Source: an uncultured Clostridia bacterium (lineage in GTDB: Bacteria > Bacillota > Clostridia > TANB77 > CAG-508). From it: a stretch of 52,505 nt of DNA. The DNA lies in assembly GCA_947626555.1 (NCBI GenBank), contig CANQSP010000063.1:1-52505 (forward strand), in the 5' to 3' direction. The notes under the pieces were generated by a model. The model saw only the letters and a list, made by a program, of their open reading frames with translations, did not search any database and had not been told where the DNA came from. The position numbers and the translations under genes were made by a program. Of this stretch, positions 1 to 52,505 are shown one piece after another. Each line of letters starts with the position of its first letter. The first letter of the stretch is position 1.

Positions 1-25
1 TATTTGAATGAAAATATTATTTTGA

Positions 26-170
26 TTTGGCGTAGCCAAACATAAATTATCTATCGCAAGATTAGATAATTTATGAGTCCTCCGCAAGGAGCCCAACTAG
101 ACATCTTTGCAAAACGAAGTTTTGAAAGTGTCATAGTGGGTTACATACTTTTGTAAAAAAGTTATGTAAC
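26..170. other. Array of five strong hairpins, possible structured RNA
   Basis: No gene is seen in positions 1-397, but 26-170 is packed with inverted repeats. Hairpin 1 is TTTGGC/GCCAAA (26-31 with 35-40). Hairpin 2 is a perfect 13-bp stem (41-53 with 63-75). Hairpin 3 is CTCC-GCAA-GGAG, a GNRA-type loop (80-91). Hairpin 4 is a long imperfect stem (92-115 with 119-140) with a GAA loop. Hairpin 5 is GTTACATA/TATGTAAC (140-147 with 163-170). This density suggests a folded RNA or a palindromic repeat element, but I recognise no known family (no T-box, tmRNA, RNase P or SRP signatures). The strand is undetermined. From 171 to 319 I see only weak inverted repeats. Confidence 0.35.
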
Positions 171-319
171 AACTCCATTTGGTTGCCTCTTTGATACTTA
201 CTTAAGTGAACAATATTAGACAAAAATAGAAATGATTATTTAGTGTACTTAACTAATGCATTCTCCCCTATGAGTTTTGACCAATGGTACAAAATTCGGG
301 GGATGATATAGTACATGCT

Positions 320-360
320 GAAAATAAAAAAATACCATTCTTTTTTTAGAATGATATTTA
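320..360 (-). terminator. Rho-independent terminator of the tRNA gene
   Basis: Read on the minus strand, a 12-bp stem (348-359 with 330-341, one G.T wobble) is followed by a T-rich run (complement of 321-330). It lies about 40 bp past the tRNA 3' end. Confidence 0.7.
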
Positions 361-397
361 TATCTATCTGTTGATAGCATTCGAACAGATACGTCAT

Positions 398-474
398 TGG
401 TAGCGACGGTGGGATTCGAACCTACGACCTGCCGGGTATGAACCGGATGCTCTAGCCAACTGAGCTACGTCGCC
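398..474 (-). tRNA. tRNA-Met (CAT)
   Basis: The reverse complement folds as a 77-nt tRNA: acceptor GGCGACG pairs with CGTCGCT (terminal G-T wobble), the D arm is GCTC/GAGC, the anticodon loop is TTCATAC with anticodon CAT, the T loop is TTCGAAT, and the CCA end is encoded (398-400 in complement). There is one A-C mismatch in the T stem and a T-C mismatch at the base of the anticodon stem. Anticodon CAT could also mark tRNA-Ile2, whose C is modified by TilS; initiator tRNA is less likely. A consensus promoter and a terminator flank it, so it is a single-gene unit. Confidence 0.93.
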
Positions 475-494
475 ATGTAAAAATGACATATATT

Positions 495-523
495 ATTATA
501 TATTCACATTAGCAATTTGTCAA
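495..523 (-). promoter_or_regulatory. Consensus sigma-A promoter for the tRNA
   Basis: On the minus strand TTGACA (518-523) is separated by exactly 17 nt from TATAAT (495-500), about 20 nt before the tRNA 5' end. Confidence 0.8.
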
Positions 524-538
524 TAGAAATATTGAAAA

Positions 539-577
539 TACTTGACTATTTTTGAAAGTACTTGACTATTTTTTGAA
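539..577. repeat. Two 18-19 bp direct repeats upstream of the tRNA promoter
   Basis: TACTTGACTATTTTTGAA occurs at 539-556 and again, with one extra T, at 559-577. The copies lie 16-54 bp upstream of the minus-strand -35 box and are A/T-rich on both strands. They could be UP-element-like or an activator site. The rest of 578-666 shows nothing else. Confidence 0.6.
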
Positions 578-666
578 CTAAACATAAATTTTTTTAAAAT
601 AAATAATGCTTTAAAAAAGCAATTAATTACAAATATATAAAAGAAGATTTTTAATATGTAAAATAG

Positions 667-708
667 AAAACTTCCATCAATATAATAGGTATATTCAAGG
701 AAGTTTTT
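667..708. terminator. Hairpin terminator downstream of the small minus-strand gene
   Basis: AAAACTTCC (667-675) pairs with GGAAGTTTT (699-707), with a partial inner AATATA/TATATT pairing. A/T runs on both sides would let it work in either direction. It begins about 10 bp past the stop codon of the gene ending at 718. Confidence 0.6.
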
Positions 709-717
709 AATTACAAT

Positions 718-1071
718 TTATAATTCTCTTTCATCACGTTCTATTTCATGAGTAGAAGTTTTTTCTTTAATAGTATTTTCTACTCCTGCAACGTCATACT
801 TTTTATTAAATACTTTGTCTGTACTGCCAAGTGATTTTTCTTGTGAATCTATATGTTTTAGCGACTCTAATAGAACTTGTGCAGTTTTTATATCTTCAGG
901 GTTTTTATTTTTAGGATTATTTGCATAAGTTTCTAAACTATCTATTTCTGGTTGATCACCATTTCCAAATAAGTTTGATAAAACTCTTCTTAAATTCCCA
1001 ACAGCAGTCGAAAATCTCTTTTTAGAAGTATCTTTTTGTGCTACTTTACTCATATTACTCATTCTTAACAA
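718..1071 (-). CDS. Hypothetical small hydrophilic protein
   Basis: This 117-residue protein is not recognised. It is highly charged, has no membrane segment or cysteines, and has a basic N-terminal third (SKKRF, NLRRVLSNLFG) followed by an acidic and polar C-terminal half. Expression is well supported: a minus-strand promoter TTGATT-17-TAATAT (1118-1146), a strong AAGGAGGTG (1085-1093), and a hairpin terminator. The start is uncertain. The listed start is TTG at 1071, about 13 nt after the Shine-Dalgarno sequence; an ATG at 1062 is the alternative but lies about 22 nt away. A 20-bp perfect palindrome covers this interval and could fold to bring the ribosome site next to the ATG. The gene diverges from the rpsF operon. 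Confidence 0.7.
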   Translation of the reverse strand: MLRMSNMSKVAQKDTSKKRFSTAVGNLRRVLSNLFGNGDQPEIDSLETYANNPKNKNPEDIKTAQVLLESLKHIDSQEKSLGSTDKVFNKKYDVAGVENTIKEKTSTHEIERDEREL

Positions 1072-1081
1072 TTGTTAAGAA
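1062..1081. promoter_or_regulatory. 20-bp perfect palindrome across the translation start
   Basis: TTCTTAACAATTGTTAAGAA is fully self-complementary. It sits between the ribosome binding site and the ATG alternative of the minus-strand gene and contains its TTG start. It could be a DNA operator, or an mRNA hairpin (8-bp stem, AATT loop) that controls translation. Confidence 0.6.
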
Positions 1082-1117
1082 ATACACCTCCTTTAAGGTA
1101 AATTACCATACAATATA

Positions 1118-1146
1118 ATATTAACATAAATGTAAAAAAAAATCAA
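1118..1146 (-). promoter_or_regulatory. Promoter of the small minus-strand gene
   Basis: On the minus strand TTGATT (1141-1146), a 17-nt spacer and TAATAT (1118-1123). It is back to back with the rpsF promoter. Confidence 0.6.
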
Positions 1147-1175
1147 TAGTTATATGGAAAATTCTTCTAAAAGGG

Positions 1176-1204
1176 TTGAAAACATTGAAAAAATGTGATA
1201 AAAT
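1176..1204 (+). promoter_or_regulatory. Promoter of the rpsF-ssb-rpsR operon
   Basis: TTGAAA (1176-1181), a 17-nt spacer, TAAAAT (1199-1204). The untranslated leader to the ATG at 1282 is about 70 nt. Confidence 0.65.
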
Positions 1205-1229
1205 ATGACCATTGTAAAATATTTTTTAC

Positions 1230-1257
1230 AACCTTACTTACACCAAGAGTGTAGGTT
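1230..1257 (+). promoter_or_regulatory. Hairpin in the rpsF leader, candidate ribosomal-protein site
   Basis: AACCT/AGGTT (1230-1234 with 1253-1257) and ACAC/GTGT (1240-1243 with 1249-1252) form a stem interrupted by a 5-nt one-sided bulge, TACTT. Leaders of rpsF operons often carry an S6:S18-binding hairpin with a bulge. Position and shape fit, but I do not see the usual CCG in the bulge, so the assignment is tentative. Confidence 0.35.
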
Positions 1258-1281
1258 ACAAACCATAAGGAGGTGAAAATA

Positions 1282-1566
1282 ATGAACAAATACGAGAGTG
1301 TTATCATTATTAGTCCAAATGTTGATGAGGAAGGAATTAAAAAATTAATTTCTACTTTCACAGAGATGATTAATAAGGATGGTAATTTAGAAAAAGTAGA
1401 AGAGTTAGGGTTGAAAAAATTAGCTTATGATATTGATAAAAATAAAGAAGCATTTTATGTTGTATTTAATTTCGAAGCTAATCCATCACTAATTGCCGAA
1501 CTTGAAAGAAATTACAGAATTACAGACGAAGTTATAAAATTTATGACTGTAAAATTAGGAAAATAA
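1282..1566 (+). CDS. rpsF: 30S ribosomal protein S6
   Basis: This 94-residue protein has the S6 pattern: an N-terminal strand YESVIIISPNVDEE, a helix, the conserved LGLKKLAYDIDKNKEAFYVVFNFEA segment in shortened form (GLKKLAYDI then KEAFYVVF), and a C-terminal helix with RNYRITDEVIKFM. S6 pairs with S18 on 16S rRNA in the small-subunit platform. I chose the ATG at 1282 because AAGGAGGTG at 1267-1275 sits at normal spacing before it; an upstream in-frame GTG at 1273 lies inside that site. It is the first gene of the rpsF-ssb-rpsR operon and its leader carries a hairpin that may allow autoregulation. Confidence 0.97.
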   Translation: MNKYESVIIISPNVDEEGIKKLISTFTEMINKDGNLEKVEELGLKKLAYDIDKNKEAFYVVFNFEANPSLIAELERNYRITDEVIKFMTVKLGK

Positions 1567-1627
1567 GTATAAATACTTATAGAGGAAAAGAAAAGGACCT
1601 TTATATTTAGAAAGGTATGGTGTAAAT

Positions 1628-2059
1628 ATGAATAAAGTAATATTAATGGGAAGATTAACTAGAGATCCAGAGGTAAGATATACTCAAACAAATAATACAT
1701 TAGTATCATCTTTCTCTCTAGCTGTTAATAGAAGATTTGTTAGACAAGGAGAAGAAAGGCAAGCAGATTTTGTAAATATAGTAGCATGGAGCAAATTAGG
1801 AGAATTTTGTAGTAAATATTTTAAGAAAGGTCAACAAGTAGGAGTAATAGGAAGACTTCAAACAAGAAATTGGGATGATGACCAAGGACAAAAGCATTAT
1901 ATAACAGAGGTTGTTGCAGAGGAAGCATATTTTGCTGATAGTAAAAGAGATAATGAATCAGGTTCAGCAAATTTTGATGCGACTTTTGGAACAATGCCTG
2001 AAACAGCAAGTGGAAATTCAGATTTTGAAGTATCTTCAGGAGATGACCTACCATTTTAA
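1628..2059 (+). CDS. ssb: Single-stranded DNA-binding protein
   Basis: At 143 residues this is the usual size for a bacterial SSB. The OB fold spans about residues 1-105 and begins MNKVILMGRLTRDPEVRYT, followed by FSLAVNRRF, FVNIVAWSKLGEF and GRLQTRNW. A Gly/Ser/Asn-containing linker ends in the acidic tip DDLPF, the conserved tail that recruits replication and repair partners. It coats single-stranded DNA during replication, repair and recombination. It is the middle gene of the operon, 61 bp after rpsF; its own ribosome site (AGAAAGG) is weaker than those of its neighbours. Confidence 0.97.
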   Translation: MNKVILMGRLTRDPEVRYTQTNNTLVSSFSLAVNRRFVRQGEERQADFVNIVAWSKLGEFCSKYFKKGQQVGVIGRLQTRNWDDDQGQKHYITEVVAEEAYFADSKRDNESGSANFDATFGTMPETASGNSDFEVSSGDDLPF

Positions 2060-2080
2060 TTAGAATAGGGGGGAAAAGAA

Positions 2081-2368
2081 ATGGCAGATAAGAAAAATAG
2101 AAAAAATAATAGAAATAACAATAATAATAATGATGATGATTTTAACCCAAGATTTAAAAAAATCAGAAAGAAAGTATGTCCTTTATGTGCAGATAAAAAT
2201 TTTGTGTTAGATTACAAAAATCCAGATCAAATAAAGAAATTTATTAATGACAAAGGTAAAATATTACCTAGAAGAGCAACTGGAGCTTGTGCTAAACATC
2301 AAAGAGATATAACAATTGCAGTAAAAAGAGCAAGACAAATTGCAATGCTTCCATATACTCAAGAATAA
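2081..2368 (+). CDS. rpsR: 30S ribosomal protein S18
   Basis: This 95-residue protein carries the S18 core: CPLC at residues 33-36, then [30 protein letters not shown] and [13 protein letters not shown]. The CPLC pair plus the later Cys and His of GACAKH indicate a zinc-binding form of S18. The N-terminal extension is unusually rich in Asn, Lys and Asp (residues 4-20, with six Asn in a row) and is probably disordered. A GGGGGA ribosome site lies 8-9 nt before the ATG. A strong terminator follows, so the operon ends here. Confidence 0.97.
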
Positions 2369-2381
2369 TCATTATTAATGC

Positions 2382-2424
2382 AATAGCTGTAAGTCAAAAT
2401 ATTAAGACTTACAGCTATTTTTAA
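2382..2424 (+). terminator. Rho-independent terminator of the rpsF operon
   Basis: AATAGCTGTAAGTC pairs with GACTTACAGCTATT, followed by a T run, 14 bp after the rpsR stop codon. Confidence 0.85.
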
Positions 2425-2452
2425 AAACAAAAAGCAAATAGACATAAAACAA

Positions 2453-2481
2453 TTGACATAATATGAAAACGATGATATAAT
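2453..2481 (+). promoter_or_regulatory. Perfect-consensus sigma-A promoter for the TelA-family gene
   Basis: TTGACA (2453-2458), exactly 17 nt, TATAAT (2476-2481). Both hexamers match the consensus fully. The leader to the ATG at 2534 is about 45 nt. Confidence 0.8.
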
Positions 2482-2533
2482 GAAACAGTAAATTTTGTAA
2501 CATAAATCTTTAATTTAAAATGGAGGTAACAAC

Positions 2534-3781
2534 ATGGAAAATGTAGCAGGGCGGGAGCAGCAGAATATAGCTACTTCGGAAGTTATTGAAGATGTGCAGA
2601 ATGTACCAATAAGTGTTAAAGATGTAGTTCCACTTAATTGCCAGGCAGCGTTAGCAAGTTTTACAGAAGCAGAGCAGAATGAAATTCTTTCGCTTGCAGA
2701 CAGCATTGATGTTAGAAAAGTAGAGAATGTTATGAGTTATGGGTCAGTTGCACTGAAAAGAACTTTTGAACAGTGTGGAAAGTTCCTTAAGGATGAAAGG
2801 GGATCGGCAGCAGATCAGGAAGTCATTGCTCAAGTAATTGAGCTTTCCAAGAAGGCATCTGCAAGCTACGACGACTTCAACTTGGTTCTTCAGGAACCTA
2901 ATGTTTTTCAGAAGTTGATTGTCAAAATCTTTAATCCTGGAAAAGATTCCAGAGCTGAAAAGATTCAGCATTCAGCAGTAACAAGCTATAAGCTTTTAAC
3001 AGAGCTCAAAACTTCCTGCGACTCATGGCTGGAAATGCTTAAAAAAGCGTATGGAGATATTGAGCATTCGGCTATAAGCGATTATGAAACCATAAGCTTG
3101 CTGGAAAAATACATCATTGCAGGCAATATCGCTCAGGAGCGCATTGCAGGAGAACTCGAAGATATTCAGGCAAAGTATAAGGAAACAGGTTTGCAACAGC
3201 ATTCCTATTCGTACCAGCAGATGAAAGAAGGTTATGATATTTTCCTTATTACAATGTCCAACTTGGAGAAATCCAGGGTTATGTATCATTTGAGCCTGGG
3301 GCAGTTGGCACTTATTAAGCGTAGTAACAGGAATGTTCAGATTTCTATTCATACTCAAGTGGATAACAGCATGGCACTTATAGGTCAGCAGCTCAGAAAT
3401 GCAGTATTAAACGAAAAAACTCGTGAAGTACTGGAAGGGCAGAAGGCACTGGCAAGGCTCAATGATGAGCTTATCAAAGATATATCCTCTAAAGTGGGTC
3501 TTACTGCGGAGGAAACGGAGAAGCTTATCTATACAGGCTTTTACAACATCGAAGCAGCAAAAGAAGCTGTTACAACTGTTATAAAAAGTTGTAATGAAAT
3601 TCAGAAAACAGCAAGTGAAATGTTGCCGAAGATGAAAGCAGACATGAGCCAGATAAATGATCTCATTAAAGAGTTGGAGCCTTTGGCTAAAAGTGCAGAA
3701 GTAGAAAAGTTGACGGATAATACCAGTAGCAATTCCACGACAAATATCTCCAAATCTGTCAATACAGAGTTAAAGTTTTAG
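2534..3781 (+). CDS. TelA-family toxic anion resistance protein
   Basis: This 415-residue protein resembles the TelA/KlaA family (toxic anion resistance, PF05816). Its core includes SLADSIDVRKVENVMSYG (residues about 53-70), a long largely helical middle with LLTELKTSCDSWLEMLKKAY, and QVDNSMALIGQQLRNAVLNE. TelA proteins are cytoplasmic helical proteins linked to tellurite, envelope-stress and antimicrobial tolerance; their biochemical activity is not settled. Ribosome site TGGAGGT precedes the ATG. The gene has its own consensus promoter and a terminator, so it is probably transcribed apart from the five following genes. Its DNA is visibly richer in G and C (many CAG, GCA, AAG and CTT codons) than the ribosomal or surface-protein genes, which suggests recent acquisition. 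Confidence 0.8.
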   Translation: MENVAGREQQNIATSEVIEDVQNVPISVKDVVPLNCQAALASFTEAEQNEILSLADSIDVRKVENVMSYGSVALKRTFEQCGKFLKDERGSAADQEVIAQVIELSKKASASYDDFNLVLQEPNVFQKLIVKIFNPGKDSRAEKIQHSAVTSYKLLTELKTSCDSWLEMLKKAYGDIEHSAISDYETISLLEKYIIAGNIAQERIAGELEDIQAKYKETGLQQHSYSYQQMKEGYDIFLITMSNLEKSRVMYHLSLGQLALIKRSNRNVQISIHTQVDNSMALIGQQLRNAVLNEKTREVLEGQKALARLNDELIKDISSKVGLTAEETEKLIYTGFYNIEAAKEAVTTVIKSCNEIQKTASEMLPKMKADMSQINDLIKELEPLAKSAEVEKLTDNTSSNSTTNISKSVNTELKF

Positions 3782-3883
3782 AAAAAAGTATGTAACAGGT
3801 AAAACATTTATACTATAACCTGTGAATACGAAATCAAAGTTTTACTATCGGCAAAAGAAAATATTTTCCGATATATTAAAAAC

Positions 3884-3922
3884 AAAAAGTGGCGAATTTT
3901 TCCAATAAATTCGCCACTTTTT
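3884..3922. terminator. Bidirectional-type hairpin terminator
   Basis: A perfect 16-bp stem (3884-3899 with 3907-3922), core GTGGCGAATTT, with a 7-nt loop, an A run before it and a T run after it. It separates the TelA-family gene from the phosphatase gene. The stretch 3782-3883 before it shows no gene. Confidence 0.85.
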
Positions 3923-3923
3923 A

Positions 3924-3952
3924 TTGAAATTTACGTAATAATATGATATTAT
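3924..3952 (+). promoter_or_regulatory. Promoter with overlapping palindrome, upstream of the phosphatase gene
   Basis: TTGAAA (3924-3929), 17-nt spacer, TATTAT (3947-3952). A perfect palindrome, ATAATAT-G-ATATTAT (3938-3952), covers the -10 box and is flanked by TACGTA-like arms on both sides, so a repressor site is plausible. Confidence 0.6.
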
Positions 3953-4003
3953 GTATACGTTAATTATTTTTAATTAATAGAGTAGAAAGGAGATAAGAAG
4001 ATT

Positions 4004-4696
4004 ATGATTATAACTTCTCAAGGTTTTGGTCATTTTACACATGGTTTGAACAATCAAGATTTCGGAATAGAAACAGAGCGGATGGTGCTAATCCTGGATG
4101 GATGTAGCGGAGCGAAGTTTTCTGAAATTGGAACGAGGTTGTTTGCACAGCTATACTCTAGAAAGGAGGAATCTGATAGCGTAGAGAAATTTGAAGATAA
4201 TGTTAGAAGTGTTTTTGATGATATTAGCAAAATGATGGAGAAGTATTATCCAACTATTGATGATTTAAGGCAGAACTTTATAATGGATAATCTTTTGTTT
4301 ACGATAATTGCTTGTTTTGAAACAGAGAACGAATATATTGTAAAGATTTTTGGAGATGGCTACATTATTACCCAGAATACTTCGGGTAGCATAAGTTACA
4401 TGAGGTTTAATTATGGCAAATGTCCACCTTATTTTGCCTATAAGTATTGCGAATTAGAAGACTATAAAAACTATGATTTCAAAACATTTAAATTCAGCAA
4501 AACGGCATTTAAAAAAGTTGCAATTGCAACGGATGGAGTTTTACCAATTGCTAAAGGAGAGGTAAAAGGGTTAGACAATTATATTATGCAAGGAAATGAC
4601 AATTTAATTGCAGTAGGTATTAATAGCCAAAGGCAGTGCTTTGTAGATGACGTTACAATAGGGGCATTAGGAGGTAAAGATAATGGGAATTTTTAA
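4004..4696 (+). CDS. PP2C-type serine/threonine phosphatase
   Basis: This 230-residue single-domain protein keeps the metal-binding signatures of PP2C phosphatases in order: NNQD (Asp19), LILDGCSG (Asp32-Gly33), FGDGYII (around residue 120), IATDGV (Asp177-Gly178) and DDVTIGAL (Asp215-Asp216). PP2C enzymes remove phosphate from Ser or Thr using two metal ions. The DGxSG loop replaces the usual DGMGG, as in the divergent PP2C_2 group found in stress and defence operons. AAAGGAGAT precedes the ATG. The next gene starts inside its last codons (14-bp overlap), so the two are translationally linked. The natural substrate is probably the downstream kinase or the vWA proteins (inference). Confidence 0.85.
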   Translation: MIITSQGFGHFTHGLNNQDFGIETERMVLILDGCSGAKFSEIGTRLFAQLYSRKEESDSVEKFEDNVRSVFDDISKMMEKYYPTIDDLRQNFIMDNLLFTIIACFETENEYIVKIFGDGYIITQNTSGSISYMRFNYGKCPPYFAYKYCELEDYKNYDFKTFKFSKTAFKKVAIATDGVLPIAKGEVKGLDNYIMQGNDNLIAVGINSQRQCFVDDVTIGALGGKDNGNF

Positions 4697-5624
4697 GTCA
4701 AAAGGAAAGAAACGTAATGAAGATAAAAAATTCAGTAATTCTAATATACCTAAAAATACAAAACATACGTCTGGAAATGGTACGTATACATCTGGAAATG
4801 GTACTTATACATCTGGAAATAGTACGTATACATCTGAAAATGGTATGTATACATCTGAAAATGATGTATACTCAGAAAAAAGCATTTATGGTGCTTCAGG
4901 CTTTGGAACCTCAAACTTTGAAAAATCAAGGTTAGGAGAACCTGTTATTGGAACATCAAACTTTGAAAAATCAAGATTTGGGGAACATGTCATTGGAACA
5001 TCAGCCTCTGGAGAATCAGTTTATGGAACGCAAACTTTCGGAACTTCAGATGTTGGAAATTACATTCCAGTAACTACAATTCCTCCAAAAGTACGTTTCA
5101 AGCGGTTAGTAGAAAAAAAACTTACTATAATATTAGTGGAAAACACTAAGGAGGTTGTTAATCAAAAAGACACATTAGTCAAAATTGTTAAAAGTAGCGT
5201 GCCTACGGGGCTTGTATGTGTTATAAAATATGGTAGCTTTATTAGGCAAAGCAAAGTTTTAGATATTAGCAGTTTTGATGACAAGCACTTTATATCCGGT
5301 GAAAATGTAGATGGCAATATTTGCTTGTACGATGCTTTAGAATCATTAGAAAAACTGGTTAATAGTGAGTATATGGCAATTAAAGAAGGTGAAAATGAGC
5401 GTGAACGAATTAATCAGATTGAGATTATAGGCATCGGAAATTGCAAAGATATTGGCTCAAAAATTTCCAAGGATTGTGGAATACAATGCTTTTATAGAGC
5501 AATCCAGAAAACAGGTGCAGTAACAAAGTGTTTCTGTCTCACAGAGGAAGGTTTTGTAAATTCAGCAGAAATAGGTTTTCATTCGATAGGTTCAATAAAT
5601 AGGGACTATCAGCAAAACTATTAG
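4683..5624 (+). CDS. Repeat-rich protein with degenerate vWA-like domain
   Basis: This 313-residue protein has three parts. Residues 1-27 are basic. Residues 28-62 are five 7-residue repeats of the type YTSGNGT, and 75-104 are two 15-residue repeats starting GTSNFEKSR. From about residue 145 a globular domain begins with LTIILVENTKEV and contains LYDALESLEKLV and IEIIGIGNCKDIG, resembling a von Willebrand A fold. The first strand reads VENTKEV instead of the DxSxS metal motif, so it probably cannot bind a metal at that site. AGGAGG precedes the ATG, which overlaps the phosphatase gene. The Ser/Thr/Tyr-rich repeats would be natural targets for the neighbouring kinase and phosphatase (inference). 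The vWA call is moderate. Confidence 0.6.
   Translation: MGIFKSKGKKRNEDKKFSNSNIPKNTKHTSGNGTYTSGNGTYTSGNSTYTSENGMYTSENDVYSEKSIYGASGFGTSNFEKSRLGEPVIGTSNFEKSRFGEHVIGTSASGESVYGTQTFGTSDVGNYIPVTTIPPKVRFKRLVEKKLTIILVENTKEVVNQKDTLVKIVKSSVPTGLVCVIKYGSFIRQSKVLDISSFDDKHFISGENVDGNICLYDALESLEKLVNSEYMAIKEGENERERINQIEIIGIGNCKDIGSKISKDCGIQCFYRAIQKTGAVTKCFCLTEEGFVNSAEIGFHSIGSINRDYQQNY
4764..4868 (+). repeat. Five 21-bp coding tandem repeats
   Basis: Each unit encodes (Y/H)TSxNxx. The first three copies are nearly identical in DNA and the last two have GAA in place of GGA. The length could vary by slippage without breaking the frame. Confidence 0.85.
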
Positions 5625-5643
5625 TAAGATAGGAGTGATACTA

Positions 5644-7179
5644 TTGACCTTTTTACAGAAATTATATAATTTCTTCGTTCGGCTTTTTTCCGGTTTTGGG
5701 GAAACAGCAAATAGCAGTACTGCTACAATGCTAGAGACTTCAAAGCCAATGGAAACAAAAGAGCTAGATAATAGTATAACAAGTAATATAAGTACAACAG
5801 AAAACGAAATCATTTCTAATCAAGAGGAGGAAAGAGTAAACTTTGCAAAAAGAACTTTAATGACTAAGCTTTACATTCTTGAACAGGAAATTACTGTATT
5901 CGAAAGTGATTTTCCTAAAGAATTCACAGCTTATATGGATAGAATAGAGAATCTAAGGCAAAAGTATAATTCCAGTTTGGAAGAAATAAAAAAATTGCTT
6001 ACATTCGAAATTGATCCAGAGCTTGATCCAAAAAAAATCATTGAAGTAAATATTCTCGAAGGGGATATAAAAGACTTTATTGGCAAAGAAGTGAAGTTTA
6101 ACATTATTAGTAAACAGTTGCAAAGGTTAGTAACAAAATTGAATATTTTATACAATGTTTCTATATTCCATTTTAAGGAGGAAGAAAAGCAAAAAGTAAT
6201 TTCTCAAGTAAACCACGCCATAGAATCTCACACAAGAGTCATACATGAATTCAAAAGTTGCGAAAGCATTTTAGATGATAGACGGCTAAAAGAAAGAATC
6301 GTGGAGCTTGCATCTTATGTAGATTATGAAATTTTTAAAATAAGTATACGAAATTCTAACCAAGCACCCAACGAACTGATTCGAAATCTTGTTATGACCA
6401 ATGAATTTAGTGGGTTCGAATATGAAAGTGCATTCATAGCTTTCATTAAAGATGAGATATCAGATTTGGGAGAGTTATTACCATTACTTGGTGATGAAGA
6501 ATGTCGCAAAGTACTGAAAAGAAAGTTAAATGATCTTCTTGCAAGCATCACATATTCTGAAACACAAGAAGCTATAATCTTTGATACAACTTTTTGGAAT
6601 AGCTTTTTGAATTTGGAGTCGAATTTACTCGAAATGCTTAGAGCAAGTGGTGTAGATAAAGAGAAGGTTAAGGTAAGGCTCATTATTAGAATGGACATAA
6701 AGGTAGATGAAAGTGATGTTTTACTTTTGCCCATAACGAATGCAAACTTATCTTTAACTAGTCTTTACAGCATAACGCATGATGAGAAGATTTTATTACT
6801 CATAAGGTTACTCAAAAATATGTCTAAAGATATAACATACAAGGAAATATACTTCTTAATACTTTTGTTTGATGTAAAAACAATTATTGTTAATACACCG
6901 AATGAACTCTTAAGACATATGGAGAAGTATTTGAAGAAGTATCCGTACACTGACAGGAGCATTGAAGAAAAGAAAAAGAGTGTAATGAGCTTACTAAATA
7001 AAGAATATGTTATTGCATTTACTTTAGATGGTGATGAAAAGAAGATTGTTACAACTCTTCAAAGTTTGAACTTTGACTTTAAGGTCGAAGGAAACAATGT
7101 ATTTATAAATTCTTTTTATTTTAATGGTCTTGAAAATGTATTAAGTTCTTTGAAAGCCAAAACACAAGAATCAATATAA
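5644..7179 (+). CDS. Unrecognised helical protein of the signalling cluster
   Basis: I do not recognise this 511-residue protein. It opens with an aromatic amphipathic stretch, FLQKLYNFFVRLFSGFG, which might touch the membrane. A Ser/Thr/Asn/Glu-rich linker follows to about residue 60, then mostly charged helical sequence with coiled-coil character (about 65-200). The remainder is globular and leucine-rich, with no recognised catalytic motif. I prefer the TTG at 5644, which lies 8-9 nt after TAGGAG; a GTG at 5635 overlaps that ribosome site. It sits 19 bp after the vWA-like gene and 18 bp before the second vWA gene, so it belongs to the same operon and may be an adaptor or effector. Confidence 0.65.
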   Translation: MTFLQKLYNFFVRLFSGFGETANSSTATMLETSKPMETKELDNSITSNISTTENEIISNQEEERVNFAKRTLMTKLYILEQEITVFESDFPKEFTAYMDRIENLRQKYNSSLEEIKKLLTFEIDPELDPKKIIEVNILEGDIKDFIGKEVKFNIISKQLQRLVTKLNILYNVSIFHFKEEEKQKVISQVNHAIESHTRVIHEFKSCESILDDRRLKERIVELASYVDYEIFKISIRNSNQAPNELIRNLVMTNEFSGFEYESAFIAFIKDEISDLGELLPLLGDEECRKVLKRKLNDLLASITYSETQEAIIFDTTFWNSFLNLESNLLEMLRASGVDKEKVKVRLIIRMDIKVDESDVLLLPITNANLSLTSLYSITHDEKILLLIRLLKNMSKDITYKEIYFLILLFDVKTIIVNTPNELLRHMEKYLKKYPYTDRSIEEKKKSVMSLLNKEYVIAFTLDGDEKKIVTTLQSLNFDFKVEGNNVFINSFYFNGLENVLSSLKAKTQESI

Positions 7180-7197
7180 CCAAATGGAGGTAAAAAA

Positions 7198-7908
7198 ATG
7201 GCAAATTATTTAGGTTTTTCATCGGACAAAATTGATATTTATGAGTTTTTGTTGGACAAGTCAGGCTCTATGCGGAGAGATAGAGAAAATGTTGTAAGAG
7301 GATTGGAACTCTATAAAAAGAGTTTTGAAAATTTTGCAGAAGCAAACTCTATTGCAGTATCTCTTTGCACTTTCGATGATTATTTCAATCCGGGGGAATT
7401 TAAGCCTGTAAACAACTTCAAAATTAAGTACTACAACCCTGATGGAGCAACTGCGTTATATTATTCTATTGTTAAAGGAGCAGAACATCTTAAGAGATAC
7501 ATTAGTGAGGTAACAGAGAATGTGGGCTGTATTCCTAGGGCGACATTTTTAGTATTGTCAGATGGTCAGCCGTGCGAGGATAGGTTGGATGAAGAGGATG
7601 GCAAAAGAGCTATTGAAGAACTTAATCTTGCTGGCGTAACCACAATATTTGTCGCTTTCGGCGAGGGAATTTCTTCAGATTTTGGAAAGCGTTTAGGTTT
7701 CATGGTAACAGTAGATGTAACGGACAGGGATACACTTGTTAATTTCTTGGGTGTTGAGCTTTCAAAATCTTGCAAAGAGCAGTCTCAAAGCTTAAAGGCA
7801 TTGGGTGCCAACTTTTTCAGTCAAGCCACTAATAATAGCAATTCTGATAAGTATTCGAGTACTACTGCTCAGGCATTGGAAGATGACTCATGGATTAACG
7901 ACATTTAA
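7198..7908 (+). CDS. TerY-like von Willebrand A domain protein
   Basis: This 236-residue protein is a single vWA domain. Strand 1 ends in FLLDKSGSM, the metal-ion site DxSxS (Asp20, Ser22, Ser24). NPDGATALYYSI supplies the conserved Thr at about residue 85, and FLVLSDGQPCED the third metal-site Asp near residue 120. Small vWA proteins of this kind (TerY type) occur with PP2C phosphatases and kinases in TerY-P modules, where they are thought to act as metal-dependent scaffolds. TGGAGGT lies 7 nt before the ATG. The last 35 residues are Ser/Asn-rich and probably flexible. A GC-rich hairpin separates it from the giant kinase gene. Confidence 0.85.
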   Translation: MANYLGFSSDKIDIYEFLLDKSGSMRRDRENVVRGLELYKKSFENFAEANSIAVSLCTFDDYFNPGEFKPVNNFKIKYYNPDGATALYYSIVKGAEHLKRYISEVTENVGCIPRATFLVLSDGQPCEDRLDEEDGKRAIEELNLAGVTTIFVAFGEGISSDFGKRLGFMVTVDVTDRDTLVNFLGVELSKSCKEQSQSLKALGANFFSQATNNSNSDKYSSTTAQALEDDSWINDI

Positions 7909-7929
7909 AATAATAACTAGTAAATGGCC

Positions 7930-7956
7930 GTGGGGGAATTTCTAACATTCCCCCAC
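7930..7956 (+). terminator. Strong hairpin, probably an attenuator
   Basis: GTGGGGGAAT (7930-7939) pairs perfectly with ATTCCCCCAC (7947-7956) around a 7-nt loop. The following sequence, ACTTTATG, has only a short T run, so it may partly terminate transcription or protect mRNA ends between the vWA and kinase genes. No clear promoter is visible in 7957-8041. Confidence 0.5.
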
Positions 7957-8041
7957 ACTTTATGAAAGTGAGCAACTTATATTAGCATTTAGAAACAATA
8001 CTAATTGCAACTATTACAATTTATGAGTAGAGGTAGCTTAT

Positions 8042-11000
8042 ATGAAAATTAAAGAAAGGATAGAGTCTTACTTCTATTACAAATATGTAATAAACCACTA
8101 TAACAAAATTTCTGAAGGAGACATTGAAGAATTATATGTTGACAAAGATACAGTTGTAGTTATAGTAAAAGACGAAGAAGTAAGAAAGCGGTTATATGAT
8201 ATTATAAAGTTTTTTTGTGATACAAAGCATTTAATTGTAACAGAAGAATCGTGGTATAGAATAAAAAAATACTTTACAGATGACAACGGTGGAATCAAAA
8301 TGTTTTGCATGGAGTACCATTCTGATGATGAATGGAGTTCTCTTTCAAAAGTAGAGCAACTTCAGGAGATAGCCTATTTTACGCGATATATGGAGGAAAA
8401 AGGTTACCTTCTGGATGAGTCTAGGTTTGAAAACGAAAAATGTAGTCACTTATCAGCATTTCTATCATTCTTTGTACCAGCAGAAACAATGCAGGAAGAT
8501 GAGCAGAATTTACTTTATCAGCAGATAGTATCTTCAAGAGCATGTATTATTAAATATGTGCACTACTTACTTACACAAGGAGGTAAACTAAACGAATACT
8601 ATGAAGAAAAGTTAAGTAAAAATGTAGTAAATAATGTTATGGATTTTCCATATAAATTGTCTATTGTCAAAATGTGTTATAATTTTTATGCATTTGGCAA
8701 GGTGCCAGACAACATCGCTGATGTACTAGTTGAAGAAGAATATAATTACAGGTACTTTTCAATAGCGAGTGAAGAAGATTTAAAAGCTAAATTGAAAGTA
8801 CTAGAAGGAAATGAAGAACATACAATATATACATTTAATGATAGCAATATAATTATTTATCATGAAATGCTTCCAAAGTTTAAACAGTTTTTAAGAAAAG
8901 AAATTGAAAACATTAGAGAAGCTAGTATGTTTTGTATGGAGAAGATTGTAAATGTAATTATCAACTATGATGGTGATGTTATTGGTTATCAATTTGTTGT
9001 TAATCGTGAAAAATATCACAACATCCTAGAGAGGAGGCATAAATCACAGCATAACGTTATATCAAATATAAAAGATATAATTCAAAATTCAAAATGGATT
9101 AATAATAAATTTAACTTGAATTCATATCAAATAAGTGAGGAGGAAAGAGAGCAAATCCATTCGTGTTTAGACAAAGTAGAGTTATATTATGAAAGAGAGG
9201 TATCCTATTATAATTATAAGTTCAGGAATGTTAAGGATTTATTTGCAATTGTAGCAAGTGAAGACTATGCATTAAAAGAATATAATACCAAAATAGCTTT
9301 TAAATTACTTCAAAAATATATAGAAGGAGTTTATGGAATTTTATCAGAAGAACACAAAATTCTAAGTTGTATAGAAGTCAGGTATTTAAGTCCTATTCTT
9401 GCAACAAACTTCGTAAAGTATGTTTTAGGAGGCAAAGTAGATTATGAATCTGCTTCAAAAGAACTCTATCTATTCATTGAAGATACAAAAAAGTCTAATC
9501 GTACTATATATTATGATTCGAGGTTTGAGTATACTCCAAGTAATCCATTTGCTTTTACGTATGAAGTTGAAAAGGAATATGGTATAAAACCTGAAAAAAA
9601 CATGAATCAGCAATTACCAGATGGAAGGCTATTAATAACATTTGGAAAGTACAAAAAAATTTCAGATGTAAGGAAGGAAGTATACGATAGGTATAATGAG
9701 ATTACTACTAAGGTATGCCCAGTAGAAAATTTAAGGTATGGTTCTACAGATTATAGCGAAATACGTCATGGAAAGGGTGGTCGCTTACAATTAGTTGAAA
9801 TTTTCAAGATAATTTATGACACAAGTATAGACACTAACGGAATGTATAAAGTTTTAGGTTATATAACCGAACCTGTTAAAGGAAAGCCTATTACAGATGA
9901 AGTACTTTTAGGTCTTGACCAAAAGGAATTACTTAAGCTTATGGCTTATCTGTTCAGTAATTTTGGATATTATTATTATATTCCATGGGAATACATCTGG
10001 ATGGATGATATGTCTGTTTTCTATGTAAATATGCTAGATGTAAATTTCGAAGTAGTAGAAAGCAGAAAATATACCATGGTAATGTTAAAAGACTATTTAG
10101 TGCAAAGAGGCTATAATCCGAATGTTTTTGAAGATTTGGAATTAGTGGAAAGGAGAAGGTATGATAATGAAAAATATTTTCTCAATAAGCTAAATAGCCT
10201 AAATGCATACTGTAATGAGCATTCCATATATTATGACAGAGAAGAAAAGATGTGCCCAGTTTGCCTTAAAACGAAGTATTTCGTTAAATTTGGCTATCAA
10301 AAAAATGCAAAAAAAGTTTTCGAAGATGCATATTCTATCCATTACAAGATTGATGCAACTAATAATCTCAAGGTCTACAAAACAAATGTTGTAAATATTG
10401 CGGAGGTAGAGAAAAATGTAGAAACTTTTATATCATATCCAAGAATTGAAGAAGTAATAGGGCAAAAAGGCTTTATACCACATAAAAAAGCAATGTTAAG
10501 CAATAAAAAATTTATAGGATATATATATAATGCGGAGGAGTTTAATTCCAGTGCAGATAAGAGCAAAAAAGAAAAGTCAGAAATAGCTGGAATAGATGTA
10601 AGCATTGATGCAAAAATGTGTATAGACATTAAAGACTCCGAAAAAATAGCTAATTTGCCTAGAGTAATGAGTTTAATAAGGTTAATATTGCAGGTCCAAG
10701 ACTTTGTAAAAAAAGGATGGGGATTTACATTAAATCCTTATACGTATGTGTTTTTAAATAAAAGCTATAAAAAGCAAGTACAAATATTAAACATTGACTT
10801 TCTTAGTAGAAATGCCAATGTAAGCGACACATTAAAGTGGACTTGTGAGTATGTAAACCTAGTTATTGCTCAAGATACTTCCATTGAACTGGATATATCA
10901 GATTGCAACACAGATTTAATAGCAATTTTAGAAAAGTTACGAGAATTGTCACAGGACATGAAAGGGTATTGTCCGATTCATAAAATGTATTATAGAAGTC

Positions 11001-13015
11001 ATTATTCTTTCTGTCCAAAATGTGTAGGCAAAGAAAACATGGAACACATTAAAGTAGAAGAAGTGCAAGAGGAGGAAATCACTAAACAGAAAAACGAAAA
11101 TGAAGGTGGCGAATCAATAATTTATCCTTATAAGGATGGACTAGTTGCTAAAGTTTTTAAGCAAGACAAAATCAATTACAGTTTAAAAAGCATAGTTATT
11201 GCTAAAGTACTAAGTAAATCCAATATATTGGAGGGGATAAATAGCAAAAATTATAAGTATAACTACATTATTCCAAAAATGCTTTTAAAAGATAAGAGTA
11301 CATCAAAAATATTTGGATATGTCATGAAAGAAGTAAATGGAAGACCTATATCAAATTTAAGAGATAAAGTTCAAATCGAGGAGTTAGGCTTTACCAGAAA
11401 AGATGTATTTGAAATATTAATCACTGTAGGGCAAGGTATTGAAACCCTGCATGCAAATAACATTTACATTGGAGATTTAAATGGCCGTAATATTCTCTTC
11501 GATAAGAAAAAGAACGTGTATTTCTTAGACTTTGATGGGATGGGAGTTGACGGTATAGCTCCTGAGTTTTGCACAGATGGATATATTGATCCTGTGTCAA
11601 AGAAAACTCAAAACATCACGATGAAAGATGATTGGTATTCCTTTGCGATTCAGGCATTTTACTACTTAACATTTACGCATCCATTTAATGGCATATATAC
11701 CATTAAGGAAAAAGGAAAGGAGGTCACCTTAGACATTCCAGATAAAATGGAACGTGGTATATCACTTCTTGGAGAACATGGAATGAAACCACCGGCAATT
11801 GCAGAGCCTTGGGATTGGATGAATAATGAGCTTACGCAGGCATTCTTAGAAACGTTTGAAGGCAAGAAGCGGGAGAATATAGTTCCAGAACTTATTCATC
11901 AGTATGACGAGTTATACAAAGACGGTAGGTCGTACGACAGAGTAATTCGTATTAATCCTAAGTTCATTGCTGCCGAAATAGTTCCATTTGGCGAAAATGT
12001 AGTACGTATCTTGAATTCTAGCTGTGCAATATGTGAAAGTAAGAGTAGCTTGTATTTAAAACTGCTGTTAGATGGTGGTAAAAAAGTACGCGAAGACATA
12101 AAACTTTCCATACGGTCAGATTTCGAGAGAGTGCTAATCTCAGAAGATGAGAAAATCATATTCGCAATTTATGAGAACAGTGTAATTGCCATAGATTTGG
12201 AAACAAATACACAATTATATAAAGACAGAATTTCAAATCCAATAGATGTAATAGTAAATGGCAGAACACTGTACTATACTGGAATATCGGAAGATGAAAA
12301 CATTATCTACAAATGTGAGTTTACTCAAAATGGTGAAGTGCAAAAAGAAAGAATCAGATTTTTAACCAAACAACAACTTAAACGTATATACGTTAAGTTC
12401 AATTCCAAATTTGTACTGGTGAAGGCTGCATTAAACACTAGAAACAATACAGTAAACGCAAGAAGTGGAGGTGCAAACATCATAGGTAATGATGTAAGCC
12501 TAGATGCATACTTAAAAGGCAATATAGATGAAATTTATTGCAATAGTGAAAAGCTTTGCGAAATAAGCAATAAGCTTAATAACCCAAAGTACAACATTTT
12601 ATATGACGATGCTACAAATATGTGGCTAGTTGTAAACGAAGAAGGAAACGGAGTTATCATAAAGGCATTCAACGGTACATACAGGAAAATTGCTATCAAA
12701 GGTTGCATTGATGATGTAAACGTAAGTAATATAAGCTTCAGCAAGGGAATTATTTATATTCCAGCTAAAAATTGCTTATATATCATTAATGCTAAGAAAG
12801 TAGCGCAATCTAAGGAAGGAGATGCAAATACAAATAGTGGCGAATCAATTTACGCCATAAAAGTAGATGACCAAACGAAAAATGACCAAACAATAACCAA
12901 GAAAATGGAGTGCAATAAAATTATGACTCCAAATTCAAAAATGTATAACATTAACGCTGAAGGTTTTAGCGTTATAACACATTCCAAGAAACTCTACGAA
13001 GTTCGCAGAAGTTAA
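8042..13015 (+). CDS. Giant protein kinase with zinc fingers and beta-propeller-like C-terminus
   Basis: This 1657-residue protein has an N-terminal part (1-520) that is not recognised. At about 525-720 a kinase-like segment without catalytic residues is visible (GRLLITFGKYKKI, VLGYITEPVKGKPI). A Cys/His zinc site follows at about 723-745 (CNEH and CPVC). A second degenerate kinase-like segment spans about 750-970. Another zinc site at about 976-993 reads CPIH and CPKC. The active-looking kinase domain runs about 1020-1290: GLVAKVFK provides the Lys strand, YIGDLNGRNILF the catalytic loop (Asp and Asn kept, HRD replaced by IGD), and LDFDGMG the metal-binding DFG-type motif. The C-terminal 350 residues have repeating strands (VIAIDLETNTQLY) suggesting a propeller. 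It should phosphorylate Ser/Thr, opposed by the PP2C upstream (inference). Confidence 0.75.
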   Translation: MKIKERIESYFYYKYVINHYNKISEGDIEELYVDKDTVVVIVKDEEVRKRLYDIIKFFCDTKHLIVTEESWYRIKKYFTDDNGGIKMFCMEYHSDDEWSSLSKVEQLQEIAYFTRYMEEKGYLLDESRFENEKCSHLSAFLSFFVPAETMQEDEQNLLYQQIVSSRACIIKYVHYLLTQGGKLNEYYEEKLSKNVVNNVMDFPYKLSIVKMCYNFYAFGKVPDNIADVLVEEEYNYRYFSIASEEDLKAKLKVLEGNEEHTIYTFNDSNIIIYHEMLPKFKQFLRKEIENIREASMFCMEKIVNVIINYDGDVIGYQFVVNREKYHNILERRHKSQHNVISNIKDIIQNSKWINNKFNLNSYQISEEEREQIHSCLDKVELYYEREVSYYNYKFRNVKDLFAIVASEDYALKEYNTKIAFKLLQKYIEGVYGILSEEHKILSCIEVRYLSPILATNFVKYVLGGKVDYESASKELYLFIEDTKKSNRTIYYDSRFEYTPSNPFAFTYEVEKEYGIKPEKNMNQQLPDGRLLITFGKYKKISDVRKEVYDRYNEITTKVCPVENLRYGSTDYSEIRHGKGGRLQLVEIFKIIYDTSIDTNGMYKVLGYITEPVKGKPITDEVLLGLDQKELLKLMAYLFSNFGYYYYIPWEYIWMDDMSVFYVNMLDVNFEVVESRKYTMVMLKDYLVQRGYNPNVFEDLELVERRRYDNEKYFLNKLNSLNAYCNEHSIYYDREEKMCPVCLKTKYFVKFGYQKNAKKVFEDAYSIHYKIDATNNLKVYKTNVVNIAEVEKNVETFISYPRIEEVIGQKGFIPHKKAMLSNKKFIGYIYNAEEFNSSADKSKKEKSEIAGIDVSIDAKMCIDIKDSEKIANLPRVMSLIRLILQVQDFVKKGWGFTLNPYTYVFLNKSYKKQVQILNIDFLSRNANVSDTLKWTCEYVNLVIAQDTSIELDISDCNTDLIAILEKLRELSQDMKGYCPIHKMYYRSHYSFCPKCVGKENMEHIKVEEVQEEEITKQKNENEGGESIIYPYKDGLVAKVFKQDKINYSLKSIVIAKVLSKSNILEGINSKNYKYNYIIPKMLLKDKSTSKIFGYVMKEVNGRPISNLRDKVQIEELGFTRKDVFEILITVGQGIETLHANNIYIGDLNGRNILFDKKKNVYFLDFDGMGVDGIAPEFCTDGYIDPVSKKTQNITMKDDWYSFAIQAFYYLTFTHPFNGIYTIKEKGKEVTLDIPDKMERGISLLGEHGMKPPAIAEPWDWMNNELTQAFLETFEGKKRENIVPELIHQYDELYKDGRSYDRVIRINPKFIAAEIVPFGENVVRILNSSCAICESKSSLYLKLLLDGGKKVREDIKLSIRSDFERVLISEDEKIIFAIYENSVIAIDLETNTQLYKDRISNPIDVIVNGRTLYYTGISEDENIIYKCEFTQNGEVQKERIRFLTKQQLKRIYVKFNSKFVLVKAALNTRNNTVNARSGGANIIGNDVSLDAYLKGNIDEIYCNSEKLCEISNKLNNPKYNILYDDATNMWLVVNEEGNGVIIKAFNGTYRKIAIKGCIDDVNVSNISFSKGIIYIPAKNCLYIINAKKVAQSKEGDANTNSGESIYAIKVDDQTKNDQTITKKMECNKIMTPNSKMYNINAEGFSVITHSKKLYEVRRS

Positions 13016-13021
13016 ACTAAT

Positions 13022-13056
13022 AGGGACGGGGTTAAATAGTTTAACCCCGTCCCTTT
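13022..13056 (+). terminator. Rho-independent terminator of the signalling cluster
   Basis: A perfect 15-bp stem, AGGGACGGGGTTAAA with its complement (13022-13036 with 13040-13054), a TAG loop and a short T run, directly after the kinase stop codon. Confidence 0.85.
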
Positions 13057-13190
13057 AGCTATGCAATGAATTAAGCTTACTATTCTAGGACACCATCTAT
13101 GATTTTAGTTAAAGAAAAAGTTTAAAAATATTCTAAAATGTAAATAATATAAAAGATGTAAGAAGTGTAAGTTAAAAATGATTCGAAAAT

Positions 13191-13302
13191 AATTCTTTTT
13201 TAAGTTAAGCCTAAAATAGAAAATGAATTAATTCTTTTTTAAGCTTAAGCCTAAAATAGGAAAGAAAAAAATCTTTTATTTTAATCCAAAAAATAGGAAA
13301 GA
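13191..13302 (+). repeat. Two near-identical repeats and one decayed copy before the patatin gene
   Basis: A unit of 33-34 bp beginning AATTCTTTTTTAAG and ending CTAAAATAGGAAA occurs at 13191-13223 and 13230-13263 (one C inserted in the second), with a degraded third copy at 13271-13302. The period is about 40 bp. The remainder of the 13057-13319 gap holds no visible gene; a promoter for the next gene must lie here but is not clear. Confidence 0.75.
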
Positions 13303-13319
13303 GAGGGAAGAAGCAAAAA

Positions 13320-14183
13320 ATGAAAATAGGAATAGCATTATCTGGTGGTGGAATAAGAGGAATTGCACATGCGGGAGTATTACAAGCATTAGAAGATAAT
13401 AATATAAAAATAGATATAATAGGTGGAACAAGTTGTGGTAGCATAATAGCTTCTTTATATGCAATAGGATATAAACCAGATTACATATATAAATTATTTA
13501 AACAGAATGCAAAGCAAATAGCAGGGATTAATTGCAATCCTTTATTATTTGGAATAAAAAGCATTTTCTCAAAAAAAAATTTCAAGGGTATGCAAACAGG
13601 TGAAAAGATAGAAAAAATATTTAACGAAACTGCTGTAAAAAAAAATATAAAAACTATAAAAGATATTAAAATGCCAATAGTAATACCAACAGTTGACATT
13701 TTAAATTCTAAAGAATATATTTTTACAAATTATATTCCTAAAGATATTGCTAGTAAAAATATAACAACAGAGCAATATATAACTAATATATCATTAGGAC
13801 AAGCAGTTAGGGCAAGTAGTAGTTTCCCTGGAGTATTTAGTCCATGCAATGTGAATATGCATGCTTTTATGGATGGGGGAACTTTAGATAATGTACCAGT
13901 AAATGAAGTAAAAAAGCAAGGAGCAGACAAAGTAATAGCTGTAAAATTTGATGCTGATTCAATAGATAAACAAAGTAATATGATGGATATTATAATGAAG
14001 ACTATAGATATAATGGGAAGTAAAATATCAGAAGAAAGTTTGGAAATGAGTGATATAGTACTAAATGTTTATACAGATAAAGTTGGATTACTAGATTTTA
14101 AGAAGCTAGATAATTGTTATAAATATGGTTATGAATGTGTAATACAAAATTTAGAAAAAATAAAAAAAGTTATATTTGGGTAA
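13320..14183 (+). CDS. Patatin-like phospholipase
   Basis: This 287-residue protein has all the catalytic elements of bacterial patatin-like lipases: the oxyanion loop GGGIRG (9-14), the nucleophile elbow GTSCG (Ser38 in GxSxG) and the catalytic DGG (Asp185). These enzymes use a Ser-Asp dyad to hydrolyse acyl esters of membrane lipids in the cytosol. No signal peptide or membrane segment is visible, and the length is typical of the short RssA/YchK-like class. GAGGGAAG precedes the ATG. It stands alone between two terminators, so it is likely a single-gene unit; similar enzymes serve as toxic effectors in some anti-phage systems, but no nucleotide cyclase is seen next to it. Confidence 0.93.
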   Translation: MKIGIALSGGGIRGIAHAGVLQALEDNNIKIDIIGGTSCGSIIASLYAIGYKPDYIYKLFKQNAKQIAGINCNPLLFGIKSIFSKKNFKGMQTGEKIEKIFNETAVKKNIKTIKDIKMPIVIPTVDILNSKEYIFTNYIPKDIASKNITTEQYITNISLGQAVRASSSFPGVFSPCNVNMHAFMDGGTLDNVPVNEVKKQGADKVIAVKFDADSIDKQSNMMDIIMKTIDIMGSKISEESLEMSDIVLNVYTDKVGLLDFKKLDNCYKYGYECVIQNLEKIKKVIFG

Positions 14184-14234
14184 AAAGAAAGTAAAGGAAA
14201 AAATATGTTACAATTAAATAAAAGAAAATATAAG

Positions 14235-14300
14235 AAATAACCTAAAAAACATTTTAAGTATATTCAAAATGTTATTTGCGTAAGGTTATTTTTATTTTTG
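14235..14300 (+). terminator. Terminator after the patatin gene
   Basis: The outer stem AAATAACCT/AGGTTATTT and inner stem AACATTTT/AAAATGTT are followed by a T-rich run. No gene is visible in 14184-14494; its second half carries the promoter of the first giant gene. Confidence 0.7.
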
Positions 14301-14379
14301 AGTAATTTTAAAAACAAAAGATATTACAAACAAATCTTCAAAAAGATAAATAAATGTAAAAAAATAAAAAAATATGAAT

Positions 14380-14448
14380 TTCCGTAAATAAAAATAAAAA
14401 AGTATAAAAAACATATTATTTACAAGTAATATAACTATATGACAATAT
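14380..14448 (+). promoter_or_regulatory. Shared promoter module, copy 1 (first giant gene)
   Basis: TTCCGTAAAT is followed after exactly 28 nt by ATTTACA, whose TTTACA (14419-14424) can serve as -35. A weak -10 (CAATAT, 14443-14448) lies 18 nt on. The GTAAAT and ATTTAC half-sites are inverted. The same layout precedes the other two giant genes. Confidence 0.55.
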
Positions 14449-14494
14449 ATATATAAGTATATTATCTTTTATAATAATTATGGAGGAAAATCAT

Positions 14495-17400
14495 ATGGAA
14501 GCAAAACAAAAGCAAAGAGAAATGAATGTAAATAAAAATGAGAAAGATAAAAAAAGAAAAGTGAAATCAATTTTAAAACCAAAATTTAAATATATATCTA
14601 AATTAGTCTTAGGATCAGTATTACCAATAGTGATGATTTCAATAATAGTAGGTACAATATATGAAGCATTTTATAACAAACGAAATGACATAAATAATGC
14701 TAATATACCTCCAGAAATAGCAGTAGCAATGGAATATCCTCAAGTAGAAGAAGGGGAGGAAGAAATAGAAATAAGTAAAGAAAAATATCCAAATGAGGAG
14801 TATAATAATGACATATATCCATATGTGCAATTTGACGCTTTTTTCTTAAGAGATTTAAACAGTGATGGATATGCAGAAAAAATAAGAGGAACATGTAGAG
14901 AAATAGGACAACAAGATACTTTATATATACAACTTAATGTATTAACAAATGGATATCTAAAAGAAGGGGCAACAATAACACTAAATGGGGATAGAAATTT
15001 TTATTTCCAAACTTCTATAGTAAAAGATAATGAAATAGCAGAAAATTATGTATCAACAGATACGCAGGTAATAAAATTAAATAGAATAGAAGCAGGAAAA
15101 CAAAAATTATTAGAAGGAACAATAAAAGAAAATATAGGATTGAATATAGGAAGCTATAGTAAAATTAATAGTATAACTTTTAAAGGAACACATGTAGAAA
15201 CAGGAAGTCAAGGAGAAGATGTAAAGGAAATAGAATTAGAAAAAACAGTACAATTTAAAATAGATTGGCATGGAAAAGTACAAACCAAAATAACTAATGT
15301 AACGCAAACAAAATATGTAGAAGAAATTGAAGACATAGAAGCACAAACAATAAAAATATATTTTGGAGTGGAAATACAAGAAATAAAAGAACAATTGAAT
15401 TTAAGTCAATTATACATAGAAGGAACTATACCAGAATTTAATGGATATAAACCAACAAAAGTATATGTAGAAGGTACAAATGTTGAGTATAGATATAATG
15501 AAGAGACTATGCAATTAATAGCATATACACAAGCAGAATTAAACGATGTAACAAAAGATATAACAAGAAGTATAGCAAGAAAGAATAATTATATAATAAG
15601 GCTAGAATATCCAATGGAAGCTTATAGAACATTGGGAAAAGAGACATTTGAGTTAAAGATACCAGTGAAAGCATATTATGAAGGATATAATAACGAAAAT
15701 TATGAATTTGAAAATCCTTATAAATCCAATATAGCTACTGATATAATAATACTATCATATGAAAAAAGATTAGGAAAAATAGCTGAATTTGAAATAACCG
15801 TGGGTGAATATATAAATAACCCTGTATGGGATAATGCGGTATTAAAAAGAAAACCACTAAATATATATAATGGAAAATCAGAAACGGAAATAAATGATAC
15901 ATATGTGGTTACATGGTATGCACGTATGGGTTCAGAGGGAAAAACTACTGGTATAATAATGAAAGAAACAAAGACTGATTCTGAAAATACTAAAGTATCA
16001 GATAAATTTGTAAAAGCAGATAACACAGAAGATAGCTTGGAAGATATAACAAAGAACATAGGAATTTATTTTGAAAAAGTATCAACAGTATTAGGAAAAG
16101 ATGGTTGGATAAAGGTATATGATGACGAAACAGATAATTTAGTAGAAGAATTTAATAGTAGTAATTGGTCTAATTATACAAAAACAAATCCATATATATA
16201 TAAGACACCAATAAGGCATATAAGAATAGAAACAAGTGAAACAAATTCACAAAGTAGCTTAGAGGTATACAATATAAAAGAACTAGATGATAATGCAATA
16301 ATAAACAAATATGAATTAGAAGAATTTCTCAATATAAAATATATAAAATCAACGGTTTCAGGTTATGTAAACCAAGATGCAAATTACATAAACACGGATA
16401 CGTATAATGCAAAATATATAGAAGATACTTCAATAGCAAGAGTTAGTATTAAAGAAAATACATTAAGTACACAAGAAATAAACAAGGATAATCAACTAAT
16501 AATAGAAACAATTTATTTTAAAAATAGTAATATGGAAAAATGGCAAAATGGGTCATTTTTATTAAAGTTGCCTAAAGAAATAGTAGATGTAAAAATAAAA
16601 GATGTAGTAATAAATCAAGGATTAACAAAAGTAGTAGATTATGAAAAATATGTGCAAGCAGAAGTAGAAAATGGAGAAGAGCAAGAATACATATTTATAA
16701 AGATAATAACAGAAAATGATATAGAAGAAAATTATAGAATATCAATAAATTGTGATATAACAGTAGATTCACGAATAACTACAAAAACAGGTCAGATAGA
16801 ATTATATGCAACAAATGAAAACGGAACTACCTATTTAAACAATATAGAGGATAAATATGATGTAAATAATAATTTAAATAATCAAGAAAAAGTAAATTAT
16901 AGTGCAACAAATGTTAGTTTAATTTCACCAAATTCACTACTTATAAGCCAAATAGCAAGTGATTTTGATGAAACTAACAAAGAAATTGTAGCACCTAAAA
17001 TAGCAGAAATATCAAAAAAATCTAAAACAGCAACTATAACAACTCAAATAACGAATAATTACTCAAGAACTGTAAGTAATATAGCAATATTAGGAAAAAT
17101 ACCATATGCAGGGAACACATATGTAATAAATGGAAGTGATATGGGTTCAAATTTCAATACAACAATGGTTGACACTGGAATAACAGTACCGGAACAATTA
17201 AAAAATGTGGCAAAAGTATATTATTCAGAAATAGAAGATGTAACAACAGATTTAGAAGATGCAGGAAATGAATGGAAAGAAGAAGGAAAAGTAGATTTTG
17301 CAAACGTAAAAAGCTTTTTAATAATACTAGAAGATTATGAACTAAAAAATGCAGAAAGTCATAAATTTAGTTATAAAATAAATATACCGGGAGGAATAGA

Positions 17401-20400
17401 TTACAATAAAGTAAGCTATAGTCATATTGCCGTTTATTTTAATTTAGATACAGAAAACGGAAAATATGAAACTCAAACAGAACCAACAAAACTAGGATTT
17501 ATGATAGCGGGAAAATATAATGTAGAATTAACAAAATATCAAAAAGGTTCACAAAGTAAGGTAGTTTCAGGAGCTACATATAGCATAATGGATGAAACAG
17601 AAAATATAGGGGAACTAGTAGAAAATAACATAAGTAAAACAACTGATACAGAAGGAAAGTTAACACTAGAGAATTTATATGTAGGTAGAACATATACGAT
17701 AAAGGAAATAAAATCACCACAAACATATGAACTAAATCAAAATGAAATTAAATTTAAAACAAGCGAAGTAGGAGGTATATTGGTATTAGATAAGTTAGAG
17801 GGAACAACAGATGAAAGTGTTAGAAAATTAGAAATGGAAGAACTACAAGGAGAAGATTATAAATTAGTAGTTGAATTAGAAGATGAAGTAAAACCAAATT
17901 TATGTATAAAAAAAGTTGACCAAAATACATATGATGCAATAAAAGGAATTAAATTTAAAATACAAGGAAAAGGTTTTGGAGAAACAGGGAAATTTGTAAC
18001 AACAGATTCAAAAGGAGAAGTAAACTTAAATGGGCTATACATAAATGAAGAATATACTATAGAAGAAGTAAAGGCAGACGGATATTATTTGGCAGGTAAT
18101 ATAAAATTTTTGATAACACACGAAGATAATTATGATATAAGAATAATAGACATAACAGAGCAAATGATTTATTTATTAGGAGCATTTGAAGTTACAACAG
18201 AAAATGAAATACCAACTGTAAATTTAGCAATACAAAATGAATCAATACCAATATATAATTTAACTATTAATAAAATAGAAAAAGGAAAACCAGATATATT
18301 GTTATCAGGTGCAAAATTTAAATTAACTAAAGATGGAAAAGAGATAGGAAGATATGAAACAGGAAAAATAGCAGGAACAGAACAGGATGGAGAACCAGGA
18401 AAAGTAACAATACAAAATTTATATGCATATGAAGAATCAAAAAAAATAGAGCAAACATATAAATTAGAAGAAATAGTTGCTCCAGTAGGATATTCAAAGG
18501 TAAAAGATATAGAATTTAAAGTAACTAAAGGAGAAGATGGAAACTTTAGTTTAGAGACCATGCAAGATTTAAATTACCAAGTAAACAAAAATAATATAAC
18601 TATAACAATAGAGGATAGTCCTTCATTTAAATTAACAAAACAAGTGGCAGAAGGAGAAGAAAATGCAGGCGATTTACTACCAAACACAAAATTTGTAATA
18701 TATAATATAGATGAAGGAACAGTACCTGCAAGAAATAGTAAAGGGGAACTTATAGGAGAAAGAGAAATAATAAATGGTAAAGAATATAATGTTTTAACAA
18801 CTGATAATAAAGGAGAAATAACAGCAGATTTACCACAAGGTTTGTATAAAGCTGTAGAAGTAAAAGCATCAGAAGACAAATATACTTTGGCAAAAGAAAA
18901 ATATTTTGGAATTGGTGCATCGGAACAAGCAAAGGGAGAAATTATAACAGAATTGGCAGAAGTAATAGGTGGTGACTATAGTATAGAATCAATTTTAGAA
19001 ACAAGTGATGGGGGATATTGGGTAACAGGCAACTTTACTTCTTTAAGTGTAAATTTAGGAAAAGGAATAAATGGAAACAATGTAATAATAGAGAATATGG
19101 ATCAACCAACCACGGATAAAAGCAAAGATGGAATGATAGTTAAATATAGAAAAGATGGAAAAGTAGAATGGGCAAAAGTAATAGGAACGACTGGTTCCGA
19201 TCAAATAAAATTAACATCAAAAACAAAAGATGGGGGATATTTAGTAGTAGCAAGATTTAGCTCTCAAGGTGCCAATCTGGGAAAAGGAACAGACGGAGAG
19301 GATGTAATTATAAATGGTAATGAAGATGTTATAATAAAATATACAAATGAAGGGGTAGTAGAATGGACGAAAACAATAGGAATAACGATAACATCATTAA
19401 TAGAGACAAGTGATGAGGGATACTTGGTAGGGGGAATGGACGCTGGATTTAGAAATAATTTAGGAGAAGGAATAGATGGAAATGATGTAATTATAAATCC
19501 TAATACATATGATGACGGTTATACTTGGAGACCTTATTCAGATGGAATTATAATTAAATTTAGAAAAGACAAAAAAATAGAATGGGTAAAACAACTAGTG
19601 GGAGATAATTCTAATGATATAATCTCAATTACAGAGACAATTAATGAAAAATATATAATTAATGGATATTCTAGATGTAGAATCATGTCTGCAGGAGATG
19701 ATGTAGTTATTGAAAATGTAGATGAGGATGCATTTACAGAATTTGCAATTGAATTCGACGATAAAGGGAAAATGATATGGGCAAAAGCATTTGGTTTTAT
19801 GGGTGGCAGTGATGTAGTCGGGACTAATGATGGAGGCTTTATATTAGCGGGATATGTTCTTGACGAAATAATATTAGGAAAAGGAGTAGATGGAAATGAT
19901 GTAATTGTAGATACTAATGAAGATGGTGAGAATTGTTTGATAATAGTTAAATACACAGAAGAAGGGCTAGTAGAATGGAAAAAAGAGATAAGTGGCAACA
20001 TAATATACACAATGGTCTCAACTAGCGACGGAGGCTTAATAGCAGGAATACATTCTGAAAATAATAGTATTAATTTAGGAGAAGGAACGGACGGAAAAGA
20101 TGTAATAGTAAAAAATAATGGTTTAGATAATACTCTAATATTCAAATATAATTCTAATGGAAAAGTAGAATGGGTAAAAGTAACAGAAGGATACAATATA
20201 TATTCAATTTCAGAAACAAAAGACAAAGAAGTATTAGTAGGTGGAAGTTTCGGAAGAGTAAGTATCAATTTAGGAAAAGGTACAGACGGAGAAGATGTAA
20301 TTTTAAGTAGATTATATAATGGAAATAATGAAATAATAATTAAGTATAATTATATAGAAGCACCAAAGACAAGAATAGAATATGCAAAAAAAATGGAAGG

Positions 20401-23400
20401 TGATTGTAAAATAGTTTCAATGGTAGAAACAAGTGATGGAGGATATATCGTAGGAGGATATTATGAATCTGATAGTATCAATTTAGGAGAGGACATAGAT
20501 GGAAATGAAGTAATTATAAATAAAGAATCAGGATATTATGATGAGGATGGGCTAATAATTAAATATAATATAAAGGGCCAAATAGAATGGGTAAAAACAA
20601 TAGAAGGAGAAGAAGCGGATTTTATAACTTCGGTAAGTGAAACAAGAGATGGAGGTTATATAATAAGTGGATATTCTTATACAGATAATATTAACTTAGG
20701 TGAAGGTATAGATGGGACAGATGTAATATTAACAAAAGATTATAATTATTATGATGGAATCATAATAAAATATAGAGAAGACGGAAAAGTAGAGTGGGCT
20801 AAAAATATAGGTGGAGAAGACTATGATTGTATAACATCAGTTATACCAACAAACGACAAAGGGTACATAATAGGAGGATATTTTACATCTTATAGTATTG
20901 ATTTGGGAGAAGAGATTATATATGGCAGTGGTAGCTATAATGGTTCTGATGCATTGCTAATAAAATATAAAGAAGATGGAAAAGTAGAATGGGCAAAAGT
21001 GTTACAAGGAAGTAAAATAACATCAATAGCAAAAACAAATGATGGAGGCTATATAGTAGGAGGTAATCTTTATTCTAATACCTTAAATTTAGGAAAAGGA
21101 ATAGATGGCGAAGATATAATTATAGAAAACAAAGCAGGACCGTATCTTCCAGATGCTATGATAATAAAATACAGAGCAGATGGAATAGTAGAATGGGCAA
21201 GAGTAGTAGAGGGAATTCTAAATGAAGAAATATCTACAATTTTGGCAACAAGTGATGGAGGCTACATAGTAGGCGGGGATTCTAACTCTAGTACTTTGAA
21301 TTTAGGAAAAGGAATAGATGGAGAAGATGTAGTTTTAAATAATAATGGTAATTATGATGGACTAATAGTAAAGTATAGAAAAGATGGAGTAGTAGAATGG
21401 GCAAAAACAATAGGAGAATATGATGAAGAAAAAATAACTTCAATATCAGAAACAAATGAAGGAAAATACGTAGTAGGAGGATACTTTAAAAGTACAAGTA
21501 TTAGTTTAGGAAAAGGAGCAGACGGAAAAGAGATAACCTTAACAAATAATGGTTATAATAAAAATGATGGAATGATTATCGAATATACAAAGGATGGAAT
21601 AGTAGAATGGACTAAAGCAATAGGAGGAACAAATGATGATTATGTATATTCAGTTTTAAGTACAAGTAATTTAGACTACATAATAGGAGGAAATTTTGCT
21701 AGTAGAAAAATAGTATTAGATAAAGATAATAATCTAATAAATGACAATAATACAGATAATGGTATGATAATTAAAATAGATGTAAAAGTAGATGTACCAC
21801 AAGTAAAGGAAGTAGTAGTAGAGAATGAAATAAAACAATTTATAATAACAACAAAAGTAAAAGCAATGGACGGAAATAAGGGTGGAGAAATTTCAGGAGA
21901 GGAAGTCAATCCATATGAAACAGTAAAATATGGGGAGACAGCTGGAACAGATAATAAAACAATAGTAATGAGACCTTATGAGGGGTATGACATAGCAAAA
22001 GTAACAATAAATGGAGAAAGAACATTAGATTATGAAAAACAAGGAGATGGAAGTTATAAGTTAAAACCAATAGAAAATGTGCAAGAAGACAAACATATAG
22101 TAGTAACATATTCAAAAACAAGTAACACATTAACATTAAACAAAAAGGCTGAAGATGGAGAAACACCACTCGCAGGTGCAAAATTTAGAATAGAAAAAAT
22201 GGATGAAAGGGAGGTACCACAAGGAGTAATTAAGAATATAGTGGATAATGGGCAACCATATTATTATGCAGACAAACAAGAAGAAAAACAAATAAGTGGA
22301 GTGTTAGGAAAAATAGAAGCAAATGGAGAATACTCTGAGGCAATTATATCAAATAATGAAGTAACAGGAATAATAAAAGAAGATGAAATGATAGATGATG
22401 CATCATATTATTTTGTAAAAACAACAGCAGAAGATGGTTCGACATATTATGAACCAACAAATAGTAAAACATATCAAGAGGCACATGGAGGAAGTGGAGA
22501 TCAAAAAAATACAACAGCACATTCATGTTTCGAAATTAATTTAACAGATTATGAAGGTAATGTAGGTGTAGTTATAAATGCAAGAGTATCAAGTGAAAGT
22601 TCAGATAAAGGATATGCTACAATAACAAAAGATAAAACTATGCCTAAATATAATAGTAGTGAAACATATCATTTTATGTGCATATCAAATAAACAGAATG
22701 ATGCAAACTATACTTCACAATTATTAGAAGGAGGAAATATATATTATTTACATTTAGGATATAAGAAAGATTCAAGTATAGATAAATATGAAGACAGAGT
22801 CATAATAAACAGTATAAAATTATATGAAGCAACAGGCAAAAAATATTGCTTTGAAGAAAAAGGTGAAAGCTATGTATCAAACAATAAAGATTATTTACAA
22901 ACAGTAGCAAATTCATATATACCTATAAATTTAAGTGAAATACCAGAAACGCAAAAAGTAGCATTAGTAGTAAATGCACAAATATCAAGCAGTAGTGCTA
23001 ATTATGGATATGCAACAATAACAAATGATAAAACTGCACCATCATATAATAATAGTAATGGAAGGTTTATATATATTTCGGGAGAAAAACAATCAGATGA
23101 TTATGAAACAATATTACAAGGAGGAAGAACATATTATTTACACTTAGGATATAGAAATCAGTACAAAGCATATGGTGAGCAAAATGTATTTACAATAAAT
23201 AGTATAAAAGTATATCAAACAAGAACGCAGGAATATAATTTTGAGACAATAGAAGAAGTTCAAGAAAACATAAACCCAGAGGTAAAGAAAAAATATGTAT
23301 CTACAAATAAAGGAAAACCAAATACAGAGGCAAATTCATATATACCTATAAATCTGGAAGGAAAAACTGGAAAATATAATATAATAGTAAATGCAGAAAT

Positions 23401-25687
23401 ATCAAGCCAAATTGGAGACTACGGATATGTAACAATAACCGACAATACTATACAAAGAGTAACATATAGTGATAATACAACATCAAAAAATAGATTTGTA
23501 AATATTTCAGGAGAAAAAGAGGCAACTAATTATACAACAGTAGTAGAAGGAGGCAAGGAATATTATTTGCATATGGGGTATTACAAAAATGAAAAAACAG
23601 ATGAAGGAAATGATAAATTTACGATAAACAATATAGAGATAACTTTAAATGGGGAAGATTTATATAGAGAAGAAGTAATAACAGATAAATTTGGACAAGC
23701 ATTTTTAGAATTAGAACCAGCAAGATACACCATAACAGAAATAGAAGCACCAAAAGGCTATGAACTAAGTGAACCAATAATACATGCATTAGAAGCAGGA
23801 AAAACAAATGAAGAAACAATAATAGACAAGAAAAAATCAAAAGTAACAGTACATCACTATTTAAAAGGAGAATATGAAGAGGATGGAAGCAATAAGAAAA
23901 TAGCAGATGACGAAATTATTTATGGAACAAAAGATACAGAATATGAAACGAAACCAAAAGTAGGATTAGATATGTATGAATTAGCAAAAAGAGAAGATGG
24001 AGAATATGATATAGATGGAAATCCAAAAGGATTATATACTGATGAAGATCAAGAAATAACATATTATTACACTAAGAAGAAAGTATCATTAATAGTACAT
24101 CATTATATAGAAGGAACAATGACACCTGTGTTATTATCAAACGGAGAAAGAGCAAAAGACATTATATCAGAAAACGAAGAAGGTGCACTATATTCAACTA
24201 GTGCAATACCAGAAATTGCAGGAGAAGATGGTCAAGCATTAGATAATAAATATGAATTATTAAAGATGCCAGAAAATGCAGAAGGAAAATATCAATATCC
24301 AAAGGTAGAGGTAACGTATTATTACAAGTTAGTAAAAGGAGAAGTTATAATAAATAAATATGTAAAAGGAGAAGAAAAAACACCATTGTCAGGAGCAAAA
24401 TTTAAAGTAGAACAAATAGACGAAAGCCAAATACAAAATAATGAAAAAAATTATAATGTAGTAGATAAAACACAAAAAGTAAAACTAAGTAAAGAATTAA
24501 CTACAGATGAATTTGGTAAAGTTTCAATATATTTAGAAGCGGGAAAATATATAATAACAGAAATAGAAGCGCCACATGGATATAAATTACATGCTGAAGA
24601 AGTATATCAAATAGAAATAAACAACAGTACAGAAAGAGTAATACAAATAAATGTAGAAAATGAAAGACAAACTGGACAAGTAATAGTTAACCATTACATC
24701 TATGACAAAAATGCAGAAGAACCACATACAAATACAAGAGTACCTTTGGAAGGAGGCAAAGAATCAGAATCACAAACAATAACTGCGATTATAGGAAGTA
24801 TGTATGGAAGTGAGCCTTTAAAAAATTTGAAGGAAGGATATAAATTGTATGAAATACCTAAAAATAAAAGTGGTTTAATACAAGAAGGAGTAACAGAAGT
24901 AAATTATTATTATATATCATATGCAATTATAAATAGTGAGATAACGAAAGATGGTTCAGATAAAATATTAGCAAAAGATGAACCAATACAATATATGATA
25001 AACTACACATCAAATATTAGTAATTATGAAGGAAATGCAGTAGTTACAATAGTAGATACACTTCCATATGCACTGGATGTAGACAAAATGAAAGAATTAG
25101 CAACAGAAGAAGGAATAAATACTGAGGATTCAAATACAGATTGGCTAAAAGAGTTTTTACAAGAAGGAGAATATAAAGAGGAGTTAGTAGATGAAAGTGG
25201 CGATGATGCAAAAACATATACCATAACATGGACGCAAACAATAGAAAAAATTGATACATTAGGAAAAGATGAAACACAAGACATAACTATAGACAAAAAC
25301 ATAAAAGTAATATTCAAAGATGTAGATATAAAACAAACAAGCTTTACAAATACAGTAAAAGGAAAAATAACTTTAGAAGCAACAGAGCAAACAATGGAAA
25401 CAGAGCCGGCAACCCATGAAACAAAAGCAAATTATATAAAAGATGTAAAGGTAACGAAAAAATGGGAACATGGAGAAAACATTTATGAACGACCAAAGAG
25501 CGTAATAATACAGTTAAAAAATGGAGAAAAAGTAGTAGAATCATACAAATTAACAGAACAAGACAACTGGACACATACATTTACAGGCTTACCAAAATAT
25601 GATGAAGAAACAGGCGAAGAAATATATTATACTGTAGATGAACAAGCAGTAGGAGACGAAAGTTTGAAATATTATAAAAAGAAATAA
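14495..25687 (+). CDS. Giant surface protein 1 (SpaA/propeller/MucBP/Cna-B)
   Basis: At 3730 residues this is an exported adhesin-like protein. The ATG at 14495 is preferred because GGAGG (14482-14486) is 8 nt before it. Layout: basic tail (1-30); membrane anchor (about 33-55, LVLGSVLPIVMISIIVG); conserved region (60-1005); four SpaA-like domains (1007-1474); 14 propeller-type repeats (about 1489-2430); a bacterial-repeat domain; a SpaA-type domain split by three repeats of about 130 residues (about 2670-3050); two MucBP modules (TVHHYLKG, LIVHHYIEG); another SpaA and a third MucBP-like unit; a D2-like isopeptide domain (VTIVDTLPY); and a C-terminal Cna-B domain (VTKKWEHG). It ends LKYYKKK, before the last Cna-B strand, without LPXTG. 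A role in adhesion or self-assembly is inferred. Confidence 0.88.
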   Translation: MEAKQKQREMNVNKNEKDKKRKVKSILKPKFKYISKLVLGSVLPIVMISIIVGTIYEAFYNKRNDINNANIPPEIAVAMEYPQVEEGEEEIEISKEKYPNEEYNNDIYPYVQFDAFFLRDLNSDGYAEKIRGTCREIGQQDTLYIQLNVLTNGYLKEGATITLNGDRNFYFQTSIVKDNEIAENYVSTDTQVIKLNRIEAGKQKLLEGTIKENIGLNIGSYSKINSITFKGTHVETGSQGEDVKEIELEKTVQFKIDWHGKVQTKITNVTQTKYVEEIEDIEAQTIKIYFGVEIQEIKEQLNLSQLYIEGTIPEFNGYKPTKVYVEGTNVEYRYNEETMQLIAYTQAELNDVTKDITRSIARKNNYIIRLEYPMEAYRTLGKETFELKIPVKAYYEGYNNENYEFENPYKSNIATDIIILSYEKRLGKIAEFEITVGEYINNPVWDNAVLKRKPLNIYNGKSETEINDTYVVTWYARMGSEGKTTGIIMKETKTDSENTKVSDKFVKADNTEDSLEDITKNIGIYFEKVSTVLGKDGWIKVYDDETDNLVEEFNSSNWSNYTKTNPYIYKTPIRHIRIETSETNSQSSLEVYNIKELDDNAIINKYELEEFLNIKYIKSTVSGYVNQDANYINTDTYNAKYIEDTSIARVSIKENTLSTQEINKDNQLIIETIYFKNSNMEKWQNGSFLLKLPKEIVDVKIKDVVINQGLTKVVDYEKYVQAEVENGEEQEYIFIKIITENDIEENYRISINCDITVDSRITTKTGQIELYATNENGTTYLNNIEDKYDVNNNLNNQEKVNYSATNVSLISPNSLLISQIASDFDETNKEIVAPKIAEISKKSKTATITTQITNNYSRTVSNIAILGKIPYAGNTYVINGSDMGSNFNTTMVDTGITVPEQLKNVAKVYYSEIEDVTTDLEDAGNEWKEEGKVDFANVKSFLIILEDYELKNAESHKFSYKINIPGGIDYNKVSYSHIAVYFNLDTENGKYETQTEPTKLGFMIAGKYNVELTKYQKGSQSKVVSGATYSIMDETENIGELVENNISKTTDTEGKLTLENLYVGRTYTIKEIKSPQTYELNQNEIKFKTSEVGGILVLDKLEGTTDESVRKLEMEELQGEDYKLVVELEDEVKPNLCIKKVDQNTYDAIKGIKFKIQGKGFGETGKFVTTDSKGEVNLNGLYINEEYTIEEVKADGYYLAGNIKFLITHEDNYDIRIIDITEQMIYLLGAFEVTTENEIPTVNLAIQNESIPIYNLTINKIEKGKPDILLSGAKFKLTKDGKEIGRYETGKIAGTEQDGEPGKVTIQNLYAYEESKKIEQTYKLEEIVAPVGYSKVKDIEFKVTKGEDGNFSLETMQDLNYQVNKNNITITIEDSPSFKLTKQVAEGEENAGDLLPNTKFVIYNIDEGTVPARNSKGELIGEREIINGKEYNVLTTDNKGEITADLPQGLYKAVEVKASEDKYTLAKEKYFGIGASEQAKGEIITELAEVIGGDYSIESILETSDGGYWVTGNFTSLSVNLGKGINGNNVIIENMDQPTTDKSKDGMIVKYRKDGKVEWAKVIGTTGSDQIKLTSKTKDGGYLVVARFSSQGANLGKGTDGEDVIINGNEDVIIKYTNEGVVEWTKTIGITITSLIETSDEGYLVGGMDAGFRNNLGEGIDGNDVIINPNTYDDGYTWRPYSDGIIIKFRKDKKIEWVKQLVGDNSNDIISITETINEKYIINGYSRCRIMSAGDDVVIENVDEDAFTEFAIEFDDKGKMIWAKAFGFMGGSDVVGTNDGGFILAGYVLDEIILGKGVDGNDVIVDTNEDGENCLIIVKYTEEGLVEWKKEISGNIIYTMVSTSDGGLIAGIHSENNSINLGEGTDGKDVIVKNNGLDNTLIFKYNSNGKVEWVKVTEGYNIYSISETKDKEVLVGGSFGRVSINLGKGTDGEDVILSRLYNGNNEIIIKYNYIEAPKTRIEYAKKMEGDCKIVSMVETSDGGYIVGGYYESDSINLGEDIDGNEVIINKESGYYDEDGLIIKYNIKGQIEWVKTIEGEEADFITSVSETRDGGYIISGYSYTDNINLGEGIDGTDVILTKDYNYYDGIIIKYREDGKVEWAKNIGGEDYDCITSVIPTNDKGYIIGGYFTSYSIDLGEEIIYGSGSYNGSDALLIKYKEDGKVEWAKVLQGSKITSIAKTNDGGYIVGGNLYSNTLNLGKGIDGEDIIIENKAGPYLPDAMIIKYRADGIVEWARVVEGILNEEISTILATSDGGYIVGGDSNSSTLNLGKGIDGEDVVLNNNGNYDGLIVKYRKDGVVEWAKTIGEYDEEKITSISETNEGKYVVGGYFKSTSISLGKGADGKEITLTNNGYNKNDGMIIEYTKDGIVEWTKAIGGTNDDYVYSVLSTSNLDYIIGGNFASRKIVLDKDNNLINDNNTDNGMIIKIDVKVDVPQVKEVVVENEIKQFIITTKVKAMDGNKGGEISGEEVNPYETVKYGETAGTDNKTIVMRPYEGYDIAKVTINGERTLDYEKQGDGSYKLKPIENVQEDKHIVVTYSKTSNTLTLNKKAEDGETPLAGAKFRIEKMDEREVPQGVIKNIVDNGQPYYYADKQEEKQISGVLGKIEANGEYSEAIISNNEVTGIIKEDEMIDDASYYFVKTTAEDGSTYYEPTNSKTYQEAHGGSGDQKNTTAHSCFEINLTDYEGNVGVVINARVSSESSDKGYATITKDKTMPKYNSSETYHFMCISNKQNDANYTSQLLEGGNIYYLHLGYKKDSSIDKYEDRVIINSIKLYEATGKKYCFEEKGESYVSNNKDYLQTVANSYIPINLSEIPETQKVALVVNAQISSSSANYGYATITNDKTAPSYNNSNGRFIYISGEKQSDDYETILQGGRTYYLHLGYRNQYKAYGEQNVFTINSIKVYQTRTQEYNFETIEEVQENINPEVKKKYVSTNKGKPNTEANSYIPINLEGKTGKYNIIVNAEISSQIGDYGYVTITDNTIQRVTYSDNTTSKNRFVNISGEKEATNYTTVVEGGKEYYLHMGYYKNEKTDEGNDKFTINNIEITLNGEDLYREEVITDKFGQAFLELEPARYTITEIEAPKGYELSEPIIHALEAGKTNEETIIDKKKSKVTVHHYLKGEYEEDGSNKKIADDEIIYGTKDTEYETKPKVGLDMYELAKREDGEYDIDGNPKGLYTDEDQEITYYYTKKKVSLIVHHYIEGTMTPVLLSNGERAKDIISENEEGALYSTSAIPEIAGEDGQALDNKYELLKMPENAEGKYQYPKVEVTYYYKLVKGEVIINKYVKGEEKTPLSGAKFKVEQIDESQIQNNEKNYNVVDKTQKVKLSKELTTDEFGKVSIYLEAGKYIITEIEAPHGYKLHAEEVYQIEINNSTERVIQINVENERQTGQVIVNHYIYDKNAEEPHTNTRVPLEGGKESESQTITAIIGSMYGSEPLKNLKEGYKLYEIPKNKSGLIQEGVTEVNYYYISYAIINSEITKDGSDKILAKDEPIQYMINYTSNISNYEGNAVVTIVDTLPYALDVDKMKELATEEGINTEDSNTDWLKEFLQEGEYKEELVDESGDDAKTYTITWTQTIEKIDTLGKDETQDITIDKNIKVIFKDVDIKQTSFTNTVKGKITLEATEQTMETEPATHETKANYIKDVKVTKKWEHGENIYERPKSVIIQLKNGEKVVESYKLTEQDNWTHTFTGLPKYDEETGEEIYYTVDEQAVGDESLKYYKKK
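18955..21780 (+). repeat. Fourteen propeller-type protein repeats in giant protein 1
   Basis: Each repeat of about 60-75 residues ends in ETSDGGYIVGGYF-like sequence and contains NLGKGIDGEDVII and IIKYxxDGKVEWAK. Fourteen such motifs can be counted, matching two seven-bladed propellers. They resemble SBBP/delta-60-type repeats. Confidence 0.75.
22480..23648 (+). repeat. Three beta-sandwich-like repeats unique to giant protein 1
   Basis: Three units of about 100-140 residues share NSYIPINL (weaker in unit 1), VNAxISS, YGYxTIT, a variable strand, ISGEK, GGxxYYLHLGY and FTINSIxxY. They are inserted within a SpaA-like domain, whose start LTLNKKAEDGETPLAGAKF and end FLELEPARYTITEIEAPKGY lie on either side. 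A carbohydrate-binding-module-like fold is possible. Confidence 0.7.
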
Positions 25688-25746
25688 ATTAGCTGAAAAC
25701 GATTAAATAAGGTACGAATTTTAGTGTATAGCTTTCAAAGGCAAAA

Positions 25747-25788
25747 ATGAGAAATATACTAGAGTAAAATCTATATATTTCTCATTTT
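25747..25788 (+). terminator. Terminator of giant gene 1
   Basis: TGAGAAATATA pairs with TATATTTCTCA and a T run follows. The same hairpin follows the other two giant genes. Confidence 0.8.
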
Positions 25789-25900
25789 ATTTATGCCCTA
25801 AAAGCATTTATTCCCTAAGTAATAAAGCCATATATTACAAATAAAATCATTAAAGTATATGCAAATGTAAAATAAGGCAAACATTTTATTTCCGTAAATA
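25747..25900 (+). repeat. Intergenic 154-bp repeat, copy 1
   Basis: It is near-identical to 37023-37176. It covers the terminator, a conserved block (TAAAAGCATTTATTCCCTAAG, then TATATTACAAATAAAATC) and ends in the promoter half-site TTCCGTAAAT. No gene lies in 25688-25994. Confidence 0.85.
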
Positions 25901-25957
25901 GACGGCAAAAGGAAGAAATATATAGTTATTTACAAGTTAAACTATAAAATTTAAAAT
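25890..25957 (+). promoter_or_regulatory. Shared promoter module, copy 2 (second giant gene)
   Basis: TTCCGTAAAT, 28 nt, ATTTACA; -35 TTTACA (25929-25934), 17-nt spacer, -10 TAAAAT (25952-25957). It lies 37 nt before the ATG at 25995. Confidence 0.7.
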
Positions 25958-25994
25958 AAATATAGTAATTACAGTAGATATGGAGGAGTAACTA

Positions 25995-26168
25995 ATGAGA
26001 GAAAAACGAGGAGAAAAGGATAATAGCATAAGTAAAGTTGAAACTGAAGTTTATACGAGTCAAAACAAAAATGAGTACATGAAAAAAAATAATAAAAGAC
26101 AAAAAGAATGTTATAAAAGGAGAAACTCATATTCAAGAAAAGAATGTTCGAAAGGGGATACGGATTAA
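25995..26168 (+). CDS. 57-residue leader ORF, frame-shifted N-terminal tail of giant protein 2
   Basis: A strong GGAGGA site precedes this ATG. The product, MREKRGEKDNSISKV and 42 further basic and polar residues, begins like giant protein 3 (MREKRRVKKDN), where the same segment is fused in frame to the rest. Here it stops with TAA overlapping the next ATG as TAATG, so the large frame may be read by translational coupling. It is either a genuine split (short leader peptide plus large protein) or a frameshift that removed the cytoplasmic tail. Confidence 0.55.
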   Translation: MREKRGEKDNSISKVETEVYTSQNKNEYMKKNNKRQKECYKRRNSYSRKECSKGDTD

Positions 26169-29100
26169 TGTATAAATCAAATATAGCAAAAACTTCAGTA
26201 AAATTAATAATACCAATATTAATAGTTGCAGTAATATTAGCTGTAATAATCACAGCAGTATTTAGCAATTTGCAAAATATTAATAAAAACATAGACCAAG
26301 AAATAGCAAGAACAATGGAATACCAAAAGGTTGAAGAAGGAGACGAAGCTATTCCAGATATGCCATATGTAACATTTGATGCGTTTTTCTTAAGAGATAC
26401 AAATGGGGATAATGAAGCAGAGCCATATAGAGGAACCTGTAGAGAAATAGGTTCAGAAGACACGCTATATATGGAACTTAAAGTAAATACGAATGGAAAA
26501 TTAGAAAATGGAAAAATAGAGATAAATGGAGATAAAAATTATTATTTAAGAACAGCAATTGTAAAAGATGATGAGATAAAATCAAACGTAATAACACAAG
26601 ATGCAAGTGAAATATTATTTAATGAAATGAAAAATGGAACGCAAAAGTTATTAACAGCAACAGTAAGAAGTGGAGATTATACATATTCTTCAGGAAAAAT
26701 GTCTGCAATAGGAAACAATATAAAAAAATATAGTAAAGAGAATACTATAGTATTTACAGGAGAACATGTATCAGATGAAGGAGTAAGAACTAAAGTAAGA
26801 AAAGAAGTAAAATTTAATGTAGATTGGCATGGAACAACTGGAGCACAAATAACAAATATATATCAAACATATGGTGTAGACGGAATTTTAAATGAAGAAA
26901 AAGGAGAGTTATCATTAGATTTTACCGTATCAACACAAGAAACACAAGAAACACTAATATTAAAAAGTAATGTAGTTAAAGGAACAATACCACAATTAAG
27001 TGGATATTCACCAATAAGAGTTGAATTAAAAAGTAGTAATACAACATTAAATTATGACCAAAATACAAGAGAGTTTACGGTAGTAAGAGAGGCAACATTA
27101 GATGAAGAATCAGGAAATGTAAGCAATAGATTGAGCACATCAAATAGTTATAAAATAAAAGTAGTATATCCGATAGAAGCATATAAAGCACTAGGTACAA
27201 ATACAGTAGAAATAAGAATACCTGTAGAAACATATTATGAAGGTTACAACAATGCAAATAGTGGATATGAAAGTATACATGTATCAAATAAAGCAGAGGC
27301 AACAATAGTAGCAACATATAGAAGACCACAAGGAAAAGAAGCAATATTTAATGTATATGTAGGAGAATATGTATATGAACCATATGAAAGATATATGGTA
27401 TCAAAGAATAAACCATTAAGAATATATAATGGAATATCCGAAGCAGAGACAAATGATATTTATACTGTAAAATGGGAAGCATATACAGGTACAACAGAAA
27501 AAACTAGCGGAATAATAATGAAAGAGACGGAAAATGAAAGCAAGCAAGTATCAGATGAATTTATAAGAACAGATGAAAGTACAGTTAGCATGGAAGATGT
27601 AACACAAAATATAGGAATATATTTTTCAAGTCCAGCAAATATGTTAGGAGAAGAAGGCTGGATAAAAGTATATAATGATGAAACAAACGAATTAATAGCA
27701 ACATTTACAAAAGAAAATTGGAATAAATATAATGCGGAAGATGCATATACATATAGTGAGCCAATAAAGCATATAAGAGTTGAAACAAGTGAGATAAAAG
27801 CAAATGCAGGTATATCTGTATATAACATAAAAGAATTGAACGATAATATTATTACACAAAATTTTGCAAAAGAAGAATTTGATAAATTGCAGTATATAAA
27901 AACAACATTAGTAGGTTATGTAGGTGAAGAGCGTATAAATTCAGATACAAAAAATGCATATTATGAAATTCCTATGTCTATTGCAGATGTAAGTGTAAAC
28001 AAAACAGATTTATCAACCCAGGCAACAGAGAAAGGTTATAGAATAACAATAAGTACTAAACAAGGTATATATCAAAATATAATTGGATGGACTAATGGAA
28101 CATTTTTATTAAAGCTACCAAAAGATATACTAGATTTAGAAATAAATGATGTAGATGGTAACGTAAATATTACAAATTATGAACAATATGAATTAGATGG
28201 AGAAAAGTTTATAAAAATAAATGTAAAAAATGAAAAAGAGGACAAATATATTATAACAGTTGATTGTAATATAACTCCAGATCCAAGAGTAGAGACAAAA
28301 CCAATAACAATAGAATTATATGCATCTAACGAATATAATAAAAATTATTATTATAAAGCAGAAGATATATATGATGTAAATGACAATTTAAACGTAACAG
28401 AACAGGTACATCATAGTACTAAAACGATACAATTAATATCGCCAAATACACTACTTACAAGTCAACTTATAAGAAAATATAACGCAGAAGAAACAGAAAC
28501 AGTAGCACCAAGAATAGCAATACTTTCAAAAGAACAACAAACAGCAGAAATAGCAATAAGTTTAAATAACAACTATATGAACGAAATAAGTAGGATAAAA
28601 ATAGTAGGAAAAATACCTTCAATAGGAAATACGTATACAATAAATGGAGACGATATGGGTTCAAATTTTGATACTACTATGAAAGAGTCAGGAATAAAGC
28701 TACCAGAAGAACTTAAACAAAAAGGAGTAAAAGTATATTACTCAACTTACCAAGATGCAGATAAAGATAATATGGATGAATGGACAGAAAATCCAAACTT
28801 TGAAGAAGTAAAAAGCTTTATGATAGATTTCCAAGATGCATCAATGGGAGAACAAGAAAAGTATGAAATAAGTTATGAAATAAATATCCCATCAGGATTA
28901 AATTATAACCAAGTAGCATATAGTCATCATGCAGCATATTTTAGCTTGCAGACAAATAGTGGATTATATGCAACAAGTGTTGAGCCAAACAAATTAGGAA
29001 TTATGATAGCAAGGCTATATGATGTGGAATTAACAAAATATCATAAAGGAATAGGTAAACTAGTACCAGGTGCAACATATAGTTTGCAAGAAGAAGGAAA

Positions 29101-30541
29101 AAAAGAGAGTTTAACAAAGGTAACAAATGAAAGTGGTAAGCTGTTAATAGAAAATTTATATGCAGAAAAGACATATATATTAAAAGAAATAAAAAGTCCA
29201 GATGAATATGAATTAAATGAAAATGAAATAAAATTTACTACAAAAGAAGAAGAAGGAAATTTAAAATTAGAGATTATTTCTGGAATAACTAAAGAAAGTA
29301 GTATAACGCAAGAAAATGGAAAAGATAAGGTTCAAATAGAAGTTGAAGATGAGGTAAAAGTAAAATTACACATAACAAAAACAGAGCAAGAAACAGGAAA
29401 TGCAATAATAAATGTAAGGTATAAAATAACAGGAAAAGGTTTGCTAAATTCAGGGGAGACATTTGCAACTAATTTACAAGGGCAAATAAACTATAATGGT
29501 TTATACATAGGACAGGAATATACCATTGAAGAAATAAAAGCAAAGGGTTACTATTTAACGAAACCAATAAAATTAACAATAACATCAGATGGTCATGGAA
29601 ATTATACGGAAAACATAAATGGAGGCACAGTAAAACAACATTCAATTAGTAAAACGGACGAAATACCTACTGTTCATATAGAGTTAGAAAATGAAAAAAT
29701 ACCAACATATAACTTAAAGATACAGAAACTAGAAAAAGATACCACAAAACCAATAGAAAATGTAAAATTCACATTATATAAAGGGGAAGAAAGACTAAAT
29801 ACTTATACAACAGATGAAACAGGAATAATAGAAATAAAAGGATTATACCAGTATGTAGCAGAAAAGGAAGTAGAGCAAACATATACATTAAAAGAAGTGG
29901 TGGTACCAGAGGGGTATGCAAAAGTAGATGATATAACTTTCTATGCAAGTGAGCAAGAAGGTGTATTAAAGTTGACTATAAATGGAGGAACAATAAAAGA
30001 GCAGTCTACAACAGAAGATACAATAACTATGACAATAGAAGATGAACCAACATTTGTATTAATAAAACAAGATGGAGAGACAAAAGAAGTATTACCAGGT
30101 GTAAAATTTGCAATATATGATTATGAAACAGGAGAACCTGCAACAGATGTAAATGGAGAAATAATAGGAAAAGAAGAAATGATAAAAGGGGAATATTATA
30201 ATGTAGTTACAACAAATGAGAGAGGAAAAATAACAGCAAATTTACCACAAGGATTATACAAAGCGGTAGAATTAGAAACATTTGAACAATATGAACTAGG
30301 AGTAGAGGAAGATCGAACAAGCTATTTTGGAATAGATGAGTCAAAAGAAGGAGTAGTAAAATATGGAAAACTATTTGAGGAAGGATTTAGTGAAATAGAC
30401 GGTTTACAGGCACTAACTTGCACATTAACTACAGATGGAAGCTTTATAGTAGGAGGATGGTTTTCTGAGACTTTAAATGTAGGTAATAGAGTACTAACAA
30501 CGTCAAATATATCAGATGAAGAACGGATATCCGAATTATGA
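26168..30541 (+). CDS. Giant surface protein 2, 5' part (interrupted by frameshift)
   Basis: This is 1457 residues from the ATG at 26168 (AAAGGGG about 10 nt upstream). A membrane anchor occupies about residues 9-33 (IIPILIVAVILAVIITAVF), with almost no basic tail in this frame. The conserved region runs to about 950 and matches protein 3 closely (DAFFLRDTNGDNEAEPYRGTC, VDWHGTTGAQITN). Four SpaA-like domains follow (about 952, 1065, 1180 and 1295-1390), the last three starting with LHITKTEQETG, YNLKIQKLEKD and TFVLIKQDGETK. The first propeller repeat then begins (TTDGSFIVGGWF), but the frame ends after a 1-nt shift near 30516-30541. The continuation is the open frame at 30516-36962. The break may be a real mutation or an assembly error. 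Confidence 0.85.
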   Translation: MYKSNIAKTSVKLIIPILIVAVILAVIITAVFSNLQNINKNIDQEIARTMEYQKVEEGDEAIPDMPYVTFDAFFLRDTNGDNEAEPYRGTCREIGSEDTLYMELKVNTNGKLENGKIEINGDKNYYLRTAIVKDDEIKSNVITQDASEILFNEMKNGTQKLLTATVRSGDYTYSSGKMSAIGNNIKKYSKENTIVFTGEHVSDEGVRTKVRKEVKFNVDWHGTTGAQITNIYQTYGVDGILNEEKGELSLDFTVSTQETQETLILKSNVVKGTIPQLSGYSPIRVELKSSNTTLNYDQNTREFTVVREATLDEESGNVSNRLSTSNSYKIKVVYPIEAYKALGTNTVEIRIPVETYYEGYNNANSGYESIHVSNKAEATIVATYRRPQGKEAIFNVYVGEYVYEPYERYMVSKNKPLRIYNGISEAETNDIYTVKWEAYTGTTEKTSGIIMKETENESKQVSDEFIRTDESTVSMEDVTQNIGIYFSSPANMLGEEGWIKVYNDETNELIATFTKENWNKYNAEDAYTYSEPIKHIRVETSEIKANAGISVYNIKELNDNIITQNFAKEEFDKLQYIKTTLVGYVGEERINSDTKNAYYEIPMSIADVSVNKTDLSTQATEKGYRITISTKQGIYQNIIGWTNGTFLLKLPKDILDLEINDVDGNVNITNYEQYELDGEKFIKINVKNEKEDKYIITVDCNITPDPRVETKPITIELYASNEYNKNYYYKAEDIYDVNDNLNVTEQVHHSTKTIQLISPNTLLTSQLIRKYNAEETETVAPRIAILSKEQQTAEIAISLNNNYMNEISRIKIVGKIPSIGNTYTINGDDMGSNFDTTMKESGIKLPEELKQKGVKVYYSTYQDADKDNMDEWTENPNFEEVKSFMIDFQDASMGEQEKYEISYEINIPSGLNYNQVAYSHHAAYFSLQTNSGLYATSVEPNKLGIMIARLYDVELTKYHKGIGKLVPGATYSLQEEGKKESLTKVTNESGKLLIENLYAEKTYILKEIKSPDEYELNENEIKFTTKEEEGNLKLEIISGITKESSITQENGKDKVQIEVEDEVKVKLHITKTEQETGNAIINVRYKITGKGLLNSGETFATNLQGQINYNGLYIGQEYTIEEIKAKGYYLTKPIKLTITSDGHGNYTENINGGTVKQHSISKTDEIPTVHIELENEKIPTYNLKIQKLEKDTTKPIENVKFTLYKGEERLNTYTTDETGIIEIKGLYQYVAEKEVEQTYTLKEVVVPEGYAKVDDITFYASEQEGVLKLTINGGTIKEQSTTEDTITMTIEDEPTFVLIKQDGETKEVLPGVKFAIYDYETGEPATDVNGEIIGKEEMIKGEYYNVVTTNERGKITANLPQGLYKAVELETFEQYELGVEEDRTSYFGIDESKEGVVKYGKLFEEGFSEIDGLQALTCTLTTDGSFIVGGWFSETLNVGNRVLTTSNISDEERISEL

Positions 30542-33500
30542 GTATGATGGAGTGATAATAAAATATAATAAAGATAAAGAGATTGAAAATGTAGAACAAA
30601 TTGGAAGTGCTGAAGGATATGAACAAATATCATATGTATTAGGAACTAGTGATGGTGGATATATAGCAATATGCAAATTCAACTCACCAAGTATAACAAT
30701 TGGAGATAATATAATAACAAGAGAGGGTGAATATGACAATAATATATTAATTAAGTATAATGAAAAAGGAAAAGTGCAATGGATTACTCAATTAGGAGCT
30801 ATAGAAGTGCAAACTATATCAGAAACTAGTGATAATGGATTTATAATAGGAGGAAAGTTTAAAGAAGTAAATGTAAAAGTAGGAGAAATAACTTTGCAAA
30901 ATGCAGCAACACGTGGATATGATGTGGCAATAGTTAAGTGTGACCAACAAGGAAAAGTACAATGGGCAAACTCAATAGGAGGAGAAGATGATGATCGAGT
31001 AGATAATGTAATAGAAACGAAAAACAAAGAATATATTGCAGATTGTTATTTTGCATCGAGATTAACAATATTAGGTGAAGAGCATAATATTAATGGTAAT
31101 AGTAAAATGTGGATAAAGTATAATTCAGAAGGAAATGTAGTAGAGTCAGGACAAGATATACATGATGTAGTGGATGTTACAGATGGTAAAGGTTATATTG
31201 TTTCTGATATTGGCGTGGATGGAGTGAAACTAGTAAAATATAGCAGTGATAATGAAGTAGAGTGGACAAATACATCAAAAGTGGAAATTGCGTCCGGAGG
31301 ATCTTTGGATGAAGTAAAAATAACCCCTGATGGGGGGGCTATTATGGGTGGTCTTTTTTGTTACCCCGATGATAAAGAAAATTATAAATATAAATGTATA
31401 ATAAAATATGATAAAAACGGAAATATAGAATGGGATGTAGATTGGTGTGGAAACTATCATGTTTCGTTTATAATAGAGACATATGATAATAGCTATATAC
31501 TGATGTTTCAAACTGATGTTCTCAGTGGTTGGGATTATATAAAATTAAATGAAATAGGAAAAATATATGGAGAACCAGAAATACCAGAAACTAAAAAAAT
31601 AATAGTAGATAACAAATTGAAAGAATTTAGAATTACAACAAAAGTAGAAGAGATAAATGGTGAAAAAGGAGGAACTATTTCAGGAGATGGATCCACATTA
31701 GAAAATCCATATGAAACAGTACAATATGGAAAAAGAAGTACACAGCCAATTACAATGGAGCCAAATGCAGGTTATTCAATCTCAAAAATAACTATAAATG
31801 GAGAAGAAATAGAATTTAATAGAGAAGAAAACGGAACATATACATTACCACAATTTGAAAATGTAACAGATAATAAGCATATAGTAGTTACTTATGTGTT
31901 AAACAGTCAAAAGGAACCAGAAGTAATAGTACACCATTATAAAAAAGGAACTAAAGATAGAGTAGCAATAGATGAAAGATATACAGGAGAATTGGGAGAA
32001 CCATATAGAACAGAGCCACATATGGATTTAGAAGACTATGAACTTGCAAAAGATGAAGCAACAGGAGAATTTATAACGCCTACAAATGCATCAGGTATAT
32101 ATAAAGAAGGAGTGCAAGAAGTAACATATGAATATGAAGCAAGAAAAATACCATTAACAGTGCACCATTATATAGAGGGAACATCAAGTCCTGTACCGAT
32201 GTCAGATGGAAGTTTAGCAAAGGATATAATATCAGAAGGTATAGAAGGAACACAATATACAACAGATCCAGTAGAACCAGACTGGACATACGAATTAGTA
32301 GGAACACCAGAAAATAGTACAGGAAAATTTGAAAAGCCAGAAGTAGTGGTAACATATTATTATAGAAGGATAGAATCACCAGGAGTAATAGTTCGACATA
32401 TAGATATAGATACAGAAGAAGAGATAGCTGACAGTGTAATTATACCAGAAGAAGGAATGGCAAGATATGGGGATAAGTACACAACCGATATAGCAAATGA
32501 ATTATTAGACAGATATGAATTTGTAAATAGAACAGATAACTGGGAAGGAACAATGACAGAGAAACAGATTGAAGTAATCTATAAATACAGAATAAAATAT
32601 AATATACAGATTACGAAATACAAAAAAGGAACAAGTAAAATTATAAAAGGTGTAAAATTTTTAGTAACAGGAAAAGATATGGGAGAAGGAGGAAAAGAAT
32701 ATACAACAGACAGTTATGGTATAGCCAATATTACTGGATTAGAACAAGGAGAAACATATACAGTAAAGGAAATATATGCCAAAGGATATTATATAGATGA
32801 AACAGAAATTACATTAAAAGTAGAAAAGGAAGGAAATAATTTAAAATTAGAATATTATGGAAGAGGAACAAAAGACAGTCCAATAATAGTGCAAGATGCA
32901 AATGAAACTCCAGTAGTACAGATTAATTTAGAAAATGTAGATATATCAAAATACAATGTAGAATTAACAAAAGTAGGAGAAGGAACAGGTAAATTGCTAG
33001 AAGGCGCAAGATTTGAAATAACAGGTCCAGAAAGGGAATTAGAAGAAAGAAAGTATGTAACTGCGCAAAATGGAGTTATAATGATCGAAAATTTATATGT
33101 AAACGAAGAATATACATTAACAGAGACACTAGCTCCAAAGGGTTATAAATTAAGCGAAACGCCAGTAAAATTCAAGGCAACACAAGAAAATGGAATATGG
33201 AGTTTAGATATAATAGAAGGAAGCTTTAAAGAAACTAAAATAGAAGGTTCAACAATAAAGTTAAAATGGGAAGACGAAACATTATTTAAAGTAGAAAAGA
33301 GGGATATAGAGACACAAGAACTATTAAAAGGAGCAAAATATACAATAAAAGATTTAGACGGAAACTATGCAAAGGATATGTCAGGAAAGGAAATAGGAAA
33401 AGAAGAAGAGATAAATGGAGAACGAATGAAAGTACTAACAACAAATGAACAGGGAATACTAACAGCAGAAATACAGCCAGGTTCATATCAAATAGAAGAA

Positions 33501-36500
33501 GTACAAGCACCATATGGGTATGATTTGCCAGATAAAAGAATACAAAATTTTGAAATAAATGAACTAGGTGCTTATGCTAATGGGCTAAAAAGTATATGGG
33601 GAGAAAAATTATCTGCAGGAGAATATTCAGATGCAAGACCAGTTTCAATTAAGGACATTTGTGCTACTTCGGATGGAGGATTTATAGCAGTAGGCTATTG
33701 TAATAGCTCAAAAATAAAAATAGGAAATGCAATATATACATTTGACAATGATGGTAATAAAATGATTATAATAAAATATAATAAAGACAAAGTAATTGAA
33801 TGGATAAATCATATAGAAGGAGATAATTTTGAAGCTGATAAGAATAACACATTTAAAAAAATAGTTGAAACTAATAACGAAGAATATTTATTGACTATAT
33901 TAGGTGGTAAGAATATTATTATACCAAATTATGCAGAAGGTAATATTAGTAATAATATATATACTATAGTTAGATATAATAATTCTGGAGGTGTAAGTTC
34001 GGTTAGTTCAGTAAGAGGAGATGATGAAACAGCATCTAACATTTATTTAAGAACAATATGTTCAACTCCTGATGGTGGTTATGTATTAGGAGGATATTCT
34101 GCAGTATCAGATAAGAAAGTGATATTAAATGAAGAATATACATTGAAGAACGGTGGATTCTTAATCAAATGTAGTAAAAATAACGAAATAGAATCTGTGT
34201 ATAATACAGAAGAAAATATATTTGACGTGGTAGCAACTCCTGATGAAGGATATGTTATTAACAAGGGACTTCTTCAATGTGTAAAGTTAAATAAAATATT
34301 TGAGGAAGAAAAGGTTTTTGAAGCACCTTCATACCCAATGATTCCAATTAGTATATTGCAAACAAATGATGGAGGTATTATTGTAGGAAGTACACTTGGC
34401 CAGATGTATACAATAATAAAATATAATCCAGAAGGAAATATAGAGTGGGAAAAAACACTTTATGGAGGGAATGTTTCTGGTGTAAATTTGCTTGAAAGTA
34501 TAAAAGTATATCAAACCTCAGATAATGGGTATGTTGCTTTATTACCAAACAGTATGCGCATTTATTCCGGAGATTTAGTAGCTTATGGAAATAGTTCTAT
34601 TATAAAGTATGATGCAAAAGGAAATGAAGTTTATGTAAAAAGTGAAAATTTCCAAATTTCAAATATAGTTGAAACAAACGAAGGAAATTATATAGGAGGA
34701 GGTTTTTATTCAGGAGATAGTAGCAAAAATATAATTTTATCCAATGGTGATACCTTAACTAATGGTACAGATATAGAAGCGGGATTTATTATTGAATATA
34801 AAGAAGCAAACGTAGATAAATATGAGGAATCGGATTCATCTTATAATTATGATGGTTCTTCAATTAAGGATATACTTTCAACAGACGATGGTGGGTATAT
34901 TGCAATTAGACATGCAGATAATGATATAAATATAGAAGAAAATAATATAGAAAGTGGTTCTGGAATATTAATAAAATATAATAGCAGTGATGATATTCAA
35001 TGGATAAATGTTATAAAGTCAACAGGAGAAGTAAACATTACAAACATAGCAATTACGTCAGATAAAGGTTATATTATAGTATGTAATATTAATGGAGAAG
35101 ATATTTCGAACAATGATACTATAATTGAATCAGATACTATAGGACCAGGTTTTATACTATTAAAATATAATGAAAATGGAGAATTAAAATGGAATAGTCA
35201 AATAATTGAAGGAGGCATCAATGCAGAAATAACAAAAATTACTAAGACTAATGATGGAGGTTTTATAGCAATAGGATGTTTTGAAAGCGAAAGTATAACT
35301 TTAGGTGATAAAACGATTAATGGTGTAGAGGGGAATACAAATAGCTTAATAGTTAAATATAAAAAAGCTGAAGATGAAAATAACTTAAAAGAAAGATATG
35401 AGGTAGAATGGGCACATTGCATAAACAAAGATGATAACTATACAGAATTAATGAGTGTAACTCAAACTCAGGATGGAAAATATTTAGTTGGAGGAGACTT
35501 TATAGGAGAGAACATAGAAATAGATAGTGAAGTACTAATAAATCCAAACTATAATGATCCAGATATTTCAGAACTAAGTAATAGAATGGGAATGTTAATA
35601 TGTTATGGAGAAAATGGTGAACTAGAATGGGCAGATACCATTGGAGGAAAATATTATAATTTGATTACTAGTGTAGTTCCAACTTTAGATAAAGGATTTA
35701 TAGTAGGGGGAATATTTGCAGATAGTACCATAACTTTATTAAATGGAAATACATATACAATACCAGGAGAGGATGGAAATGCAGGAAGTGATAAAAACAA
35801 AAGATTTTTAATAATTAAATATAATGAGAATCTCCAAGTAGAGTTTGTAAGAGCATATTTATCAAATACAGAAAGCTTTGTTGGTCCTATAATAACTACA
35901 ACAGCAGATAATGGTTTTATAGTAGGAGGAATATATAATTCTTATTACGATAATTATAGTGCTGAGGATGTTAAAGTAAAATTTGATGCAAATGGAAATG
36001 TAGAATGGCTAATTAATAGTGTTTTAGAAGGCAATATAAACAATTCTATAGCTCAACTTAAAGATGGAACATATCTATTAGTATATGAAGAACAAGATTA
36101 TGGTTATATAAAAAAATTAGAAAACAAAGTAATCCCAAGAACCCAAATTTTAACTTTTTTAGATAAGAAAAATGAATATATAATAGACTCAAAACTAGAT
36201 AAGAATGGAACAGATAGAATAACATCAAAAGACGAAGAAATAAGTTACAATATAACCTATAATGCACAAGTTGGTAAATATAAAGGAAACGCAGTAATTA
36301 CAATAGTAGACGAATTACCATATGCATTGGACATAGACAAGATGAGGGAGGCATATAATAAAGCAAAAAATAATACATCAGGAGAATATGAAATATCAAC
36401 AGTATCTGAAGTATTTACAGAAGAGTGGTTAAAAGAGGTACTAGATGGTGGAACATATGAAGAAAAACAAGATGGAGAAGGAAATCAATTATATACAATA

Positions 36501-36962
36501 ACATGGACAAAAACAGTAGAAAATATAGATACTTTAGAAACAGAGCAATTACAAGATTTAACTATAAATAAAAACATAAAAGTAATATTTAAAGGTATAG
36601 ACTTACAAGAAGATAGCTTTAAAAACACAGTAAAAGGAAGAATAGAATTAGAAGCGACAAATCAAACAATAGAAACTGAGCCTACAACACATGAAACCAA
36701 AACAGACTTCACAACGAATATAAAAATAACAAAAACGTGGGAACATGGAAATAGCAAATTCGAAAAACCAAAAAGCATAACATTACAAGTAAAAAACGGA
36801 GAGCAAGTAGTAGAATCATACACAGTAACCGAACAAGACAACTGGACGCACACATTTACAGGCTTACCAAAATACAATACAGAAACAGGCGAAGAAATAC
36901 AATATACTGTAGACGAACAAGCAGTAGAAGGCGAAAGCTTAGAATACTATACCAAAAAATAA
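30516..36962 (+). CDS. Giant surface protein 2, 3' part (after frameshift)
   Basis: This 2148-residue frame continues protein 2; its nominal start (ATG 30516) has no ribosome site and falls in mid-repeat. Reading GAT GAA, skipping one G at 30521, then AAC GGA joins the two parts. Layout: remaining repeats of a seven-repeat propeller (to about 31560); a bacterial-repeat domain (ITTKVEEINGEKGGTISG); three MucBP modules (VIVHHYKKG, LTVHHYIEG, VIVRHIDID); three SpaA-like domains (32600-33560); 14 propeller-type repeats (about 33620-36130); a D2-like domain (VTIVDELPY is the paralogue pattern, here ITIVDELPY); and a Cna-B domain ending LEYYTKK. It has no LPXTG. The second bacterial-repeat and MucBP block present in protein 3 is missing. 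Confidence 0.85.
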   Translation: MKNGYPNYEYDGVIIKYNKDKEIENVEQIGSAEGYEQISYVLGTSDGGYIAICKFNSPSITIGDNIITREGEYDNNILIKYNEKGKVQWITQLGAIEVQTISETSDNGFIIGGKFKEVNVKVGEITLQNAATRGYDVAIVKCDQQGKVQWANSIGGEDDDRVDNVIETKNKEYIADCYFASRLTILGEEHNINGNSKMWIKYNSEGNVVESGQDIHDVVDVTDGKGYIVSDIGVDGVKLVKYSSDNEVEWTNTSKVEIASGGSLDEVKITPDGGAIMGGLFCYPDDKENYKYKCIIKYDKNGNIEWDVDWCGNYHVSFIIETYDNSYILMFQTDVLSGWDYIKLNEIGKIYGEPEIPETKKIIVDNKLKEFRITTKVEEINGEKGGTISGDGSTLENPYETVQYGKRSTQPITMEPNAGYSISKITINGEEIEFNREENGTYTLPQFENVTDNKHIVVTYVLNSQKEPEVIVHHYKKGTKDRVAIDERYTGELGEPYRTEPHMDLEDYELAKDEATGEFITPTNASGIYKEGVQEVTYEYEARKIPLTVHHYIEGTSSPVPMSDGSLAKDIISEGIEGTQYTTDPVEPDWTYELVGTPENSTGKFEKPEVVVTYYYRRIESPGVIVRHIDIDTEEEIADSVIIPEEGMARYGDKYTTDIANELLDRYEFVNRTDNWEGTMTEKQIEVIYKYRIKYNIQITKYKKGTSKIIKGVKFLVTGKDMGEGGKEYTTDSYGIANITGLEQGETYTVKEIYAKGYYIDETEITLKVEKEGNNLKLEYYGRGTKDSPIIVQDANETPVVQINLENVDISKYNVELTKVGEGTGKLLEGARFEITGPERELEERKYVTAQNGVIMIENLYVNEEYTLTETLAPKGYKLSETPVKFKATQENGIWSLDIIEGSFKETKIEGSTIKLKWEDETLFKVEKRDIETQELLKGAKYTIKDLDGNYAKDMSGKEIGKEEEINGERMKVLTTNEQGILTAEIQPGSYQIEEVQAPYGYDLPDKRIQNFEINELGAYANGLKSIWGEKLSAGEYSDARPVSIKDICATSDGGFIAVGYCNSSKIKIGNAIYTFDNDGNKMIIIKYNKDKVIEWINHIEGDNFEADKNNTFKKIVETNNEEYLLTILGGKNIIIPNYAEGNISNNIYTIVRYNNSGGVSSVSSVRGDDETASNIYLRTICSTPDGGYVLGGYSAVSDKKVILNEEYTLKNGGFLIKCSKNNEIESVYNTEENIFDVVATPDEGYVINKGLLQCVKLNKIFEEEKVFEAPSYPMIPISILQTNDGGIIVGSTLGQMYTIIKYNPEGNIEWEKTLYGGNVSGVNLLESIKVYQTSDNGYVALLPNSMRIYSGDLVAYGNSSIIKYDAKGNEVYVKSENFQISNIVETNEGNYIGGGFYSGDSSKNIILSNGDTLTNGTDIEAGFIIEYKEANVDKYEESDSSYNYDGSSIKDILSTDDGGYIAIRHADNDINIEENNIESGSGILIKYNSSDDIQWINVIKSTGEVNITNIAITSDKGYIIVCNINGEDISNNDTIIESDTIGPGFILLKYNENGELKWNSQIIEGGINAEITKITKTNDGGFIAIGCFESESITLGDKTINGVEGNTNSLIVKYKKAEDENNLKERYEVEWAHCINKDDNYTELMSVTQTQDGKYLVGGDFIGENIEIDSEVLINPNYNDPDISELSNRMGMLICYGENGELEWADTIGGKYYNLITSVVPTLDKGFIVGGIFADSTITLLNGNTYTIPGEDGNAGSDKNKRFLIIKYNENLQVEFVRAYLSNTESFVGPIITTTADNGFIVGGIYNSYYDNYSAEDVKVKFDANGNVEWLINSVLEGNINNSIAQLKDGTYLLVYEEQDYGYIKKLENKVIPRTQILTFLDKKNEYIIDSKLDKNGTDRITSKDEEISYNITYNAQVGKYKGNAVITIVDELPYALDIDKMREAYNKAKNNTSGEYEISTVSEVFTEEWLKEVLDGGTYEEKQDGEGNQLYTITWTKTVENIDTLETEQLQDLTINKNIKVIFKGIDLQEDSFKNTVKGRIELEATNQTIETEPTTHETKTDFTTNIKITKTWEHGNSKFEKPKSITLQVKNGEQVVESYTVTEQDNWTHTFTGLPKYNTETGEEIQYTVDEQAVEGESLEYYTKK
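33620..36130 (+). repeat. Fourteen propeller-type protein repeats in giant protein 2
   Basis: Motifs of the form (T/S)xDGGYIxxG recur 14 times, from ATSDGGFIAVGY to QLKDGTYLLVYE. A shorter array of seven lies at about 30370-31560, across the frameshift. Confidence 0.65.
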
Positions 36963-37022
36963 ATTAATTAAATGTGTTAAAGAAGAGACGAGCCTCGGTG
37001 TTCGACCTTAAAACACAAAAAG

Positions 37023-37066
37023 ATGAGAAATATACTAGAGTAAAATCTACATATTTCTCATTTTAT
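37023..37066 (+). terminator. Terminator of giant gene 2
   Basis: ATGAGAAATAT pairs with ATATTTCTCAT and a T run follows. It is the same hairpin as after giant gene 1. Confidence 0.8.
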
Positions 37067-37176
37067 TTATGGTCTAAAAGCATTTATTCCCTAAGGAATT
37101 AAGCTATATATTACAAATAAAATCATTAAAGTATATGCAAATGTAAAGTGAAGGCATAAACCCTACTTCCGTAAGT
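37023..37176 (+). repeat. Intergenic 154-bp repeat, copy 2
   Basis: This is the second copy of the sequence at 25747-25900. The copies differ at scattered positions and most before the TTCCGTAA half-site (GTGAAGGCATAAACCCTAC against ATAAGGCAAACATTTTAT). No gene lies in 36963-37330. Confidence 0.85.
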
Positions 37177-37234
37177 AAAGAGCGACGAGGTATTAATATC
37201 AGTCATTTACAAATAAAGTGTAAAAATGTAAGAT
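37167..37234 (+). promoter_or_regulatory. Shared promoter module, copy 3 (third giant gene)
   Basis: TTCCGTAAGT, 28 nt, ATTTACA; -35 TTTACA (37206-37211), 17-nt spacer, -10 TAAGAT (37229-37234). The leader to the ATG at 37331 is about 90 nt. Confidence 0.7.
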
Positions 37235-37330
37235 TATATATAAATATATTAAATAAAAAAAATAGAAAATCTGATACACGAATACATATGACAAAAGTTA
37301 AAAAATCAATACATATGGGGGAAAAATCAA

Positions 37331-40300
37331 ATGAGAGAAAAACGAAGAGTAAAGAAAGATAACATGAATATAAAAGAAAACAAAGTTCACAAAAAATATT
37401 CGGTAGAGGGAGGATTAATGTCTAAATTAAAAATAGCAAAACCTTCAGTAAAGTTACTAATGCCAATATTAATAGTTGTAATATTACTAGCAGTAATAAT
37501 TACAGCATTATTCAGCAACTTACAAAATATTAATAAAAACATAGACCCCGAAATAGCAAGGACAATGGAATATAAGAAAGTTAAAGAGGGAGACGAAGCA
37601 ATCCAAGGTACGCAATATGTAGAATTTGACGCATTCTTTTTAAGAGATACGGATGGAAATAATGAAGCAGAGCCATATAGAGGAACTTGTAGAGAGATAG
37701 GTTCAGAAGATACGCTATATATGGAATTAAAAGTAAAAACAAATGGAACTTTGCAAAATGGGAAAATAGAGATAAATGGAGATAAGAATTATTATTTACA
37801 AACAGCAATAGTAAAAGATAATGAGATAAAAGCAAATTCAATAACAGAAAATGCAACAGAGATATTATTTAATGATATAAGAAGCGGAACACAGAAGCTA
37901 TTAACAGCAACAGTAAGAAGTGGAGATTATACAGCAAGTTCAAGAAAAAGCGAAGCAATAGGAAACAATGTAAAAAACTATAGTAAAGAGAATACCATAG
38001 TATTTACAGGAGATCATGTATCAAGCGAAGGAGTAAAAACACCTATAAGAAAAGAAGTAAAATTTAATGTAGATTGGCATGGTACAACAGGAGCACAAAT
38101 AACAAACGTATATCAAACAAATAAGTTAGAAACAGCAATAGATAATGAAAAAGGAGAATTAAATTTAGACTTTGTTGTATCAACACAAGAAACGCAAAAA
38201 CAATTAATACTAAAAAATAATGAAGTAGAAGGAATAATACCACAATTAAGTGGATATTCACCAATAAGAGTACAATTATTAAATAGTAATGCAACATTAA
38301 GTTACGACAAAAGTGCAAGGAAATTTACAATAAGAAAAGTTTCAGTATTAAATGAAGAGTCAGGAAATGTAAGTAATAGCTTAAGCACATCAAACCAATA
38401 TAATGTAAGAGTAACATATCCACTAGATGCATATAATGCATTAGGAGCAGATACAGTAGAGATAAAGATACCAATAGAAACATATTATGAAGGGTATAAC
38501 AATACAAATAACGGATTTAAAAATCCATATGTATCAGACAAAGCAGAAGCAACAATAGTAGCAACATATAGAAATCCTCAAGGAGAGAGGGCAATATTTA
38601 ATGTTTATGTAGGAGATTATGCATATAAACCATATGGAAGATATATGGTATCAAAAAATAAACCATTAAGAATATATAATGGAATATCAGAGAAAGAAAC
38701 TAATGATATTTATACTGTGAAATGGGAAGCATATACAGGTACAACAGGAAAGTCTAACGGAATAATAATGAAAGAAACGGAAAATGAAAGTAAGCAAGTA
38801 TCAGATGAATTTATAATAACAGATGCAAATTCAATAAGTATGGAGAGCCTAACTAACAATATAGGAATATATTTTTCAAGTCCAGTAAATATGTTAGGAG
38901 AAGATGGGTGGATAAAAATATATGATGATGAAACAAATTCATTGATAGCAACATTTACAAAAGAAAATTGGTCAAAATACAGTGAAAATAATCCATACAG
39001 ATATAGTGAACCAATAAAACATATAAGAGTAGAAACAAGTGCAACAAATGCAGATGCAAGTATGTCAGTATATAATATAAAAGAGTTAGACGATGCTATT
39101 ATAATACAGAGTTTTGCAAAAGATGAATTTGATAAGCTACAGTACATAAAGTCAACATTAGCAGGATATGTAGATGGAGAGCATATAAATACAGATATTG
39201 AAAATGCAAAATATGAGGAACCAATATCAGTTGCAAATGTAAAAGTAAGTAAAACAGATTTATCAACACAAGTAACTGAAAATAGTTATAAAATATATAT
39301 AGAACCAGAAACAAATGAAGAATATAATGAATCAAAATGGGTAAATGGCGCATTTTTATTAAAGTTACCACAAGATATAATAGATATAGAAATAAATAAT
39401 GTAAGTACAGGCAATTCAAGAGTTAGTGCAACATATAGTCAATACGAAGAAGATGGAATACAATATATAAAAGTAGATACAGAAAACGAAAAAGAAGAAG
39501 TATATAGTATAACTGTAGATTGTAATATAACACCAAATCCAACTATAGAAACGAAAACAGAGACAATAGAACTATATGCAAGTAATGAGTACAATACAAA
39601 TTATTATTATAAACAAGAAGATTCATATGATGTAAACAACAACTTAAATGTAAACGAATATGTAAATAAAACAAGCACAAATATACAACTGATATCACCA
39701 GCAACATTAATTACAAGTCAAATAGCAAGAGAGTATGATGGAACAGGAAGCGAAACTATAGCACCCAAAATTGCAAATGTTTCAAAAGGGCAAAACACAG
39801 CTAAAGTAGTAATAAACGTTAAAAACAATTATTCAAATACAGTAGAGAGAGTAAAGATAGTAGGAAAAATACCAACAAGTGGAAATACATATACAATAAA
39901 TGGACATGATATGGGTTCAAACTTTGATACAACAATGACAGAGGCAGGAATACAATTACCAGAAGGCTTTGAACAAAAAGGAGTAAAGGTATATTATTCA
40001 ACATATGAAGATGGAGACAAAGATAACATAGATGAATGGGAAGAAACACCAAATTTTGATGAAGTAAAAAGCTTTATGATAGACTTTCAAGATGTAAAAT
40101 TAGAAGTAAATGAAGAATTTGAAATAAGTTATGAAATAAATATTCCATCAAGCTTAAACTATAACCAAGTATCATATAGCCATCATGCAATATATTTTAG
40201 TTTGCAAACAAATAGTGGATTATACCCAACAAGCACAGAACCAAATAAATTAGGATTTAGAATAGCAAAATTATATGATTTAGAATTAACAAAATATCAT

Positions 40301-43300
40301 AAAGGAATAGACAATAAAATAGTACAAGGTGCAACATATAGTATACAAGAAGAAGGGGAAGAGGCGAAAACAAGAGTAACAAATGAAAATGGAAAAATAA
40401 CATTAAATGACCTATATGCAGAAAAGACGTATACAATAAAAGAAGTAAAAAGTCCAAGTGAATATGCCCTAAATGAAGATGAAGTAAAATTTACAACAAA
40501 AGAAGAAAATGGACAATTAACATTGAAAATGCTTTCTGAAAATACAAAAGGAAACAGGATAGTTCAAGAAAATGGAAGAGACAAAGTAGAAATAGATGTA
40601 GAAGATGAAGTACTAGCAAAATTAAAGATAATAAAGACGCAAAAAGATACAACAAACAAACTAAAAAATGTAAGATATAAATTAACAGGAAGAGGAATGC
40701 CAAGCACAGGAAGAATATTAGTAACAAACATTGATGGAGAAATAAATATAAGTGGACTATTTATAGGAGAACAATATACATTAGAAGAAATAAAGGCAGA
40801 AGGATATTATTTAGCAGAACCAATACAATTTACAATAACAGCAAATGGAAATGGAAATTATACAGAGGAAATATCTGGAGATACAGTAAAAGAACATTCA
40901 ATAAGTAAAGCAAATGAAATACCAACACTAACAATAGAAATAGCAAATGAAAAAATCCCAACATACAATTTAGTGATTAATAAAGTAGTAAAAGATGAGC
41001 AAACACCAATAGCAGGAGCAAAATTTGCACTATATAAAGATGGAGAAAGAATAGCTACATATATAACAGATGCAGAAGGAAAAATAAATATAAATGGATT
41101 ATATGAGTATGTAGAAGCAAAAAAAGTAAAACAGACATATGTATTAAAAGAAGTAGGGGCACCAGAGGGGTATGCAAAAGTAGAAGATATAACTTTCTAT
41201 GCAAGTATGCAAGAAGGTGTATTAAAGTTGACAATAGAAGGAGGAACAATAAAAGAACAGCATACTGTAGCTAAAGAAGACACAATACAAGGCGAAGCAG
41301 TACAAGAAAATACGATAACAATAACAGTAGAAGATAGCCCAACATTTGTATTAACAAAAGAAGATGGAAAAACAAAAGAAGTTTTACCAGGAGTAAAATT
41401 TGCAATATACAATTATAAAACAGGAGAGCCAGCAACAGATGCCAAAGGTCAAATAATAGGAGAAAAGCAAAGGATAAATGGAAAATACTATTATGTAGTC
41501 ACAACAAATGAACAAGGAAAAATAACAGCAAATTTACCACAAGGCCTATATAAAGCAGTGGAAATAGAAACGTATGAAGAGTATGAATTAGGAACAGAAG
41601 AAGAAAGAACAGATTATTTTGGAATAGGTGAATCACAGGAAGAGGTTATAGAATATCAAGCTTCACTATTATCTACAATATCTGGAATTACGTATAGAAA
41701 AATAATTTCAACTCTAGATAAAGGATTTTTAGCAGTAGCTGAGTTTTATAAAGATATAGAATTAACAAATGGTCAAAAGATAACAAATACAGGAAATTTT
41801 GATACTGTTTTAATAAAATATAATGCTAATAAAAAAATAGAATGGACAAGAGTAATAGGTGGAAAAGGTTATGACTATATTAACGATATAATTCAGTTGC
41901 CAGATGGAAGCTATATAGCTGGAGGACAAGTAGGATCTTCAAATGTAATAATTAATGAAGATGGTACGATAATAGAAGATGATTCAAAATATGTAGGTAA
42001 CAATTGTTATGCAATTTTAAGTAAATATAAAATGAATGGAGATGTAGAATGGTCAAAAACAATAGGAAGTAATTACACATATGATAGTATATCTTCAATA
42101 GAATTAACAAATGATGAAGGATATATTATAGGAGGGACTTTTGGAACTGGAAATATGAATATAAAAGTAGGAGATGAGAGACGTCCAATTTCTGGTTCTG
42201 ATGGTAAATTAATAAAATTTAATAAGGATGATAAAGTAGATTGGATACAATCTATAGGAGAAAAAGATGGTGAATATTTTAAAATTGAAGATATACAACA
42301 AACAGAAGATGAAGGATATATTATAGCAGGAAGCTTTTCAGAAGAAACATTAACTTTGCCAAAAGGGCAAGTTATAAAGAATGAATATACGTCAATAGAC
42401 GAAGGATATGTTTCTTACAACTATTATGATGCAGTAATAATAAAATATAAGGCAAATAAAGAAATTGAATGGATAAATCAAGTAGGCGGAAGAGGTAATC
42501 AAAATTGCACAGATATATTTCAAACTGCTGATGGTGGGTATATAGTAGGAATACAAGGAGATTATATAATAACATTATCAAACGATGAAGAACTAAAAAA
42601 AAGTGGAATAATTAAATATAGGGAAAATGGGGAAATTGAATATGTAAATAGCACTAGTTCTATAAGCTCAGTAGAGAAAACGAGTGATGACGGATATATA
42701 ATATGTGGTGGAATTTTCCATTTTATTGAAAAATATAGTATAGATAATGTACTAGAATGGAAATTAAACACAGATATTAGCTATGTAACTGAAATAGATA
42801 AAAACCAATATATTGGAGTTTATATTGCAAATATGTATGAAATAGGTGAAAAAGTAACGAAGCCTAAAATTCCAGATAGTCATCAGGTAACAGTGGATAA
42901 TAATTTAAAAGAATTTAAAATAACTACAGAAGTAAAAGTTGTAGATGGAAAAAAAGGAGGAAGTATTTTAGGAGAAGGTTCAACATTAGATAATCCATAT
43001 GAAACGGTACAATATGGAAAAGAAAGTATAAAGCCAATTACAATGACACCACATCAAGACTATTCAATTTCAAAAATAACAATAAATGAAAAAGAAGTAG
43101 AATTTAATGTGGAAAAAGATGGAACATATACATTGCCACAGTTTAAAAATGTAACTGAAAATAAACATATAGTAGTAACTTACATATTAACAAGTGAAAA
43201 AGAGCCAGAAGTAATAGTACACCATTATAAAAAAGATACGCAAGAAAGAGTAGCAGTAGATGAAATATATAAAGGAAAAGTAGGTGAACCATATAGAACA

Positions 43301-46300
43301 GAGCCTAAGACGGACTTAGAAGACTATGAACTTGCAAAAGATGAAAATGGAGAGTTTTTAACGCCTCATAATGCATCAGGTTTATACCAAGAAGGAACAC
43401 AGGAAGTAATATATGAATATGAAGAAAGAAAAATACCGTTAACAGTACATCATTATATAGAAGGAACGACAAGCAAAGTACCAATGCCAGATGGAACATT
43501 AGCAGAAGATGTAAAAGACGAAGGAAAAGAAGGAACTCAATATACAACAAATGCAATTATACCAGATAAGAAATATGAATTAGCATTGACACCAGATAAC
43601 TATATAGGAACATATCAAAAGCCAGAAGTAGAAGTAACATATTATTATAGAGGAAAACAATCACCAGGAGTAGTAGTACATCATATAGATACAGATACAA
43701 AAGAAGAAGTTGCAAAAGATGAAGTAATACCACAAGTTGGAACAGCTAGATATGGGGATTCATATACAACGAACGTTGCAAGAGATATTTTAGATACATA
43801 CGAGTTTGCAAGTAAAACACCAAATTGGGAAGGTGAAATGACAGAAGAAAAGATAGAAGTAACTTATGAATATCATATAAAATATAATATGCAAATAACA
43901 AAGAGAAAAGAAAATACAACAGATACAATACAAGGGGTAGGATTTAACTTAAAAGGAGAAGGATTATCACCAGAAGGAGTAAATTATATAACAGATGAAA
44001 ATGGAAATATAAACCTACAAGGTTTAGTTGCAGGAGTAGAATATACTATTTACGAAACATATACACCAAACAATTATGTATTGAATGAAGAGCCAATAAA
44101 ATTTAAAGTAACAAGAACCAAAGAAGGAATACTAGAATTGCAAGAGCAAGAAGAAGGGCATAGAATAAAGAATGTAAAAATAGATGAAGTGCAACAAGGA
44201 ATAGTGCCACAAATAACTGTGGATATTGAAAATACACCAAAATATGAATTAAACATAGTAAAATATAAGAAAGGAACGAATGATAAAGTAAGTAATGTAA
44301 CCTTCAACATAAAAGGAGAAGGTTTAGTAAGCGAGGGAGTAAATTACACAACAGATAATAACGGAACAATAAAAATAAGTAATTTAATGCCAGAAAAGGA
44401 ATATGAAATAAAAGAAATAAAAACAAATATTGATTATATGCCAAGCAATCAAATAGTTAGGTTTAGCACACATTTAGAAAATGGAGTATTAACGGCACAA
44501 GAATTAACAGAAGAAATAGCAAGAAAAATAGAGGTAACTCAGGTAGCAGAAGGAACTTTCCCACAGGTAGAAGTACAAATAGATAATGAACCAAAATATG
44601 CTATTCAAATTACAAAGTATGAAAAAGGAACTAATAATACAATACCAAAAGTAAAATTTGTAGTTACAGGAAAAGAGATGGGAGAAACAGGCAGAACATA
44701 TATAACAGATGATAATGGAATAATTACAATTCCAAAGCTAGAACAAGGCGAAACATACACAATAAAAGAAGTATATGCAAAAGGATATTATCTAAATGCA
44801 AAAGAATTCACAGTAAGAGTAGATAGAATAGGAGAAGATTTGCAAATACAGTATAATGGAGGAGAAACAAAAGGTAACCCAATAATATTACAAGAAGACA
44901 ATAAGCCTCCTGTAGTTCAAATTAATTTAGAAAATGAAAATATACCAAAATATAGCTTACAATTAACAAAAGTAGGAGAAGAAGCAGAAAACTTATTAAC
45001 AGGGGCAAAATTTGAAATAACAGGAGAAGGAAGAGAACTAAATGCAGAAAAAAAATATGTAACATCAGAAAGTGGCATTATAACAATAGATAACTTATAT
45101 GTAAATGAAGAATATACATTAACAGAAACACAAGCTCCAACAGGATATAAATTAAGTGAAACTCCAGTAAAATTTAAAGCAACACAAACAGATGGAAATT
45201 GGAATTTACAATTAACAGAAGGACAATTCTATGGAGAAACTCAAATAGAAGGCTCAACAATAAAAGTAAAGTGGCAAGATGAGACATTATTTAAATTAGA
45301 GAAAAGAGATGCAGAAACACACGAATTATTACAAGGAGCAAAATATACAATAAAGGACATGAATGGAAATTACGCAAAAGATATAGCAGGGAATGAAATA
45401 GGAAAAGAAGAAGAAATAAATGGACAGCAAAAGAAAGTACTAACAACAGACGAACAAGGATCTCTTACAGCAGAGATACAACCAGGAACATACCAAGTAG
45501 AAGAAGTTGAAGCACCATATGGATATGAATTGCCAGATGAAACAACTCAATACTTTGGAATAGACCAAGCTGGTAGTTTTGACCAAAAATTAAAAAGTAT
45601 TTGGGCAAATGATATAGTAGCAATAAGTTCGAGTGCTCGAGGTGCATGGGATTACTACTGTGGCAGGAACTATGATATAGATCAAGTTGTTTCTACTGTA
45701 GATGGTGGTTTCTTGGTAACATTAATTAGTGATAAAAATGTGAATGAGATTGAAATTGATAGCCAAGTATTTGGTCTTCCTAGGGATGCAAATTCATATA
45801 GTTCATATTATATAATTAAATTTAGCCAAGATAAAAAAATAGAATGGGCAAATTATGTAGGAATGAAAAAAGATAGTAAATCTAAAATAGCTGAAATTAT
45901 TGATGGAGAATATGTTCTAATAGGAAATACAAGCAACGATATACGTTTTAATGATACGGACGAACCAACCAAAATGACATCAAATTCAGGAGCAACAATA
46001 ATAAAGTATAATACTCATGGGAAAAGAGATTCTGTAAACTTTTTAGGCGAAGGAAATGTAGAACTATATGCAATATCTTCAACAGTAGATGGTGGGTATA
46101 TAATAGGAGGAAAAATAACTAGTGGAGAATTAGTATTAGAAGGACACACATTAGAGCAAGGTAATATATTAATTAAATATAATAGGGATAATAAAGTAGA
46201 AAATGCATGTAATTTAGAATTAGATATAAAAAGCATTGTAACAGCATTAGACGGAGGCTATATTATCGGAGGAACTCAAAGTTCTATTGTAAAATTAAAA

Positions 46301-49300
46301 TCCGACTTAACAAAAGAGTGGTCAGATAAAATAGAAAATGTTAATGGCAATAATTGTACTGAAGGTGTAATTACAAGTATAGAGCAAACAGAAGACGAAG
46401 GAATAATTGCAGGGGGAAATTATGATAAATTTGCATTTGTAGTTAAATATAATTCAGAAGGAACAATAGAATGGTCTAGGCAAATAGGTAGTGGTAAGAA
46501 AAATTCAGAGGTAAGAGTAATTCAAGCTTTTGATGGTGATTTTTTAGCTACGTTTGAAGGATATATTGTAAAGTATGATAGTAAAGGAGAAGAGGTTTAC
46601 GTTAATGACGATTTTACTAGTGGATATACTGAAAATATTATAATTGAAATAGCTAAAACACATACTGGAACTTATATAACTGGAGCTAAACATCAAGAAG
46701 GACTTATTGAATATAAGGATCAAATAGCAACAGAAGAATATATAAAGTCAAATGAAAGATATTATGATAGCGGTACATGTGTATTAGCAACAGAAGATGG
46801 AGGTTTTATAACGTGGAGTAAAGGATATACTGGCTTCACAAAATATGATATCAATGGAAAAGAAGAAAATAATTATTATGGAAGTAGTATAGGGCAGATA
46901 ATTGAGCTATCAAGTGGAAATTATATCTCAGCATATAACGATAACGACACTTATGGAAACATACATATATTAAACATAGAAATGGAAAAATCTGTTAATA
47001 AGCCTCAATGGGAAAAGGAAATAATAGGTGATGCTACTTCTAATAGTATAGCAAAAACTTCAGATGGAGGATTTGTTATAGGAGGCTCTCTATTTGGTGA
47101 AACATTGGCATTAGACAATGGAAAAAGCATTAAAAAACCTAAAGGACAAGAGGGAGTAGGACTAATAATAAAGTATAAACAAACAAGTGAAGGAAATTAT
47201 GAAGTAGATTGGTCAAATACCATTGAAAAATATGGAGAAACTGGAAATGAAGTTAGAATTCTATGTATAGATGGAACTAGTGATGGAGGTTGTATAGCTG
47301 GAGGAGTATATATGGATAATGATTTGAATATAGGCCAAGGGTTACTGGTTAAATATAATAAAGAAGGAGAGCAGGAATGGATAAAAAATATTGAAATGAA
47401 TAATGAAGACTTTGTAAAATATTGTTTTATAACTCATGTATCAGAATGTTCGGAAGGAGAATATATAGTAGGAGGTTTTTTAGATGAGAATTATATGGTT
47501 TTAGACGGTAACGAAAATGTAATTATACTTAAGTATAAAGAAAACGTACAAGATTTAAATAATAGAAGCATTGATTTACAATGGAAACGATTTACTTTGG
47601 GAGAAACTATTAGTAGTGATGAAATTTACTTAGGTAATTCCCATGAATATGCTTCAATTCATGATGAATATTCTAGCACATTTGTTCCAACGTTGTACTT
47701 TACCGAAGATGGAGGTGTTGTAGAGTGTGATAGTAATGGAAACGTAGTTAAATATGATTCTAATGGTAAAAAGGAAACTATATATAAAAATGCTACAGAT
47801 GATATATTTGCGTATGTAGTACAAACTAAATGTGGAAAATATTTTATTATTAATCAAAATTATAAACATGAAAAAATAGAATTAGCACCAATAACTGATG
47901 GAAATACAGTAATCCCACAAACCCAAAGAATAACCTTTGAAGACACTAAAAAAGAATACATAATAGATACAAAAGTAGAAGGTGGCGGAGGAAGTGTTTT
48001 AGGGCAAGACCAAGAAATATATGAAAAAGTAAAATACAAAGGAACTTCAATACGAGATATAACAGCAACACCGGAGCAAGGCTATGCAGTAGAAAGCATA
48101 ACAGTAAATGGACAAGAAGTGTTATTTAAAGGTGGAGAAAATGTACCAGTAACATTGGACAAGTTTACGAATATGTCAGAAGACAAGCATGTAGTAGTAA
48201 AATTTACAGCAAACCCAGCAGAAGTAGTAGTACACCATTACTTAGATGGCACAGAAGGAAATGAAGGAGGACCAACACCTGTTGCAGAAGATGACTATAT
48301 ATACGGACAAACAGGCAAACATTATGAAACGCACGAAAAAGACCTAGATAAATATGTAGTAGTAGAAGAAAGAAAACCAGATAAGCCAAGTGGAGAAATG
48401 ACGGAAGGAACAACAGAAGTAACATATTATTACAAACCAAGAGATGCAAAAGTAATAGTTCATCACTACGAATATGGAACAGACGTAGAAGGACAAGAAT
48501 TAGTAACAGTGGCACAAGATGAAACAATAAATGGAAAAGTAGATGAAACATATAATACACACTATAAAACAGAACAAGAGCTAGATGGAAATTATAGAGT
48601 AGTAGAAGCAGAAATACCAGGAAATAGCAATGGAAAAATGACAAGAAATCAAATAGAAGTAACATACTACTACGAAAAAATAAAGAAAGGAAAAGTAACA
48701 GTACATCATTACATAGAATATTCAGAAGAACCTGTTGATCCAGAAAATCCAGAAGATGTACTAGAGGGAGAAGTAGGAACACATTATGACACACATCCAA
48801 GAGAAAACTTAGAAGAATACGAATTAGTAACAGATAGTATGCCAAGTAATGCCCAAGGAAACTATGAAGAAGAGCAAAAAGAAGTAACATATTACTATAG
48901 GTTAAAAGAAACAAAAGTAATAGTGCACCACTATAAAGATGGAACAGGAACAGAGGAAGTACCGTTACAACAAATATCGCCAGATGAAACAATAAAAGGA
49001 AGAATAAAAGATAGTTACAAAACAGCACCAAAAGAAGGAATAGGGAATTATGAGGTAATAAGAGAAGAAGAAAAGTGGCCAACAAATGCAGAAGGAAATA
49101 TGGAAAAAGATACAATAGAAGTAACATACTATTATAGGTTAAAACAAGCAAATATAGTAGAAAACACATTAACAAAAGAAGGAACAGAAAAAATGGTACT
49201 AGAAGACGAAAAAGTGCAATACACAATAACATATAAAGCAGAAATAAAAGACTATACAGGAAATGCAAAAATAACCTTAATAGATGAATTGCCATATAAC

Positions 49301-51487
49301 ATAGACTTATCAAAATCAAACATAATGGAAGGCACATATAACGAATTAGAAAAAACAATAACATGGGAAATAGAAATAGACAACTTAGATGCATATGGAG
49401 ATAAGAGTGAATACATAGAAGTATCAAGAAAAATAGAGTTAGTATTTACAAATATGGATTATACTCAAAAAACATTTACAAATAAAGCCAAAGGAACATT
49501 AGAGTTATTAGATGTAGAGCAAAAAGTAGAGATACCAGAAGCAACAAAGGAAACAGAGTCAGACTTTAAAACAAGTGTATTAGCTACAAAATATTGGGAA
49601 CATGGAGAAAATAAATTTAAGAAACCATCAAAAATAGAAGTACAGTTGAAAAAAGGCGGAGAAGTAGTAAACACACAAATATTAACAGAAGAAAATAAAG
49701 CATATGGAGACGAAACAATATGGGAATATGAATTTACAGACTTAGAAAAATATGATGCAGAAGGAAATGAAATAGAGTACACAATAGAAGAACAGGCAGT
49801 AGAGGGAGAAGACTTAAGCTACTACCAAAAAGAAATAGATAGCGAAGATGGAATAATAAGAAACACATTTAACGGACCAGTAATAACAATAAGTAAAAGT
49901 TCAACAACAGAACATGAATTAGACTATGTAGTAGAAAATGAAAAAATAACATATACCATAACAGTAACAAACTCTGGACAAATGGCAAAAGAAGTTTTAG
50001 TAAAAGATACAATACCACAAGGAACAACATTTGTAGCAGGAAGTATAAAAGTAGGAAATGTGCCTATAGAAGAATATGAAGGAGAGGCAATCCAAGGAAA
50101 CAAAGAAAATACACAAACACAACTAGAACAAGGAATAAAGCTAAATATGGAACCACAAGAAAGCATAAATATATCTTTTGAAGTACAAGTACAAGATTTA
50201 GAAAATGGTCAATATATAGAAAACGTAGCAACAATAAATAAATCACCAGATGATCCAGAATCACAAGATGAACCATCAAATAAAGTATTAAATCTATATT
50301 CAGAAACAACCATAACAAGTCAAAAATATGCAGTAACGGAAAGAGAATTGGACTATGTAATAGAAGGCGAAACAATAACATACAACATAATGGTAATAAA
50401 TGAAGGACAGATAGGAAAAGAAGTAGTAGTAAGCGATACAATCCCACAAGGAACAACCTTTGTAGAAGGAAGCATAAAACTAAATGGACAACCTTTATAT
50501 AATGATGCAGATAAAACAATACCAAAAACGCAAGAAGACTTAAAGAATGGAATAACAATATATGCAGAGCCTTCAAAAGGTGCGGTGGGTGGAATGCAAA
50601 ATTATAAAATACTAAGTTTTGAAGTAACAGTAGACTTTGCAAGAGAAGAATTTACTATACAAAATACAGCAACAGTAGATGATACACCAACAGAGCAAAT
50701 AGAAATACCATATAAGCTAGAGGGAAAAGTAACAAGTGGAATAGAAAAAGATGGAACAGATATAATAACATCAAAAGATGAGGAAATAAACTATACAATA
50801 AAATATAATGCGCAAGTACGTAAATATGAAGGAAATGCAATAGTTACAATAGTAGATACTCTTCCATATGCACTAGATGTAGACAAAATGAAAAAATTAG
50901 CAACAGAAGGAGGAATAAATACTGAGGATTCAAATACAGATTGGCTAAAAGAGTTTTTACAAGAAGGAGAATATAAAGAAAAATTAGTAGAAGGAAGTAG
51001 CGATGGAGCAAAAACATATACAATAACATGGACACAAACAATAGAAAACATTGATACCTTAGGAAAAGAAGAGGCGCGTGACATAACTATAAACAAAAAC
51101 ATAAAAGTAATATTCAAGGATGTAGATATAAAAGAAAAAAGCCTTACAAATACAGTAAAAGGAAAAATAGAATTGCAAGCAACAGAGCAAACAATAGAAA
51201 CAGAGCCAGCAACACATGAAACAAAAGCAAATTATATAAAAGATGTAAAAGTAACGAAAAAATGGGAACATGGAGAAAACATTTATGAAAGACCAAAGAG
51301 CGTAATATTACAAGTAAAAAAAGGAGACCAAGTAATAGAATCGTACAAGGTAACCGAACAAGACAACTGGACTCATACATTTATAAACTTACCAAAATAT
51401 GACGAGGAAACAGGAGAAGAAATATACTATACTGTAGACGAACAAGAAGTAGAAGGCGAAAGCTTGAAGTATTATAAAAAAAGATAA
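37331..51487 (+). CDS. Giant surface protein 3 (SpaA/propeller/MucBP/DUF11/Cna-B)
   Basis: 4718 residues. GGGGGA precedes the ATG at 37331; an in-frame ATG at 37418 has an even better GGGAGG site and is the alternative start. Layout: basic tail (1-35); membrane anchor (about 40-60, LLMPILIVVILLAVIITALF); conserved region (to 975); four SpaA-like domains (980-1433); seven propeller repeats (1443-1840); bacterial repeat; three MucBP (1958-2180); five SpaA-like domains (2183-2757); 14 propeller repeats (2757-3523); bacterial repeat; four MucBP (3629-3939); a D2-like domain; a complete Cna-B (ending IIRNTFNGP); two DUF11-like domains (DTIPQGTTFV twice); a second D2-like domain; and a truncated Cna-B ending LKYYKKR. 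No LPXTG. It is probably a membrane-tethered fibrous adhesin (inference). Confidence 0.9.
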   Translation: MREKRRVKKDNMNIKENKVHKKYSVEGGLMSKLKIAKPSVKLLMPILIVVILLAVIITALFSNLQNINKNIDPEIARTMEYKKVKEGDEAIQGTQYVEFDAFFLRDTDGNNEAEPYRGTCREIGSEDTLYMELKVKTNGTLQNGKIEINGDKNYYLQTAIVKDNEIKANSITENATEILFNDIRSGTQKLLTATVRSGDYTASSRKSEAIGNNVKNYSKENTIVFTGDHVSSEGVKTPIRKEVKFNVDWHGTTGAQITNVYQTNKLETAIDNEKGELNLDFVVSTQETQKQLILKNNEVEGIIPQLSGYSPIRVQLLNSNATLSYDKSARKFTIRKVSVLNEESGNVSNSLSTSNQYNVRVTYPLDAYNALGADTVEIKIPIETYYEGYNNTNNGFKNPYVSDKAEATIVATYRNPQGERAIFNVYVGDYAYKPYGRYMVSKNKPLRIYNGISEKETNDIYTVKWEAYTGTTGKSNGIIMKETENESKQVSDEFIITDANSISMESLTNNIGIYFSSPVNMLGEDGWIKIYDDETNSLIATFTKENWSKYSENNPYRYSEPIKHIRVETSATNADASMSVYNIKELDDAIIIQSFAKDEFDKLQYIKSTLAGYVDGEHINTDIENAKYEEPISVANVKVSKTDLSTQVTENSYKIYIEPETNEEYNESKWVNGAFLLKLPQDIIDIEINNVSTGNSRVSATYSQYEEDGIQYIKVDTENEKEEVYSITVDCNITPNPTIETKTETIELYASNEYNTNYYYKQEDSYDVNNNLNVNEYVNKTSTNIQLISPATLITSQIAREYDGTGSETIAPKIANVSKGQNTAKVVINVKNNYSNTVERVKIVGKIPTSGNTYTINGHDMGSNFDTTMTEAGIQLPEGFEQKGVKVYYSTYEDGDKDNIDEWEETPNFDEVKSFMIDFQDVKLEVNEEFEISYEINIPSSLNYNQVSYSHHAIYFSLQTNSGLYPTSTEPNKLGFRIAKLYDLELTKYHKGIDNKIVQGATYSIQEEGEEAKTRVTNENGKITLNDLYAEKTYTIKEVKSPSEYALNEDEVKFTTKEENGQLTLKMLSENTKGNRIVQENGRDKVEIDVEDEVLAKLKIIKTQKDTTNKLKNVRYKLTGRGMPSTGRILVTNIDGEINISGLFIGEQYTLEEIKAEGYYLAEPIQFTITANGNGNYTEEISGDTVKEHSISKANEIPTLTIEIANEKIPTYNLVINKVVKDEQTPIAGAKFALYKDGERIATYITDAEGKININGLYEYVEAKKVKQTYVLKEVGAPEGYAKVEDITFYASMQEGVLKLTIEGGTIKEQHTVAKEDTIQGEAVQENTITITVEDSPTFVLTKEDGKTKEVLPGVKFAIYNYKTGEPATDAKGQIIGEKQRINGKYYYVVTTNEQGKITANLPQGLYKAVEIETYEEYELGTEEERTDYFGIGESQEEVIEYQASLLSTISGITYRKIISTLDKGFLAVAEFYKDIELTNGQKITNTGNFDTVLIKYNANKKIEWTRVIGGKGYDYINDIIQLPDGSYIAGGQVGSSNVIINEDGTIIEDDSKYVGNNCYAILSKYKMNGDVEWSKTIGSNYTYDSISSIELTNDEGYIIGGTFGTGNMNIKVGDERRPISGSDGKLIKFNKDDKVDWIQSIGEKDGEYFKIEDIQQTEDEGYIIAGSFSEETLTLPKGQVIKNEYTSIDEGYVSYNYYDAVIIKYKANKEIEWINQVGGRGNQNCTDIFQTADGGYIVGIQGDYIITLSNDEELKKSGIIKYRENGEIEYVNSTSSISSVEKTSDDGYIICGGIFHFIEKYSIDNVLEWKLNTDISYVTEIDKNQYIGVYIANMYEIGEKVTKPKIPDSHQVTVDNNLKEFKITTEVKVVDGKKGGSILGEGSTLDNPYETVQYGKESIKPITMTPHQDYSISKITINEKEVEFNVEKDGTYTLPQFKNVTENKHIVVTYILTSEKEPEVIVHHYKKDTQERVAVDEIYKGKVGEPYRTEPKTDLEDYELAKDENGEFLTPHNASGLYQEGTQEVIYEYEERKIPLTVHHYIEGTTSKVPMPDGTLAEDVKDEGKEGTQYTTNAIIPDKKYELALTPDNYIGTYQKPEVEVTYYYRGKQSPGVVVHHIDTDTKEEVAKDEVIPQVGTARYGDSYTTNVARDILDTYEFASKTPNWEGEMTEEKIEVTYEYHIKYNMQITKRKENTTDTIQGVGFNLKGEGLSPEGVNYITDENGNINLQGLVAGVEYTIYETYTPNNYVLNEEPIKFKVTRTKEGILELQEQEEGHRIKNVKIDEVQQGIVPQITVDIENTPKYELNIVKYKKGTNDKVSNVTFNIKGEGLVSEGVNYTTDNNGTIKISNLMPEKEYEIKEIKTNIDYMPSNQIVRFSTHLENGVLTAQELTEEIARKIEVTQVAEGTFPQVEVQIDNEPKYAIQITKYEKGTNNTIPKVKFVVTGKEMGETGRTYITDDNGIITIPKLEQGETYTIKEVYAKGYYLNAKEFTVRVDRIGEDLQIQYNGGETKGNPIILQEDNKPPVVQINLENENIPKYSLQLTKVGEEAENLLTGAKFEITGEGRELNAEKKYVTSESGIITIDNLYVNEEYTLTETQAPTGYKLSETPVKFKATQTDGNWNLQLTEGQFYGETQIEGSTIKVKWQDETLFKLEKRDAETHELLQGAKYTIKDMNGNYAKDIAGNEIGKEEEINGQQKKVLTTDEQGSLTAEIQPGTYQVEEVEAPYGYELPDETTQYFGIDQAGSFDQKLKSIWANDIVAISSSARGAWDYYCGRNYDIDQVVSTVDGGFLVTLISDKNVNEIEIDSQVFGLPRDANSYSSYYIIKFSQDKKIEWANYVGMKKDSKSKIAEIIDGEYVLIGNTSNDIRFNDTDEPTKMTSNSGATIIKYNTHGKRDSVNFLGEGNVELYAISSTVDGGYIIGGKITSGELVLEGHTLEQGNILIKYNRDNKVENACNLELDIKSIVTALDGGYIIGGTQSSIVKLKSDLTKEWSDKIENVNGNNCTEGVITSIEQTEDEGIIAGGNYDKFAFVVKYNSEGTIEWSRQIGSGKKNSEVRVIQAFDGDFLATFEGYIVKYDSKGEEVYVNDDFTSGYTENIIIEIAKTHTGTYITGAKHQEGLIEYKDQIATEEYIKSNERYYDSGTCVLATEDGGFITWSKGYTGFTKYDINGKEENNYYGSSIGQIIELSSGNYISAYNDNDTYGNIHILNIEMEKSVNKPQWEKEIIGDATSNSIAKTSDGGFVIGGSLFGETLALDNGKSIKKPKGQEGVGLIIKYKQTSEGNYEVDWSNTIEKYGETGNEVRILCIDGTSDGGCIAGGVYMDNDLNIGQGLLVKYNKEGEQEWIKNIEMNNEDFVKYCFITHVSECSEGEYIVGGFLDENYMVLDGNENVIILKYKENVQDLNNRSIDLQWKRFTLGETISSDEIYLGNSHEYASIHDEYSSTFVPTLYFTEDGGVVECDSNGNVVKYDSNGKKETIYKNATDDIFAYVVQTKCGKYFIINQNYKHEKIELAPITDGNTVIPQTQRITFEDTKKEYIIDTKVEGGGGSVLGQDQEIYEKVKYKGTSIRDITATPEQGYAVESITVNGQEVLFKGGENVPVTLDKFTNMSEDKHVVVKFTANPAEVVVHHYLDGTEGNEGGPTPVAEDDYIYGQTGKHYETHEKDLDKYVVVEERKPDKPSGEMTEGTTEVTYYYKPRDAKVIVHHYEYGTDVEGQELVTVAQDETINGKVDETYNTHYKTEQELDGNYRVVEAEIPGNSNGKMTRNQIEVTYYYEKIKKGKVTVHHYIEYSEEPVDPENPEDVLEGEVGTHYDTHPRENLEEYELVTDSMPSNAQGNYEEEQKEVTYYYRLKETKVIVHHYKDGTGTEEVPLQQISPDETIKGRIKDSYKTAPKEGIGNYEVIREEEKWPTNAEGNMEKDTIEVTYYYRLKQANIVENTLTKEGTEKMVLEDEKVQYTITYKAEIKDYTGNAKITLIDELPYNIDLSKSNIMEGTYNELEKTITWEIEIDNLDAYGDKSEYIEVSRKIELVFTNMDYTQKTFTNKAKGTLELLDVEQKVEIPEATKETESDFKTSVLATKYWEHGENKFKKPSKIEVQLKKGGEVVNTQILTEENKAYGDETIWEYEFTDLEKYDAEGNEIEYTIEEQAVEGEDLSYYQKEIDSEDGIIRNTFNGPVITISKSSTTEHELDYVVENEKITYTITVTNSGQMAKEVLVKDTIPQGTTFVAGSIKVGNVPIEEYEGEAIQGNKENTQTQLEQGIKLNMEPQESINISFEVQVQDLENGQYIENVATINKSPDDPESQDEPSNKVLNLYSETTITSQKYAVTERELDYVIEGETITYNIMVINEGQIGKEVVVSDTIPQGTTFVEGSIKLNGQPLYNDADKTIPKTQEDLKNGITIYAEPSKGAVGGMQNYKILSFEVTVDFAREEFTIQNTATVDDTPTEQIEIPYKLEGKVTSGIEKDGTDIITSKDEEINYTIKYNAQVRKYEGNAIVTIVDTLPYALDVDKMKKLATEGGINTEDSNTDWLKEFLQEGEYKEKLVEGSSDGAKTYTITWTQTIENIDTLGKEEARDITINKNIKVIFKDVDIKEKSLTNTVKGKIELQATEQTIETEPATHETKANYIKDVKVTKKWEHGENIYERPKSVILQVKKGDQVIESYKVTEQDNWTHTFINLPKYDEETGEEIYYTVDEQEVEGESLKYYKKR
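45600..47900 (+). repeat. Fourteen propeller-type protein repeats in giant protein 3
   Basis: Motifs run from STVDGGFLVTLI to QTKCGKYFIINQ; several of the middle ones are weak, but the count by eye is 14. A separate array of seven lies at about 41660-42850. Confidence 0.6.
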
Positions 51488-51548
51488 TTAACTAAAACAA
51501 GTTAAATCAACTACAAACCTTGGTGTTCATTTCCCAAACGCAAAAAAA

Positions 51549-51591
51549 GTGAGAAATATTAGAGTAAAATCTATATATTTCTCATTTTTTT
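51549..51591 (+). terminator. Terminator of giant gene 3
   Basis: GTGAGAAATAT pairs with ATATTTCTCAT and is followed by a strong T run. It is the third copy of the hairpin shared by the giant genes. Confidence 0.85.
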
Positions 51592-51601
51592 GAAAAGTTG
51601 C

Positions 51602-51630
51602 TTGATTTTTTATTTAATATATACTATAAT
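51602..51630 (+). promoter_or_regulatory. Promoter of the AbiE-type operon
   Basis: TTGATT (51602-51607), exactly 17 nt, TATAAT (51625-51630). Confidence 0.75.
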
Positions 51631-51641
51631 TGTTATTATAA

Positions 51642-51681
51642 TTGTATTGAAAGGGTCAAAAAAACAATACTTTCAATACAA
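51642..51681 (+). promoter_or_regulatory. Perfect 12-bp inverted repeat, likely antitoxin operator
   Basis: TTGTATTGAAAG (51642-51653) and CTTTCAATACAA (51670-51681) are exact inverted copies 16 nt apart, just downstream of the -10 box. AbiEi antitoxins are known to repress their own promoter by binding inverted repeats, so this is the expected operator. Confidence 0.7.
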
Positions 51682-51696
51682 AAACAATAAGAAAGA

Positions 51697-52458
51697 ATGA
51701 ATAATATGAAAAATTATGAAAGAATATTAGAACTTAAAGTATTTAATTTACAAGATGTATATGATTTAACTGGAAATATAAACACAGCAAAAAGCTCAAT
51801 AAGAAATTTATTATTGTTTAATTATATAAAAAGAGTAAAGCATAATTTATACGCTGTTTGTGATATAGAATTTAAAAGTGTTATAGCAGACCAATATATG
51901 ATAGCATCAAAAATAAAAGATGATTCATACATATCATATCATTCAGCGTTTGATTATTATGGAGTAAAAAACCAAATGTTTTATGTAGTATATGTATCAA
52001 GTAAAAAAAGATTTGAGGATTTTGAATTTGAAGGTTATGATTATACATTTGTAAATAGTAGATATAATTTTGGTATACAACAGAAAGGAAATATTAGAGT
52101 TACAGATAAAGAGAGAACTGTAATAGATTGTATAGACAAAACGGATTTAGCAGGAGGAGATGAAGAATTATTTTTGTGTTTAGAATTGATGGGTAAATTA
52201 AATGGAGAAAAAATATTAGAATATTTAAAATACTATAATTCTCAAAAATTATATGCAAAAGTTGGATTCATGCTTGAAACCTTAAATAATGGTTTTGGAG
52301 TAGATGAAAGGGTAATAGAAGAATGTAGAAAAAATATAAATGAACGAACTTATTATTTTGACAATGAAACGAGAAAAAATAAAAATAAGTATATAAGCAA
52401 ATGGAATTTAGTAGTTCCAGAAATGTTTTTAGCTAGAGGGAGGACTTTGCATTGGTAG
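51697..52458 (+). CDS. AbiEi-family antitoxin / transcriptional regulator
   Basis: This 253-residue protein matches the AbiEi antitoxin pattern of type IV abortive-infection toxin-antitoxin systems. It has an N-terminal winged-helix region (about 1-65, with TAKSSIRNLLLFNYIKRVKHNLYAV), then the hallmark YISYHSAFDYYGV, a strand-rich middle, RVTDKERTVIDCID, and a C-terminal helical part. AbiEi represses its own operon and counteracts AbiEii. The ribosome site is weak; the ATG at 51706 is an alternative start. The gene overlaps the next reading frame by 7 bp, as expected for a coupled antitoxin-toxin pair. Confidence 0.82.
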   Translation: MNNMKNYERILELKVFNLQDVYDLTGNINTAKSSIRNLLLFNYIKRVKHNLYAVCDIEFKSVIADQYMIASKIKDDSYISYHSAFDYYGVKNQMFYVVYVSSKKRFEDFEFEGYDYTFVNSRYNFGIQQKGNIRVTDKERTVIDCIDKTDLAGGDEELFLCLELMGKLNGEKILEYLKYYNSQKLYAKVGFMLETLNNGFGVDERVIEECRKNINERTYYFDNETRKNKNKYISKWNLVVPEMFLARGRTLHW

Positions 52459-52505
52459 AAATTTATAAAAATTACATAGAAGAAATTTCAAAAAGAACAG
52501 GTTTT
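52452..52505 (+). CDS. Start of next gene, probably AbiEii toxin (cut by window end)
   Basis: A TTG start at 52452 has AGGGAGG 7-10 nt upstream and overlaps the antitoxin stop codon. Eighteen codons are visible (MVEIYKNYIEEISKRTGF). AbiEii nucleotidyltransferase toxins normally follow AbiEi with such an overlap; the identity rests on position, since no catalytic motif is inside the window. Confidence 0.55.
   Translation, partial: MVEIYKNYIEEISKRTGF

Follow-up and report, generated by a model that had tools for sequence, protein, structure and literature searches.

Truncated C-terminal Cna-B domains in giant proteins of a Clostridia genus: a candidate for a naturally split isopeptide domain

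Protein engineers make wide use of isopeptide tag/catcher pairs, and sortase-anchored Cna-B fibres occur in Gram-positive bacteria. The Cna-B domain has a reactive Lys in its first strand and a catalytic Glu. In SpyTag/SpyCatcher and in engineered Cna-B splits, a domain without its last strand keeps both residues, and the strand with the partner Asn (Asp in SpyTag) sits on a separate chain; the bond formed in two of the four Cna-B splits tried, and mutants of the Lys, Glu, or Asn yielded no product (PMC5487036). Those pairs were cut by engineers, whereas the two candidate halves described here are encoded by separate genes in nature, putative catchers outnumbering putative tags. In chaperone-usher pili, an incomplete Ig-like fold is completed by the N-terminal segment of the next protein (PMC9715654); here, the proposed bond is covalent, the domain is of the Cna-B family, and the surface is of Gram-positive type, and the analogy is mechanical only. 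The archaeal thread filament Saci_0406 combines natural strand complementation with a proposed isopeptide link between subunits, but its proteins are unrelated, a single subunit is repeated, and the link joins Asn57 to the N-terminal amino group two subunits away (PMC9715654). At E <= 0.01, the only solved sequences that the complete domain and the stub profile match belong to the Cna-B region of the S. aureus collagen adhesin (PDB 1d2p and 1d2o), whose domains are complete, single-chain, and unsplit. No natural tag/catcher pair turned up in the open-access literature searched, which takes in only a minority of subscription journals.

Truncated Cna-B domains in the window and in the genus

The window, i.e., the whole stretch of DNA analysed (52,505 nucleotides from an uncultured Clostridia bacterium of the gut), encodes three proteins whose C-terminal Cna-B domain lacks the last strand and retains the two residues for bond formation, Lys and Glu, as an earlier note on this DNA had claimed. 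Its features are as follows.

14480..25687, + strand: stub protein 1 (3735 aa), with an N-terminal hydrophobic segment, SpaA and MucBP domains, a D2-like domain, and a C-terminal truncated Cna-B
14600..14671, + strand: hydrophobic segment at the N-terminus of protein 1, identified by eye, either a signal peptide or an anchor
24908..25432, + strand: D2-like domain preceding stub 1
25433..25687, + strand: stub 1, Cna-B without its last strand, keeping the Lys (VTKKW) and Glu (YTVDE) and ending in LKYYKKK
25744..25788, + strand: terminator-like hairpin 3' of gene 1 (z -6.6)
26144..30541, + strand: first ORF of protein 2 (1465 aa), N-terminal part, with a frameshift before the next ORF
30516..36962, + strand: second ORF of protein 2 (2148 aa), with stub 2 as its C-terminal end
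36708..36962, + strand: stub 2, truncated Cna-B ending in LEYYTKK
37020..37064, + strand: terminator-like hairpin 3' of gene 2 (z -5.7)
37331..51487, + strand: stub protein 3 (4718 aa), which has a complete internal Cna-B and, C-terminally, a truncated one
49565..49880, + strand: complete internal Cna-B of protein 3, with the last strand IIRNTFNGP, serving as internal comparison
51233..51487, + strand: stub 3, truncated Cna-B ending in LKYYKKR
51545..51589, + strand: terminator-like hairpin 3' of gene 3 (z -5.7)

The re-derived stub coordinates differ by only a few bases from those first reported; the three end sequences were read correctly, and the domain inside protein 3 does run through to its last strand. 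The description of three giant proteins holds for proteins 1 and 3, which are single ORFs, but not for the middle one, which consists of two ORFs split by a frameshift in the present assembly. Three stubs, namely, those of the C5 tandem pair and of window protein 2, lie downstream of frameshifts.

Against the Cna_B model (Pfam PF05738, 87 positions), proteins 1 and 2 score 53.9 and 54.8 bits (cut-off, 22.3), and a protein-level profile scan of these two covers the model only to positions 71 and 72, respectively. At the DNA level, all three stubs exceed the cut-off, and the match reaches positions 72, 75, and 77 in stubs 1, 2, and 3. No continuation of the Cna-B domain past the stops was found in any of the three frames for any of the three window genes, and a strong hairpin (z -5.7 to -6.6) lies 3' of each. 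As had been noted, LPXTG is absent: the chain stops at the stub, with neither a C-terminal sorting signal nor a hydrophobic tail.

There are 25 stubs in total, 13 of them genes in this genome (G000), 5 in G008, and 7 in G020. All 25 genes stop 3 to 10 residues past the same Tyr-Tyr of strand F, including the 12 in the two other genomes of the genus. The occurrence of such ends in three assemblies rules out assembly truncation as their cause. The stub search in G000 gave 33 matches, 20 of which were fetched, the other 13 (E of 1e-7 or weaker; C15, C29, and C12) being left out. Across 390 genomes of the family, no further truncated copies were seen among the strong matches read; 14 of these genomes have a match at E <= 1e-25, 8 of which lie outside the genus, and one locus was read from each of 7 (G383 and further matches of G326, G401, and G149 were left out).

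Both Lys and Glu are retained in all 24 stubs with both columns readable, and the Glu is retained in 25 of 25. None of the 25 stubs has, within its own chain, a last strand bearing the partner Asn; 130 of the 133 other domains examined do. The comparison behind the counts of 24 and 133 was confined to non-duplicate sequences that reach both columns, though a few complete domains may have entered twice. Core positions of strands A and F, with buried positions guessed without coordinates, are as hydrophobic as those in complete domains, and dN/dS ranges from 0.17 to 0.53 in 12 chosen pairs of stubs. By itself, the earlier argument for selection from a shared truncation in three paralogues carries little weight, since all stubs may stem from a single truncation origin (the analysis covered 23 of the 25, without one member of the C5 pair and without the C8 fragment, whose length was insufficient); the retained residues and the dN/dS range are better evidence of selection.

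Such a single origin would also fit gene fission without rejoining, in which an old split yielded stub and strand proteins as independent products, the stub is a tolerated leftover, the orphan strand described below is a shuffling scar or the first strand before a DUF11 array, and the N-terminal segment holds the stub proteins. Lys and Glu also persist in all three non-stub domains that have no recognised last strand (one on C17 and two in G019), so their retention is no proof to the contrary. Nevertheless, conservation in 24 of 24 stubs and the dN/dS values speak against a mere leftover, and we consider fission unlikely, although it deserves serious weighing.

An orphan strand and the unsplit homologues

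A last strand of Cna-B type (IVIxNTYIGPEI) with no Cna-B in front of it is present in orthologous proteins on G000 C25 and G008 C70, 37 to 39 residues past the N-terminal hydrophobic segment and ahead of a DUF11 array; the C25 strand reads IVIINTYIGPEI. The first orphans came from an [IV]TNT[FY] scan, and most of its 22 matches were chance or non-surface. The missing strand lies on a separate polypeptide in two of the three stub-bearing genomes; none was found in the 88%-complete assembly of G020, and a looser strand-pattern scan gave no additional orphan. C25 and C70 share 11 of the 12 residues of the strand and 3 of the 22 aligned residues of the preceding linker. Among the joints found, xGP is the signature of 9 that come after a Cna-B and of the N-terminal orphans, and x[EK]P that of 18 of the 19 lying between DUF11 repeats. 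These counts disregard one spurious pattern match and place the G019 joint of L153, which the script had classed as "other", among those after a Cna-B. Two further orphan places lie within one G008 protein (C76), preceded by a SpaA-like and by a DUF11 domain; these strands may belong to the preceding domains, in which case one DUF11 joint does read xGP. Across 24 genomes of the genus without detected stubs, each of the six surface-protein strand motifs comes immediately after a complete Cna-B. Orphans account for 4 of 9 strand motifs in the stub genomes versus 0 of 6 elsewhere (P = 0.09, not significant, with scan patterns differing slightly between groups), or for 2 of 7 without the two C76 places (P of about 0.27, calculated by hand).

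For fission, the absence of a detected orphan from G020 and the recurrence of strand-like segments between DUF11 repeats are favourable; the xGP signature of Cna-B joints on the N-terminal orphans and the better conservation of the strand than of its linker speak against it. The G020 result could also mean that the stub, which would be the outermost end of the protein if the N-terminal segments are uncleaved anchors, catches a strand of another organism or the host (an S-layer, mucin, or another bacterium) and not that of a C25-type protein. This seems very improbable, as the genome itself encodes a matching strand, and the other half of an unsplit homologue aligns with the protein that bears it. 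Noncovalent strand complementation as in chaperone-usher pili, with Lys and Glu kept for fold stability only, is likewise improbable, if less so: the split geometry equals that of donor-strand complementation, and packing may explain the kept residues, but the Asn is retained in the tag strands, and the Glu is gone as well wherever a complete relative has lost the Lys (4 of 130 rows, two of which represent a single domain), a pattern that a chemical unit would be expected to show.

Unsplit homologues match both halves. C12 in this genome aligns over residues 40 to 2283 with the C5 stub protein (61%) and over residues 2355 to 4470 with the G008 tag protein (42%), starting at residue 75 of the latter; a complete Cna-B lies between the two stretches. 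In G009, residues 3 to 2870 align with the C11 stub protein (45%), residues 3084 to 3171 with stubs, up to or within one residue of the stub ends, and residues 3176 to 4670 with the C25 tag protein (39%), starting at residue 86 of the latter. The DUF11 repeats permit several registers, and in two comparisons, C25 versus C12 and C70 versus G009, another register scores better than strand to strand. The earlier note had reasoned that homologues with a complete last strand and a wall anchor would reveal the truncations as artefacts. C12 is literally such a homologue, with an SIKTG variant, but proteins of this type look like unsplit single-chain forms and are not proof of an artefact.

Two other segments were tried as strand donors and rejected. 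The N-terminal VxFDAFF, which resembles SpyTag, occurs at the same N-terminus in C12, which has no stub, and is missing from the stub proteins of C14, the C5 pair, and C6. For INNTYNPELARAMEY, past the hydrophobic segment, the Asn varies between copies (proteins 2 and 3 read INKNIDP there, and C11 reads FKTSLNP), and a version is present in C12 as well.

A possible tag-and-catcher assembly

On balance, we lean towards a naturally split Cna-B in which the C-terminal stub is the catcher and a C25/C70-type protein supplies the strand, the stub proteins and the strand-bearing fibre protein probably snapping together like SpyTag/SpyCatcher. The stub would be the fold without strand G, which in complete homologues bears the Asn that bonds the Lys. 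We infer that a distinct fibre protein, presumably secreted (C25 in G000 and C70 in G008), delivers strand G in trans; stub and strand would restore the Cna-B/DUF11 junction that unsplit homologues have in one chain; the Lys-Asn isopeptide bond would then form spontaneously, with the Glu assisting. The earlier idea of a natural split isopeptide catcher is partly supported: the sequences speak strongly for it in the two genomes where candidate donor and stubs coexist, and unsplit homologues align with both halves around a complete Cna-B. The break in a formerly single-chain fibre seems to lie where tag/catcher pairs are engineered, giving many tips and one shared stalk. The fuller picture is close to an even call: one wall-anchored stalk with an N-terminal tag strand would covalently hold and display any of more than 12 giant, interchangeable N-terminal tips that have no wall anchor of their own, and bacteria would have invented the SpyTag/SpyCatcher principle. 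If so, evolution has turned an intramolecular cross-link into one between proteins, surface proteins without their own sorting signal have a new enzyme-free attachment route with swappable tips, and these genomes are a source of new catcher and tag sequences.

The G000 stub proteins with a readable N-terminus begin with a long hydrophobic segment (read by eye), which may be an uncleaved anchor, as fission would have it; C12 combines the same type of N-terminus with a C-terminal anchor-like signal, which suggests a cleaved signal peptide instead. Compared with sortase-anchored Cna-B fibres, the domains are alike, but the stub proteins have no sorting signal, and their anchoring would be in trans. 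The C25 tag protein runs into a contig end, and the C-terminus of the stalk is read from the complete G008 copy (C70), where SIKTG, a hydrophobic stretch, and a basic tail appear sortase-like by eye; the Pfam anchor model gives E of 0.5, below cut-off, on the similar C12 tail. The C-termini of the G008 tag protein and of the unsplit homologues resemble sorting signals by eye, and this genome has eight sortase matches.

Truncated Cna-B ends in the window and in related genomes

The genome carrying the window is a draft of 1.45 Mb in 65 contigs with a completeness of 76%, and the window, its contig C63, holds three consecutive large surface-protein genes, the middle one (protein 2) split by a frameshift into two open reading frames (ORFs). 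As the earlier note had claimed, all three proteins end in a Cna-B domain without its last strand (strand G), stopping directly after strand F at LKYYKKK, LEYYTKK and LKYYKKR in proteins 1, 2 and 3. Of the 87 positions of Pfam Cna_B, these domains (stubs 1 to 3) cover only those up to 71 in protein 1 and 72 in protein 2, or 72, 75 and 77 at the DNA level for stubs 1, 2 and 3; the internal Cna-B domain of protein 3 is indeed complete, extending to IIRNTFNGP. Continuation of the domain 3' of the stop codons is absent in every downstream frame, and a strong hairpin, alike among all three, follows each gene. The frameshift in protein 2 (30516-30541, between overlapping ORFs of 1465 and 2148 aa) is either real or an assembly error. 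Upstream genes (4004-14183) resemble, by eye, those for a phosphatase, a von Willebrand-type protein, a 1657-aa kinase-like protein and a patatin-like lipase.

Stub 1 as query gave 33 matches in its own genome, of which the 20 stronger were fetched as loci. Truncated C-termini were found in 13 of the 20:

C63 (window): three stubs
C5: three stubs
C14, C11, C28, C6, C32, C15 and C8: one stub each

The end of contig C53 probably holds the front of the C8 stub gene. The C17 gene (locus L080, ORF 155-8395) belongs to the stub subfamily and extends about 159 aa beyond the stub point into another domain, which may carry its own replacement strand. A search of 56 related genomes and a separate one over 27 of the genus revealed five stubs in genome G008 and seven in G020, and the common end point noticed in the window recurs there: all 25 stubs of the three genomes stop 3 to 10 residues past a conserved Tyr-Tyr. 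Family-wide, 14 of 390 genomes gave a match with E <= 1e-25; eight of these lie outside the genus, and the loci read from seven of them, one each, are all internal and complete.

Two tandem C5 stub genes (L072, 418-5050 and 5161-9805) are 95.8% identical and share a frameshift upstream of the stub, pointing to either duplication after the frameshift or a programmed frameshift. Stub 2 (window 36708-36962) and the C14 stub (L070, 2296-2553) are nearly identical behind differing proteins, so the module may have been swapped or converted between genes. According to the search rows, contig C2 of G019 has one open frame that spans 25,428 codons and includes Cna-B domains.

The last strand in trans and unsplit homologues

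The earlier note supposed that another molecule could supply the strand. Pattern scans found a strand without a preceding Cna-B domain on C25 of the own genome and on C70 and C76 (two places) of G008, but none was detectable in G020. The first C76 place is preceded by a SpaA-like domain. The C25 and C70 proteins (tag proteins) are orthologues of 50% identity, arranged as follows:

N-terminal hydrophobic segment
37-39 residues
orphan strand, IVIINTYIGPEI or IVITNTYIGPEI
DUF11 array

Their strands agree at 11 of 12 positions, against 3 of 22 aligned residues in the preceding linkers; both proteins also have an AMAE motif and share the end of the hydrophobic segment. The C-terminus of the C70 protein consists of SIKTG followed by a hydrophobic stretch and basic residues; that of the C25 protein is cut off by the contig end. 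With joints located by one regex, those after Cna-B read xGP (n=9) and those between DUF11 repeats x[EK]P in 18 of 19, the exception being the second C76 place. In the 24 genomes of the genus where no stubs were detected there were nine pattern hits, six in surface proteins, all six directly preceded by a complete Cna-B domain. The contrast in orphan strands with the stub genomes (4/9 there versus 0/6, p=0.09; 2/7 versus 0/6 without the C76 places, p about 0.27 by hand) is suggestive only. A motif past the N-terminal hydrophobic segment (PELARAMEY, TRAMAEEYQ or LAKAMAEAAQ; loci L218, L219, L073, L076 and the window N-termini) is common to stub and tag proteins and is perhaps a processing signal.

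Some single chains align with both halves. In a 4476-aa frame on C12 of the own genome, residues 40-2283 align with a C5 stub protein (61%), the N-terminal part matches C32 and C17 at 59 to 60%, and residues 2355-4470 align at 42% with the G008 tag protein, starting at residue 75 of the latter; the joint holds a complete Cna-B domain. In G009 (numbered within the fetched portion of a frame of 5701 aa), 3-2870 aligns with the C11 stub protein (45%), 3084-3171 with stubs, reaching their ends or within one residue, and the chain from 3176 onward, at 39%, with the C25 tag protein, whose matching part begins at residue 86. Because DUF11 repeats are mutually similar, alternative registers exist, and one outscores the strand-to-strand register for C25 versus C12 and for C70 versus G009. 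In the strand-to-strand register, stub proteins stop and tag proteins start in the same domain, at the loop preceding strand G, the site at which Cna-B domains are divided in engineered tag/catcher pairs (PMC5487036).

Constraint and descent of the stubs

The earlier note read the same truncation in three paralogues as a sign of selection. A tree of 51 domains and 84 columns, with many forks unresolved, gathers 23 stubs and five complete domains, all from the three stub-bearing genomes, into a single group (95/99). This tree is compatible with the truncation having arisen only once, so the agreement of the window genes partly reflects shared descent, and what needs explanation is the long preservation of the stubs. 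The stubs are under constraint, with Lys and Glu kept in all 24 where both are readable and dN/dS of 0.17 to 0.53 in 12 pairs of our choosing. Complete Cna-B domains keep both residues in 126 of 130 rows, the other four, two of which are one domain, lacking both. Three non-stub domains in which no last strand was recognised (one on C17, two in G019) also keep Lys and Glu, which counts against a simple reading of their retention in stubs. By eye, the D2-like domain directly before the stub has lost both Lys and Asn in the C28 protein, and Lys but not Asn in G020 C39.

Proposed assembly and known systems

The unsplit form would place its N-terminal half distally, with the wall-anchor-like signal on the C-terminal half, and joining of stub and strand would restore that order: tip, D2-like domain, stub and strand, DUF11 stalk, wall. 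The retained Lys, Glu and Asn suggest from sequence that this step would be covalent. The own genome yielded 13 stub genes and one tag gene, so tips would be interchangeable on a single stalk. Since the C12 protein combines the N-terminal type common to stub proteins with an anchor-like end, cleavage of their N-terminal segment as a signal peptide is likelier than its retention as a membrane anchor; stub proteins would then have to be held in trans to avoid being lost.

The window stub, a Cna-B domain by profile without its last strand, would work like the catcher of an engineered tag/catcher pair, and it mechanically resembles a pilin awaiting its donor strand. Literature searches, largely of open-access publications, found no natural split Cna-B domain; the nearest natural case found, an archaeal thread (PMC9715654), differs in proteins and chemistry.

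The anchor model gave 12 weak matches in the own genome, one of them above its cut-off. Eight sortase matches lie on C19, C45, C16, C11, C36, C14, C4 and C27, and a SIKTG variant is found at the end of some surface proteins (C3, C12).
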